The position numbers and the translations under genes were made by a program. Source: Zingiber officinale (lineage: Eukaryota > Streptophyta > Magnoliopsida > Zingiberales > Zingiberaceae). Taken from it: 64,000 bases of DNA. The notes beneath the pieces were generated by a model. The model was not told where the DNA came from. It searched no databases and saw only the letters and a list, made by a program, of their open reading frames with translations. The DNA lies in assembly GCF_018446385.1 (NCBI RefSeq), contig NC_055996.1:132790532-132854531 (forward strand), written 5' to 3'. Below are positions 1 to 64,000 of this stretch, in pieces. Positions within the stretch are counted from its first letter, which is position 1; each line of letters starts with the position of its first letter.

Positions 1-2
1 CT

Positions 3-222
3 CGATCGGGAAGAGAAAGGCTTGATCCGATATCACCTTTGACTCGGCCATGAGGTTAAAGGAAGTCAAAGTCAAGACGATCAACGAGTGGACGACATCG
101 GCCGGTCAAGAGAATCATGCTCCGACCGGGGATTAGAAGTCATGTGTCGATCGGACGAGCATGTCCCGATCGGGAAGAGAAAGGCCCGATCCGATATCAC
201 CTTTGACTCGTCCATGAGCCGA
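3..222. repeat. 167 bp-period duplication inside the LTR
   Basis: The block at 3-55 (cgatcgggaagagaaagg... to ...tttgactcggccatgag) recurs at 170-222 with only a few changes. The LTR U3 therefore contains a direct duplication about 167 bp apart. Confidence 0.7.
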
Positions 223-282
223 GCACCCGACGTTCAGATAAGAGGACGACAAAGGGAGCAGTATACAGAAACTGGGTTGGAC

Positions 283-490
283 GGCTCCTCCGCTCGGCCT
301 AGCAGCAGACTCGACATCGACCGAGCACACAGACAATGGACTTCCGACCGAGCGGCTATCCCACTCGACCCAGCAACAAAGCATACAAATAGTGGACTTC
401 CGGGTGAGCGGCTATCCCGCTTGGCCCAACAACGGACAACACGTGGACAGTGGAATTCCGACTGAGCGGCTATTCTGCTCAGCCAAGCAA
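283..490. repeat. Three to four imperfect ~65 bp tandem units in LTR U3
   Basis: The phrase 'acttccgaccgagcggctat' followed by a 'cccactcgacccagcaac'-type tail recurs around 340, 397 and 452 with drift. Similar short tandem units are common in the U3 of Tat elements. Confidence 0.55.
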
Positions 491-1039
491 CATAGACAGC
501 AGGCTATCTTTCAACATTCTTTTAGGAGCTAGTGTCGCTGACAGGTGTCATGGTTAGACAGACGATCGTACGGCGGAAGCTTCCACTATTACTTCAAAGA
601 TATGCTTGGCCTATTAAGATACTGTATTAGAGACACTTTACTGACAAGTCTTTTTAGAAAATTTTTGAGATGCGTGCTCGTCTTGGGAAGCATGCAAGCG
701 CGCTACCGAAGCTCTATATAAAGGGGAGTCCAAGCTTCAGTGAAAGTATGCGATATTTTACTGTTGCGCTACAGTCTTCTTATTACTCCGCTTACTACTT
801 CTTCTTCTTCTCCGTCGGAGACTGACTTGAGTGCTGGAGGGCTATCGTCGGGGACCCCTTCTCTGGCTCGGCACTAACATCAGTTGTGTTGCAGGTCGGA
901 GCGAAGTCCATAGGAAATTAGTGGGAGCACCACATTCCCAACATCCATCTCACCGACTTTTGGACAAGATCAAATATAATTTATTTAAATCTTCAAAATA
1001 GAGTACAGAAATTAAAAAAATAATATTACAATTAATTCG

Positions 1040-2540
1040 TAAAAGAAAATATAAAGATAATCAATTATTGACGTAGCGATTCCATACGTGCTTAATTATG
1101 TCGATTTGAAGTTGGTGGTGCATTTCTTTGTCACAAAGGTCGCAATTTCTCTTGATATACTCGTTGAATTCTCCAAATGCGCCTTGAATTATTTGTGGTG
1201 ACGTATTGTCATTAGATTCATCCGATCAATTGGTTGCAGCATCCCTTGATCTTCGACAGTAGTGTTATGCAAAATAATACAAGTATACATGATATTATTT
1301 AAATTATCCCTGTACCCAAATCATCCTGGACCACTGATTATTACCCCACGAGATTGTAGCACCCCAAATACCCGCTTGACATTCTTTCTTGTGGCTTCTT
1401 GCATTTCATTGAACTTTTTTCTCTTGGAATCCTGAGGGCAAGGAAAGCTCTTGACAAAGATTGCTCATTCTAGATAGTTCTCATCTGTTAGATAGTAACC
1501 CTTGGTATATTGTGTGTCATTGACTGTAAAATTGATCTTGGGTGTATTTCCGTGCAACAACTCATTGAATAAAGGTGATTAGTTAAGTATATTGATATCA
1601 TTATTTGACCCTGCGACCCCAAAAAATACATGTCATATCCACAAGTCCGTAGATGCAATTGTCTTCAAGCATTATTGTTGGGACCCCATGGTCGCCTTAA
1701 GTAAATTGTCCTTTCCAAGCAACCGGGCAACTTCTTCATTTCCAATGCATACAATCAAGGTTACCCAACATGTCGGGGAAGCCATGTCTGTGTTCATGCA
1801 TTTGAAATAAATGTCAACAATCATCGGCATTAGGTCTTCTCAAATGTCGCTCGCTAAATACTTCAATCACACATCTGCAAAAGTTAAACAAATAATTGAT
1901 TGTCGTTGTTTCAGCAACCCATAGGTACTCATCATAATGATCGTTTGAGCCTCCATATCCAATTGACGTATAGCAACCGTGCATTTCTGAAGTGGTGAGA
2001 TCCCTTTTCTTCTTGTTACATCTACCCTCTCCATTGAAAATATTGGTGATGGTGTTCCAAGGCATTGACTATATGGATAAATAAATCTTTTCACATCTGA
2101 AAACATCGGCAGAATACTTCAGCACCCCATAAAGGTTGTTTAGAGAAATAATCATTCACAAGACAAGCATGTGTAGCTTCACGATCTTGCATCACATACG
2201 TTCCCCTCTTTCCTCTGGTGTCAGACCTTTTTGCTTCCTAAAAGAGTGTTGGAGTATAGTGAGAATCATTTGTTCATTTGTATATGATGGTGTCACAGAT
2301 TAATTTTCAGTGCCAAATTCGTCCGTACACATCCTTGATTTGTCTGAACCAATTCCTAGTGCCTGTTGAGTAGGAAATCTATAATTAGGGCGTGGACTGA
2401 AATGATACTAAAAATATTTGGATGGATACATAAACATTGGAGCTTCGTGGGCACTATTTAGAATCATTGAAAATTTTTGTGGATGTTAGAAATTTTAGGG
2501 ATGGATGTTGGATTGTTGGAATGATGTATTTTCTTCTAAA
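1040..2540 (-). pseudogene. Decayed PIF/Harbinger transposase
   Basis: Reading the minus strand in pieces gives a series of motifs diagnostic of plant PIF/Harbinger DDE transposases (ALP1/HARBI1-like). Near 2100-2200 there is a 'REATHACLVNDYF'-type motif. Near 1740-1800 there is 'HGFPDMLGNLDCMHW', followed by 'AWKGQ'. Near 1350-1440 there is 'FNEMQEATRKNVKRVFGVLQ'-like sequence, and near 1230-1300 'NNIMYTCIILHN'. The order is N-terminus at about 2.5 kb to C-terminus at about 1.1 kb. Many stops and frame changes are present, so it cannot encode a working enzyme. I found no convincing terminal inverted repeats, so the element ends are approximate. Confidence 0.85.
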
Positions 2541-2557
2541 TTTGAAGAATTTAACCA

Positions 2558-3049
2558 ATTCCTCTTATCCTGTCTGAAAACTGTAGAGATGACGTGCTAG
2601 GCATGGTGGCTTGGTAGTTGACTGATAGAAGACTTTTGGCTCTACGGAGAAGCTTCCTATTGATCCTGCGCACATAGAGATGATCCAACAAAACATCAAT
2701 GTCCAGAAACCAGGGGGAGTCCCTGACGAAGGCCCTCAAGTTAGTATAGATCCAGACGGGTGGATGAAGAACAGTAAAGAACATACGTGAAAGAATAAAG
2801 TTTAGATGTTCAAAGAACGTACCTTGCCAACGGACAGGACCCACTTTATATAACACCTTTCATAACCTCTGCAATCATGAGGTGGCGAAGAGTGTCAGAG
2901 GTTATTAGGTAAAGGTAAGTGTATAACCTAGGTAATGTGCAATAATAGTCCGAGAAATTTTTTTTTACCCACATGTATACCCCTTTTGTCATTTGTAGTT
3001 TATGTCATTGCTGAGGTTATTGAAGGAATATGTTATCATAAGTGGTATA
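2558..3049 (-). mobile_element. Old minus-strand Tat-like LTR, piece 1 (U3 end/R/U5)
   Basis: On the minus strand this stretch has a TATA-like box (ttatataaagtgg, around 2840-2855), a 'cttgagggcc' leader block near 2730, a 'gggactccccc' block, and an end resembling ...CAGACAGGATAA near 2558. This is the same order of blocks as in the intact Tat LTR. The rest of the LTR lies beyond two insertions, at 4147-4704 and 16621-16901. Total LTR length without the insertions would be about 1.3 kb. It is old and diverged. Confidence 0.55.
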
Positions 3050-4146
3050 TGTTGGATCGATCGCACGTGAGAGAGGGAGTGAATCACGTGGTTTTTGAAA
3101 TTTCATCTTTTTGGTTTTGAAAACGAAGTAGAGTAGCAGCGGAAAAGAGAAAAACAAAAGGCAAACACAAGAAGAACGCAAGTGATTTACTTCATTCGGA
3201 GCTTTCGGTGACTCCTAGTCCAAAACCCAGGTCCCGTGGACCTATAATGGGTAATTCACTATAAACCTCTTCCGGTACCTTCGGAAGAGGGAATAGAAAT
3301 ATAAAGAAAAGTTTAGAACAAGTGTAATACCCTGCACTTGTTCTTTTGTAGTATTTAATTACACAAATTAGATTTTACCGACACTTTAAAGATCGAAGTG
3401 AGCGCACTCGTGTCAATGTCGGTCTGCCAGCCACGATCGAAAGTCCTCGGAGCAGTCGTCGGGCACAGCAGCTTTGCAGTAGAGTGATAGCAGGAGCCCG
3501 GAGCAATGGGAAGCTTGAATAAACACGCAGTAGCTCGTATGGTTGTTCTTGTTCGTTCCTTGGTTGAACCTGCCTTATATAAGCTGTGGAAGGCGCCTTC
3601 AACTGGTCAAACTCTATCCCGAATGTCTCGACCCTTATCCGCAATGACATCCAAGTTTATCCTGCAGAAGGCGCCTTCCATGGCCATGGAAGGCACCTTC
3701 TATGAACAGTATGAAGGCGCCTTCCGTAGCTATGGAAGGCGCCTTCAGGCGTTGTTTACCCGAAGGCAATTTTCTCCTTTTTGCCCTACAAAATAACGTT
3801 AGTCCAAAATACCCTGCAAAATAAGTATTAGGACAATTCAATAATAATAAATAGTAGTAATTAGTTTTTATCCTCCCAGGACCAGGAACTAGTCAAGATC
3901 TCAGCTTAGGGATCCCAAATGAACCTAAACTGGACTAACGCCTATTGTCCCTTTAACCGGGACGCGTCCTGACTTGGTCACTCTCCTCCAGTGACTTACG
4001 TTAACTTTTCACTTGCTAGTCATCTAATTCTGATTAGACTACTCTCTTCCAAACGTCAAGTTCTATTTGGATTAACCCTTGGTCAAACTGACCAGATTTG
4101 GGTGCATTGTCAAACATCAAAATCCTAGAGGTCAATTACACCAACA
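3050..4146 (-). mobile_element. Solo LTR of a SIRE-like Ty1/Copia element, copy 1
   Basis: The stretch begins TGTTGG and ends CCAACA. It is flanked by GTATA (3045-3049) and GTATG (4147-4151), a 5 bp target duplication with four of five bases kept. The same end blocks occur at 17043-18053 and 60279-61755. The near-terminal block 'gagagagggagtgaat' matches the 'agaggggggtgaata' of the other copies, and the other end has 'gtcaaacatcaaaatcctag'. The orientation is minus, judged from copy 3, which keeps a polypurine tract. There is no coding sequence. A TATA-like box on the minus strand is at 3574-3583. Copia family is inferred from LTR ends and tract only. Confidence 0.75.
3588..3746. repeat. Palindrome cluster, motif GGAAGGCGCCTTCC (copy 1)
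   Basis: Five copies of the 13-14 bp palindrome lie at about 3588-3600, 3667-3679, 3688-3700, 3713-3725 and 3734-3746. The last four form two pairs separated by 8 bases. One copy has a single base change. The first lies 4 bases from the TATA-like box at 3574-3583, on its upstream side in minus-strand orientation. Confidence 0.9.
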
Positions 4147-4704
4147 GTATGCTGATGGGAAACACGATTATCCCTGAAGAAGTTTCTAAAAGAATATTCT
4201 TTGACATGTGGTTGTTATTCTGACAAATTATTAGGATTTTCTACTCAAGCTGTCGATTAAGTATATTCTGGATGACCTATAAAGTCTGTCGTCTTTATGT
4301 TTGTCCTTGCATTAAGCTGCTCAATTATGTTCTGCACAGTATTAGAGATCCATTCAACAAATAATATAATGCATTGAGTGTGCTGGAAATCTGCTCAAGA
4401 AGCCATATGATAAACTGTGCGTGTTGGACATCCGTTCGGGAATCAATATAAAGCTAAGTGCATTAGGCTCGACCAGCCCTTTATTTGGCTGGGCCTTTGC
4501 GAGGTTAAGTGCCTTAAGCCCGGCCGGCCTTTATTTGGCCGGGCATGTATAAAGATTAATAAGGCTAAGTGCCATAAGCCCAACCGACCTTTATTTGTTG
4601 GACATGCATGGAGAGATTTGTGAGAATTGGGGAGACCAACCATTTTTTGGACCAGATCAACATCTAATCGATTGCAAGATGGGTCAGACATTCTGGTTGG
4701 TCGT
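4147..4704 (-). mobile_element. Old minus-strand Tat-like LTR, piece 2 (U3)
   Basis: This stretch lies between the solo Copia LTR and the Tat element and carries no gene. It holds three imperfect units of about 60-70 bp at 4440-4640 (gctaagtgc...cccggccggcctttatttggccgggc). Continuity with 2558-3049 follows from the Copia target duplication. Continuity with 16621 onwards follows from the GTCGT duplication of the Tat element. Confidence 0.5.
4440..4615. repeat. Three degenerate tandem units, LTR U3
   Basis: Three units share 'ctaagtgc(a/c)ttaagcc', then a 'ccggcc' pair around 'tttatttgg'. Each unit is itself partly self-complementary (ccggcc...ggccgg), so it could fold. They are likely LTR promoter repeats. 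Confidence 0.6.
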
Positions 4705-5579
4705 TGATCCGGCGGTTAGAACAAGGGACCCCCATTTTGAGGGGGCAATGCCACGCTGGAGTCAAAAGGCTAAGGGGTCGACCGGAGAAGGAGGGGCCGA
4801 CAAGGCCAAGGGGCCGACCGGAGAAGGAGGGGCCGACCTCCCAACCGGCCCCGGCCGGCCGACCGGTGAATAGCCGAAGGCAAAAGGCGCCCCGACAGAA
4901 CTCGGGTTCCGACGCTCAATGGAACAGTAACAAGGAGACGAGCGGAAGACCTAAGAGAAGGTGACATACTGCTAACAGTCCCCACATAGTACCCTACCGA
5001 AAATATCCCGAGCATATCGATACCAACGGTAGGCCGGACGGGATGTGAGTGTCGTCCGGCGCGTAAGATGAGGGCTGGCCGGACGGACTCCCCGTCCAGC
5101 CGGCCTGCCGGACGCCCCGGGCTGTGGTCGGTAGAGAAGGACCAGAACATCTTATGACAGCTGTCAAGTCCTATGGCTAGGCCATACTCTAAGTCTGACA
5201 ACGAGGTGTTCTGTTGTCCCATCGAGGACATACTTGGACTGTAGCAGTATGGCGTCAGGTAAGCTTTCTGACAGACACATACCGAGGTATGGGCTGCGGA
5301 CATGTAGGCGCCTCGGTAGACGTGCAGGAGCTCTCTCACCACTCTATATAAAGAGCCTCATACTTCGCCGGAGGTACGGGGGATACAACTTTGGAGCCAC
5401 TTGTTTTACTGCTAGTTTGCCTGACTTGAGTGTCGGAGGGTCACCGCCGGGAACCCCTTCCCGGCCCGACTTCTGTGCAGGTTCGCCGGAGCTTCGTACG
5501 ATAAGCCGGGGATTTCCATCAGCGACTCGGAGAGCGCCACGTGCCCAGCGTCCGTTGATTCAGCATTCAGACAGGATCA
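4705..5579 (+). repeat. 5' LTR of the Tat element
   Basis: The LTR starts TGATCCGG and ends ...ACAGGATCA. A TATA-like box lies at 5345-5352. Short GC-rich duplications ('ggggccgaccggagaagg') occur near 4775-4830. Confidence 0.92.
5345..5352 (+). promoter_or_regulatory. LTR TATA box (TATATAAA)
   Basis: The same box is in the 3' LTR at 16381-16388, at the same distance from the LTR end. It fits the U3/R boundary. Confidence 0.6.
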
Positions 5580-5581
5580 AA

Positions 5582-5600
5582 TTGGCGCCGTCTGTGGGAA
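5582..5600 (+). other. Primer-binding site of the Tat element
   Basis: TTGGCGCCGTCTGTGGGAA begins 2 bases after the 5' LTR. It is the tRNA 3'-end complement type common in plant Gypsy elements. The identical block follows the left end of the second Tat element at 28268 onwards. Confidence 0.85.
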
Positions 5601-5624
5601 CGCTCCTGCATCCGAACGGAAGCA

Positions 5625-6998
5625 ATGGACGAAGCTGGACGACCGCATTCGGTAATGCTCTCCACAGAGGAACTTGATGCATTGATCGAGACAAGAGCTG
5701 CCAAACTTATGGAGCAGAGACAAAAGTCACAAGCTGAGCGGGCGGAGCAGCAATCAACATCAGCATCAGGTGGCCGAGCGGAGGCACCGCAGGCCACCGT
5801 TGCATTTCATCGGGCCCTATTCCGCACCCCCGAAGCCGCAGCAACTAATAGAGATCGGGGATCTTCTTCTGATGAAAGGCCTAGACGAGATGACAAAAAA
5901 GGAAAAGCACCCCGAGCGGACGCATCGCCCGAGCGGATCAACCGCCAATTTTCATAGGTCATTCTAAGAGACCCTCTGCCCAAGCACTATGTGCCTCCGA
6001 CGATCGGCGAGTACAATGGGATAACCGACCTGGATGATCATCTGGGTAAGTTCGATAACACAACTACTCTCCATCAATACACAGATGGAGTAAAGTGCCG
6101 AGTTTTTCTTACCACTTTATCGGGATCGGCTCAACGGTGGTTTCGGAGGCTGCCGGACGGATCCATCACAAGCTTCAAGGACTTCCGGACGGCCTTCCTC
6201 AACCACTTCGCAAGCAGTCGACGCTATCAAAAAACCAGCGTTAGTCTGTTCGCCATCAAACAAGAAGCCCGTGAATCGCTCCGAGCTTACATCCAGCGGT
6301 TCAACAAGGTGGCAATGGATATTCCAACGGCCACCTCGGAGACCATGATGAATGCCTTCACACAAGGCCTCGTGGATGGGGATTTCTTCCGATCGCTCAT
6401 TCGGAAGCCGCCCCGAGACTATGATCACATGCTACACCGGGCCAACGAATACATCAACGTGGTGGAAGCGCAGGCGGCCAGGAAAAAAGAAACTCCAACC
6501 GAGCGGGCTCCCATTGCCGAGCGGAAGTCGCACGCTGCCCATCCACCCAAAGGACCAAGGGCCGAAGCAATCCGCTCCCCCCATGCCAGGTCTCACGTGC
6601 AAGAGGTAGTTGTCGCCCGGCCCAAGCCAAAGAAGAAATGGACCCCGATGTTCTGCTCCTTCCACCGGACGGATACGCACAACACAAGGGATTGTCGAAG
6701 TCTTCCCTTCGTGGCTCATCCCGTTCCCCGGAATGGCGGCCGACGGTCTCCCTCAGTCGACAGGCGACAGAGAACTCATGAAGCCGATCGGACGCAGGCC
6801 GACAGGCGACGACAACAGACTCCCGATCGGCATCGCTCTCCGAGGCTGGAGAATCGTCGAATGTCAAGAGAACGGTCCCGACCCTCCGCTCGGGAAGAAG
6901 AAAATAGAGGCAATACTTCCCGAGGCGAAATCAACATCATAGCTGGTGGGCCAACCGAAGGAGACTCCAACCGAGCAAGAAAGGCAAGCGTCCGATAG
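5625..6998 (+). pseudogene. gag: gag region (capsid/nucleocapsid), fossil
   Basis: The stretch 5991-6998 is a long open frame with the retrotransposon gag core: 'VFLTTLSGSAQRWFRRLP', 'FASSRRYQKT' and 'MMNAFTQGL'. A basic, Arg-rich tail (about residues 220-335) follows, with a short CSFH...C-type cluster that may be the nucleic-acid-binding part. The stretch 5625-5957 carries the N-terminal part ('SPERINRQF'). It is the best-conserved gag match to the second Tat element (28312-29598). Confidence 0.85.
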
Positions 6999-7070
6999 CT
7001 CCAAATCCATGCAGTCGGCTGCAGCAGAGAGCGGGCGAGTAGACCCGAAATCAGTTTTGGGCCTGGGGAC

Positions 7071-7478
7071 TTGGAAGGAGTTAAAGTGCCCCACGACGAC
7101 GCTCTGCTCATCAAAGCGGTAATAGCCAACTACACTATTCACCGCATTTTTATTGACACAGGAAGCTCGGTCAACATAATATTCAAAAAGGCGTTCGATC
7201 AACTACAAATTGACCGTGCCAAGCTGCTTCCCATGACAACCCCCCTCTACGGGTTTACGGGTAATGAAGTCCTGCCGGTCGGACAAATCCGGATGGTTAT
7301 TTCATTGGGAGAAGAGCCGCTCAGAAGGACGCGTACAACAGACTTCGTGGTAGTCGACTCTCCTTCATCATACAACTTCATTTTGGGACGACCGGCTCTC
7401 AGCGAGTTCAGGGCGGCCGTCTTCACCTTCCACCAGAAGATCAAGTTCCCCGTCGAAGATAAAGTCAGAGAAGTATGA
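7071..7478 (+). pseudogene. pol: Aspartic protease region of pol, fossil
   Basis: The catalytic motif 'FIDTGSSVNIIF' occurs near 7150-7185, followed by 'LYGFTGNEVLPVG' and a later 'ILGRPAL' near 7384, the usual flap and C-terminal blocks of retropepsins. A matching block is at 29845-30230 in the second element. Confidence 0.85.
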
Positions 7479-7514
7479 GGAGATCAACTGGCAGCTCGAC
7501 GATGCTATGTTGAA

Positions 7515-9420
7515 ATGGTCCGAGCAGAAGGAAATTCCGCTCGGAAGTCGCCACGGATCGAGGTGAATGCTATAACTGAAAAGCCTCCCTCTTTAGTTTA
7601 CGGAGAAAAAGAGGAAGTGCAGATACACCCGACACGATCGGAGGCCACGACCTTCATCGCGTCCGATCTGAAGGCGAATCAGAAAAAGGAGGTGATCCAA
7701 TGTCTCCGAGGAAACCATGATATCTTCGTCTGGTCGACACATGAGCTGCCCGAAATTTCACCAATTATGGCGCAGCATGAGCTCCATGTCCGACCGGACG
7801 CTCGGCCAGTAAAGCAGAGAAAAAGAGATTTCAGCGCCGAGGAGAACGCCATCATCCGGGCGGAGGTGGAGAAGCTTCCGGACATGAGGTACAGTTCCCA
7901 GTGGCTGGCGAGCGTAGTATTAGTCTCAAGCCGGGCAACAAGTGGAGAGTATGCATAGACTTTCGGGATCTCAACAAAGCTTGCGAAGACTTTTATCCTC
8001 CGCCGGATAGATCAATTGGTGGACTCTCTGGCTCTGAATTAATCTGTATGCTCGACGCTTACCAAGGCTATCACCAAGTGCCGCTCGCCCTTGAAGATCA
8101 AGAAAAAGTCAGCTTTGTGACGGCCGACGGCACCTATTGCTATAATGTGATGCCGTTCGGATTGAAGAATGCGGGAGCCACATATCAGCGCCTGATGAAT
8201 AAAGTATTCAGAGAGCAGATCGGGCGAAATCTGGAAGTGTACGTGGACGACATTCTCATCAAGTCCGTTCGAGCGGCCGATCTTCTCAAAGACATGGAGG
8301 AAACCTTCCGAACGCTACGCAAATATGGAGTCAAGCTAAATCCCCAGAAGTGCCTGTTCGGAGCAAAAGGAGGGCGTTTCTTGGGGTACATAGTGACCGA
8401 GCGGGGCATCGAAGCAAATCCCAGCAAGGTGAAAGCTCTACAAGACATGCCGCCTCCAAGAAATACAAGGGAAGTGCAACGTTTGACCGGTCGGATAACT
8501 GCTCTGTCCAGATTCATCTCCAAAACTGCAGACCGGAGCCTTCCTTTTTTCAAAATCTTGCGCAAGGCCAATAAGTTTCATTGGGACGAAGAATGTGATC
8601 GGGCGTTCGAAGATTTGAAGGCATATCTGAGCTCTCTCCCGGTATTAGCCAAGCCGACTGCGGGTGAGCCACTTTATATGTACTTGTCTTCAACCGAGCA
8701 AGCAATTGACTCGGCACTAGTGAGGGCGAGCGGAGAAGAGCCTGTGTATTTCCTTAGTCATATCTTAAAAGATGCTGAATCTCGCTACACTGGGCTCGAG
8801 AAGCTGGCTTTCGCTCTGGTCCTCGCTGCTTGGCGCCTTCGTCCATACTTCCTGGCGCATACCATCATTGTTAAAACCAATAGCCCGCTCGGACGTGTAT
8901 TACTAAATCCAGAAGCGTCCGGGCGGCTCATCAAATGGACGACGGAGTTAAGTGAATTTGACATCCAGTACCAACCCCGCTCGGCAATCAAGGCGCAGTC
9001 CTTGGCAGATTTTGTGACCGAGGTGCAGAATTCAGAGCCAGAAGCTATGTGGAAAATATTTGTGGACGGATCATCCACTCTGCTCGGAAGCGGGATTGGA
9101 ATACTGTTGTTCTCCCCTCAAGAAGAAAAGATGCACTTATCCGTCCGGCTGGATTATAAAGCTACAAACAACGAAGCAGAGTATAGCCGGCTTGCAGGCA
9201 GCACGGCATGTGGGTGCCGGTCGGGTAACGCTTCATTCGGATTCCCAGTTGGCCGCTCAGCAGCTCTCTGGTACCTTCGAGATCAACAGTGTTCGGCTCA
9301 AGCTCTACGCTGAAGCCTTTGAGAGGCTTAAAGCCAATTTTATAGAAGTCATTGTCCGGAAAATACCTAGAGCAGAAAATCAAGCGGCCGATGAGTTAGC
9401 CAAACTCGCAAGCTCAATAA
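7515..9420 (+). pseudogene. pol: Reverse transcriptase and RNase H region of pol, fossil
   Basis: Reverse transcriptase blocks appear in order: 'RVCIDFRDLNKAC' (about 7950), 'LDAYQGYHQVPL' (about 8055), 'VMPFGLKNAGATYQR' (about 8150), the YVDD catalytic box (about 8240) and 'FLGYIVTERGI' (about 8380). The connection domain 'LPVLAKP...EPLYMYL' and RNase H ('FVDGSS...GIGILL', about 9060) follow. Confidence 0.9.
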
Positions 9421-9479
9421 CGTCGATCGCCATTCAGCAGCCAATTGAACAAGTATTGTTGGTGGCGCACGTCGACCGT

Positions 9480-10733
9480 ATGGAAGGCCTTACGTTTCCG
9501 AGCGACTGGAGAACACCCATCACGGAGTTTCTACGCTCGGGCGCCACACCGTCCGATCAGAATGAAGCCCAGCTGCTAAGGAGGAGAGTCGGTCGGTTCA
9601 CACTCATCGGCGATCAGCTTTACAAGAAGGCTTTCTCACGCCCGCTGTTGAAATGCGTGAGCTCAGAGGACTCGGCTTACATCCTCCAAGAAGTACATCA
9701 AGGATCATGTGGAGGACATCCGGGCGGACTATCGCTGGCTAAGAAAATCCTGCTGGCCGGGTACTTCTGGCCAACCTTACAAACAGACGCCGCTCGGACC
9801 GTGTCGACATGCCTTTCGTGCCAGAAGTACCATAACTTCTACCACCGACCAGCAGAGGAAATGAAGGCATCAACAGTCTCATGTCCGTTCGATCAGTGGG
9901 GAATGGATATCGTTGGTTCATTTCCTATGGCGACCGGACAGCAGAAATTTCTGCTAGTGGCGGTCGATTATTTTTCCAAGTGGGTAGAGGCCGAGCCGCT
10001 AGCCAGGATCACCGAACAGATGGTCAAAAAGTTCATATGGCAGCACATCATCTGTCGGTTCGGCATCCCTCGCCGACTGATTTCCGACAACGGGCGGCAA
10101 TTCACAGGAAAGTTGCTCGAAGATTGGTGCCAAAGCTATGGCATCGAGCAACACTTCACGTCCGTAGCATACCCCCAAAGCAATGGTCAAGCTGAAGTAG
10201 CTAATCAGGAAATTCTCCGTATTCTGCGTGCTCGGCTCGACCATTTGGGAGGAAGTTGGGTGGATGAAGTGTCGGGCGTCTTATGGGCCATCCGAACGAC
10301 TCCAAAGGAAGGGACAGGCGTCACGCCTTTCCACCTGGTGTACGGCGGCGAAGCGGTCATTCCTGTTGAAGTCGGCGTCGAGTCCGTCCGGATCCAGAGC
10401 TATGATGATGGCAATGCCGAACGGAGGAACATGGAGTTGGATTTGGTCGACGAGGAGCGAGCCAAGGCGTCCGTTCGGCTGATGGCGTATCGGCAGCGGA
10501 TGAAGCAAAACTACAACCGTCGTGTAATCCCCAGATCATTCCAGGTCGGCGACCTTGTCTGGAAGAAAGTCAAGCCGGTCGGCGATGTCGGCAAGCTGGA
10601 AGCTCCCTGGGCGGGCCCCTTCAAGGTTATCGAAAAGCTCCGCTCGGGCACTTACTATTTGGAGGATGAAGACGGACGGCAGCTGGATCGGCCATGGAGC
10701 GCGAATCATCTCCAGCCTTATCGAGCTGGATGA
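9480..10733 (+). pseudogene. pol: Integrase region of pol, fossil
   Basis: The N-terminal HHCC zinc-binding part is near 9690-9835 ('HQGSCGGHPG...CLSCQKY'). Core D,D,E blocks follow: 'WGMDIVGSFP' (about 9900), 'LISDNGRQF' (about 10078) and 'YPQSNGQAEVANQEI' (about 10170-10210). A C-terminal 'GDLVWKKV' basic fold is near 10550. No chromodomain is seen, which fits Tat rather than the chromovirus branch. Confidence 0.9.
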
Positions 10734-10839
10734 GAGGTGCACCGATGTAACTCATTTTTGTGTATATGCTAGTCGCCTATGCCCTTGTAATGCAGGAAGC
10801 AAAAAGATAAAAAACGCATTGAGCATTATCCGTCGAACG

Positions 10840-11055
10840 GCCTACTGCGTGAAGACCCCGTGTCGTTCGGCCGGGCATATAAATTACACGAGCCAAAGGC
10901 TCGAAGGCAAAGACCCCGTACCGTTCGGACGGGGTGTATATTATTCGAAGCAAGATCGAGGTCAAAAATCCCGCGCCGTTCGGCCGGGAGTATGTTAGCT
11001 GAGTCGGGGGCTCAATGACGAAGACCCCATGCCGTTCGGAAGTATATAATAAAAA
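10840..11055. repeat. Four degenerate ~65 bp units after integrase
   Basis: The phrase 'aagaccccgtgccgttcgg' recurs near 10850, 10910, 10970 and 11022, each followed by 'cggg...tata'. It is a separate repeat family from the array that follows. Confidence 0.7.
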
Positions 11056-11069
11056 TTAGCCTTAATAGG

Positions 11070-12590
11070 CCGTCGAGCTCCGACGTTAAATATCGAGAGA
11101 CGAGACGGCGTCTATAAACCCTCCGAGCGGAAGACCGTCGAGCTCCGACGTTAAATATCGAGAGACGAGTCGGCGTCTATAAACGTCCGAGCGGATGGCC
11201 GTCGAGCTCCGACGTTAAATATCGAGAGACGAGCCGGCGTCTATAAACCCTCCGAGCGGAAGACCGTCGAGCTCCGACGTTAAATATCGAGAGACGAGCC
11301 GGCGTCTATAAACCCTCCGGGCGGAAGGCCGTCGAGCTCCGACGTTAAATATCGAGAGACGAGCCGGCGTCTATAAACCCTCCGAGCGGAAGACCGTCGA
11401 GCTCCGACGTTAAATATCGAGAGACGAGCCGGCGTCTATAAACGTCCGAGCGGAAGGCCGTCGAGCTCCGACGTTAAAAATCGAGAGACGAGCTGGCGTC
11501 TATAAACCCTCCGAGCGGAAGACCGTCGAGCTCCGACGTTAAATATCGAGAGACGAGCTGGCGTCTATAAACGTCCGAGCGGAAGGCCGTCGAGCTCCGA
11601 CATTAAATATCGAGAGACGAGCCGACGTCTATAAACTTCCGAGCGGAAGACCGTCCGAGCGGAAGACCGTCGAGCTCCGACGTTAAAAATTGAGAGACGA
11701 GTCGGCGTCTATAAACCCTCCGAGCGGAAGACCGTCGAGCTGCGACGTTAAATATCGAGAGACGAGCCGGCGTCTATAAACGTCCGAGCGGAAGGTCGTC
11801 GAGCTCCGACGTTAAATATCGAGAGACGAGTCGGCATCTATAAACTTCCGAGCGGAAGACCGTCGAGCTTCGACGTTAAATATCGAGAGACGAGCCGGCG
11901 TCTATAAACCCTCCGAGCGGAAGACCGTCGATCTCCGACGTTAAATATCGAGAGACGAGCCGGCGTCTATAAACGTCCGAGCGGAAGGCCGTCGAGCTCC
12001 GACGTTAAATATCGGGGGACGAGCTGGCGTATAAAAACCCTCCGAGCGGAAGACCGTCGAGTTCCGACGTTAAATATCAAGAGACGAGCCGGCATCTATA
12101 AACCCTCCGAGCGGAAGATCGTCAAGCTCCGACGTTAAAAATCGAGAGACAAGCCGGCGTCTATAAACCCTCCGAGCGGAAGACCGTCGAGCTCCGACGT
12201 TAAATATCGAGAGACGAGCCGGCGTCTATAAACTTCCGAGCGGAAGGTCGTTGAGCTCCGACGTTAAATATCGAGAGACGAGCCGGCGTCTATAAACCCT
12301 CCGAGCGGAAGACCATCGAGCTCCGACGTTAAATATCGAGAGACGAGCCGGCGTCTATAAACGTCCGAGCGGAAGACCGTCGAGCTCCGACGTTAAATAT
12401 CGAGAGACGAGCCGGCGTCTATAAACTTCCGAGCGGAAGACCGTCGAGCTCCGACGTTAAAAATCGAGAGACGAGCCGGCGTCTATAAACCCTCCGAGCG
12501 GAAGACCGTCGAGCTTCGACGTTAAATATCGAGAGACGAATCGGCGTCTATAAACCCTCCGATCGGAAGGTAGTCTAGTTTCAACGGTAA
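11070..12590. repeat. 23-unit ~65 bp tandem array inside the Tat element
   Basis: The unit reads 'ccgtcgagctccgacgttaa', 'atatcgagagacgagccggc', 'gtctataaac', then a variable link and 'gagcggaaga'. I count 23 units. The link has three classes: ccctcc, cgtcc and cttcc. cgtcc units mostly end in 'gaagg' and ccctcc units in 'gaaga'. The array shows small local expansions, for example a duplicated 'ccgtccgagcggaaga' near 11643-11668. No gene is in the array. Confidence 0.95.
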
Positions 12591-12883
12591 AGTTTGACGG
12601 GCGGCCGGAGCCTATAAGGCCGCCAGACGAATGGTTTCCTGCGTAAACCTCGGTCGGGCCCGCCGTAACATTGTATGGCCGAGCGACTCCTTTACAAAAT
12701 GTACTTGGGGCACAAAAAACTTAAGACCAAGGCAAAAATCAAAAATTGGATGCTGGAAGAACGAGCAAATAACAAAAGGAGACAATTCATGCACGCCGAC
12801 CGGCGGATAGACAAAATTTATAATGTTTGCCCCGAACGGCATGCATACAGAAAATTACAAAATAACCTCACAGACACTCATTC

Positions 12884-13531
12884 TTAGTCATCAAAATTAA
12901 AAAGATGGTCAGGGATGGAGCCCATCATGGTCGCCAAGTCTTCGGTAGGGATGGACAGATCGGCAGGAACATGGCCCTTGTTTTTCATGTATTCCACCGC
13001 AACTTTGATTGCCTCCTCAAAAGTTAAGGAGAGCTTGTCGCTAAATTTCTCACCAAACTCGTCTGAGCGGACGAAGGCTTTGCGCACCCCCTCCGATCGA
13101 CCTGGCTCTCCATCTTGATACTCCTTGAGAGTAGTCTTGGAAGCGTCCAGAGCAGCTTGAAGATTTTGCAAGGCCCCTTCTGCTTTTGTCTGATCGGCGG
13201 AGCGACCCTCCCGTTTGGCAGTCAGTGAGGCGTCCAGCTCTTTCACCCGTTGCTCCAGCCCCCGATTTTTTACCTTCATCAGGTCCATGTCATCAATGGC
13301 CTTGAGCTTCCGGGTGGTAGCGGTCTTTACTTCTTTGTCCCGTTGCTTGACCAAGGCTTCTAGGCGGGCCACTTCGCTCGTCAAGCCAGAGGATTTACCC
13401 CGTTCGGCTTCCAACAACCTTTTGGCCTTCTCTAGAGCGGCCGTCGATTGTCTGTTGTCCCCTGCGGCCTTGAGCTTCTTCAGCTCGTCCTCCAGTTCGG
13501 CTAGGCGATTGCTGATGGCAATCTGCTCCAC
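12884..13531 (-). pseudogene. Antisense frame of Tat element, coiled-coil part
   Basis: This is a 215-residue open frame on the strand opposite to gag-pol. It is rich in Leu/Glu/Lys/Arg heptads ('LAELEDELKKLK', 'RLLEAERGKSSGLTSEVARL', 'LDASLTAKREG'), giving a likely long coiled coil, and it ends in an acidic tail ('HLFNFDD'). Tat-group elements are known for extra antisense reading frames near the 3' LTR. It belongs with the frame at 13501-15033. Confidence 0.75.
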
Positions 13532-15033
13532 CCAGTTCTACGAACGAATATGAGCAAGTTAGAGGCTCGATCCAAAAAAAAAAAAAAAACCAACAAGGCA
13601 AAGCGGCATACCCCGGTCGCCTGTTGAAGATTGATGTCGCCGAGCTGACTAGGAGTCATCATGGCGATTCGGAGACGAGCATCCTCCCAAGCTTTGGCGA
13701 GGGGACCCGTGAGTGTGATTTGCTGTTCGGGGATCACCGGTCGATCAGCGGCCGCCATGTATTCTTCAGACGGGAGGCGCAGGATGGTTTTTATCAGTTT
13801 TGGGCCGCTCGGATCACCCTTCGAAGCAGCGGCCTTACCGGACGGCTCACCGGTGGAGGAAGAAGGACGGTCGCCCAATCGCTTGAGGCGTCGCAGGGTT
13901 CGAGGAGGACTGGAGTGCGGCACCTCAGAGGTAGCCCTTGGAGAGCCTAGTGGCGTAGGGGTACTCTCTATAGAGACCGTCCCGGATAACACCAGAGCTT
14001 CATCGCCCCGCTCAGACTGTGGCTCATCAGATGGAGATGGTATAGATGATGACTCCGGCTGTTTGCACTTCCGAGTTGCCAGAGGAACGTCGTCGGCCGA
14101 ACGACCCTCTACCTCGGCTGGAGCAGAGGGTTCTATGTCGCCCGCGGCCTCGTCGTGGGAAGCAGGAGCGTCTAAGGCTTCAGGGACGGTTTGCGTCCCC
14201 TCATCCTCTTCGCTGGCCGGACTAGCTGAAGCCGAGCCCCGCTCGGCGACCTCCCTATTCTTTGCCGCTTCGATCTCGGCGGCTCGCAGTTTCAGCCGCT
14301 CGGTAGCCTTGGCGCGCCACATGACTTCAGCTGCAGAAGTAAAAAATAAATCAGTTAGAACAAAACAAACGGGATGATAAGGGAACTTACTCATACTGCA
14401 GGGCAGATCGGCCGGGGTAGAAGACAAGCCGAATATATACATTACTCCCGGGAGGAGCAGCTTGTCGATGTGATAGCGCTGGCCGACCAGCCGATCGGCT
14501 GCATGAAGGTAGGCCGCATCGCCTCTAAACTTGCCGAGCTCCGGTTGCGCTGGCATCGCCGTTTGCCATTTGATACGGAAGGTCGGCGGCTCGGGGAAAC
14601 ACACATAGAAAAAGTGTTCCTTCCAATGTTTATTGGAGCTCGGCATGTTATCAAAAAGAATGAAACCTATCCTAGATTGAAAAACAAAAGTTCCCCACTC
14701 GGCCTGCTTGGGGTAGTAGAAGTAATGGAAAGCTTTGGGGTCTAGGGGAATGCCGTTCAGTTTGAATAAGATTATCACCCCGCTCAGCAACCTTATGGAA
14801 TTCGGAACTAGCTGGCCGAGCGGGATGCGGAAGTATTTACAAACTTGCAAGAAAAACTTATGGGGTGGAAAGCGTAGCCCGGCCAAAAATTGGTCTCGGA
14901 ATAAAAGAACGGTGCCGGGCGGCGGTTCATGAGGCCGATCGGCCGGTGTGGCTAGTACTATGTGGTGGTCGGAAGGAATGTCATAAGTCCGAGCGAGACG
15001 GAACGCGTCTTCCTCGTCAAAACGGCTCTCCAT
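13501..15033 (-). pseudogene. Antisense frame of Tat element, Transposase_28-like part
   Basis: This is a 510-residue open frame on the minus strand. Residues 1-215 look like the 'putative gypsy-type transposon' (Transposase_28) family: 'FFRDQFLAGLRFP'-like, 'LGQLVPNSIRLLSGVIILF' and 'KHWKEHFFYV' blocks. Residues 240-410 are a low-complexity Ser/Glu/Pro linker. Its role is unknown. It is not a transposase in the enzymatic sense as far as known. Near-identical sequence is repeated in tandem at 31336-34130 in the second element, so the frame is a stable part of this family. Confidence 0.75.
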
Positions 15034-15717
15034 GGTCGTGTACCATAGACAAGGAGCGCCGCCGGTCGACTACGAGGTGCTAGTCATGGTCGAAAGACAA
15101 GAATGCGGGACCAAAAGGGAAGGTTCGAGCAAGGAATGGAGGGAAACCGACTGAATGAAACGATTAACAGAAAGAAGAAAACGTAGGGAGCGAGAAAAGG
15201 GGTCTTACGAGCAAAGGAGATGATCGACTGGGGCCTGGGGGTTGCCGAAGAGTTGAGGGGCAAGGTCGTCGGAGAAGGAAACGAACCGAGGGGCGTTGGA
15301 GGAGGGTGCAGCAACAATACAGCGGAAAAGGAGTCGCGGGCTTTATATCGCCGCCCGGGAGCAATCTCCACCGTCCGATCCAGGTCGTAAAGAACGAGGC
15401 CATCATCCAGCCGTTCATTTCAAACGGCGGCTGTCCCATCGGACGTGACGCCGCCACTATACGCTGACAAGCGCATGATCACCATGTGTCAGCAGGATAC
15501 TGGTCGCATTTAATGAGCGCCCCTTACCGTGTGCAGCACACGTGATGAGTAGTAGGGGAGAGAAGTGGGCATGGATTCCAAGAGAATACAAGGTACGAAC
15601 AAGATACCGTCGAACGGATGAACATCCCCAAGCCTGGCCGAGCGGACTAATGTAGCGGTTGTTACTCAATCAAATCGGCAGTCCAGTCAGTCGGACTTCG
15701 CCTCCTTCGACTAGACT

Positions 15718-15732
15718 TGAGGGGGAGGCAAT
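15718..15732 (+). other. Polypurine tract before 3' LTR
   Basis: TTGAGGGGGAGGCAAT directly precedes TGATCC of the 3' LTR. The same tract occurs at 34836-34848 in the second element. Confidence 0.85.
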
Positions 15733-16615
15733 TGATCCGACGGTTAGAACAGAGGACCCCCATTTTGAGCGGTCAATGCCACGCTGGAGTCAAAAGGCCA
15801 AGGGGCCGACCGGAGAAGGAGGGCCGACAAGGCCAAGGGGCCGACCGGAGAAGGAGGGGCCGACCTCCCAACCGGCCCCGGCCGGCCGACCGGCCGACCG
15901 GTGAATAGCCGAAGGCAAAAGGCGCCCCGACAGAACTCGGGTTCCGACGCTCAATGGAACAGTAACAAGGAGCCGAGCGGAAGGCCTAAGAGAAGGTGAC
16001 ATACTGCTAACAGTCCCCCACATAGTACCCTATCGAAAATATCCCCAGCATATCGATACCAACGGCAGGCCGGACGGGATGTGAGTGACGTCCGGCGCGT
16101 AAGATGAGGGCTGGCCGGACGGACTCCCCGTCCAGCCGGCCTGCCGGACGCCTCGGCCTGTGGTCGATAGAGAAGGACCAGAACATCTTATGACAGCTGT
16201 CAAGTCCTATGGCTAGGCCATACTCTAAATCTGACAACGAGGTGTTCTGTTGTCCCATCGAGGACATACTTGGACTGTAGCAGTATGGCGTCAGGTAAGC
16301 TTTCTGACAAACACATACCGAGGTATGGGCTGCGGACATGTAGGCGCCTCGATGGACGTGCAAGAGCTCTCTCACCACTCTATATAAAGAGCCTCATACT
16401 TCGCCGGAGGTACGGGGGATACAACTTTAGAGCCACTTGTTTTACTGCTAGTTTGCCTGACTTGAGCGTCGGAGGGTCGCCGCCGGGAACCCCTTCCCGG
16501 CCCGACTTCTGTGCAGGTTCGCCGGAGCTTCGTACGATAAGCCGGGGATTTCCATCAGCTACTCGGAGAGAGCCACGTGCCCAGCGTCCGTTGATTCAGC
16601 ATTCGGACAGGATAA
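15733..16615 (+). repeat. 3' LTR of the Tat element
   Basis: This pairs with 4705-5579 (about 97% identical by eye) and contains an extra 8 bp GC duplication (gaccggcc) near 15890. GTCGT follows. Confidence 0.92.
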
Positions 16616-16620
16616 GTCGT

Positions 16621-16901
16621 CTATAAATCCGGTCAGGCATGCTATCTTTTTAGTTTAAGAGTAAGGTGCTAAAACCTCTTACACTCGACCAACTCAAGGG
16701 TTGATCGGACTTCTTTCGCCCGGTTTGCAATTCGGTTGGGCTGGATCTGAAAATTTTAGTGTTGGCCGAACAATCAAGTCAGGTAGGGAATCCTCTCTTT
16801 TCTTAATTTTGATCATCATGTCATCTTAACTTTGACCGTCACGTCTCCTTAACCTTGACAACATCGTCATTTCCTAAGTCCATTTGTTACAACCCGTATC
16901 A
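16621..16901 (-). mobile_element. Old minus-strand Tat-like LTR, piece 3 (5' end of LTR)
   Basis: On the minus strand this piece begins TGATACGGG after a purine run (tttggggga, plus 16902-16911), and then shows a 'gttaaggagac...gtcaaagttaag' block like the starts of other Tat LTRs. It is the remainder of the LTR whose other pieces are at 4147-4704 and 2558-3049. 16902-17042 would be the last bases of its internal region. No gene is seen. Confidence 0.45.
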
Positions 16902-17495
16902 TCCCCCAAAGGTGATTGTTATTTCTATCATTAGGAAAAAAAATATGAATGTGATGGCGTATAAAAATTAAATATGATTGTTGGTGTAAAAAAAATTATA
17001 GGGAATTATGGATCCACGAAGTCAAACAAGTTGGGTGGAGATTGTTGAGACCGATGTGCCCGCTAGAGGGGGGTGAATAGCGTCTCACCAAAATCGATGG
17101 CTTCCTACGTATTCGTTAGTTGCACAGCGGAATAATACGAAATTAAATACGAATATAAAAGCTAAAAGATAAAGAAAGGAAATGCAAACCAATGCACGTC
17201 AATGTAACATGGTTCGGAGATAACTTGCTCCTACTCCACGGCTGTCCGTAAGGTGGACGATCCCGATCCTTCGGTGGATTAACCCCCGGCAAACTCCGGC
17301 TACTCAAGCAACTCCTTGTGGGTGGAGAAACCTCACCACAACACCAACCAAGAACACTTGGACACAAGAGAACCTTGAGCACGTTTGGTGACTACTAATT
17401 AGGCTTTAACCAAGTCTAATTTCGTCACCTTGGCCGGCCATCCCAAGCTCCTTCTTATAGAGCTTGGAACAAATCAGTAAGCTGATTTGTCCATT

Positions 17496-17600
17496 ACCAG
17501 TCAACTGGTCCTTGCACCAGTCGACTGGTGTCAGCCCAATGGCTCTCTCAACGACTCTCTACAGTGCACCAGTCGACTGCTACAGTCACCAGTCGACTGC
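17496..17600. repeat. Palindrome cluster, motif ACCAGTCGACTGGT (copy 2)
   Basis: Four copies lie at 17496-17509 (one base different), 17516-17529, 17568-17580 and 17588-17600. The last two lose the final bases to a 'ctacagt' repeat that continues to 17630. The cluster sits just upstream (minus orientation) of the TATA-like box, as in copy 1, but with an unrelated sequence. Confidence 0.9.
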
Positions 17601-17829
17601 TACAGTACTGCTACAGTGCTGCTACAGTAAACCCTAATTCTAGGATTTTACCTCGAGTACATTCACTCAGCACTCGTTCTCGCCCGACCAACCTAGACCT
17701 AGCCTTCTAGCCTCCTCCATCAGCCTTGCGTCCCTCGGATGTCTCCCCATCCTTCACGTCTTGCCTTCTGGAGCTTCCATCGGCCTTGTCATTGTTGTCG
17801 GGTCTTCCTTTGCCAAGAGGTCACGCCTC

Positions 17830-17945
17830 CGCGACTTCATCCATTGCCAAGACTTTTCTCCTTTGCCAAGATCACACTTGGACTTACGTTGCCAAGACTA
17901 CATGCTTGGACTTACACCGCCAAGACTCACCCTTGGACTTTCCTT
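17830..17945. repeat. Second inverted-repeat array of copy 2 (CCAAG...CTTGG)
   Basis: Three or more units of 'gccaagactnnnnncttggactta' type follow each other at about 17865-17942, each able to pair CCAAG with CTTGG. Equivalent regions of copies 1 and 3 carry other inverted repeats. Confidence 0.7.
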
Positions 17946-18053
17946 GTTGTACCTGTATCCTGCACACTCACAATGCATATCAAATACAACAATAAGCCTA
18001 ACTTAAACCTTTGCTCAAAAATCAAAACTTAGGGCACCTAGATTGCTCCAACA

Positions 18054-18400
18054 GAGATCTCTTGGTCCACAAAAAAGTGGACCAGGGGATGAACCACTAG
18101 CAATTGCGGCCGGATCGTGGTCGAGATTCGCCCGCAATTGGTTACGATCCCTCCCTAGGTTCACCGTACCTCCCAAGTTATAGTTTGGGTTGGAACAGGT
18201 AGCCGAAGGCCTCCCCCTGCACAGCGCCTGACAACCTGGTCACTTGTTCACTTTCAACGGCCTCTGGCACGCCTTTGGCCACCCGTTCCGATCCAAATTA
18301 TAATCTAGTGATGGTAAATCCAGGGAGAGATCGTAACAAATTACGGTCAAATCACAATCACGATCTGATCGTAATTATGAATGATTCATTTCCTGATTCA
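18054..18400. mobile_element. MITE-like repeat with terminal hairpin, copy A
   Basis: The element starts with a short stem-loop, 'tggtccac-aaaaaa-gtggacca' (about 18064-18085). It shares its body ('tatagtttgggttggaacagg', 'cacttgttcactttcaacggcctc', 'aattacggtc...gatcgtaat') with 27478-27805. It has no coding capacity. Superfamily unknown. The Copia solo LTR lies at its left edge. Confidence 0.6.
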
Positions 18401-18770
18401 TTTTTCTATGAACTAGAAGATCTGATCTCAAGTAAGTTGGAGTTAGACATTATTGATGTCATAAAAAATTGGTAAAAATGTGATTCTTGATTTTGTAACT
18501 AAATTTTTTATTTAAATAAAAAAAAATCTAAATCACCCAATGATGTAGTTTCAAAATGAAGGTTTGTTTTTTTAAAACCTAATAATTCAGCCCTCCATTA
18601 GGATGCCCTAAGATTAGGGGGTAAAATATCTTCTCAATTTATCTGTACTTTACGATGGGGGTGATGATATTGAATACTAATGTCACCTTTACTCCACTAG
18701 GGAATCAAACCATTATTTACCGAGAGAATCAGATCATTGTTCCTACCGCTTACCATCAGGTGGCTTTCCC

Positions 18771-18780
18771 CTATAAATAA
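18771..18780 (+). promoter_or_regulatory. TATA box of the SDR gene (CTATAAATAA)
   Basis: It lies 62-71 bases before the ATG at 18842. It lies after the upstream in-frame ATG at 18737, so the shorter start is preferred. 18401-18770 is otherwise AT-rich promoter sequence with no gene. Confidence 0.65.
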
Positions 18781-18841
18781 AGCGGATGCCATTCAACGCT
18801 TCAATGGGATTTTGCTTGCTTACCATAGGCCAATCCCCTAC

Positions 18842-19624
18842 ATGGCTGCCGCCCTCCCTCTCTCCGGCCGCGTAGCCATCGTCACCGGCGCCTCACGCGG
18901 CATCGGCCGCGCCATCGCCTCCCACCTTGCCTCCCTCGGCGCCTCCCTCGTCCTCGTCTACGCCTCCAACTCCGCTTCCGCCGATCAGCTCGCCGCCGAG
19001 CTCAACTCCTCCTCCCACCAATCCGTCCGCGCCATCACCGTCCGCGCGGACGTCTCCGACGCCGACGCAGTCAAATCGATCTTCGACGCCGCGGAGTCCG
19101 CCTTCGGCGGCCGCGCCCACATCCTCATCGCATGCGCCGGCGTCCTCGACGACAAGTACCCGACCTTGGCCGCCACTCCCGACGAGGACTGGGACCGCAC
19201 CTTCTCCGTCAACACCCGAGGGGCCTTCCTCTGCTGCCGGGAGGCCGCGAATCGGCTCGTGCCCGGCGGCGGCGGCCGGATCGTGTGCATCACTTCCTCG
19301 GCAGTGGGAGCGCTCCCGCCCGGGTATGGGGCGTACGCGGCGTCGAAGGCGGCGGTTGAGGCGATGGTGAAGGTGCTGGCGAAAGAGCTGAAGGGGAAGG
19401 GGATCACGGCCAACTGCGTGGCGCCGGGGCCGGTGGCGACGGAGATGTTCTTCGCGGGGAAGAGCGAGGAGTTGGTGAAGAGGATAGTGGAGCAGTGTCC
19501 GCTGGGACGTCTGGGGGAGGTGGGGGACATCGCGCCGGTGGTGGGTTTCCTGTGCGCCGACGGCGGTGAGTGGGTGAACGGGCAGGTGGTCCGAGCAAAC
19601 GGAGGCTTCGTCATCACCGCTTGA
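18842..19624 (+). CDS. Short-chain dehydrogenase/reductase, NADPH-dependent aldehyde reductase-like
   Basis: This is a single-exon gene of 260 residues, the normal size for classical SDRs. It has the cofactor motif TGASRGIG (residues 15-22), the 'ACAG' version of the NNAG motif (97-100), catalytic Asn124, Ser152, Tyr165 and Lys169 (YAASK), and 'APGPVATEMF' after the active site. The closest family I recognise is the plant NADPH-dependent aldehyde reductase group, which reduces reactive carbonyls, often in plastids. No clear transit peptide is seen, so location is open. A 35-residue in-frame extension from 18737 is rejected because the TATA box lies inside it. GC is very high, typical of commelinid intronless genes. 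A decayed copy follows at 22507. Confidence 0.93.
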   Translation: MAAALPLSGRVAIVTGASRGIGRAIASHLASLGASLVLVYASNSASADQLAAELNSSSHQSVRAITVRADVSDADAVKSIFDAAESAFGGRAHILIACAGVLDDKYPTLAATPDEDWDRTFSVNTRGAFLCCREAANRLVPGGGGRIVCITSSAVGALPPGYGAYAASKAAVEAMVKVLAKELKGKGITANCVAPGPVATEMFFAGKSEELVKRIVEQCPLGRLGEVGDIAPVVGFLCADGGEWVNGQVVRANGGFVITA

Positions 19625-19649
19625 TCCATCTCGCTTTCCTCGAGGAATT

Positions 19650-19655
19650 AATAAA
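19650..19655 (+). terminator. Poly(A) signal AATAAA of the SDR gene
   Basis: It is located 25 bases after the stop codon in the sequence 'gaattaataaaatg'. This is close but usable. Confidence 0.5.
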
Positions 19656-19679
19656 ATGTTTTTTTTTTAAATTGTGTGG

Positions 19680-20355
19680 TTGGCTTGGCTTGGCTGTTAT
19701 TGTAGTAGTTTAGTTGTTTAATTGACGCTATTTGGTTGAATGGGTCTCTGCCTCTCTGGTTTCACCGCTGTGCGGGTTTCTCGAATCGGATGCGTCATTG
19801 CTTACGCTGTCAGATTGCGGCAAATCGGACGAAAGTAAATTGAGATGTCCGGGTCAATTTTAGACCGCTCGACTCATTTTTAGATGCTGGCTGACTACTC
19901 TTGATGTCTCGGCTCAATTTCAGATGTCCGATAGACTTCCGGACGTCTTGGCTCATCCAAGCACATGCAAGGAGTTGGACAGGGAAACAGTTTGTTAAGC
20001 TTGAGATATTATAAGGAGCGTATTAGTGTACTACCAACTCTCCTTGCTTTTTAGTTCGCTCTATATTGATCATTTGAACGTAAATCTTATTTTAATTATA
20101 AGAAAATATATAATTTTATTAAATTTGGGGTAAATTATAAATTTAAAAAAAAAACTGACTTCAAGATTAATTCGCCTGAACATCTGAATTTAAATGATCA
20201 GTTGAATTCGGGAGAAAGACGAAGAAAAAAAATTTGAAAAAAGCTACGCATTCAAATCCAACATGGATACAATCCTAAATAATGAATAAATTTGTAAGTT
20301 TTTATCTATTTAGATTGATAACCGATGAGGACTCTTAAAAGCCCGTGTAGTGGGA
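19680..20355. other. Intergenic, no gene seen
   Basis: The sequence holds short repeated phrases ('ggctcaatttcagatgtccg', 'gtcaattttagaccgctcg') around 19850-19960 that look like a worn repeat, then AT-rich DNA. Confidence 0.5.
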
Positions 20356-20359
20356 ACGT

Positions 20360-21195
20360 CAATATTGATATTAAAATGAGTCAAAGTAAAAAATTGATCA
20401 ACAAGGAACCACTTTTACTCAGATATGATGGCCTCGAGATGATAAGCTTCATCATTCGGCTTGACCAATCCGATTTCTAGAGCTCAACCATTTTAACTCG
20501 GACAACGATAGCTCGATGAGAATCTCCACCATTTAACTTAGCTGATTTGAGAAAAGAAGCTCCACCATTTAGCTCAGTTGAATTGAGACAAGAAGTTCCA
20601 TCATTCGACTAAACCAGGCCAGGGCAATCCCTCCAGCTCAATCACTTCCACTCGGACAATGATAACCACACGACAAAAAAACTCCACCATTTGATTCAGT
20701 CATCTCGACTTATCTTGCTAGACTTGACCTTGTTGTACTAAAGTTTGATACACATAGCATGGTCCACGTAAGAGGTGAATGTATGGATCATGAGATGATA
20801 TGACCTATGAAACATTAAGCATGGGGTGACATGACTAACAAAATATGATGATTGGTGTGACACAACTCATGGAACATGATGATGTAAAACCTATATTTGT
20901 ACATAGAGTCCCATCAATCAAGCATGGAAAGCAAGCATGGGCACCATCCCTCCGGTACATTTTTCGCCTCCCACATTTTTTATTCTAATTTGATGTTCTT
21001 CTTCCACCTTCATTATTTTTTTTTATCCCCACGGGAGACTTGACTTGAGTATCATAATAATTGAATTAGGACACTTTTGACTTCATTTTAACTCTCTCTC
21101 TCTCTTAAACTTTGTAGGTGTTTCTGACTGTCCATCCCTACCTCGGTGTTCGACGACTTCATCAACATAGAAGACACGGTCTCAGGCAGGAACAA
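20360..21195 (+). mobile_element. Strongly decayed Tat-like LTR with primer-site remnant
   Basis: The stretch begins near 'tgatattaaaatgagtcaaag'. It holds worn tandem units ('ctccaccatttagctcagttg', 'aactcggacaa', 20420-20690) and a 'gacttgagtatc' leader block near 21034. It ends at 'caggaacaaattgacgtcgtatg', a worn version of the 'ggatcaaattggcgccgtctg' LTR/primer junction. No gag follows. It is much older than the element at 4705. Confidence 0.5.
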
Positions 21196-21289
21196 ATTGA
21201 CGTCGTATGTGAGAACACTAAGTTAAAAACTTGAATTAGAATATTTAAATGAATGACATTGGAAAATCTGTCACCATCATCATGACTTA

Positions 21290-21456
21290 GGACATCCACA
21301 TTGCTATTAACGTGTGAACGCGTTAATAATTTTTATTTATTTTTTAATTTGTAGGCATTAACGAGTTCAAAGAATTAAACCGTTAATGCTACAATACAAC
21401 TAAAAGTATTCACATCGGCATTAACGCTCCAAGTATTAATGGCATTGTGGATGCCC
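21290..21456. mobile_element. Tourist-like PIF/Harbinger MITE
   Basis: The 167 bp element has long terminal inverted repeats: left GGACATCCACATTGCTATTA, right complement GGGCATCCACAATGCCATTA. Flanking TTA is duplicated at 21287-21289 and 21457-21459. The 3 bp TTA target and GGGCATCCACA ends are typical of PIF/Harbinger MITEs. Confidence 0.85.
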
Positions 21457-21698
21457 TTATAAGGATTTCAATAAACTTATTACAGCTATGGTGTATGACT
21501 TATTGTAAAGACATCTATTTACAAATCCTTTACCTTCAAAGATACCTACTTCATTAGCTCTGGTACATCAAATTCTTAATTGGAGGCTGTTACGGCTGGC
21601 TGAAGCACCTCACACTTCAATTGTGGCTCCCGCTAAAATGTCAGTCAGGCATGAGGAGCAGTCGCTTGAATCTTCGACGGGAGAAACGTCTCTCCGGG

Positions 21699-21873
21699 GG
21701 GACCGGATCCTCTGGACCACATTTTACGGTCCAAGGGATGGTCCCTCCACATTTATTGATGGAGATGAATGGTCCCCACCTATTTTATGAGTGGGGGTCA
21801 TTTATTCTATCAATGCATGTGGAGGGATCATCCCTTGGACCGCAAAAAATGGTCCAGAAGATCTGCTCCTGGA
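21699..21873. mobile_element. Fold-back MITE, copy C
   Basis: About 53 bases at each end are complementary: 'ggatcctctggaccac...ggatggtccctccacat' on the left, and its reverse version 'atgtggagggatcatccc...ttggaccg...ggtccagaagatc' on the right. No coding sequence. The end hairpin resembles those at 18064 and 27490. Confidence 0.7.
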
Positions 21874-21893
21874 GTTTGACGGGAAAAACGCCT

Positions 21894-22075
21894 CTCCGGG
21901 GAGACCAGATCCTCTGGACCACTTTTTGTGGTCCAGGGGATGGTCCCTCCACATTCATTAGTGGAGATGAATAGTCCCCATCTATTTTATAAGTGAAGGT
22001 CATCTATTCCATCAATGCACGTGAAAGGATCATCCCTGTATCATAAAAAATGGTCCAAAAAATCTACTCTCCTCT
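21894..22075. mobile_element. Fold-back MITE, copy D (tandem to copy C)
   Basis: This is a second copy in the same orientation, about 195 bp after copy C, with the linking 'tgacgggaaaaacgcctctccgggg' also repeated (see 21676-21698). Its left end carries a perfect 'ggaccac-tttttgt-ggtcc' type hairpin. Confidence 0.7.
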
Positions 22076-22506
22076 CCGAAGTCAAAGGCCTTTCACTGAT
22101 GGAGCGAAGGACTCCAAGAGCAGTCCTTTTTCCATCAGTCGAAGGATCATTTTACCCATGAATACAACTAGTACACCAGGGAGTTTCGTAGAATGACTTA
22201 GCAGTGATTGGTTCAGGCCCTTCTTGGCAATTTAAATATTATATATATTTTTCAAACTCGAATTTGAGTTTCTTCAGATTATTGGGCTCGAATAAAATGA
22301 AAATATGAAATGTTTTCATATTTAAGGCTCATCTGCACCCCTTCATTACGAATAAGATCGAAGGGGCATCTTATTGGGACTCATTGGGAGCAGCATGATT
22401 ATCTTGCTGCGATGGGGTGTCATTCGACGCTGCACTGAATTTTGTTTGCTTTCTTGCTTAGCCTACCACTTCGGCCCTAATATAGTACCCTAAGCCAATC
22501 GACTAC

Positions 22507-23249
22507 ATGGCCACCGCCCTCCCTCTCTCTGACTGCATAGCCATCGTCACTGGCGCCTCGTGCAGCATCGGCCCACGCTATCACCTCCCACCTTGCCTCC
22601 CTCAAAGCCTCGTCTACGCCTCCAACTCCGCCGCTGCCGATCAGCTCACTGCCAAGCTCAACTCCTCTCCTCCCACCAATCTGCCCGCGCCATCACCATC
22701 CACGCTGATGTCTCCGACGCTGATGCAGTCAGATCGATCTTCGACACCGTAGAGTATGCCTTCGGCGGCCAAGCCCACATCTTCACTGTGTGCGCTGGCA
22801 TCCTCGACGACAAGTACCCAACCCTGGCTGCCACCACAGATGAGGTTTGGAACTGACACCCGAGGGGGCCTTCCTCTGCTATCGGGAGACCGCGAATCGG
22901 CTGGTCTGCGGCGGCGGGGGTGGGATCGTGTGCATCACGTCCTCGTTAGTGGCATCGCTCAAGCCATGATACAGGGTGTATGCAGCATCGAAGGCGGCAG
23001 TGGAGGCAATGGTGAAAGTGCTAGAGAAGGAGCTGAAGGGGACGGGGATCGCTACCAACTGCGTGGCTCCAGGTCCTGTGGCGACAGAGATGTTTTTTGC
23101 GGAGAAGAGCGAGGAGTTGGTGAAGAGGAGTGTCCACTGGGACGTTGCGGGAGGTTTAGGACATCGCGCCAGTGGTGGGGTTCCTGTGCACCGACGGCGT
23201 CGAGTGGGTGAACTGGCAGGTGGTCAGAGCCAACGGAGGCTATATTTAA
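22507..23249 (+). pseudogene. Decayed tandem copy of the SDR gene
   Basis: The sequence aligns with 18842-19624 from the ATG to a TAA at 23247. Upstream bases are also similar, so a genomic segment was duplicated. It is broken. The cofactor glycine motif reads TGASCSIG. Frame is lost early by small deletions near 22570-22610. About 15 bases are missing near 22858, which removes the segment before 'NTRG'. A 12-base gap lies near 23128. The catalytic 'YAASKAA' block is still readable near 22976. Unlike the parent it has lost many GC-rich third positions, as expected without selection. Confidence 0.9.
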
Positions 23250-25560
23250 TTTGATCCAGTCTCGTTTTTTCCCTGGTTGGCTTCTTGTCATGACTGTTGA
23301 ACAGGTCTCCAGTTCACCGCTGTGTTGGCCAGGTTCGGTCTTTCTTCAATCGGACGAGTCACTGCTTACCCTGTCCGATTGACTTGAACTGGTAAAGGAG
23401 TAAGATTGACATGCGACTGTCGAATAGGCCAATTTGGAATTCATGTGATTCATTTGAGAAGAAAAACAGGAACTATACCAATGCAGCATAACATAGCCAC
23501 GAGCGTGAGAAAGAGCCCAAATCAATCAAGTGAAATGGCATCACCCATATTAGCAGCGCAGCAGCAGCAGCAGCAGAAATTCAAAATGTACAAACCTAAA
23601 TTTAGCTGGTGATAATTCTTATTTCGCATGAGCAACTAACAAAATTGCAATCAAAGACTTAGAAATATGGGATGCAAGATATTTAGAAAGTCAAAGTTCA
23701 CAAAGCCCTGAGAGCAAATAGAGGTGGCACATAAGGTTCCATAGTGAAGCATCAGTAGCATACGAAAGACTTGCAGTTACATGACATAGTTTTGAATGTA
23801 AGACACATTACCTATCGGTTTGCACACCGTTAACTCCGAACCTAAGGTTTACCTTCCTTCCCCGTAGGAGTAGCTGATAGAGCTGAAGTAAGAAATCCAA
23901 CAAAGGATATCAAAAAGATGAGGATACCTACCTGGCAAGGGAAAAATATGAATAAAATGATCAAATGCTGGAAATGATGTTCCAAGAAGAAAAAACAAAC
24001 TCCACCTTGTCGTAAGATTTTTTTAGATTGAAAAGAATATGATTTAAGTATTGTAATTGTTCTTTGGTTTGTAGAAAGAGGGAAAGAACAGATTCTAAAA
24101 CTTTACAGAGAAGCAAGTCGATTCACCATCACATCTGTAAGTTTTTTTAGTTATGCAAACAAAGTTTTGAGTGTGCCACATCTAGAGTGATGATAGGATA
24201 ATAAAATTGATCTATCCTTGTATAAATCTTGAGAAATGTTATGGTGGAGCATATACATGGAGTTGCATAAGTGTACTAAACATACAACTGTTATGAGTTA
24301 CAGTAGGTACATTATCACTTCATATTATCTAATATATTGAATAATAGATGCAAATGCATATGGAATATCTTATGATGTTCTGATCTGCAAGACAGATTGC
24401 CCTAGCTTAGAAAGCAACTGTCTCTTCATATCACCATCCTTTTTATAAAAATTTGACTATTTAACTGAATCACACCTATTGTCTATCATTTACATTCATT
24501 TACATCTGAAGCATGTGACAGAAGAGCAAATTTCCCACTCAAGTCAGTTTTTAGAAATACTTATTTTAAAAAGAATCATGTTGCCCTCAAACAATTCTGG
24601 TCCAACCAGATCAATTTATCAATTTCTAAATTGGCCATAATGTAAACTGTGTAAATGTGAGGCTATGTTAAACAATCAGATGCATTCATCAAATAAATTG
24701 ATACCATAAATTCCATATAGCAACAGGTGAATAAGACAGACACATGCAAGCCAGACCCGCTAAGTTGGGTCAAGATCGACTGAGACAGATGATATTTTAT
24801 AAGAAATTAAATATCACCTAAGGATCAACCAAAGAATTTGCATGAATCTACAGGACTGGAGGGAATCACCTTGATCAGTCTGGAATAAACAAGGACAACA
24901 CAAAACTGCATTTTTTTTTCTTCAAAATTGATCGGGAACAAAATTTCTCAAGGCACCATCAATGACTTTTCTTAGTCAAATAATTGAAAGATAAGATGAA
25001 AAGATCTCAAAATAGGATGAAAAGAAGGGACCCAAGTAGAGAACTCAACATAAAGAACATTGTTGATCTTATTTATACTACAGTTAGTTCAAGAGTGTCG
25101 TCTCTTTGGTTACAATGTATGATCTTCTTCATAAAGCCATGTGAGGCACAATTATTTGAGGTCAGCTTTGCATCGTTGTGAAAAGAACAGACATATTATT
25201 GTGCATATATCGTGAGGTATCTCTAATAACAAATGCACATCACAAAAGGGAGACTGTCTTCTTTTAACGTAAGCCAAGTAACCTATCTATAATATAGAAT
25301 TCATGTTTATACATCTAATGTTTCTAGTTTGAAAAATAAGTAAAAGGGAACAATTTAATCAAAAATGCAACTACGTTAATTTAAGAACACTAAAGTCTAA
25401 ACATATCTAAATACTATAGATAATAAATATATAAGTTACTACTAAATTACAGAGATTGTTATTAAACATAACATATAATCCTAAAAAACCCAAATATATG
25501 ACCAATGAATAATTTTGAACAGAAAAGAGCCAAAAAAAAAACATACCAGGACATAAATCA
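23250..25560. other. AT-rich intergenic DNA, possible SmB 3' UTR intron
   Basis: There is no convincing gene. A (CAG)n-like run lies at 23562-23577. On the minus strand a donor-like 'ctg|gtatgt' lies 10-15 bases after the SmB stop, and an acceptor-like 'ttgccag|gtagg' lies near 23934, followed by GC-balanced sequence to about 23700. The SmB transcript could end there. This is weak evidence. Confidence 0.35.
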
Positions 25561-26388
25561 CTACTGGCTTGGGCCTTGCTGTTGGTTCGGTGGTGGTGGC
25601 GGCGGCATTCCAGGTCTTGGCGGAGCAAACATAGGGACTTGTCCACCAGGTGGTGGCGGCATACCTGGCCTTGGGGGAAGAGGAGCAGGCATACCAGGCC
25701 GCATACCCGGTGGAGGCATTGGGAATGGAGGCCTCTGACCAAGTTGAGGCGGGGGCATAGGGAATGGAGGGGGTGGACCTCCTGGCCTAGCAGCAAACTG
25801 CATGGGCATGACACCAGGTGGGCGTTGGCCAACTGCTTGTGGCTGGCCTGGGAAACCAGGAACCTGCCCCGGGCCAGGCGGACGGAGAACTTGGGGATAC
25901 GCGATCGGTGGCGCAGATAGCTGAGGAATAGAAGGTCGCGAGATCTGAGGCTGCATCATCCCAGGAGCTGGCCCGCCAACGCCACGGACGGGTCCAGCGA
26001 GACCAGGCTGTGCCTGGATAAGGGGCGCCGTAGGGATGCCACGGCCGGCGGCGCGGCCTACTCCAGGTCCAGCGAGGCCAGCCGCGGCGTTGGCCTTCGC
26101 GCGGGACTCGTCGGGAGGTGGGGGGCCCTCGACGGTCATGGAAACTACCTCCTCGCCGCGAAGGAGAACTAGGCCGAGGGTGCGGCGGTCCTCTCGGTCT
26201 CCATCGGCCTTCTTGGCGGCACCCTTGGCGGGAGGGAGCTTCCGGAACTCCTCGCAGTCGCCGAGGACAAGGTTCATATGACGGTCGAACGCCATGAACT
26301 TGCCGACGAGCTGGCGACCATCCTGGATGGTAACGCGCATCCTGTAGTTGATGTACTGAAGCATCTTCGAACCCTTCGACATCGACAT
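25561..26388 (-). CDS. SmB: Small nuclear ribonucleoprotein SmB/SmB'
   Basis: The 275-residue protein is a core component of the Sm ring on U1, U2, U4 and U5 snRNAs, and so of the nuclear spliceosome. The Sm fold is complete. Sm1 lies at about residues 16-45 with '[21 protein letters not shown]'-type sequence (D35, N39). Sm2 lies at 71-86 with 'LRGEEVVSM' (R77-G78). Residues 90-275 are the usual Pro/Gly/Met-rich tail with repeated [10 protein letters not shown] motifs, known in the family to bind WW and GYF domain proteins. The coding region is uninterrupted. Its length fits plant SmB (about 250-280). The start is the first ATG of the Sm fold. A broken copy of the 5' end lies upstream at 27060-27455. 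Confidence 0.95.
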
Positions 26389-26432
26389 GGTTGTGATCTC
26401 GGCTGCCGACGATTCCGAAATCTAGGTTTCTA

Positions 26433-26441
26433 TTAGGGTTT
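26433..26441 (-). promoter_or_regulatory. Telo-box (AAACCCTAA) in the SmB leader
   Basis: The sequence reads AAACCCTAA on the minus strand, 45-53 bases before the ATG. This element is common in plant genes for translation and RNA processing. Confidence 0.55.
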
Positions 26442-26519
26442 CTATGATAGCCAACTTCGCCCCGAGCCTTGGAAATAAGAAGGGTTTGGATCATGTGCGG
26501 AGCACGTGCATGCCCGCAT

Positions 26520-27055
26520 AAGGATTCAATTTATTATCTATATTTTGTAAAATAATTAATAAATAAAATTCAATAACGGGTTAAAAAATAGTAATGCAAA
26601 ATCACAGTTTCATTAGACTATTTGTCATTCATCCGTAATTCATAAAAGTTTGATAAGATGTATAAAATGTACAACTTTTATATATTTTTTTTAACACAAA
26701 TTATTATTTAATAAACAAAGGTGGGAAAGAATTTGATTATATCTAATTAATCAAATCGAATTTAAAATTTTAATTTAATTATTTTAAAATTTTAATTTTT
26801 TATTAAAAATATAGATTAATTGCTTGAATTTTAATTTTAATTTTTTTAATTCGATTAAATGGAATAAATCAACTTATTTTATTTTCTTTTACAAGCATCA
26901 TGTTTTTAAACTTCCCATTAACTTAAACGTATTGTTATTAAAAAATTATTAAATTAATTAATATTTATTAATTCAATCTATTCTATTTTTATGAAAAATT
27001 AAATTGATTTAGTTAGTTAAAAAAATAATTTATTAATTTTCAATTAAATAGATTC
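26520..27055. other. Very AT-rich spacer
   Basis: The sequence holds runs of 'aattaaat' and 'ttaattt' and no gene. It separates SmB from its fragmentary copy. Confidence 0.5.
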
Positions 27056-27059
27056 AAAT

Positions 27060-27455
27060 TTAGTTTCGTCTATATGACAAACGTCATTAACTTGCCAACG
27101 AGTTGGCGATCATTTTATGGTAAAAAGATGATTCACTCACTTCCAGTGTCCTATTAATCGATCCCTAAGTCAACATAAATTAAATAATAAGTACTAACAT
27201 TAGTGTAAACGGCGGAAAAAATATATTTAAACACGTTAAATTTTAATCATAAAATCTCATATTTCAACACATATCTCTCACCGCCTTCGGGAAACTGAGT
27301 TGGCCGCCTTCCGGAAACTGAGTTGGCGACCATTTTGTATGTGCATTCGGTACTTGCAAGAGTGATGAACCCGCCTAGGGTCTCTACCACATAACTTCAC
27401 CCGAGGGTTTGGAAATAAGTAGGGGTTTGGAGCATGTGTGGAACACGTGCGTAGA
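27060..27455 (-). pseudogene. Fragmented copy of the SmB 5' end and leader
   Basis: 27079-27125 resembles the SmB codons around 26283-26330 ('aacttgccaacgagttggcgatca'). 27297-27360 repeats the same segment twice ('aaactgagttggc', 'ctgagttggcgaccattttgtatg') and still reads 'YRMHIQNGRQL' on the minus strand. 27395-27455 matches the SmB leader and promoter at 26453-26513 ('cttcacccgagggtttggaaataag', 'catgtgtggaacacgtgc'). It is a worn tandem duplication of promoter plus first codons. Confidence 0.75.
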
Positions 27456-27477
27456 AAAATAAATGGGGTCATTTTTG

Positions 27478-27805
27478 AGACCAGATCTCGTGGTCTATTT
27501 TGTGGTCGGATTGTAATTACAATCCGGTCGTAATTGGCTACGATTCTTTTATGGATTCATCGTCCCCATTAGATTATAGTTTGGGTAGGAGCGGACGGTC
27601 GAAGACTGCCTGGAAGCCTCCCGCTCAACGCCCGATAATCTGGACACTTGCCCACTTTCAGCGACCTCCGGCCGCCCATTTTGATCTACTCTATAATATG
27701 ATGGGGACAATAAACTCATGAAAAAATCACAACTAATTCTGGTCGAATCATAATTACGATCTATTCACGATTGAAAGTGGACCATCCTGATCCATTTTTT
27801 TCTTT
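27478..27805. mobile_element. MITE-like repeat with terminal hairpin, copy B
   Basis: It shares its body with 18054-18400 ('tatagtttgggtaggagcgg', 'cacttgcccactttcagcgacctc', 'tctggtcgaatcataattacgatc'). The left end has 'gaccagatctcgtggtc'. 27806-28064 beyond it is AT-rich with no gene. Confidence 0.6.
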
Positions 27806-28064
27806 TGACTAGCATATCTTCTCCCGTCATTTTTACTTAGAACGGAATCAACGGATGAACATTCAGACAAGGACAATGGCTCTGATATTCATTTTATTAT
27901 TTATAATTATTTAATATTTTTAAAAAATAATTAAATAAATAAATTTAAATAATGTGTTGGGAAAAAATAATAAAAAATACAAAATCAAATTCCCAAGAGT
28001 AAAAATTAAAATGGCGCCTTGAACGAAGAGAAATATTAAATTGAACTCCTATGATTTTTATATA

Positions 28065-28266
28065 TGATCCTGTCCGAGCGCTGAGTCGACGGACGCTGGG
28101 GACGTGGTACTCTCCGCTGTCTTCGCTGGTGATGTGGATCTTCGGCGGACCTGCAAAGAAGCCGAGTCGGGAGGGGTTTCCTGGTGACGACCCTTCGACG
28201 CTCAAGTCAGGCAGCGAAGAGTGCCACATTCCCAGTGTCCGTCGACTCGGCGCTCGAACAGGATCA
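28065..28266. repeat. Inverted plus direct LTR ends at the left border
   Basis: 28065 starts TGATCCTGTCC, the reverse of ...GGACAGGATCA at the LTR end. The inverted copy runs back through the leader blocks to about 28221, then direct LTR sequence ends at 28266 ('gaacaggatca'). The two arms share about 45 bp and can pair. Confidence 0.85.
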
Positions 28267-28268
28267 AA

Positions 28269-28287
28269 TTGGCGCCGTCTGTGGGAA
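28269..28287 (+). other. Primer-binding site, second Tat element
   Basis: TTGGCGCCGTCTGTGGGAA lies 2 bases after the LTR end and is identical to the site at 5582. Confidence 0.85.
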
Positions 28288-28311
28288 CGCACCTGAATCC
28301 GACCAAAGACG

Positions 28312-29598
28312 TTGGAAGAAGCTGGACGCCAACTCACGGTGACACTCTCTCCCAAAGAACTAGACGTGCTCATCCAAGCGCGAGCGGTCAAGATAGTCGA
28401 TCAGCAGCAAAAGACTCAAGCCGAGCGGATAGCGCAACAGGCAACGTCGGCATCAGGCGGTCAGGCGGCACCAGAAGACCGGTCGGAGCAGCTCTCGATA
28501 TGGGGCCAGAACAAGGGCCCGACCGACACTCGGGTGGAAGCTCTGCCCGCCCCGATACCATTCCATCGGGCTTTGTTCCAAACGCCCTCGGAAGTCGCGC
28601 AGGCCAACCTCGACCGGGGCTCTTCGTACGATGAGGCGCCCCTCCGCGATGCAAGGAAGGGTAAGGCGCCACGGACAGACGCGTCCCCCGAGCGGATCAA
28701 TAGACAATTCTCCGAGGCAATCCTGCACGACCCACTACCACGGCATTACGCACCCCTGGCGATCGGGGAATACAACGGGACCACCGACCCGGACGACCAT
28801 CTGGGTAAGTTCGACAACACAACTACATTGCATCAATATACAGATGGTGTGAAGTGTCGGGTGTTCCTCACCACCCTCTCGGGATCGGCGCAACGATGGT
28901 TCCGGAGGTTGCCGGACGAATCGATCACAAGCTTCAAAGAGTTCCGCACGGCATTCCTCCATCACTTCGCGAGCAGCAAACGCTACCAGAAGACCAACGT
29001 CAGTCTGTTCGCCATCAAGCAAGGCGCGAAGGAGTCGCTCCGAACTTACATCCAACGTTTCAATCAGGTGGCCATGGACATTTCAACGGTCACCTCGGAA
29101 ACCATGATGAAAGCGTTCACACAGGGGCTTGTGGACAGTGAATTCTTCCGATCGCTTATCCGAAAGCCGCCTTGCAGCTACGACCACATGCTAAACAAAG
29201 CCAACGAGTACATCAACGTGGAAGAAGCTCAGATGGCGAGAAAAAAAGAAGCACCAGCCGAGCCACCAGCTCACGCCGAGAGGAAGCCGCCTTACAATTA
29301 CCAACCACCGAGAGGACCCCGCGCAGAGATAGCTCGTCCTCATCAGCAAGCAAGGCCGCACGCTGTTCAACAAGTAGCGGCCGATCGGCCTAAGCCTAGG
29401 GGGAAGGTATGGACTCCCATGTTTTGTTCACTCCATCAGTCAGCGACTCACAACACCCGCGACTGTCGGAGCCTCCCCCCCAATCACTCATCCTATGCCA
29501 AGGAGCTATCACCGTCGATCGCCTTTGTCGGACAGGCGACATCAGCACTAGAGCACTGGTCGGCGTGTAGAAAGAAAATCCCCCGAGCGGCAGCATAA
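28312..29598 (+). pseudogene. gag: gag region of the second Tat element, fossil
   Basis: This is a 428-residue open stretch with the same core as the first element ('VFLTTLSGSAQRWFRRLP', 'FASSKRYQKT', 'MMKAFTQGL', 'FRSLIRKPP'). The N-terminal part holds 'SPKELDVLIQARAVK', a likely helix, and a basic tail begins at about residue 310. It is the longest undamaged gag stretch in the window. Confidence 0.88.
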
Positions 29599-29776
29599 CC
29601 AGCAGAACAGGAACATTCCTCGGGCATCGCATGAACTACCCCGACCATCCGCTCGGGAGGAGGAGAACAGAGGCAATGCGTCGAGGGGTGAGATTAACAT
29701 CATCGTTGGAGGGCCGACCGGAGGCGACTCCAACAGGGCAAGGAAGGCACACGCTAGGCAGCTGACGATCCATGCG

Positions 29777-30360
29777 GTGGGCTGCAGTCAGGAGAGGGCG
29801 AACGGGCCCGAGACCAGCTTTGGGCCAAGGGACCTCGAGGGAGTCGAAGTCCCGCATGATGACGCCCTCATCATCCGAGCGATAATAGCTAACTATACTA
29901 TTCACCGCATCTTTATTGATACAGGCAGTTCGGTCAACATAATCTTCCGAAAGGCCTTCGACCAATTGCAAATTGACCGAGCCGAGTTACTGCCGATGGC
30001 CACCCCCCTCTATGGGTTCACCGGTAACGAAGTTTTGCCAGTCGAACAGGTTCGGCTGGCTATCTCACTAGGAGAGGAGCCTCTCAGAAGAACACAGACC
30101 GCCAACTTCATCGTGATCGACGCTCCCTCGACGTACAATGTTATCCTGGGGCGACCGACTCTCAACGAGTTCCGAGCGGTCGTCTCCACCTTCTGCCAGA
30201 AGATCAAATTCCCGGTGGAAGACCAAGTTGGGGAGGTCCGAGGAGATCAGCTTGCTGCTCGGCGATGCTATGTAGAGATGGTCCGAGCCGAGGCTAAATC
30301 CGCTCGGAAAGTGCCACGAGTCGAGGTAAACGCTATAACCGAAAAGCCACATTCTCTAGA
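29777..30360 (+). pseudogene. pol: Aspartic protease region, second Tat element, fossil
   Basis: The stretch carries the 'FIDTGSSVNIIF' catalytic block near 29910, 'LYGFTGNEVLPV' near 30010 and 'VILGRPTL' near 30141. It is close in sequence to 7071-7478. Confidence 0.85.
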
Positions 30361-30379
30361 TTATTAAGAAAAGGAGGAG

Positions 30380-31325
30380 GTACAGATTCACCCTACCCGA
30401 CCGAAGGCCACTACTTTCATAGCGTCCGACCTGGAAGCAAGCCAGAAAGAGAAGCTGATCAGATGCCTCCAAAAAAACTGCGATGTTTTCACTTGGTCGA
30501 CCCATGAGTTGCCAGGAGTCTTGCCGAGCATAGCGCAATATGAGCTTCACGTCTGACCGGATGCTCGGCCGGTAAAGCAAAGGAAGAGGGACTTTAGTGC
30601 CGAATAGAATATCATCATCCGAGCGGAGGTGGAGAAGCTCTTGGAGGTCGGCCACATAAGAGAGGTGCAGTTCCCGAGCTGGCTCGCAAACGTGGTGCTG
30701 GTCTCCAAGCCAGAGAACAAATGGAGAGTCTGCATTGACTTCCGGGATCTAAACAAGGCCTGCTCGAAGGATTTTTACCCTCTGCCCTGGATCGATCAGC
30801 TGGTAGACTCTACCTCAGGGTGCGAGCTAATATGCATGCTGGATGCATATCAGGGCTACCACCAAGTGCCACTCGCTCGGGAGGATCATGACAAAGTGAG
30901 CTTCGTTACTGCGGACGACACCTACTACTACAACGTGATGTCGTTCGGACTTAAGAATGCTGGGTCTACCTACCAATGACTGATGAACAAAGTATTCCGG
31001 GGAGCAGATCGGGCGCAACCTGGAAGTCTACGTAGATGACATACTAATCAAGTCACTCCGAGCGGCCAACCTTTTCATAGACATAGAGGAAACCTTCCGA
31101 ACACTGAGAGGTATGGAGTCAAACTGAACCCCCAAAAATGTCTGTTCGGAGCAAAAGGCGGGCGCTTCTTGGGATATATTGTGACGGGGCATAGAGGCGA
31201 ACCCGGACAAGGTGAAAGCTCTACAAGACATGTCGCCCCCCAGGAATCTGAGGGAAGTGTAACGCCTCACCGGCCGGATAGCGACATTGTCAAGATTCAT
31301 CTCCAAGACAAACAGTGGGCGAATT
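30380..31325 (+). pseudogene. pol: Reverse transcriptase region (part), second Tat element, fossil
   Basis: Blocks in order are 'WRVCIDFRDLNKACSKDFYP' (about 30720), 'MLDAYQGYHQVPL' (about 30836), 'FGLKNAG' (about 30945) and a YVDD box (about 31030). It is present only in part. Confidence 0.85.
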
Positions 31326-31335
31326 GGTCTCGAAA

Positions 31336-34130
31336 TTGGGAAGCGCAGACCGGCCACGAATTGGTCTCGGAAAAAACAAACAGTGCCGGTCGGAGGGTCG
31401 TGTGGACGATCGGAAGATCTGGCTAATATCAGTTCGTGGTCAGAGGGAAGTTCAAAGGTCCGGGTAAGGCTCAGCGCATCCCTCTCATCGAATCGGCTCT
31501 CGGTGGAGGATGGCCTTAACCACTCGACGACCGCTCAGATCAGATTGAGCCGAAGTTGCGCGCCCGGATGACTCACCGAGCGGGACAGATACTATACCAG
31601 ACCACCTGAGCCGAACGGGAGCTTGTGGTTGGAAACTTACAGGCGGCGCTCCAAGGGAAGCCATCGGCAGGTCGAGCTGTGAAGGAGTTCGGTCCGAAGA
31701 AAGGGCCTCAACCGGAGCATAGGCCGAGGCGATTGCTACAGCAGGGGCATCGGTCGACTCAGTCACTGGCTCCACAGATGTGGCTGACTGGGTGTGGAGG
31801 TCCGTCCGGCGCCGTTTGCATATTATCAGTAGGGAGTCCTCGGTCGAGTACCCCGCTTCCTCCTAGACCGGTTGCCCGGCGAATGAGATAGCATCACCGA
31901 CCGGTGCAGTTGTAGAAGTCCGAGCGGCTGACTCTCCAACCGTAAGTGAAGCTTCTGCACTTTTCCCTTCGTGTGAGCCGACCGGTTCAATACCCAGGTC
32001 GGCCATCTCCTTCGCGGCTGCCGCCTCCACCTCGGCAGCTTTTAACTTTAGTCGATCGGCAACCTTGGCGCGCCACATGATGTCAGCTGCATAAAAGAAG
32101 AATAAATCAGTTAGACCAAAAGGAAGGGGGACAAGGAAAATGCTTACCCATGCTGCTCGGAAGCTTCGTTCTGATCGGGCTCAGTCCGAATATATATAGT
32201 ACCCCTCATGAAGTAGCTTATTGATACTGAACCTCTGGCCGGCTAATAGATTGGCTGCATGAAGATAATCCGACTGGCTCTTATATTTACCAAGGTCCGG
32301 CGGGCTCGGCACAATGGTCTGTCATTTGGTGCGAAAGGATAGCCGTTCGGGAAAGCGAAGGTAAAAATAATTTTCCTTCCAATGCTTGTTCGAGGTCGGC
32401 ATCTTGTCGAAAAAGACAAGACCGATCCGCGATTGGAAGGAAAAAGTACCCCACTCGGACTATTTGGGATAATAAAAATAATAGAAAACTCTTGGGACTA
32501 AGGGAATGTCGTGCAGCTTGAAAAGGACCACTACGCCGCACAGCAACCTAAAAGAGTTGGGGACAAGTTGGCCGAGCGGGAGGAGGAAATAGTTACACAC
32601 CTCAAGGACGAACCGATGAATTGGGAAGCGCAGACCGGCCACGAATTGGTCTCGGAAAAAACAAACAGTGCCGGTCGGAGGGTCGTGTGGACGATCGGAA
32701 GATCTGGCTAATATCAGTTCGTGGTCAGAGGGAAGTTCAAAGGTTCGGGTAAGGCTCAGCGCATCCCTCTCATCGAATCGGCTCTTGGTGGAGGATGGCC
32801 TTAACCACTCGACGACCGCTCGGATCAGATTGAGCCGAGGTTGCGCGCCTGGATGACTCACCGAGCGGGGCAGATACTATACCAGACCACCTGAGCCGAA
32901 CGGGAGCTTGTGGTTGGGAACTTACAAGCGGCGCTCCAAGGGAAGCCATCGACAGGTCGAGCTATGAAGGAGTTCGGTCCGAAGAAAGGGCCTCGACCGG
33001 AGCAGGGGCCGGGGCGATTGCTACAGCAGGGGCATCAGTCGACTCAGTCACTGGCTCCACAGATGTGGCTGACTGGGTGTGGAGGTCCGTCCGACACCGT
33101 TTGCGTATTATCAGTGGGGAGTTCTCGGTCGAGTGCCCCGCTTCCTCCGAGACCGGTTGTCCGGAGGATGAGATAGCATCACGGACCGGTGCAGTTGTAA
33201 TAGTTCGAGCGGCTGACTCTCCAACCGCAAGTGAAGCTTCTGCACTTTTCCCTTCGTGTGAGCCGACCGGTTCAATACCCAGGTCGACCATCTCCTTCGC
33301 GGCTGCCACCTCCACCTCGGCAGCTTTTAACTTTAGTCGATCGACAACCTTGGCGTGCCACATGATGTCAGTTGCATAAAAGAAGAATAAATCAGTTAGA
33401 CCAAAAGGAAGGGGGACAAGGAAAATGCTTACCCATGCTGCTCGGGAGCTTCGTTCTGATCGGGCTCAGTCCGAATATATATAGTACCCCCTCATGAAGT
33501 AGCTTATTGATACTGAACCTCTGGTCGGCTAATAGATTGGCTGCATAAAGATAATCCGGCTGACTCTTGTATTTACCAAGGTCCGGCGGGCTCGGCACAG
33601 TGGTCTGTCATTTGGTGCGAAAGGATGGTCGTTCGAGAAAGCGAAGGTAAAAATAATTTTCCTTCCAATGCTTGTTCGAGGTCGGCATCTTGTCGAAAAA
33701 GACAAGACCGATCCGCGATTGGAAGAGAAAAGTACCCCACTCGGACTGTTTGGGATAATAAAAATAATAGAAAACTCTGGGGACTAAGGGAATGCCGTGC
33801 AGCTTGAAAAGGACCACTACGCCGCATAGCAACCTAAAAGAGTTGGGGACAAGTTGGCCGAGCGGGAGGCGGAAATAGTTACATACCTCAAGGACGAACC
33901 GATGAATTGGGAAGCGCAGACCAGCCACGAATTGGTCTCTGAAAAAACAAACAGTGCCGGTCGGAGGGTCGTGTGGCCGATCGGAAGATGTGGCTAATAT
34001 CAGTTCGTGGTCAGAGGGAAGTTCAAAGGTTCGGGTAAGGCTCAGCGCATCCCTCTCATCGAATCGGCTTTCGGTGGTGGTATACCAGAGGTCAGGGGCG
34101 AGGTCGAAGGGACGAGAAGAACTGACCATT
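31336..34130 (-). repeat. Tandem ~1286 bp units carrying the antisense Transposase_28-like frame
   Basis: Unit starts fall at 31336, 32621 and 33907 ('ttgggaagcgcagaccgg'), spaced 1285 and 1286 bp, and the third unit is partial. Units are nearly identical, so the duplication is recent. Each carries, on the minus strand, the family blocks 'FFRDQFVAGLRFPIHRFVLEV', 'LGQLVPNSFRLLCGVVVLF' and 'KHWKENYFYLRF', and a Ser/Ala/Glu-rich linker. Translated blocks are clearly homologous to the antisense frame at 13501-15033. Confidence 0.9.
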
Positions 34131-34848
34131 ATCTAAGACAAAGAACGATACAGAGGAAACCAAAGTTTGACAAGCAAGATGGTCGGAACAGTGGCCAAAC
34201 GAGCACGAAAACAACGAGAAGCACAAAGAAAAGCACGAAGGAACTGAAAGGAAAAGGGCGAAAGGGCCTTACAAAGGATAGGACCGAAGGAGGCGGTGAT
34301 GGATCACCAGAGAGCGAAGCAGCGAGTTCGCCGGAGCGTTGGACGAGAAGAAGGAGAAGCTTTCGGATGCGCATGCGATATCGTGAAGCGGTCGAAGAGG
34401 AAAGATGTTTATAAACATTGCGCGCGATCAACCGGCGCCGTCCGATCTAGGTTACGGGATCCAAGGAGGGGATCTGACCGTCAAATTCGAAAAAGCCGAA
34501 GGTCACATCAGACCTGACGGCTCGAGTGAAAGGTGACGAATGCACTACCACGTGGCGCTTGCTCACAGGTCGCATTTAATGAGTGCCATCATGCGAGCGT
34601 GGTCGCGTGCTCAGCATTAATGACGGTGATTTACACAAATGCCGAGGAGTTTTCTAGGGATAATCAGCGTGACCGATGCTGGAACGGCAGGACAACGACA
34701 GGCAAACAAAACCATCCAAGTACCAACCGGGGGCGCGCCGAGCGGCGTTACCTACCTGCATAGTCCCTGGTCGGCCGGTCACACCAACCAGACGCAGTCC
34801 AGTCAGTCGGACTTAGCGCCTCCTTCGACTAGACTCGAGGGGGAGGCA
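34131..34848 (+). other. 3' untranslated region of the second Tat element
   Basis: No frame is convincing. The polypurine tract CGAGGGGGAGGCA lies at 34836-34848. Confidence 0.6.
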
Positions 34849-35667
34849 TGTGTTCCTGTGGTAAGGACGGGGAACCCTCATTGGCGGGAGGTCAACCCCA
34901 GGGTCAGGCAGAGCGGACAGATGTCATGCCGAGCGGACTGGCGGGCCAACTAAGCATCCGCCTGACCGGACATCCGGTCAAGGGTCCCCCGGACCGGACG
35001 AAAGACAGCCCGACCAGGGGTCGGGTTTCCGATGCTCAAGGTAAAAGAGTTTATGGCCGGGCGGATAGGCCGCTCAGCCGAGCCGCATAACAATAAGGCA
35101 CAATTCCATCCGAGCATACGAGCAGGACTTCCCTGCCAGGGCTGAGGTATGTGCATTCCCGGAGGCCATGAGCGCCGAGCGGACAAGAGCGCTAGGAGAT
35201 AAAAAGGACAGCTGGTAACTTCATCCTCGAGACACCTGCCGCCGACAAACAGCACGGTCGGCGGTCGAAGAGGACAGAGTATCGTACGGTGGAAGTTTCC
35301 ACCGTCACATCCGGGATATGCTCGGACGATTGCGGAATGATGTCAGGCATGTTTTTCTGATACAACCCTACTGAGGTATGTTTGGGGAAGCGTACACGCA
35401 TCGAGAAGCGTGTCCGCACCTCCCCGGGGTCCTATATAAGGACCCTCAAGCTTCGACGAAGGTATGCAATCTTGATTACTGTAACCACAATAGTGTTACT
35501 TCGTTTCTCCTCTTCGCTGCTTGACTTGAGCGTCGGAGGGTCGTCGCCGGAAAACCCCTCCCAGCTCGGCTTCTTTGCAGGTCCGCCGGAGATCCACATC
35601 ACCAGTCGAAGACAGCGGAGAATGCCACGTCCCCAGCGTCCGTCGACTCAGCGCTCGGACAGGATCA
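34849..35667 (+). repeat. 3' LTR of the second Tat element
   Basis: The 819 bp LTR starts TGTGTTCC and ends ACAGGATCA. A TATA-like 'ctatataagg' lies near 35433-35442 and the leader block 'gacttgagcgtcggagggtcg' near 35522. It is related to, but diverged from, 4705-5579. Confidence 0.85.
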
Positions 35668-35727
35668 AAATATATATATAGCCTCCCTTTCATCATTTTT
35701 ATCTAGAAATACCTCTGAATCTCGCAT

Positions 35728-35842
35728 TATTGTAAAAGCTGCAGACTAAATTGAAGGTAATCCAGTAATTATTATAATGTTCTACTATTGTAAAAGCTGC
35801 AGACTAAATTGAAGGTAATCCAGTAATTATTATAGTGTATTT
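35728..35842. repeat. Tandem duplication of ~58 bp
   Basis: 'attgtaaaagctgcagacta...gtaattattata' occurs twice in a row with almost no change. Confidence 0.85.
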
Positions 35843-35849
35843 AGAACGA

Positions 35850-38000
35850 ATTTATAATTTATAATTTAAAGTAACAGTAGTGAAGTTATTGAGCAGTTAT
35901 ATTTTATCTTGAAAATATCTTTAAATCCAATATTATTAAAGGTAACTGATAATAATCATTTTGTCATATTATTTATGATTCTATACTTAAATCTTTGAGT
36001 TGATTATATGTTTAGATCCGTATTTATATCATATGTTAAGAGTTGTATTAATTTTTAAATTTTAATACAAATTATATCTTATTTGTGGAATTATGACTAA
36101 CATTTGAATGTGATTTTTTAACGATCAAAAGGGGTGAAGAACTTGATTAGATCAGATTAAATTTGAGCTCAAATCTAAAGTTGATTGAAGAGATTAAGTT
36201 TTGAAGCAATATAGACTGTCAATCCAAGATCATGAGAGATTTGAGTCATCTGTTGAAAATATGGTCCATCCAAGTCAAGGGAGAGCCGATCCTAGCCATT
36301 GATTAAGATTTAGAGTTTTTGATTTATCTAAATTGATCTAGCTGTTAAATCATATTTGAAACTTCTCATTCGTCCGTTCAAAAATTGGATGCTACGAATT
36401 CATTCTGGGGGTCGTAAAATTGCTAAGGGGCGCGATCATGCAAAATGGACGAGGAGCAATCTTCTTCCTCCTGATCCATCGTCGGCCATCGGAGCTCCAA
36501 TGAGGTCAAGGGTTTCCTTCCTCGTCCATCCTCATCTCCATCAGAAGCTCCGGCCACCATCTTCCTTATTCGATCCACTTGATGTCCTTCCATTTCATGA
36601 GGTAAGGTCAAGGGTTCCCTTTCTCAATCCAACCATCTCTTCTTCCTCCTGCCATCCACTTCTCATTAAGGTAAGGGGATTTCCTACCTGCTCCTTCATC
36701 TTCATCGCCAACGCTATCGCCATCTCTACCCATTGATGCATCTCCTCATCAGCGACTTCCTTCATCTTAGCACTGAAAGATCCGATCATCATCCACTTTC
36801 AAGCTTCACCTGATCAGCATCAACATATCGAAGTCCAGCTATCACCTCTGATTAGCCTCCTATTTTCACCATCATCACTAAGTTATCTTCTTCGTTCCAG
36901 ATCACTTCAAACTGGGGTCGCCCTAGTTCGCGTTGTAAGGGTTTTTGGTTATCAAATCTTTTTCTCAATTAGTTGTAGTTGGATTTTGTAGAGACTTTTG
37001 CATTCAATTCAGTTTTGGTTAGCTAATGTTCACCCCGATTGTTAGTTGCTTAGTGTTACAAGGTTTGGCTAGGGTTTGTTTATGGTTACTTCTTTGCTAT
37101 TCCAATGTAGTAGTTATGGAAAGATCAATTGCTTGTTTTCTTTATTTTACGTGCTTAGTCTGCAATTGTAGTTTAGTTTCCTTATTCTCATTTACCATAT
37201 GTAGGTGAGATCAAACTTGATTATTGTGCTTTCATTGCCATGAATTCTTCTATGATCGTAGTTAGTTTGAATCTATCCACGTTAATTTCACCATGTTTGT
37301 AGTTAGCAAATTTCCATTTTTGTCCATTGCATTCATGTTCATTCTTTACTCTTAGCTTTAGCATTCAAAAACCCCAACTCTAGTCTGAATAAATTCGATC
37401 CTAAGATATGAATTCACCAACTAAATTCTTTGAGAGACAATTCGGGTCATTCCCTATACTGCACTAGTTAGAAAAGAGTTCGTTATTTTATTTGATACCC
37501 ATTTCACGATAAAATTAGATTTATCAGTAACCCAGTAACTACTATAATTTATTTAAAGTGAGTTTATGATTTAAAATTTAGGGTTACATCGTGTAGAAGC
37601 TACCAAGTAGGTGCTACAATGTGTAGAAACTACCAAATAGATGACAACTTTTTTAGGGTGAGTTTAGATTTTAGGATAGTAATATTTACATAATAACTTT
37701 CGTAACTATTTTAAAGTGATTTTGATAAAGTTCAAATAATTTTGACTAGGTTAATAAATAATATTTTGATATAATAGTATTCAGATATCCTAAATTATAA
37801 ACTCACACTAAACACGTTATAGCAACAATTAAGTAACTTTTACACGTTGTAGTGGCTATAAGATAATTTCTATATGATATAAATTCTATATCCTAAATTC
37901 ACCGTAAACACATTATCATAATTATTGGATAACTTATACACATTGTAGAATCTCTTAGTAACTACACATGTACACATTATAAAACTAATGGGTAACTACT
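35850..38000. other. Gene-poor stretch, decayed repeats and possible non-coding transcript
   Basis: 36350-36900 is pyrimidine-rich with two 'gaggt(a)aggtcaaggg(t)ttcc' phrases. The open frames there are short and unlike any family I know. 37360-37520 ('ttcgatcctaagatatgaattcacc', 'gacaattcgggtcattcccta') has the feel of a worn retroelement leader. 37540-38000 is AT-rich with repeated 'gtagaaactaccaa' phrases. I cannot name any gene here. Confidence 0.35.
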
Positions 38001-38002
38001 AC

Positions 38003-38383
38003 CAGGGGCGGTCCTGAGAAAAATTAGGCCCGGGGCAAGACTATAGATTTGACCATTTGGACTCTCCCTCTTGCATTAACTTAAAAACTCGAGGGAGGGC
38101 AGCATGGTGAGGGACAATGTCGTCACGCCGTCACGGGGAACTTCGGAGTTCAACAACGATGACAATGAGAGGGGGGGGGGTGCCAAGAGGGAGGGCAACT
38201 GGGCAAGAGAGCTAGAGAGGGAGAGCGAGTTCGCTTCGGTGAGGAAAGAGAGGGCTAGGGCGAGAGGGTTTCAATTCGACGAGGAATTGAAACTATATTG
38301 TTTTTATAATATATTAAAGTAAATTATGGGACCCCACCCAAAGTGAGACCCTGGGCAGGTGCCCCCCACAAGGGCCGCCCCTG
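38003..38383. mobile_element. hAT-type MITE, 381 bp, with exact 8 bp target duplication
   Basis: It starts CAGGGGCGGTCCTGAG and ends AAGGGCCGCCCCTG. The terminal inverted repeats are CAGGGGCGG(t/c)CC. The target duplication ACTACTAC is exact at 37995-38002 and 38384-38391. 8 bp and CAGGGGCGG ends point to hAT. An internal 72-residue open frame (38104-38322, Arg/Glu-rich) is low-complexity and probably not a gene. A G run lies at 38171-38180. Confidence 0.9.
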
Positions 38384-38876
38384 ACTACTACATATTATAA
38401 AAGCTACTATTAGCTTCTACAATAATACTAGATTTTAGAAGATTTTTGAAATAAAATTGATTTGATTCTTTTTCTAGATACCATTTTTTTCATGAGTTCT
38501 AAAATTTGATTTTTTGCTCAATTTTCATTGGACCTTTTATAGTTTTTTTTAACACAATCATTATTTAATATGCCACAGCCAACATGGGAAAAAGATACTA
38601 AACATTTTATAAACAACAAGCATCTAGTAGAGTAAGTAGCACTATCACAACTGTCCAGAGAAGTTATTAGACATTAAGATTTAGTCCGACATGATTTACA
38701 AACAGCACGGGAAATATAGCTGCTCTTAACCTGACTAAAGCAAACCAAATAATAAAGCACACATGGATGATGGATCCTACAGTTGTAGTTAGCCACTACA
38801 AAATATGCCATTAAGCAAATGATTGAGGATTATTAGTGATTGTATCAGCCACAATGCAACCGCATTCCTATTCCTC

Positions 38877-41771
38877 CTACCTGAAGTAAGCCTGCTGATA
38901 GCCTGGTGCCAGCCCATTGTTGTAACCTCCGATGCCACAATTGTGGTAGGCGCCATAGGCTGGGTAGTTCATTGGTGGTGAAGGGTATGTTGCGCCGAGT
39001 GGAATGTGGGCAACTTCTTCAACTGGGTATCCGTATGGCTCCCTGATGGCTGGTGGACTCCTGCTGCCATAGACAGTGTGAGGATAAGCAGGTGGAGCAG
39101 AGTATGTTGTGTGAGCAGAGGGCGATCGCACATAGGCTGGAGTGGTTGGGAAAGACGAAACACAGGCATTGATCGTCGTGCGACCAGCCTTGGCAGGGGG
39201 CATTGGTCCGCCATGGTTGGCCCGTGTTCGCTTGTTAGCGGGACCAGTGCTGGAACAAGGGCTAGAAACAGCAGGCTTTTTCTTCTCCACCTTCACCTTC
39301 TCCAATGTTTCGAGTTGCTTCTGAAGGCTCTCTAGTGGAAACTCAGATTCAAGCTTGTGATCTTGAATGCATTTGATAGCAGCCCGAATAGCTGACTGGT
39401 CTTTCCTGCTAGTGCTATTCTGCAGAAGAACAGAATAAGCACCACTATCCTCTAAGTAAATTCATTAAATTAGACAAGCTACAAGTGATGTAGAGATTCT
39501 TCACGCAATTACATGAAAAAACATTGTAATTCAACATAATTATCCAAATCTACTTTGATTACTTGGGACTAGAAATCTACTGATTGATTATAGATACTAA
39601 ACTTCAACCAAAAAAAATAACTATAGAATTAACCCATACCACAGCTTGCCCGCTGTTGTTAGAGTCCTCTGATGTTGAAGTTGACTTCTTCAAATCTTTG
39701 AGGAAGGATTGTATCAGGGAAATAGGAGGAAACTTGTCTTGGAGGCTAGCCTCATAGGCAAAGTTTATAGCATCTAGTTGATGCCCCTTGTCAATTAATT
39801 CTTCTATAATATCTGTATATCAAAAAGAGTTTTTCAGGTCAAGCATTTGGAAGACAAAATAACCTTGAATCTGACGAACCACAGCAGGATATCCATCACA
39901 GTTAAACGTAGAATTTTAGTATTTACCCTAGCCAGAGCAGGATATTCATATGTGATTTGGAGTATACTGTTTCAAGATCCAACACAATTGCAAAATCTAA
40001 ACTTAAGCAAAAGAACAAAAATATTATACAAGAAGACAACACAGATGTCAATTTCCATCACAAGCACTCAGGACCACCTTCAAAAAGTTTGCAAGCAAAC
40101 AGAGAAAGGAAGCCTAAGATTTCAATCAATAAGGGTTCAAACACAAACACTCCATCATAACACCTAAGAGAAGACAAACATGCATTTAAATGAAACAACT
40201 ATAAATCAAAATGATAAAACAAAGAATTTCACATTATCAGAACCAACAGAAAGGCAAGATAACACATTCACTGTTCTGTTAGCCATAAATATCCAGCCTT
40301 CTGTATCAACTTAAACCAAGTTATATAAGTATTACATGTTTTATTTATTAATAATGAATCAAGACGAACTACAGAATCACAAAACTTAAAATATTTATAT
40401 ATCTTCTTACAACAAGCAGGTTGAAATATCCTCTAAATCCCATTCCATTAAATATACTTGTTTTTCAAGCATCTCATTGCAGCAAAGCAGCAGACGGATG
40501 ATGCTAAAAAAAATGATGATGTTCAAAAACAATTGCCACAAACAGTTTCTTGTTGAAGAAAATGTTGCAAGCAATGTCTATAAAGCATGAGTTTCTAGAA
40601 CTTGCATCTTATCGATACTGATATTTATTATGATGTGCAAAAGGGAAACCAAGATGAGTTGACCACAAGATCCTGCCTTTCTATACGTCTGCAAATGAAG
40701 CTGCAATAAAGAAAGCTACGGAAAAGCTGGAGAGAACATTGTTAGCTTCCGACTTTACATCTGATATGCCCCATACTTGACAAATTACATATTGGATCAC
40801 TATAATCATAATTATTAAATCTCATCGTACAAGTCAACAACTAAATAAGAAAGATAAAAGGATGCACCTTCCATACTATCCTCGAGTCCTAGGGAAATAG
40901 CAAGCTTGGGCATTTGCCTCCTCCAGGCAAAGCTGATCACAAGTCTCCTGTATAGGTTCTTGTCATTCGTATCTACAATTCCAAAAGTCACCACATGCTG
41001 GAGAAATGTGTGTGCATCAGGTGGCTTAACATTCTCAAATCCTCCACGATGCTCCAGCCCCTCCTTCCATTCCTTTGCCATCTCTTCAGCCCGTTTCCTT
41101 GCGCACCGAGTCACCAATGGCCTGGTCGATCCCAGCTCTGGATCAGCCAACACCAGCAACAGAGACTCAAAAATCATCACGCATGCCCAACCAAGATCAT
41201 TAGGTGATTTCACGGTCCTCTTATCCAGCGGGAAGACCACAGAGATCGCGTCCAACACAAATTTGGCAGGATCAATGCAATCAGAGAGGGCCACAGGAAG
41301 CTCCGTTCGAAGAATCTCCAGCTCCTTCCTTTTGGCAACCACGAAATCGAAGAAACCAGCGAAATCCATCTTTGTGCACAAAGACCGCAACTTTCCAGCG
41401 ATATCAAGCTCCTCGACCTCCGCAGCAGCAGCCGCAAGGGCCTCAGCAGCGGCAGCGCGGCGCTCTTCGAGCTTGGCTAGTGCGAGGTCGACGGCGCCGT
41501 CGATGGACAACTCACGGTGGCGGAGGGAGTCGAGGGCGCACTGGGTGGAGGCATCTAGGGACTGACGCTTGGATCGGAGGGCCTCGGACCTGCTCTCAAG
41601 ACCTCGTTCGAGGACGGAGAAGTGGTCTGATAGCTCCTTCCACAGCACTGTGCAGCAGCTGATGAGCTCCTGCTGCCTCTCTAACTGCTTGAGGCTCTCC
41701 TGGACCACCGAGCTCGGGACGACGGAGGCCACCTCCGATCCCATCTCCGGTCCTCCCAATAGCTCCTGCAC
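38877..41771 (-). CDS. FRIGIDA-like protein (FRL4-type)
   Basis: Three exons on the minus strand: 41771-40868, 39812-39640 and 39419-38877. All junctions fit GT-AG and keep one frame, giving 539 residues, close to Arabidopsis FRL4 proteins. Residues 20-130 are helical and probably coiled coil with an Ala-rich run ('RRAAAAEALAAAAAEVEEL'). The Frigida domain follows: 'LRSLCTKMDFAGFFDFVV', 'LDAISVVFPLD', 'LGWACVMIFESLL', 'HTFLQHVVTFGI', 'LVISFAWRRQMPKLA'. Exon 2 encodes 'LIDKGHQLDAINFAYEASL', a family hallmark. The C-terminal third is Pro/Tyr/Gly-rich and probably disordered ('GLAPGYQQAYFR'). FRIGIDA acts in FLC activation. FRL4-type members are less understood, so a flowering role here is inference. 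An internal ATG (41744) is an alternative start. Confidence 0.92.
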
Positions 41772-42458
41772 CTCGATCTCTACACTCGCCGTCGTGGAAG
41801 AACAGCTGAGGAATCCAACCTAAACCCTAGACCGGAAAGCGCGAGAGAAGGAGGGAAATCAAAGAAAATTAAAAGGAGGGAGACGTAAGGCAGGGAGGGA
41901 GTACGGCAGACGTATCGACCTATGGTAAATCGACACGTAGTTTGTCGACTATAAAGGGTAAAGCGGAGTAGGTTAAAGCCTGATGAGACTCAATAAAATA
42001 ATGTTGATAGGGCGATGGCTGCGGTGCGTTCACCGGCGAATCAGACGACACAGATCATGATAAGGATAAATGTGTAATTACGCAAATCGGATTCGGATCC
42101 CTTCTATTTCAAAACCGTCCTAACAGAATCCGTCCGCCCGTAAACGTTTTTTTCCCCCTAATACCGCCAAAATTAATTAATAAATAAATATTTAGAATAT
42201 ATATAAATTTCAATTGGAATGATAATATTTTTAGAATTTTTTTCTTCTATTGGTAATTAGCGATTTCTCCCAGATCCGTTACGGCTTCGTCGTGGTTGCG
42301 CCGCATTGCCATGGCGGTTCCGTTAAAAACCTAAAAAACCTCTTTTTATTTTACTTCCTCGCTCTTTCGCTTTGCCTCCCCACCGCGATCGCCCACCGAG
42401 ATTTCCGTTTTTCGCCTGCACGCTTCCTCTCCCTTTTTGCTCCATTGCGCTTTTCGCC
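41772..42458. promoter_or_regulatory. Divergent promoter region between FRIGIDA-like gene and NUP1
   Basis: 687 bp separate the two start codons, and both leaders must lie inside. A telo-box-like AAACCCTAG is at 41822-41830 in the FRIGIDA-like leader. The centre (42150-42240) is AT-rich, which fits a nucleosome-poor divergent promoter. Confidence 0.6.
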
Positions 42459-45400
42459 ATGGAGGCCTCGGAGTACTTGGGTGGGATCGGAGGGAAGTTG
42501 CGGCGGAAGCCGCACCGAAGAGTCGCCGCGACGCCCTACGATCGTCCTGCAACTGCCGCACGCACCATCAGCAGAGGCAGGTGGCTGTCGAAACTCGTCG
42601 ATCCTGCATCGCGGTTTATCGCTAGCAGCGCCTCCAGACTCTTCTCCTCCATGTTCCGAAAGCAGCTCACCGCACCGACGGCTGAGAAAGCTCCAGGTTG
42701 GAAGACCTAACTTTGTCTTTTTGTTTTTCCGCTTTCGTTTTTTTTTAAATTTTTTTTAGGTTTGTGCTTTAATTTGATGTTTTGATGTCCTTTCATATTC
42801 TAAATGACATGTACTATTATTTTTGATTGATCCAAGTGATCGTTATTAGGGTTTCAGCAATATGAAAATGAAATGGATGACCGGTTAACATTTATTCATA
42901 AGGGAAAAGACGCATGATTATATATTCATCAGAAGAAGACATCTGTTTCATTTGCAGAGTTTATTACCTGACTTTTCCATATTTATATAGATATCATTTA
43001 TATAGATATCATGGTGTTTAAAATCACACCTTTTCTGATCTCATCTTGATACATTCAATTGCGTGCTTTGGACAATTGGCAATAACTTTTACCTTTAACA
43101 AGGTTCAGGATGTTGCTGAAAGGCTATGTTGTATCTATTTGTATATTATTTTGTTTCTCATAACTATGTTTCATTGATTTTCTTCCAAAAGTAGAGTCCT
43201 TTATCGTGTTGATCTATCGACAAGTTTGTAGCCATCTTCTTTTCTAACTAGAAGGTTTTGTATGTCATTTAGTTCATGTAGGAAATATATACTTTTGATC
43301 CTAGATAATGGAAGTCTGCTCCTTCACATCTTATTTGCTCTTTTGTAACTTGACAAGCGCATTCTAAGATCTTATGTGATAATTTGAACTGGTAGTTTGA
43401 ATTTCTTATTGTTAGGTAGCTTGTATCTTAAGATATCTTGTGTGCTCAAAGAAATAATGCATTAGAAACTCATACTCTACTGTGTAGTTTGAAATGGTAT
43501 GTCTCCCTTGATATATATGTAATACACATATATATGAAGCCTCGACTGAAACACCACGGGCACAAATGCGCATCGAAGCGTGTTGAGATGAATTTAATTG
43601 AGTTAACACACTTATGACAATATAATTGACGCACAATTGTAAGTTAACTACACTAATTATATCCTTAGCTTATGTTGCTCTTGTAGTTCGGAGATCACAT
43701 TTAGAGTTGGTTTATGATTATAAAAAAAAACATAGCTTCCCTTGTACTTGTTGTGATTACTTTCTAATGTCTTATACTGCTCCCTATTGAGTGTTTAATT
43801 AACAAGACTATCTTTTGGTCGAAATTGAGAATGTCTTTCCTTACTTGCGGTTATTTGTATTACATTTTTGAATATTTGAGCTAATGTTCATATGTGGCTT
43901 GGAAATTTTTATACGCAGGTGAAGTATCTCAGTTTCAATCTGCACAAGAAGTTGTAACAGCAGTATCCCCTGTGAGTAACTGAAACCTATTTTTAATTGC
44001 ATCAATTATATTCAACATTTTGCATGGCATCAATGATAATTTTTCCCTCTTTCTCCATATGAAATTTATTGAGCTGGTGAAAATCATGTGTTTTCTATCA
44101 CCAACATTTATTTCACATAAAATACTCTAGATTTTTTGAAGTTTATTACTATTATTAAGGAAGTAGTTTATGAAAACAAGACAACAGTGAGTTGATCATG
44201 GAGAGTACCAAACTATATGCCTGTTAATCAATGCCACATTTGCAAAAGCACCATTTCAAGATTTGCTCATGCAAAGGCCTCTGTCCTTAACTTACCTGGT
44301 CCTGTATGCATGCATTTTCTATTTTCGTGTTCCTACATATGATGGGCCATTGAGCTTGGACACTTACAATTCAATGTTAGTGGTGAAAAGATGGCAAAAC
44401 AAGGGATGGTGTGCAAGGGATGGCTTATGAAAGCTCATTTGTTCCAAACCCTTTCATTGGTGAATCTAAGCCGTACGATGGCATCTTAATCCTAGGATTG
44501 TGTTTACTGTGAGCCTATCTCAAAGAACAAAAGTTAGTAATAATGTCTAACTTGACATCTTTACTGGCATTGTTATTGAAAATAAATGTGTGTAATTTTA
44601 TTGCTATGAGCCTATAATTAACTTGACTAATATGATTGTTTAACATGCTTGTGTTCTAATCAACAGACTGCATACAATTAAAATTTTCCACTAAATAAGA
44701 TCTTGTTATCAATAACTGTTAACAGTCATCACTTAGACTCCTACCAAGTGTTGAGGGCAGACTGATGGGCATTTGTGTATGATGCTATAATTCTCCAAAT
44801 CAAAAGATTGTCTCTGTCAGTTGAAGCAGTGAATTTGGCATTCCCCACGAGCCAATTTAAAGGATGATGAGGCAGAGATAGAAAACTACATAGGATCACC
44901 CACTCTATATTGATAGAAACCGAAATATGATTTTGCAACTAGATGATTTAGTAACACAGTCCAAGGTCCTTATTTATTAATATTCATTTTCCATTGCTTT
45001 CTTTGAATCATGGCATCTTTTGCTCCATCTAGCAATTGATTTACTGTTGTCATTTGCCATGCAGGATTTGCCGATTGAACAACCAGAGAATGAAGCTGAA
45101 AACAAAAATGTTGCAGCAAATAATCTTGAGGATAACGTAGTGTTGGAATTTGGACAACTTATTAAGGAGAAAAGTTTCACAAAGTAAGTAACTAACCCAT
45201 GCGGATGTTGGATATGAGATGTGTATGGTCATCATCAGTATCACCTCAATTTCCTGCAGCTACTAACAATGATGAGTTTCTTGGGTGTCTAACTTCTGCC
45301 ACAGCAGATTTTACATTCTTCTCATGTTAGAAATATGAGAATCTTCCCAAAGAGCTAGAAAGGAAGTTGATTATTAGTTGTCATATTGGCACTAGATCAT

Positions 45401-48400
45401 TGTTTAATTTTATTTTGTTTTGCTCATTAAGTTAATGAATTGAATTTATCGCATGCACACAAGGCTTTATCTTAGATTTTTGTGTTATTTTAAGCAGCTT
45501 TTAGTGTTAATAATTGCATTTTAATACCATTCTGAAATTAATAATTTGATCACATGCATCTGAAGTTTTTGTTTAATTTTTATGTGTTATTTAGTAATGA
45601 CTACGTTCAAATCCTAAGAATCCTTATATTCCTGACAGAGCTCAATATGAGCATCTGATTGATGTACTGAGGTCAAGAACTACTGATTTGGATACAACCA
45701 ATTCTGGTGCAAATGGTGAAAAGATAGATGATGTTATTGTTCCCCAGCCAGCAACAAGAACAGACAACTTCAGCTTATGTGAAGATCATGTAAGATCTTG
45801 AGATGTTTTAGCTCTTTGAGAAAATTAATATTCTTAATTAGAACATTGCAATCCTGTAATACCTTTTGTTTTTATCTAGCTCACATAGTGTTTAATCTCT
45901 TGTGGGAATACAAAGTTCCAAAATCTTAGTTCCTATGGCTACAGTTTCCGGACTTGAATGCCAACCATTTTGAGTTGGTTGTGTTTAGTTCCAATATACA
46001 CATAATATTTCAGCTCATCACACTCGGTTATCATCCTCAGGAGTTATCTAATAGTTTCTTCATGAGATCTAATCTGCTTCTAACTTTTATGATAACCTAA
46101 ATTTTCCTAACACTTCTTGAATTTTATAGGTTACTGATGGTCATGCTGTCACACCAGTGGAACTTGCTAAAGAATATATGCGTGCCAAGGTTTCAAGTGC
46201 CAGGGTTTCCAATGATTCCCCTTTGTCTCAAAATTGGCAAAGTCATCTCTTTCATAAGAATAAAAAAGTGCAAGCTAATTCACATTATGGTGCAAAAAAG
46301 TTAGATCTTAAAATTCCAAGATCTCTAGCTCAATTGCCTGCCATGATTCCTGAAAGTAGTTATTTAACTCCAAGGTCTCTTGGAAGATCTGGAACGTATA
46401 AAATGGAAGGCTCTCTGTATGCTAAGGTTAGTGCTGTTACCATGATGCATTACATAATGTGGCTGCATATAAATCTTCAGTTTGTCTTTATTATGAAAAC
46501 TGCCCCTTAACAATGCCTTTTTCAGTCAAAGGTCGAGGAATCTTTGAAAGATGACTATGCTGGAACCTTTTCTGTAAAGACACCATGCAATGAGCATGCA
46601 GGGGGGCAGGTGAATTATTGACCTTTTTTGTCAACCTTTTAGAAAGTTTTAGGTTGTTTTATGGAACATCTAATTTCTAAATTGTTTGTTGCAACATTAA
46701 ATATTTGGGATATAGTGTCTGATCATTCCAAATTTCAAATTATCTCATTATTTATAGGTATTGAAACGAAGCAGTTCAACATTGTACAGTGATTTTCGAT
46801 CTACTTGTCCTATACGGAGGGTCCGTCAAAAATTGGGCATCAATTCATCGAATAGAATAATGCATTCAGTTTTACCTGGAAACAGTGAGCCTTGTAGTTT
46901 GACTGTCAAGAAGGGTTTTCAAGATCCATCACAAAATCAATGTCCTCATAATTTGGATGCACGGGAAGAAACTGAGGGCAACAAAATTCTCAACAAGGCT
47001 GTTGCTTCTGGTTCAGTTCAGTCAAGAGAGATGGAAAACAAAATATTGCAAGGCCTTGATAAATTATTGCCTTCCCCGAAGAGAAAATCAATGAAGCTAA
47101 AGGATAATCCTGTTGAAGAATCACCTTCATATGGGATACATACACATCCAAAAGGTGAGGCTCTCATAAGTTTAACCATAGAGCATAAAAATAGTACAAA
47201 TAGTAATCTTGCTTGTTCAATTGCAGGTACTGGTGATGCTTTATGTGATAAACAAGGAAGGCTTGATATGCTTCAGGAGAATGGTCCATCGACTGCTTCC
47301 ATGCATGATAATAATGTTGTGGATGCTGGAGTCTCAGATTACATTGCTGTTTCTGGGAATCAGAAACCAGCTTTTCAGATTGGAGAATTTAAGGTACAAA
47401 AGCTCTCCCTGTGTCATGGCTGAACATGTTGTGACCCTGATTTCATCTCTATAATTAATTAATATGCCTATCCTATATTGAAGGGGTTTTCATCACATTT
47501 TGTTCAGGATACAGTAGTAAATAATATCGAGGGATCTTCAACAATATCCAAATATAGCAAGGATTTTTCTTTTCCTTCCATAAATGTTTCATTTACTTCT
47601 GAATTACCTCCGACACCTACTCTGCCAGGACCATTTCTTGAGAAGTCTATGGTACAAAAAGTACAAAGTACTACTCCTTTGGTTATATCCGGTTCCATGG
47701 AAGCCAGCACAACACAGTCAGACACAAATCGAGACAGTTCTCATGCCGTTTCTACCCTAGAAAATTGTACAAGGTATGCAGTTATGTCTACTGATTGGTT
47801 TTATTATTACCAGTATTGGTATCTACTGTGGGTCATATCAAGGATTTATCCTTAAAGCCATTTCTTTCAGTCTTCTATTTGTTTTTGTAAGGAAAAAAAG
47901 TATGGACGCGATAGGTAACTTGAATAAATCCTTAGCGCAGGTTGCAAAATGGGAATGCAGCTTTTTGAGACATGTATAAGTTATCTTATATTGTTCATTG
48001 ATAGTGAGATAACTAATATGATCAATGCAATTAAAGAAACAATCTGAATTTCAAATTTTGAATTACAACTCATTTTTGATAATTATTTATTTTGGTGTTA
48101 ATAAGATTGGTATCTTTTAGTTTGGTAGGGGTTTTTGTTAATCTGGTGGTAATTTAATGAGATTATTTTGATTTCAAATTAGTGTTTTTTTTCTTAGTTT
48201 GGTTAGAGTTGAGTTTATAGAATAGTTTTCATCCAATTTGTGGTTGAAAACTAAGGCACCAATGCTTTTGGTGGTTGAAAATAATGAAAAACATTAGTGT
48301 TCATCCAATTTCCTTTAAAGAAGATTTGATGTTTAATTTTCCTTTGTTCCCATAAACTTGTCTTCCTTTTTTCTTCTTCAATCATTAGTTTCAGCAATGA

Positions 48401-50157
48401 TTAATGACATTACTTTCTGTATTACCAGGTTAAATCAAGTTTCATCTTCATGCGCTGATTCTGTTCCTGCACTCCATTTTGAGCCTACAGCCTCAATAGT
48501 TTCTTCCACTCTGGCACCTCAAATTAGTTCTGGGAATTTGGAAGGAAAGCCTAGTGATGCATCGCCTTTCATCTTGAATAGTGCAAGTCAAGACACAGCT
48601 TTTAAATTTGGAAGTAATTCCGTTGCACCAGTGGCAGTGTCGCGGTTCGCAAGTCCTAGCAGTGACATGGATTGGGCAGCACCCACAGTTTCTAGCTCTG
48701 AAGTTGGTTCTGCTCCATCAAGTCTGTTACCAGAGAGTGGCAGAAGCCAATCTGCTCTTCCAGCAAAAATGTTGTCAGGTGCAAGCAACAACTTTAGTTT
48801 CAATTCGTTGAGATCTAATAATTTATCCTCTCTGGACAAAAGCACTGAAACTTCATCCACTGTTGCTGTTACTGGATTAGTAGGAACTTTGGCAACTCAA
48901 CAAACTTCTGATGTTTCAGCAAGTCAATTCCAGTCAACTTCTGAGAATAGAGCAAACAATAGTTTTGTGTTGGCACCACCAATAGTTTCCAGCTCTGGGA
49001 GCAGCTCAGCAGCTGCTGCATTGAGTTTCTTTCCAAGTTCCGGCAATAAACAAGCTGCCATTGAGCCAATTTTACCTGATGCAAATAACACAAAATTTGG
49101 TTTTGGTTCAACAAAGTTTAATAATTCTGCCTCAATAAATCTGGGCAGTAGCACCAAAACCTCTCCTGGCAATAATATTACTGGATTTGCCGGAACTTTT
49201 GGTAACAGAGCTAATGATGGTTCTATTCTGCCGACATTTGGTGTCCCGAGCTTTGCAAGTAGTTCTGCTGCGTCAAGTCTGTTTCCTCATGCTGTTTCCT
49301 CAACCAATAGCTTCTCTAAACTGGGTTCAGGACTTAATAATCTAGGCTCATCTTTAACAGACGCCAAAACCTCTCCAAGCGTTAATTTTACTGGATTTGG
49401 CATGCAGTCAACTCAAATTCAGAGTGGAATCCCACATATTTCTAACTGCTCAATGAGTCAATTTCCGTCGTCGTCTATTTCCAATTCAACTTTTGGAACG
49501 AACGTTGCTTCCTCATCAAGTTTAGGCAGCTCACCATTTGGAGCAACAGATACACATTCCAAGCTGTTTTCATCTTTTTCAACAGGTGCTGGTTCTTCCA
49601 GTATCAGTGCTGCTGCTGCTGCTACAACCCTTCCCTTAGCAGCAACCCCTGGTTTGTTTGGTTCTAATTCCTTACCACCGACATTCCTTGTTTCAAGTGC
49701 ATCTTCTGGTGGCTTTGGTTCTACTTCCGTACAATCAACAATCGATGCACCTTTTGTATTTAAATCGTCATCCAATCCAGCATTTTCTGCTAGTCCTGCT
49801 GGTACTTCATTTGCATCTGGACGTCCAGCAGTTGGTTTCAGTTTCAGGACGACCAGAGATGATCAGTTGAGTATCAAGCAAAGCCAGACCGTAGGTGCTA
49901 AGCAGTCAACAGGCAGTATGGTTCAGCAGTTCAGCCAATCTGGCACTTCATCTGCTGCAACAGTTTTCAGCGCTCCGGCAGTCCATTCTACTCAACAGAA
50001 TTCTTTTCTTCCTTCCATTCAACCACAATCGCAAGTGGCTGGCAGTGCTCAAATTCCCCAAGGAGGCACCTTTGCTATGGGTAGCAGTGGTGGCGGCAAC
50101 GGTGACAAATCCGGTCGTAGAATAATTAAGATTAGAAGAGACAAGAGGAAAAAATAA
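42459..50157 (+). CDS. NUP1: Nuclear pore complex protein NUP1/Nup136 (plant FG nucleoporin)
   Basis: Nine exons: 42459-42696, 43919-43971, 45065-45183, 45639-45789, 46130-46426, 46526-46609, 46758-47393, 47508-47773 and 48429-50157. All have GT-AG borders and one continuous frame, giving 1190 residues. Landmarks of plant NUP1 are: a basic N-terminus ('GKLRRKPHRR'); 'QYEHLIDVLRSRTTD' (exon 4); 'PVELAKEYMRAKVS' at about residues 196-209; 'PIRRVRQK' at about 332-339; a Ser/Phe/Gly-rich FG region from about 640 to 1160; and a basic C-terminal tail 'GRRIIKIRRDKRKK'. It sits in the nuclear basket and works in mRNA export and nuclear shape. FG repeats here are sparse and Ser/Thr-rich. A 72-base stretch in exon 7 (47155-47226) looks like an intron whose retention keeps frame. 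Splicing it would give 1166 residues. Confidence 0.93.
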
Positions 50158-50159
50158 AC

Positions 50160-51233
50160 ACAGTTGCGACGCAAGAACATTTCTTGCTTGCGTGATCAAA
50201 GTGTTGTTGCTGGAAGTTAAATCATGGTGAAGTGGTCGTGGAGCTTTAATTCCTTATTATGTACGGCCAATTTTGGTCCACCTGTGTCAGAAGGCATAAT
50301 ATTTGTGTATTGATGATTTATATTTATTATGTGCAAATACATATAATTTTTCATGCCGAACCTTGTAGTGATATGTCATAGCAGAGTTTACACCTGTGCC
50401 TTCTTATACAAAGGCATCTGCGATCGGGATCACAACTGATCGATCATAGGCTTCAAATCAAGTCAATGGCTAGTATGTCTCTACCTAACTAAGCACGTCA
50501 TCCTTGCTAATATTGTATAAAGGCCTCCAAATCTCCAGCTTCATTGATACACCTCTCATTTAGAGTCCACTTCATCCTGCTTTCAATAACTCAAATGTGT
50601 TGGAGCTTTCTGAACTTGCTTTATGTCATCGTTCTTCGTAGCTCTAAGTTCACCTCAACGTAAGAGCTCCAATCCCTCAAAAGCATTAAACTCTGTAACT
50701 CTGTAAGTTCACTTCATACCATTTTTCTCCTCACCTTTCAAGTTCACTTCATACCATTCCCTCCAAGTCCCACATCGACATAAATTCGTTGTCTGTACCA
50801 AATTCCTCGACAAGAAGATCTACTTGTGCCAAAATATTGCTTTTGGTTTCATGAACTGGCTCTTGACCATAATTATAATTCAACTGATCCAACACCTAAA
50901 AGCTTTGACTGGGTGACAATATCTTGAACTAATGCAAAACTTGCCTCAGTTCAAGTTCAATAAATCGAGCCAGATTCAACTCCAAAAGTGAATTAGTTAT
51001 GCTTGCATACAAGCGAGCTGATGCTCCACTACATGACAGAGACATGCGAATTTTGAAGTGAAATTCTGGGGACATTAGATTATCTGTGTTAACAATATCA
51101 AGGATACCTTTGTCAGGCATCTCTATATCCTAAGATTAGTTGCTTTTCTAATCAATGAATAGAAAGAAACTAACACAATATATCTAGTTTAGAAACTACA
51201 AGAGAGCATGCATACAGCTTAGCATGCTCTAAA
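50160..51233. other. Tail-to-tail spacer between NUP1 and the nucleotidase gene
   Basis: The first ~200 bases are probably NUP1 3' UTR. 'aagttcacttcataccatt' occurs twice (about 50705 and 50741) in what may be a worn repeat. No gene is seen. Confidence 0.5.
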
Positions 51234-54200
51234 TCAGGGATCCTGAGGACACAGTTGAGTTACAAGCTCAAGAACTCCTCCCATCGATCCATCATTCTGC
51301 AAAAATATTAATTTGTCAGGTGCAAGGACATTCCAGTGGCAAAAAAGCATCATGGTTGTATGTGTAATATGAAAAGTCACAATGACAGTTGACATGATGG
51401 CATACCAGGTATACGATATCAAATGCATCGACATAATTCTGGAGGGACGTCTCTGTGTTAGTATTCCTGACAAGGAAAATAGACGTTTTGAGAGTATAAG
51501 CTAGAGACAATAATCTACAAAAGTATGCCTTCTGGCATCATAAACATAAAAAATTCTCAATTTTTTCCAACTTTATTTCTTGTGGAAATTTGTTTCACGG
51601 ATAAAACTTGCAGAATTTGGAGCTTTGCCCTTTAGTTGAAGCCCCCTTTGAACACTAGTAAACTACATGAGCATTTTTCTTGTTTATGTAAACGTTTCCT
51701 CTCTTTCGTGAGGTTCATATATGTACGTTCTAGGTATGCGCATACGAAATATTGAGTTTATGCACAATGCTTGACATTTAAACACAAAATGAGCAATAGT
51801 ATTCTTACCATTTTCATCCTCTCTCCTATTACATCAATCTAAGCCATTAGTCTTACTGTTTTCTATGAACTCTAGAAATTTCTCTATTCTGATCAAGAAA
51901 AAGCAATCAAAGGAAACCTAGATGTGGCCAGTGTGGAATTGGGCATGATGCTGAAATATTATAGGGCACTAGGGACTTTTGGTTGTGGAAGTCTAGGACA
52001 CTAAATTCGAGATTATCCAAATTTCCATTGATACAGTTCTCAATATCCATGGACCTTAAAGTAGGCAGCACTAGCTAGGAATCCATGTGTCACCATAAAG
52101 TTGGACTTGTATGGCTTTCCACTAACAACTTAAGGGTAGTTCGTGTTAGTAGAAACCAAGACGTCATAATCTTTTTGTATGGATATGTTTACTAATGCAT
52201 ATATGTCCTATGCCAATTGAAAATCATGCTGTCAAGGTTGTAAGAAGTTTCTAATCTTTGAAAATTCCTCCGAATTATAGAACAGTTTAATCTACCTGGA
52301 ATGCCTTATTTGCAGGCATAAACATGCATGAATTTAAAACTCAATATTGACAACAGGAAGACTCACAGGAATCCAATAGCTACACGGTTTTCATAGTTCA
52401 GACCATCAGACATGCCCAAGTCACCAATATGATCTCCAAGAAGCAGCACATTAGTTCGTTTCTTAACCAAGGAATTATCAGGATCGGATTCATTGGGATC
52501 TCCAAAATTATCGTGAACAGGTGCAGCCATATCCAGTGCATGCTCATTCTTGTTGAGAACATGAATTGTCTTCCCTGGAAGAAAAAGAATGCATCATGAA
52601 CATTTGGATATGAAGAACAAAATTTATCAGCAAAAACATCATGAAGGGTGACAGCCAGCTATTAACCATTTCAGCAGTCCCACTTTTAGTGGTTTGAGGT
52701 TAGAAAAACCAAGATTTGGTGGGCTCATTAGGAACATGTTGCTCCCACCATGAATAGGGAATAATCTCACACCCAACACGGCATGGTCAAGACCAAAGAG
52801 AAGAAAAACACATCCAAATTTGGATGAATATGAACATAGACCAGAAGGGCCATGCCCAAAGTGCCAACATATGAATAGGCTAATTGAACTTGCTAACAAA
52901 GATTTCCTATTAGCATCAAATGGATTAAATTTGTGCCAAAGCAGTAAAAATATAGCATCGAGGTCAAGCACGGCAACCACCAAAAGACCATCATTATCTT
53001 TGTCTGATTTATTACATGCTTCCAGTTATATCATTCATGGGTTAATTTGCCGGTTACTTATCACCTATTTTCCTATACTCATAGCAATTTTAACAATGAA
53101 AGATGCAAAGAAGTTCATGCCTAAAATTTTTGCAATATGACTTGAATATTAAAAGAGCAAAATCATAACATATTCAAATTTTTGAAGCTATGGATTTCTG
53201 AGATTTCAAGGAAATATTTTTTTAAGAAAACAAAGAAACACCTTTAAAGGCAATAAGACGGCCAGTTTCATCGAACACCATTCTGTTAGAAACAACTTTA
53301 ATATTCTCAAAAGATCTATGTAGTTTCTGCCTGAAAACCTGACAAAAGAAAACAGTTGTGTTAAGAATAGTATCAAGAAGTAATATTTTTTCTAATTTTT
53401 AATTTTATTTCATAAACTAATATTTGCAAAGTATTCATCAAACCAACTTCTTCTATGATGTCTGCAAGACCTGCAGAGAACACAAGAACAGGCACACCTC
53501 TTTTCTGCATTGCAGAGGAAAAAGGTCTGTTAGTTTTCTCATCTACAGCCAGCCATAATCAATTTTTATTTACTGAAAAATAAAATTTCAGTATGAGATT
53601 TTAAGCATCAATCCTCAAAAAATAATGACAGATAAACTTTACAAAGTTTTTAGAACTAGACTACAATTAGCTTCAACTGTGAATTACAAATAAGTAATTG
53701 GAAGCAAATATTGACATGGCTGGTCCACACAAATCATCTCGAGAACAATCATATTCATATTAAAATCAGTTATCCCCTTTTGTTAGTTAGAAGAAAGGAG
53801 AAACTATAGACTTCAATCGGGTGCATCTTATAAAATCTAGTGATGCATGATTAAAAATACATAACCCGTGTAGAACGACTATTATCCTAACACTTTTCTC
53901 AGTTCAAAATAGAAAAACAAACAATACAAAGTGATTCAGTAAAGGAATTAATACATCTCAGAGTTGGTGAAAGGAATGAGTTTATTTAACACAAATCGAG
54001 CGTCGTGATATTGTCTCAGATCTTATGTAACAAATCAGTGAAGCTCTTATTTAACAATACAAAGTAATTCCAAAGGACTAGTGAGACTGTCTCAGATCTT
54101 ATGTAACAAATCGAGCCTTGTGGTGTTTCTTAATGACAATAGAAGTCTTGCTTTACCAAATGTGATAGCTTCCATTTTTCATGCATCTACTTCGGTTGCA

Positions 54201-56760
54201 TTACTTTTAGACTCTTCCAGCTTAGTGATCATGTGTTTCTAAAGCATCTTTCTCCTGAGATCCATAAAATTTTCACGTTTTCAAGTCATAATTAATCATT
54301 CATTTTGATGTCTTTATTAAGTTCAGTCATAATATTCTTCAAAGCCCTCGCAAACTTCAAAAGAATTAATTGTAGCTAGATTGCTTTTCAATTCTACAAA
54401 CATATGGACTATTCATATCTAAATATAGAATTTACAGAATAAAGTGTCACAATGTTAAAATGTTGCTTAACTTCCAATCATTTCCAAGAAGCTTATATAT
54501 TATTATCTAATTTAGCCTATGTGTATAAGAGATTTTGCACAAATTGACAAATAATAATGCAACTCTTTGTCATAGTTATTATACAATACAAAAAGCAACA
54601 TGATCTACTTCATATAGTAAAAATAATAATAATTTATTTTGATAGTTACTAGTGATATACCCTCACATAGAGGTCAATAGAAAAGTAGTAGTTATGTAGC
54701 TGAACCAAATATTTGGGACTAGCACAGCTAAAAAAGATGATGAATCATGAATGTCATAATAACAGAAAAATGAACTGTATAGTTTATATAAAATGTAATA
54801 TATTTTTTAATGTTGTAGGTTTTGAATTGTATAGACTCAATGTGGTTCAACCCTTGCGCGAGACCCTGCATTGCCAAGAGTTTCTTGCACCGGATTGCCC
54901 TTTTAGGTTTGGAATATTCCATAGACTAGAATTTGTAAATCATATTCCAATCCTAGAATAGGAAAGTGAATCTAAACTGTCCGCTACAACCATATGCATA
55001 TAAAAAATGCATTAGGTACGTACCTCTAAGAATTCAAACAACTCGACAACTCCATCCCTAAAAGCAATTGTAGACTCAGAAACAGATCTCTTAATTGCAT
55101 CATAGGTAAGGCCTCCCTCAATAAGAAGGCCATGCGTCTTCTCCCACCTGTAGGATAACGATTATGATGTAAAATTATAAAGTATTAGAAAATGGCCTTT
55201 GAGGGTTTCTTAAACATACCGCATAGAAACTATAGCCAAGATGAGAATATCGAGCTGGATCACAAGGTTATTGGGAGAATTCAAATGAAAATGCTATTAT
55301 GCATGAGTAGTTAGGTGCAACATCAATAGATGATACAATTAAGAGTATAACTAAGGTCATACTGACATATTTAAAAACTACTTGGGCATTTCATAGTTAG
55401 ACATGAAAACAATGGCGAGATAGGATGAAGTATTACATGCCTAATAGTTGGACGATTTGCTACCATGCAAGACCTGGCTTTTCTGCTATACCATTACCCT
55501 TCCTAGTCCATCTGTAATGCCTATTATTGTTTAACATTCTTGACAATAAAGATCTTATTAAAACAATACTAATTCGCCCTTTCCCACAATATGTTCTTGA
55601 TGAAATTCAATATACAAGAAACCTAATTGTAAGGTTTATACTTTACTTTGATGAATTACAAACACAGAAGACACTACCATCAGATAGAATCTTACTCTAA
55701 AGGAATATCCAACAAAAACATACGACACAGACTATTCCTGTGGAATTCCAGTGTGAAGGAGAATAATCTGACTGGAAAATTAAGCAACAATTTAAATAAA
55801 GAACAATATTAACAATGTGTGAGAACTGAAAAGCCAAGGAAACACTAATGCCAGAGTGGCGAGTTGCAGGACCAAACTATGCACACCAAACAAAGCATTG
55901 CACAACAACTGGCTACAGTTATTGAGTAGTAATTAATCAAAAAAGCTATCTAAATATTAAGATAATTAATAAGAAAATAAATAGACGTGTCGAATTACCC
56001 AAATTTTCAGACACTTAAAACAACCAAATTTCTGCATGTGCATCATCATATGAACATAAATTTGATATAGTAGCAAATTCCTCTAAAAGTTGGTTATGTA
56101 AGGTTCAAAGGGAAGTAGAGATCATATCCATTTTAACAGGAAATAGAACCATTGACATAGCTGAGGTATAATTTAAGTTTTTGTAGGAAATTCATGATGG
56201 ATCAATGTAATAAAAAAAACAAAAAAAAAAATGCAGGACTGTACAGAAGGAAGAACATTAGTATACCATTCTTCCATTAATTTCGTCTTCTCTTCGATAG
56301 GAATATCTGGAGAGATCTCCAACGGATGATAGTACTCATACAAAGCCTGCCTCTTGGCATCATAAACCTGATTCCCCTGCTGTAACAATCCATGGCTAGC
56401 TAATGACAGCAAAGAAAACGATAGACTAAGACACAGCTGAAACAAGCTTTAAACTTATCGACCGAAATAAACGGGACAAAGTGGTCTAAGGAAGCCTACT
56501 TTGACCACGGATACCATTTATCCAATACTTCGTCAGCGTGCCGTCAAAATCCGCAATCACCTGAGTGTTTCACATACATCCAAAAGATTGAACATTTCCG
56601 ACCCAGCAAAAGGTTCAAGGGCTGAAGGGTTAAGCAGAAAGCGAAAGAGCCGCACCTGAACATTAACCGGGCCAGCGCTCCGGATCGCGGCCTTCTTCTT
56701 TTCCAACAACTCAGGGTCTCGGACAGCGACGCCGGGAGCCATCATGGTCTTGGGGTTCAT
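51234..56760 (-). CDS. HAD-type cytosolic 5'-nucleotidase III / 7-methylguanosine phosphate-specific nucleotidase-like
   Basis: Nine exons on the minus strand: 56760-56656, 56560-56500, 56399-56267, 55147-55024, 53504-53448, 53338-53242, 52574-52367, 51466-51406 and 51296-51234. GT-AG borders keep one frame, giving 302 residues, the usual length. Residues 39-45 are DFDGTLT, with nucleophile Asp39 and acid/base Asp41. Later come 'SHGLLQQGNQVYDAKRQAL', 'FSAGLADIIEEVF', 'NRMVFDETG', 'LLLGDHIGDLGMSDG' (the magnesium-binding Asp pair) and 'GFLNTNTETSLQNYVDAFDIVY', all hallmarks of UMPH-1 enzymes. It removes phosphate from pyrimidine or m7G monophosphates in the cytosol. Exact substrate is not decidable. 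The upstream frame is open for 74 more codons to an ATG at 56982. Confidence 0.94.
54800..54904 (-). mobile_element. Au-SINE remnant in intron 4 of the nucleotidase gene
   Basis: The minus strand reads 'aagggcaatccggtgcaaga', 'aactcttggcaatgcagggt', '...gcaagggttgaaccacat', 'tgagtctat', which follows the 5' half of the plant Au SINE ('gggcagcccggtgcac...gcggggtccgggga...gggtctatt'). The 3' half is worn away, so it is an old copy. Confidence 0.6.
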
Positions 56761-56989
56761 CGAGCCTCGGAGACACGGGGCGAGAGAGGAAAGGAGGAAT
56801 GCGGAGGGAGGGAAGAGGCTAGCGAATGGGAAATGGAGGAGGTTTCGCCGTCGATGACGGAGGCTGTGGATCGGAGTGAGAGCGGTGGAAGCGGCGCCCG
56901 GCGGAATGGTGGTGCGGTGGAGGCGGCGATGCCCTCCGGGCCTCATCAAGATGAGCTGGGCGACGCGAGTGTGTTCGAACATTTTATTT

Positions 56990-57440
56990 CTCTGTGCTCG
57001 CCCCCTTTTTTTTCTTCCTTTTTTACCCTAAAAAAATGGTATTTATTAATCATAATATTCCACTTAAAGAAAATAAAAAATAGATTAATTAAAAATTAAA
57101 TAAATTAATATGAAAACAACTAATAATGCTTAATAAATTATAAACCTATTGATTAATAATGTAATCAAGTCTTTTACGTATTCGCCTTTTGCCACTAATA
57201 ATGTAATCAAGTCCTTAGGATATAGTGTCGCGATAAAATATTCAAGTTATTATCCAGATATTTATAGCATCTAGATTGATAATATTAATATAGCGCCTAA
57301 TTTTTAAATTTATTTATTGGAGAAAATATAGCGTTGAGCCGTGTATCCCAACTATAAAATCGGGATACTTGGTTTAAAAAAATAATGCAATCAAACTTTC
57401 TACAAAAAAAATATTATAGATGTTTTAGGTTTAGTTTTGA
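56990..57440. other. AT-rich spacer upstream of the nucleotidase gene
   Basis: No gene. 'taataatgtaatcaagtc' is repeated at about 57155 and 57195, and similar wording returns near 57385, suggesting a worn repeat. Confidence 0.45.
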
Positions 57441-57444
57441 TAGT

Positions 57445-58268
57445 TAATCATATCTGAAAACGGTGAAAAAGACTAGTTAGGGATGTGATTCATCGGTTGA
57501 TCACACAAAGACTCCGCTTCGATCTACAACACAAGAAACGTCAGTACCGGGTCAAGGGAAGGGGTCCTCGATGTTGACCTTTCAACGCTCAAGTCAGTCA
57601 CTAGAATAGTATAAATATGGTGGAGTAATGTAGTAACAGTGAGAGCAAGAGCACAAATTAAATAACGTATATCACATACCTCCGACGATGCATGGATCCC
57701 CTTTATATAGTGTTACAATAGGCGACGTGCACACTTCTCAAGATACAGGCATATTTTCTTAACTGTCCTATGAAAAAACTTGTTAGGAAAGTGTCTTTGA
57801 CACCATACCTTAACAGGACATGCAAATGCAGGATATGACAGCAGAAGCTTCCGTCGTACGATTTACCTGTTGACCGTGTTGCTCTATTGTCAGCGGCATT
57901 ATCTCCCAGAGGGATATTACTAGATATGGAAGGAGTCTCACTGCTTGCCCGAGCGAGGGAGCCGCTCGTCCGAGATTCTCTGCCCGGTCGATCTCAGTTA
58001 CTCTTCTTCGTAGGACCTCGGTTCTGTAGATTATTTCTTGCCCGACCAGACCTGCGCTCTAGTCAGCATAGCATTCATTTAGTCAGTTATGAACATTTGA
58101 TGTTCTTTCCGTAGTGACCTTAGCCGGACAAGCGATCCACTAATATATAAGCCACTTGACCAATCAGACCCTTCAGGTCCGATTGACAATTGATTTTGAC
58201 TTTCGCTCGGCCAACTTTAGTGGACCTATTGATTCTCTAGGGTTGACTTTTTTAATGTTAACCTCCAC
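57445..58268 (-). mobile_element. Minus-strand Tat-like LTR, probably solo
   Basis: The reverse strand shows the family order: start TGTGGAGGTTAAC (58268), 'ccgagcgaaagtcaaaatcaa', a TATA-like 'ctatataaaggggatcc' (about 57690-57710), 'gacttgagcgttgaaagg' (about 57590), 'gaggaccccttccc', and an end like ...AGATATGATTA (57445). It is closest in layout to the LTR at 1-972. Borders are approximate and no exact target duplication was found. Confidence 0.6.
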
Positions 58269-59064
58269 ATCGACTGTTGGTCCCACCTATTTATACTTGA
58301 TTGATACCTTTTACTAGGGCTGGCATTTGAGACAAAATTCCCGACTCTTACCGAATCCCAACCTGTTCCTGACCCGATCAAAATCGGGAAAAGGATCGGG
58401 ACCCCAAGCTCTACCCGGCGGGATTCTCGACCCGACCTGACCCGGCCTAAATATAATTAAAAAATATTAGTATTACTAATATTTTTTAATTTGACTTTTA
58501 AAAAAATGCTTAGGGGTAAAGACGTGTAACACATCTCGATTCTCAATCTCATATTCTCGTTCAAGTATTCAACAATCGCACGCCTTTGCCGTTCACGCCT
58601 TCGCCGTTCAACTATTTAAGGCTTTAAGCTGTGCATCCATATTGTGATGGTGGCACTCGTTTCCAACTACCGAAGGGGTCTCACTCGGGATCGCTTCCTT
58701 TGACAATGACCAGATCTCCCACGGAAGACGAAGGGTAAGAGAAATAGAGAGTTCGGACCTACGATCTCTTTGTTTTCCCACTGGATTGACTGCGACAGGT
58801 TGCTTTTCACTGCCTCCTCATCGTGGATTAAGCCACAAAATACAGATCTGTTGAAAATTGAGGTAAAGCTCCCTACCATTCTTCGTGCATCATTATCTCG
58901 ATCCCCATCTCACCATTGTGAATCTGCACTCTAGTAATTGATAATTTTTTTGCTAAATAAAAAATATGAACTTATAGAAGATAAGATCTTGGTTTTATTT
59001 TTGTCTAACTACAGACCTTGTTACTTAACAGCCGCATTCAACTGCCATTCAACAACTGTACAAC

Positions 59065-59767
59065 TAGGGCTGTAAACAAGCCGAGGCGAGCCGAATTTTG
59101 GGGTGTTCAAGCTTGTTTGATAAGATAACCGAGCCGAGCTTAAAATGAATCAGGATTTTGAAATGAGTGTTCAAGCTTGGCTTGGTTTATTTTTTATGAG
59201 TTCAAGCTTGGCTTGAGCTTGGCTTGAGCTTGGTTCATTTAGATGTTATCAAGCTCTCAATTCAAGCTTGGCTTGAGCTTGGTTTGAGTTTGGTTCGTTT
59301 AGATGTTATTAAGCTCTCAATTCAAGTTTGGGTTGAGCTTGGCTTGAGCTTGGTTCGAGCTTGGCTTGAGTTTGGTTTGAGCTTGGTTCGTTTAGATGTT
59401 ATCAAACTCTCAATTCAAGCTTGTTTGATTGTTTGAAACTTTTAATTGTTTGATTAGTTATTAAGATTGATAATTTAAATTTATTTATTTATTTTATTGT
59501 TTATTTAGCATATTGAAAAAAAATTTATTAATAAATATTGTTCGTGAACATTGTTCACGAATGTTCTTCATGAACATTGTTCACGAACATTGTTCATGAA
59601 CGTTAACGAGCTGAACACATATGTGTTCAAGTTTGTTTGTTTAGCTTAACGAGCTGTTCAAGCTTGTTTGTTTAATTAATATAATGTATATTGAATGAAC
59701 ATAAACAAGCTCTTACCAAGTCGAACACCAAGCTTGTTCACAAACGCTTGGTTCATTTACAACCCTA
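59065..59767. mobile_element. Non-autonomous hAT element, 703 bp, nested
   Basis: It starts TAGGGCTGTAAACAAGCCGA and ends ...CATTTACAACCCTA. An exact 8 bp duplication TGTACAAC flanks it (59057-59064 and 59768-59775). Inside are about three units of 60-75 bp with 'caagcttggcttgagcttgg' (59170-59420) and self-complementary 'gttcacgaacattgttc' units (59540-59605). It has no real open frame. Confidence 0.93.
59170..59605. repeat. Direct and self-complementary repeats inside the 703 bp hAT
   Basis: 'ttagatgttat(c/t)aagctctcaa' recurs at about 59239, 59300 and 59392, with 'ttggcttgagcttgg' between. Then 'gaacattgttcacgaa' type palindromes recur four times. Such subterminal repeats are the usual transposase-binding sites in hAT elements. 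Confidence 0.8.
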
Positions 59768-60790
59768 TGTACAACATCCCCTCTAGTTCAACATCATTCA
59801 ACATCACATTCAACTACGTTCAAAAATCGTTCATTCATGGATGCATCTAGCAGAAGTGGTAGCTCTCCTTCCACCACTCAACCTCACACATCATCTCCAT
59901 CCAAAACACCAATCATTCATGAGGAAGTAGTAGATATTGGATGCAAAAGGAAAAAAGTAGCAGATGTATGGTCACATGCCAAGAAAATTATAAAGAGAAA
60001 TGACAAAAATGAGGTAATTGCTGTTGTTGCTGTTTGCAATTATTGCAAAACTGAAGTTCCTACCCATAGCAGAACACATAGGAATAATGGCATTGATGGG
60101 CATGTGAAGAAATACAAAAAGAATCCTCATAATGCGGTGAAGTCAGGCTCTTCTCAACCAATCTTAACACAGTCATCCATGAATAATGCTTTGACACCCC
60201 ACATCTTTAACCAAAAAAAGCTTGAAGAAAAGGTTGTCGCATTTGTTGTTAAAGATGAGATGTCATTTAGGGTAGTGGTGTTGGGACCGAAAAGTAGCTA
60301 GAGGGGGGGTGAATAACTCTTCGCGTACTAGGTGCTCGTCGTTGCTTGTTTCTTCAGAGGTATGCAGCGGAAATACAAGAAACACAAACACACAACGCTA
60401 ACAAGGATGGTTTACTTGGTATCCACCTCACAAGAGATGACTAGTCCAAGGATCCACACCTACTCACGCACCCTCCACTATGAATAACACTCATTTATGG
60501 TAACTACCAAAGACGGAGAAGCCCTACAAGTTCACACTACAAGAAGAAAGGGAAAGGATACACAAATACAAGCAAAAGCTTACAATGAGTATAGAAAACC
60601 CTAACCCTAGCTTTCTTCCTCAGCTGTAGAGCCGCCTCTTGACTTGGAAGACCTCCAAGAACCCTCAAGAACTGACGATCTGAACTTTGTGGAGAAACTC
60701 TGGAGTTCCTGTGAAGATCTGAGATGAATCATATAAGTACTGCTGAAGGAAATGCTTGCCTGTAGCTAAATACGACGCCAACGGTCGGAT

Positions 60791-61070
60791 CTCGATCGAT
60801 TGGACTGCTCCCAATCGATCGGGGAGGCTTTGGATCGATCAACCGATCGATCCAGAGCGCCTCTGTGCTCTCTGAAATAGCCTGGATCGATCGGCTGATC
60901 GATCCAGGGCTTATCGCGCACAAACAGCAGCTCCCAATCGATCCACTGATCGATTGGGACCTCTGGATCGATCCACGGATCGATCCAAAGGTGTTCTGTC
61001 CGTGGGGACTCACCCGATCGATCAACTGATCGATTGGGTATGATTCAATCGATCAGCTGATCAATCCAGA
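60791..61070. repeat. Palindrome cluster, motif GGATCGATC-N4-GATCGATCC (copy 3)
   Basis: Six to seven inverted pairs are present, each with arms of 8-10 bases around a 4-base centre (aacc, ggct, cact, cacg, aact, agct). An example is 60831-60854. Some arms read CCCAATCGATC...GATCGATTGGG instead. The cluster lies about 55 bases upstream (minus orientation) of a TATA-like 'catataag' at 60730-60737. Confidence 0.92.
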
Positions 61071-61317
61071 TCTTGGTTTTTGCCCAAAAGCAAGTCCAAA
61101 GCCCCCTAAACCAACATCCAGTCAACCATGACTTGTTGGTACATAAAACCTAGCATCCGGTCACCCTTGACCAGCTAGGACTCTCTCATCAAGTGTTTGG
61201 TCAATCCCTTTGACCCACTTGGACTTTTCTCCTCTTGCCAAGTATCCGGTCAATCCCTTTGACATACTTAGACTTTCACCAGATGTCTGGTCAACCTTGA
61301 CCCATCTAGATTTCCCT

Positions 61318-61545
61318 GTGCCTGGCTTCACTCACCAGGACTTCCCTTCTGCCTAGCTTCACTCACTAGGACTTTCACCTGACTTCACTCACCAGGATTT
61401 CCCTTCTGCCTAGCTTCACTCACTAGGTCTTCTCATCTGCCTGACTTCACTCACCAGGACTTTCACCTAGCTTCACTCACTAGGGTTTCCTTCTGCCTGG
61501 CTTCACTCACCAGGACTTTCACCTAGCTTCACTCACTAGAATTTT
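61318..61545. repeat. Eight-unit ~28 bp array with inverted arms (CCTGG/CCTAG type) in copy 3
   Basis: Alternating units read 'cctgg-cttcactca-ccagg' and 'cctag-cttcactca-ctagg', each followed by 'acttt(c)acct' or 'cttcccttctg'. Each unit can pair its ends around the constant 'cttcactca'. Confidence 0.88.
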
Positions 61546-64000
61546 CAATCAAGTATCCAGTCAACCTTGACCTACTTGACTCTCCTTCACACAACCTGAT
61601 CAGAGGGGAATTGCTCTAAACAATCTCCCCAAATGAGCAACTGCACCTGCACTCGTCCCTATCATCGAAGTCTTGTATTGTCAAACATTGAAACCCAAAC
61701 CAAGACTCAAGCTTGGTCAACTAGGTCAACCTTGACCTGAGGGATATTGCACTAACAATCTCCCCCTTTTTGATGTTTGACAATACCACATGTAAGTTAG
61801 ACTAATCCCATAGCCTAAACCTCTTTCATGCCACTAGGTAATGAAGGCATAAGTTAAACCCTTCATTCTCCTCCTAAGAGGGCAAACTCCCTCTAGGTAA
61901 TGAAGTCCTTCATTCTCCTCCTAAGAGGGCAAACTCCCTCTAGGTAATGAAGTCCTAACTTAAACCCTTCAAGTGGAAGGGGCAGGGTTTGTAGAGATGA
62001 TGAAGGAAGCTCAACCTCGATTCAAGATTCCCAACAAAAAGAAAATTGCATCTCTTGTATGGGAATTATATGCAGTAGAAGCGGCTAAGATAAAGAGTAT
62101 CATTGGTGATCAAAGGGTAAGTATCACGACTGATACTTGGACCTCAATTCAGAATATCAATTACATGGTAATTACAGCTCATTTCTTAGACAATGATTGG
62201 AAGTTGCATAAGCGAATAATAAATTTCACCAAGATTACCTCTCACAAAGGAGATGACATTGGTAAAGTTTTAGAAACATGCTTGAGCAATTGGGGGATAG
62301 ATAAAGTTTTCACTATCACAGTTGATAATGCTAGCACGAATGATAAAGCAATGGAGTACATGAGAAAGAGGCTAAAGGAAATGGGTACTCTATTATTTGA
62401 TGGTAAGTACTTGCATTTTAGATGTTGTTGTCATATTATAAATTTAATTGTCAAGAGTGGGTTGAAGTTTCTTAATGAGTCAGTTTAGTCCATTAGAAAT
62501 TGTGTGAAGTATATTCACTCTTCTGGGGCACGGTTGGACCAATTTAGAGAGTGTGCTATCCTATTAAAGATGGATAAAATGTCAACCGTTCCAATGGATG
62601 TGCCTACGAGATGAAATTCCACTTATACAATGCTTTTTGTTGCATACAAGTTTAAGAAAGTGTTTGGTAGGATGACAGAGAATGTTTAATTTATTGAATA
62701 CTTTGAAGAGATAGATGGTTTGGAGAAGAAAAAGAGAGTGGGGCCTCCTATGGAAAAAGATTGGGAGAAAGCATAATTCTTTGTGAATTTTCTTAAGAGG
62801 TTTCATGATACTATATTGCAACTTAGTGCTACCAAGAAAACTACATCACCCTTGATTTGGGAGGAAAGAGTTGCAATGAGGACAATTATTGATGAGACAA
62901 TACTTGACACTACTGATCCTTCATTGCAAGAAGTTGCTAAGAGAATGGAGAGTAAGTTCAAGAAGTATTGGGGTAATCTTGAGAAGGTGAACAAGCTTGT
63001 TTTCCTAGGTCACATTCTAGATCCTCGTTATAAACTTCAAATGATTGGAATCCATTTGGGAGATATGAAATTGGATGCTAGTAAAATACAATCCTTTGTT
63101 GACAGTTTAAAGAATTGTCTAATGGAGTTATATCATGCATATAAAGGGAATTCACCTTTGAATGATATTAATGGGATGGATGATGGTGATATAGACAAAG
63201 ATTTGATGGAAATGTATAAGAATGATCACATTAAACTAAACTACCATTTGAAAATGACTCAAGTAAGAAAAACTCAAAAGCAAGCAGAAATAACCAATGA
63301 GGTGGACAAGTACTTCTCAGATCCTTTTGTGAAATGGAGTTCAAGTTTTGATAGTTTGGAATGGTGGAAAGGGAATACAACTTCATTTCCAGTCATTTCT
63401 AAGATTGTCAAGGATATTTTTTCAATCCCTTCATCTACTGTTGCTAGTGAGAATGCTTTTAGCCTTGGGAGGAGGGTTGTAGATCCATTTAGGGCATCAT
63501 TGCATCCTAAAATGGTGGAGGCACTAGTGTATACTAGTGACTGGCTTAGTGGTGAAGAAATTAACTTATACAAGGAACCGACGGAAGATGAATTCAACTT
63601 TTATAAGGATTGTAAAGAAGTGGTCACAAGTAAGTAAATATTTAACTTGTTTATTAATTTTTATGAGTACTTTGATTTATTGTTGGTGCTTGGTATATAA
63701 TATATATTTATGGTTTTATGTAATTGTTGTATTTCTAGCTACTCTTTAGTTGGGTAAATCTAGTAATCAGTAACTATAAAAGATGGCATGTTCATTTGGA
63801 TTTATTGTTTGATCAGATAATTGCTTTAGTTTTTCATTTGTAATTTTTAATCTTGGTATAGACTATAGATTGTGCTTATATAATAGTTATTGTTTGTAGG
63901 TACCCTCATTGACATGACAAAGTAATGCATCCTCCTCAAGTGTAAACTCCAAAGTCCAAAGGTCTCATTAAAAGAATAACTAATTTATATAGTTGTTTAA

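Follow-up and report, generated by a model that had tools for sequence, protein, structure and literature searches.

Three putative Sirevirus families in Zingiber officinale, each with its own palindromic U3 array upstream of a TATA-like box

Three LTRs and their palindrome arrays

The window analyzed here is a 64,000-nt stretch of Zingiber officinale DNA (NC_055996.1, positions 132,790,532 to 132,854,531 of the forward strand, assembly GCF_018446385.1), and all coordinates given are window positions. It contains three LTRs, each of which reads in the sense direction on the minus strand. LTR1 (3050–4146, 1097 bp) is a solo LTR, apparently of Sirevirus type, that is bounded by TG...CA and by a target-site duplication (TSD), GTATA/GTATG, in which 4 of 5 bases agree. 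LTR2 (17043–18053, 1011 bp) is also a solo LTR and has a perfect TSD (GAGAT/GAGAT). These duplications support the ends that an earlier note on this DNA had assigned to LTR1 and LTR2; for LTR3, whose host site is a hAT transposase gene, the note placed the start correctly at 60279 but the end at 61755, and the true LTR end is 61757 (1479 bp). The polyC integrase signal that Sireviruses carry near the LTR 3′ end is found in LTR2 (CACCCCCCTCTAGC) and LTR3 (CACCCCCCCTCTAGC), with the C run starting 31 bp from the LTR end in both, but no stretch of at least 5 C occurs near the end of LTR1.

Within each LTR lies a cluster of repeated palindromes, for which the earlier count of 4–7 copies per LTR can now be corrected to 5, 4 and 6. 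The LTR1 array (3588–3747, minus strand) holds 5 copies with the core GAAGGCGCCTTC, 4 exact and 1 with a CpG to CpA change; the real unit is this 12-mer, and the exact 14-mer GGAAGGCGCCTTCC described previously is absent. The segment 3667–3746 can also be read as a 22-bp tandem of 3.5 units, and part of the LTR2 array (17496–17601, minus strand) has a 20-bp period. That array holds 4 copies of the ACCAGTCGACTGGT type with the core CAGTCGACTG, 3 exact and 1 again with CpG changed to CpA. The LTR3 stretch (60785–61067, minus strand) consists of 6 copies of the GGATCGATC-N4-GATCGATCC type, 3 of them exact, plus one inside-out relative recognized by eye at 60793–60821; the unit at 60935 is a symmetric variant, in which the outer letters differ together on both arms. 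The LTR3 stretch forms a CpG island (CpG observed/expected 1.19 vs 0.12 and 0.55 in its two flanks), and the arrays of LTR1 (0.74) and LTR2 (0.52) do not.

In all three LTRs a TATA-like box lies directly downstream of the palindromes in the minus-strand sense, just as the earlier note had claimed. In LTR1 it is TATATAAG (3574–3581, minus strand), which starts 7 bp past the array at sense positions 566/568; in LTR2, TATAA within CTATAAG (17455–17459, minus strand), 37 bp past the array at sense position 595; and in LTR3, TATAT (60731–60735, minus strand), 50 bp past the stretch 60785–61067 and 58 bp past the outermost palindrome, at sense position 1023. These boxes stand at 52%, 59% and 69% of LTR length, respectively, and thus near the middle of the LTR, as in Sireviruses; LTR1 and LTR2 each have a further TATA word closer to the 3′ end.

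One LTR family or three

It is scarcely credible that these palindromes reflect chance or sequence common in this genome. The window does contain 44 perfect palindromes with arms of at least 6, and 36 of these lie beyond the three LTRs, but local clustering sets the arrays apart: 24 of 165 palindrome seeds reach at least 4 copies within 300 bp, and these belong to the arrays of the three LTRs, to a pair of tandem-repeat arrays (~11.6–12.5 kb; 59.2 kb) or to a duplicated inverted repeat at 21.8 kb. No seed reached 4 local copies in 20 dinucleotide shuffles of the window, where the maximum was 3, seen once. At 0 or 1 mismatch the three motifs are confined, within the window, to their own LTRs, which, for this window, speaks against the earlier concern that the palindromes might be common in non-LTR sequence. 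With up to 2 mismatches, no LTR’s motif is present in either of the other LTRs, and the LTR1 14-mer has 2 matches outside the LTRs; the LTR2 motif has one match in LTR3 at 3 mismatches and one in LTR1 at 4. The reported agreement within and difference between LTRs is borne out, each set being largely uniform within its LTR.

The earlier note read this pattern as one LTR family in three copies, with the entire palindrome set quickly exchanged from copy to copy, like a changing recognition code. We consider that very improbable, even though it would accommodate the uniformity of each set inside its LTR, the shared layout, and the short co-linear words GGAGAAAA (in U3) and TTCCGCTG (~90 bp from the end). 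Members of one LTR family are expected to share at least 80% identity over 80% of their length (the 80-80-80 rule), a level that is not reached between any of these LTRs. Global alignment scores did exceed all 30 of 30 mononucleotide shuffles in every pair, implying distant kinship or shared composition, but matches over the shorter LTR amount to 57.7%, 64.7% and 66.6% for the three pairs vs 55.9%, 61.6% and 65.0% for shuffled sequences, a gain of just 1.6 to 3.1 points, and BLASTN between the LTRs returned only short pieces, the best by E-value spanning 21 bp (E 0.003) and the longest 32 bp at 75% identity (E 0.44). The common layout and short microdomains thus stand, but overall similarity at the family level does not. 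Flanks from separate LTR families were the finding that the earlier note itself had named as speaking against its reading, and since the flanks are of that kind, code switching within one family fails and rapid replacement of the whole set is not required. That distinct Sirevirus elements can carry distinct motifs is, moreover, already in print (PMC2829016).

We consider it probable, and with some assurance, that LTR1–3 represent three different Sirevirus (Ty1/copia) families, each with a palindromic array in U3 upstream of the TATA box. Observed in all three are the LTR anatomy, the target duplications, the arrays and the TATA position; LTR3 adds the Sirevirus PPT/attachment junction (described below), and two of the LTRs carry the polyC signal. 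Several microdomains common to the LTRs match Sirevirus features described in PMC2829016 and point to a single genus. Among them is the inverted repeat, whose right arm has an average position of 28 in that study: it lies near sense position 27 in LTR1 and, in degenerate form, at 29 in LTR2 (arms compared by eye). Membership rests on non-coding features because 10 stretches taken from 70 ORFs of the window yielded neither a Sirevirus gag-pol nor internal coding sequence belonging to these elements; the reverse transcriptase stretch scanned there is of the RVT_1 type. A 5′ LTR/internal junction belonging to them is absent from the window, and where the 9-mer Sirevirus PBS TATCAGAGC has its sole exact match there, at 27879, CA/ATTGG does not stand in front of it.

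The earlier note knew of no described system like this one, but the arrangement has been published for Sireviruses: Table 3 of Bousios et al. 2010 (PMC2829016) covers 13 Sireviruses whose clusters of palindromic motifs, 12 different ones in total, lie upstream of a TATA box, and on average that box starts 37 bp past the motif-bearing CpG island. As here, those motifs are palindromic, repeated, of one kind per element, and located in U3 shortly upstream of TATA, a cluster that recurs in 3 of 3 LTRs. Each motif-bearing element in that study has at least 8 copies in all and 3–14 per 3′ LTR, so that the 4–7 copies per LTR seen here, counted in the LTR only, correspond to the lower part of the latter range. 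The published motifs lie 200–400 bp into the LTR, whereas the LTR3 array starts at 691 bp, and the motif-bearing CpG island is matched by the LTR3 array alone and not by LTR1 or LTR2. Osr8, Osr9 and Osr10 are hosted by rice. Inside that one plant the motifs of Osr9 differ from those of Osr8/Osr10, as in maize those of HOPIE differ from those of OPIE-2/PREM-2 (PMC2829016).

The study emphasizes the likeness of motifs between elements rather than their difference, and treats as defining a CGG-CCG core common to 12/13 motifs (PMC2829016); none of our three palindromes has that core. It is also lacking in the motif of one published Sirevirus, Tnd-1 (ACAATCGATTGT, Table 3 of PMC2829016), which has CAATCGAT in common with the variant units of LTR3. 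LTR3 differs in that its units are double palindromes with a 4-nt spacer, and the TATA-like box of LTR3 has no counterpart in Tnd-1. What is new here is that the trait published for Sireviruses extends to three further LTR families, all of which lack the CGG-CCG core. This suggests that these promoters keep symmetry and position rather than one shared core sequence.

An extended insertion at LTR3

As solo LTRs, LTR1 and LTR2 offer no PPT to compare. On the plus strand, the LTR3 end at 61757 is followed by AT and then by CTCCCCCT, which is the PPT on the minus strand. The resulting junction (61756–61783, minus strand), TTGTCAAACATCAAAA-AGGGGGAG-AT/TG, agrees with the published Sirevirus PPT/3′ LTR junction (PMC2829016), with the PPT octamer AGGGGGAG, AT and the LTR start TG occupying 61756–61767. 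The left arm of the inverted repeat, GTATTGTCAAACATCAAAA, abuts the PPT, and by eye its right arm lies at sense position 67.

The insertion does not end there but spans 60279–61971, flanked by a perfect 5-bp TSD (AGTGG at 60274–60278 and again at 61972–61976). The additional 214 bp (61758–61971, minus strand) form a linker tail, with most of the linker missing, built of 47-bp tandem units that hold AGGAGGAG-AA-TGAAGG. AGGAGGAG is a one-letter variant of the Sirevirus PPT, followed by AA-TGAAGG in two neighboring repeat units; Sireviruses typically repeat identical PPT copies through their linker, and in this tail only the terminal AGGGGGAG is exact, the two AGGAGGAG copies being one mismatch away. 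The tail ends in TGAAGGG beside the TSD, which is the phase of the PPT-like repeat (PPT+2).

We give about even odds to the possibility that this insertion, a single case, arose when plus-strand synthesis of a cDNA began at an upstream PPT and the product, its LTR now longer, integrated. If so, the extra PPTs of Sireviruses are capable of priming integration that succeeds, and a change of PPT is one way for LTRs to become longer. The role of multiple PPTs was left open in PMC2829016, and the extended insertion bears on it because it looks like the product of one such PPT. We also considered that the LTR of this family was simply 1693 bp long from the start, but the canonical junction lies inside those 1693 bp, which speaks against such an original state; the family may, however, have since switched to the outer PPT and acquired a longer LTR in that way. 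An exact loss of the 5′ LTR together with the internal region could likewise have made this end, but only through a break lying next to the TSD, at TG and in the PPT+2 phase. An end primed from an upstream PPT may be a newer observation than the palindrome arrangement: among the literature matches listed for such priming, only PMC2829016 uses the words “upstream PPT”, and the excerpts of PMC3185511, PMC9073684 and PMC3414828 contain nothing bearing on these questions. Literature matches listed for LTR palindromes brought nothing further. Viral contigs gave no match to the PPT/LTR junction, the tail motif or the LTR3 palindrome. At least 117 stretches with AAAGGGGGAGATTGTT turned up in prokaryote genome contigs, and we take these matches to be chance; the one flagged for Sirevirus context, in a Rhizobium record (L066), has no inverted-repeat arm in its upstream letters.

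Possible roles of the arrays

The arrays are probably the cis-regulatory regions of U3, where DNA-binding proteins of the host would recognize the symmetric sites, and part of their growth would come from a palindromic unit duplicating locally. With each family amplifying a unit of its own, the outcome would be sameness within and difference between LTRs. Because transcription of a retroelement also runs through the U3 of the 3′ LTR, RNA copies of the palindromes are expected to fold, and they may supply small-RNA silencing in the way proposed for maize Sireviruses. The arrays are indeed predicted to fold strongly, with z scores of −8.45 for LTR1, −5.08 for LTR2 and −12.03 for LTR3 (60780–61075); for each of the three, 0 of 200 shuffles folded as well. 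Within the cores, which we chose ourselves, the single change in LTR1, the one in LTR2 and the one among 12 LTR3 half-sites are each CpG to CpA, the pattern that decaying methylated C would be expected to leave; outside the cores, other types of change occur.

The two roles suggested in the earlier note, regulator sites and hairpin sources of small RNA, find partial support in that both have been proposed for Sirevirus palindromes in PMC2829016 and in the excerpts of PMC5311732 and PMC10760457. According to those excerpts, LTR palindromes of maize Sireviruses are small-RNA hotspots (Bousios et al. 2016, PMC4728375, as cited there). Like ours, they make up a palindrome-rich region in the regulatory portion of the LTR that varies in sequence and is predicted to be strongly structured. 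The small-RNA mapping is a maize result.

The palindromes might instead have no role as protein sites and be tolerated by-products of a hairpin-prone U3 that gained copies when reverse transcription slipped or switched template. The tandem periods within the arrays would fit such an origin, as would the symmetric LTR3 variants, with both arms of the 60935 unit altered together. We nevertheless think it unlikely, given that the palindromes occupy the same position beside a TATA-like box in all three LTRs and in the published Sireviruses (PMC2829016).

Relationship among the three LTRs

Three minus-strand LTRs, the solo LTR1 (3050-4146) and LTR2 (17043-18053) and the LTR here called LTR3 (60279-61757), all begin with TGTT and end with CAACA in minus-strand sense. 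LTR1 is flanked by GTATA/GTATG and LTR2 by GAGAT/GAGAT, and the insertion enclosing LTR3, which extends to 61971, has AGTGG on either side. These LTRs are genuine, as the earlier note had proposed. Its assignment of all three to one family did not hold: the best BLASTN matches by E-value span 21 bp for LTR2-LTR3 (E 0.003), 23 bp for LTR1-LTR3 (E 0.14) and 22 bp for LTR1-LTR2 (E 0.48), and global alignment gave 583 matches for LTR1-LTR2 (shorter LTR, 1011 bases), 710 for LTR1-LTR3 (1097) and 673 for LTR2-LTR3 (1011), an identity 1.6 to 3.1 percentage points above that of shuffled sequence, although the scores still exceeded 30/30 mononucleotide shuffles for every pair. Judged by sequence comparison, the three are not one family. 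Certain microdomains recur in all three LTRs: a GGCAA...GGAGAAAA block in U3, TTCCGCTG at 89-94 bp before the LTR end, and the right inverted-repeat arm, which is degenerate in LTR2; a polyC signal is present in two of the three. Four 8-mers occur in all three LTRs, of which two overlap and one is out of co-linear order; 100 mononucleotide shuffles gave 0.44 on average and never more than 3.

Palindrome arrays upstream of the TATA-like box

All three LTRs contain repeated palindromes, each motif specific to its own LTR as previously claimed: allowing at most one mismatch, the LTR1 14-mer, the LTR2 14-mer and the LTR3 motif have 4, 4 and 3 matches in the window, all of them in the motif's own LTR. 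With two mismatches allowed, the LTR1 14-mer has 5 matches within LTR1 and 2 outside the LTRs; with four allowed, the LTR1, LTR2 and LTR3 motifs have 30, 19 and 1 matches in non-LTR sequence. The spelling given for LTR1 needs correction: a repeated unit exists, but the 14-mer has zero exact occurrences in the window, the actual unit being GAAGGCGCCTTC, exact in 4 of 5 copies. The TATA-like box starts 7 bp after the array in LTR1, 37 bp in LTR2 and 50 bp in LTR3. In the LTR3 unit at 60935-60956, the outer letters of both arms have changed jointly relative to the other units (CAATCGATC...GATCGATTG), so that symmetry is retained despite altered sequence.

The window holds 165 palindrome seeds, 24 of them with at least four local copies. 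All 24 map to the LTR arrays, to the tandem-repeat arrays at ~11.6-12.5 kb and 59.2 kb, or to a duplicated inverted repeat at 21.8 kb, with local counts of up to 10 in the tandem arrays and up to 6 in the LTR arrays. Since 20 dinucleotide shuffles of the window produced no seed with four local copies, palindrome clusters of this kind are not due to chance, though tandem repeats can also make them. Part of the LTR1 array is itself tandem with period 22, and part of the LTR2 array with period 20.

Most simply, symmetric repeated sites beside a TATA box would be a U3 activator array. The arrays also fold strongly as RNA (z of -8.45, -5.08 and -12.03 for LTR1, LTR2 and LTR3, with 0/200 shuffles as good in each); as retroelement transcripts include the U3 of the 3′ LTR, small RNAs derived from these predicted hairpins are plausible. 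According to 2016 work as cited in PMC5311732 and PMC10760457, the corresponding LTR region in maize is a small-RNA hotspot. Changes of CpG to CpA in the palindrome cores (1 of 5 LTR1 copies, 1 of 4 LTR2 copies and 1 of 12 LTR3 half-sites) fit decay of methylated sites, on very small numbers, from cores picked after the copies were inspected and with letters outside the cores changing in other ways.

Comparison with published Sireviruses

The earlier note knew of no described system of this kind; the arrays do have a precedent in print, among elements that include those of rice, designated Osr. In Bousios et al. (2010; PMC2829016), Sireviruses are described as having highly divergent LTRs with conserved microdomains: AGGGGGAG-AT/TG at the 3′ LTR with the arms of an inverted repeat on either side, a polyC signal close to the end of the LTR, a TATA box in mid-LTR and, clustered upstream of that box, a palindromic repeated motif. 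The polypurine tract (PPT) junction of LTR3 is identical, letter for letter, to this AGGGGGAG-AT/TG. The same paper tabulates 12 distinct motifs in 13 elements, one being common to OPIE-2 and PREM-2, so differing motifs in one plant are already in print (HOPIE versus OPIE-2/PREM-2 in maize, and also Osr9 versus Osr8/Osr10). Its emphasis is on likeness: the motifs of 12 of the 13 elements have a CGG-CCG core, and those of Osr8, Osr10, Vitis and Inga are termed nearly identical. The LTR1-3 motifs, in contrast to those 12, lack the core, as does the Tnd-1 motif, and a CpG island is absent from two of our three arrays; for these two reasons we regard the arrays as a variant of the published motifs.

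The LTR3 insertion and neighboring elements

The LTR3 insertion (60279-61971) sits within a hAT-type transposase gene (59705-63637), and once its flanks are joined a single open frame runs across the site. Pfam hAT domains were matched at 62777-63637 only; scans of the two stretches nearest the insertion found no hAT domain. The insertion takes in 214 bp of linker beyond the canonical LTR3 edge. In sense orientation this tail starts with TGAAGGG, immediately adjoining the perfect target duplication, and it contains two repeat units that carry AGGAGGAG-AA-TGAAGG in the same phase as the tail start; in ungapped comparison, the opening 47 bases of the tail agree with one unit at 32/47 positions and with the other at 12/47. 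If the plus strand had been primed at an upstream PPT-like octamer and the product integrated after losing two bases, TGAAGGG would come to lie beside the target duplication; the internal region would then have been lost via LTR recombination. Such an upstream-PPT-primed integration is possible, from one case in which the supposed priming unit itself is absent from the insertion. Section 17 of PMC2829016 argues that upstream PPTs have no proper attachment site, to which the LTR3 insertion, if so primed, would be a counter-example.

Elsewhere in the window, an RVT_1-type LTR retrotransposon at 4704-16630, which we take to be Ty3/gypsy-like, has flanking direct repeats 92-98% alike, pol ORFs at 7781-10733 and, on the minus strand, an ORF (13501-15069) that matches Transposase_28. 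Within it lies a 65-bp tandem array (11067-12569, ~23 units), several units of which carry a palindrome-like CTTCCG-NN-CGGAAG. A relative at 28065-35667 has inverted rather than direct end repeats (arms of 61 and 96 nt) and a repeat of 1285-bp period at 31334-34204. The interval 18821-23129 holds two copies of a short-chain dehydrogenase gene, the second of which is apparently broken; the matching stretches found between them are 82-84% alike.
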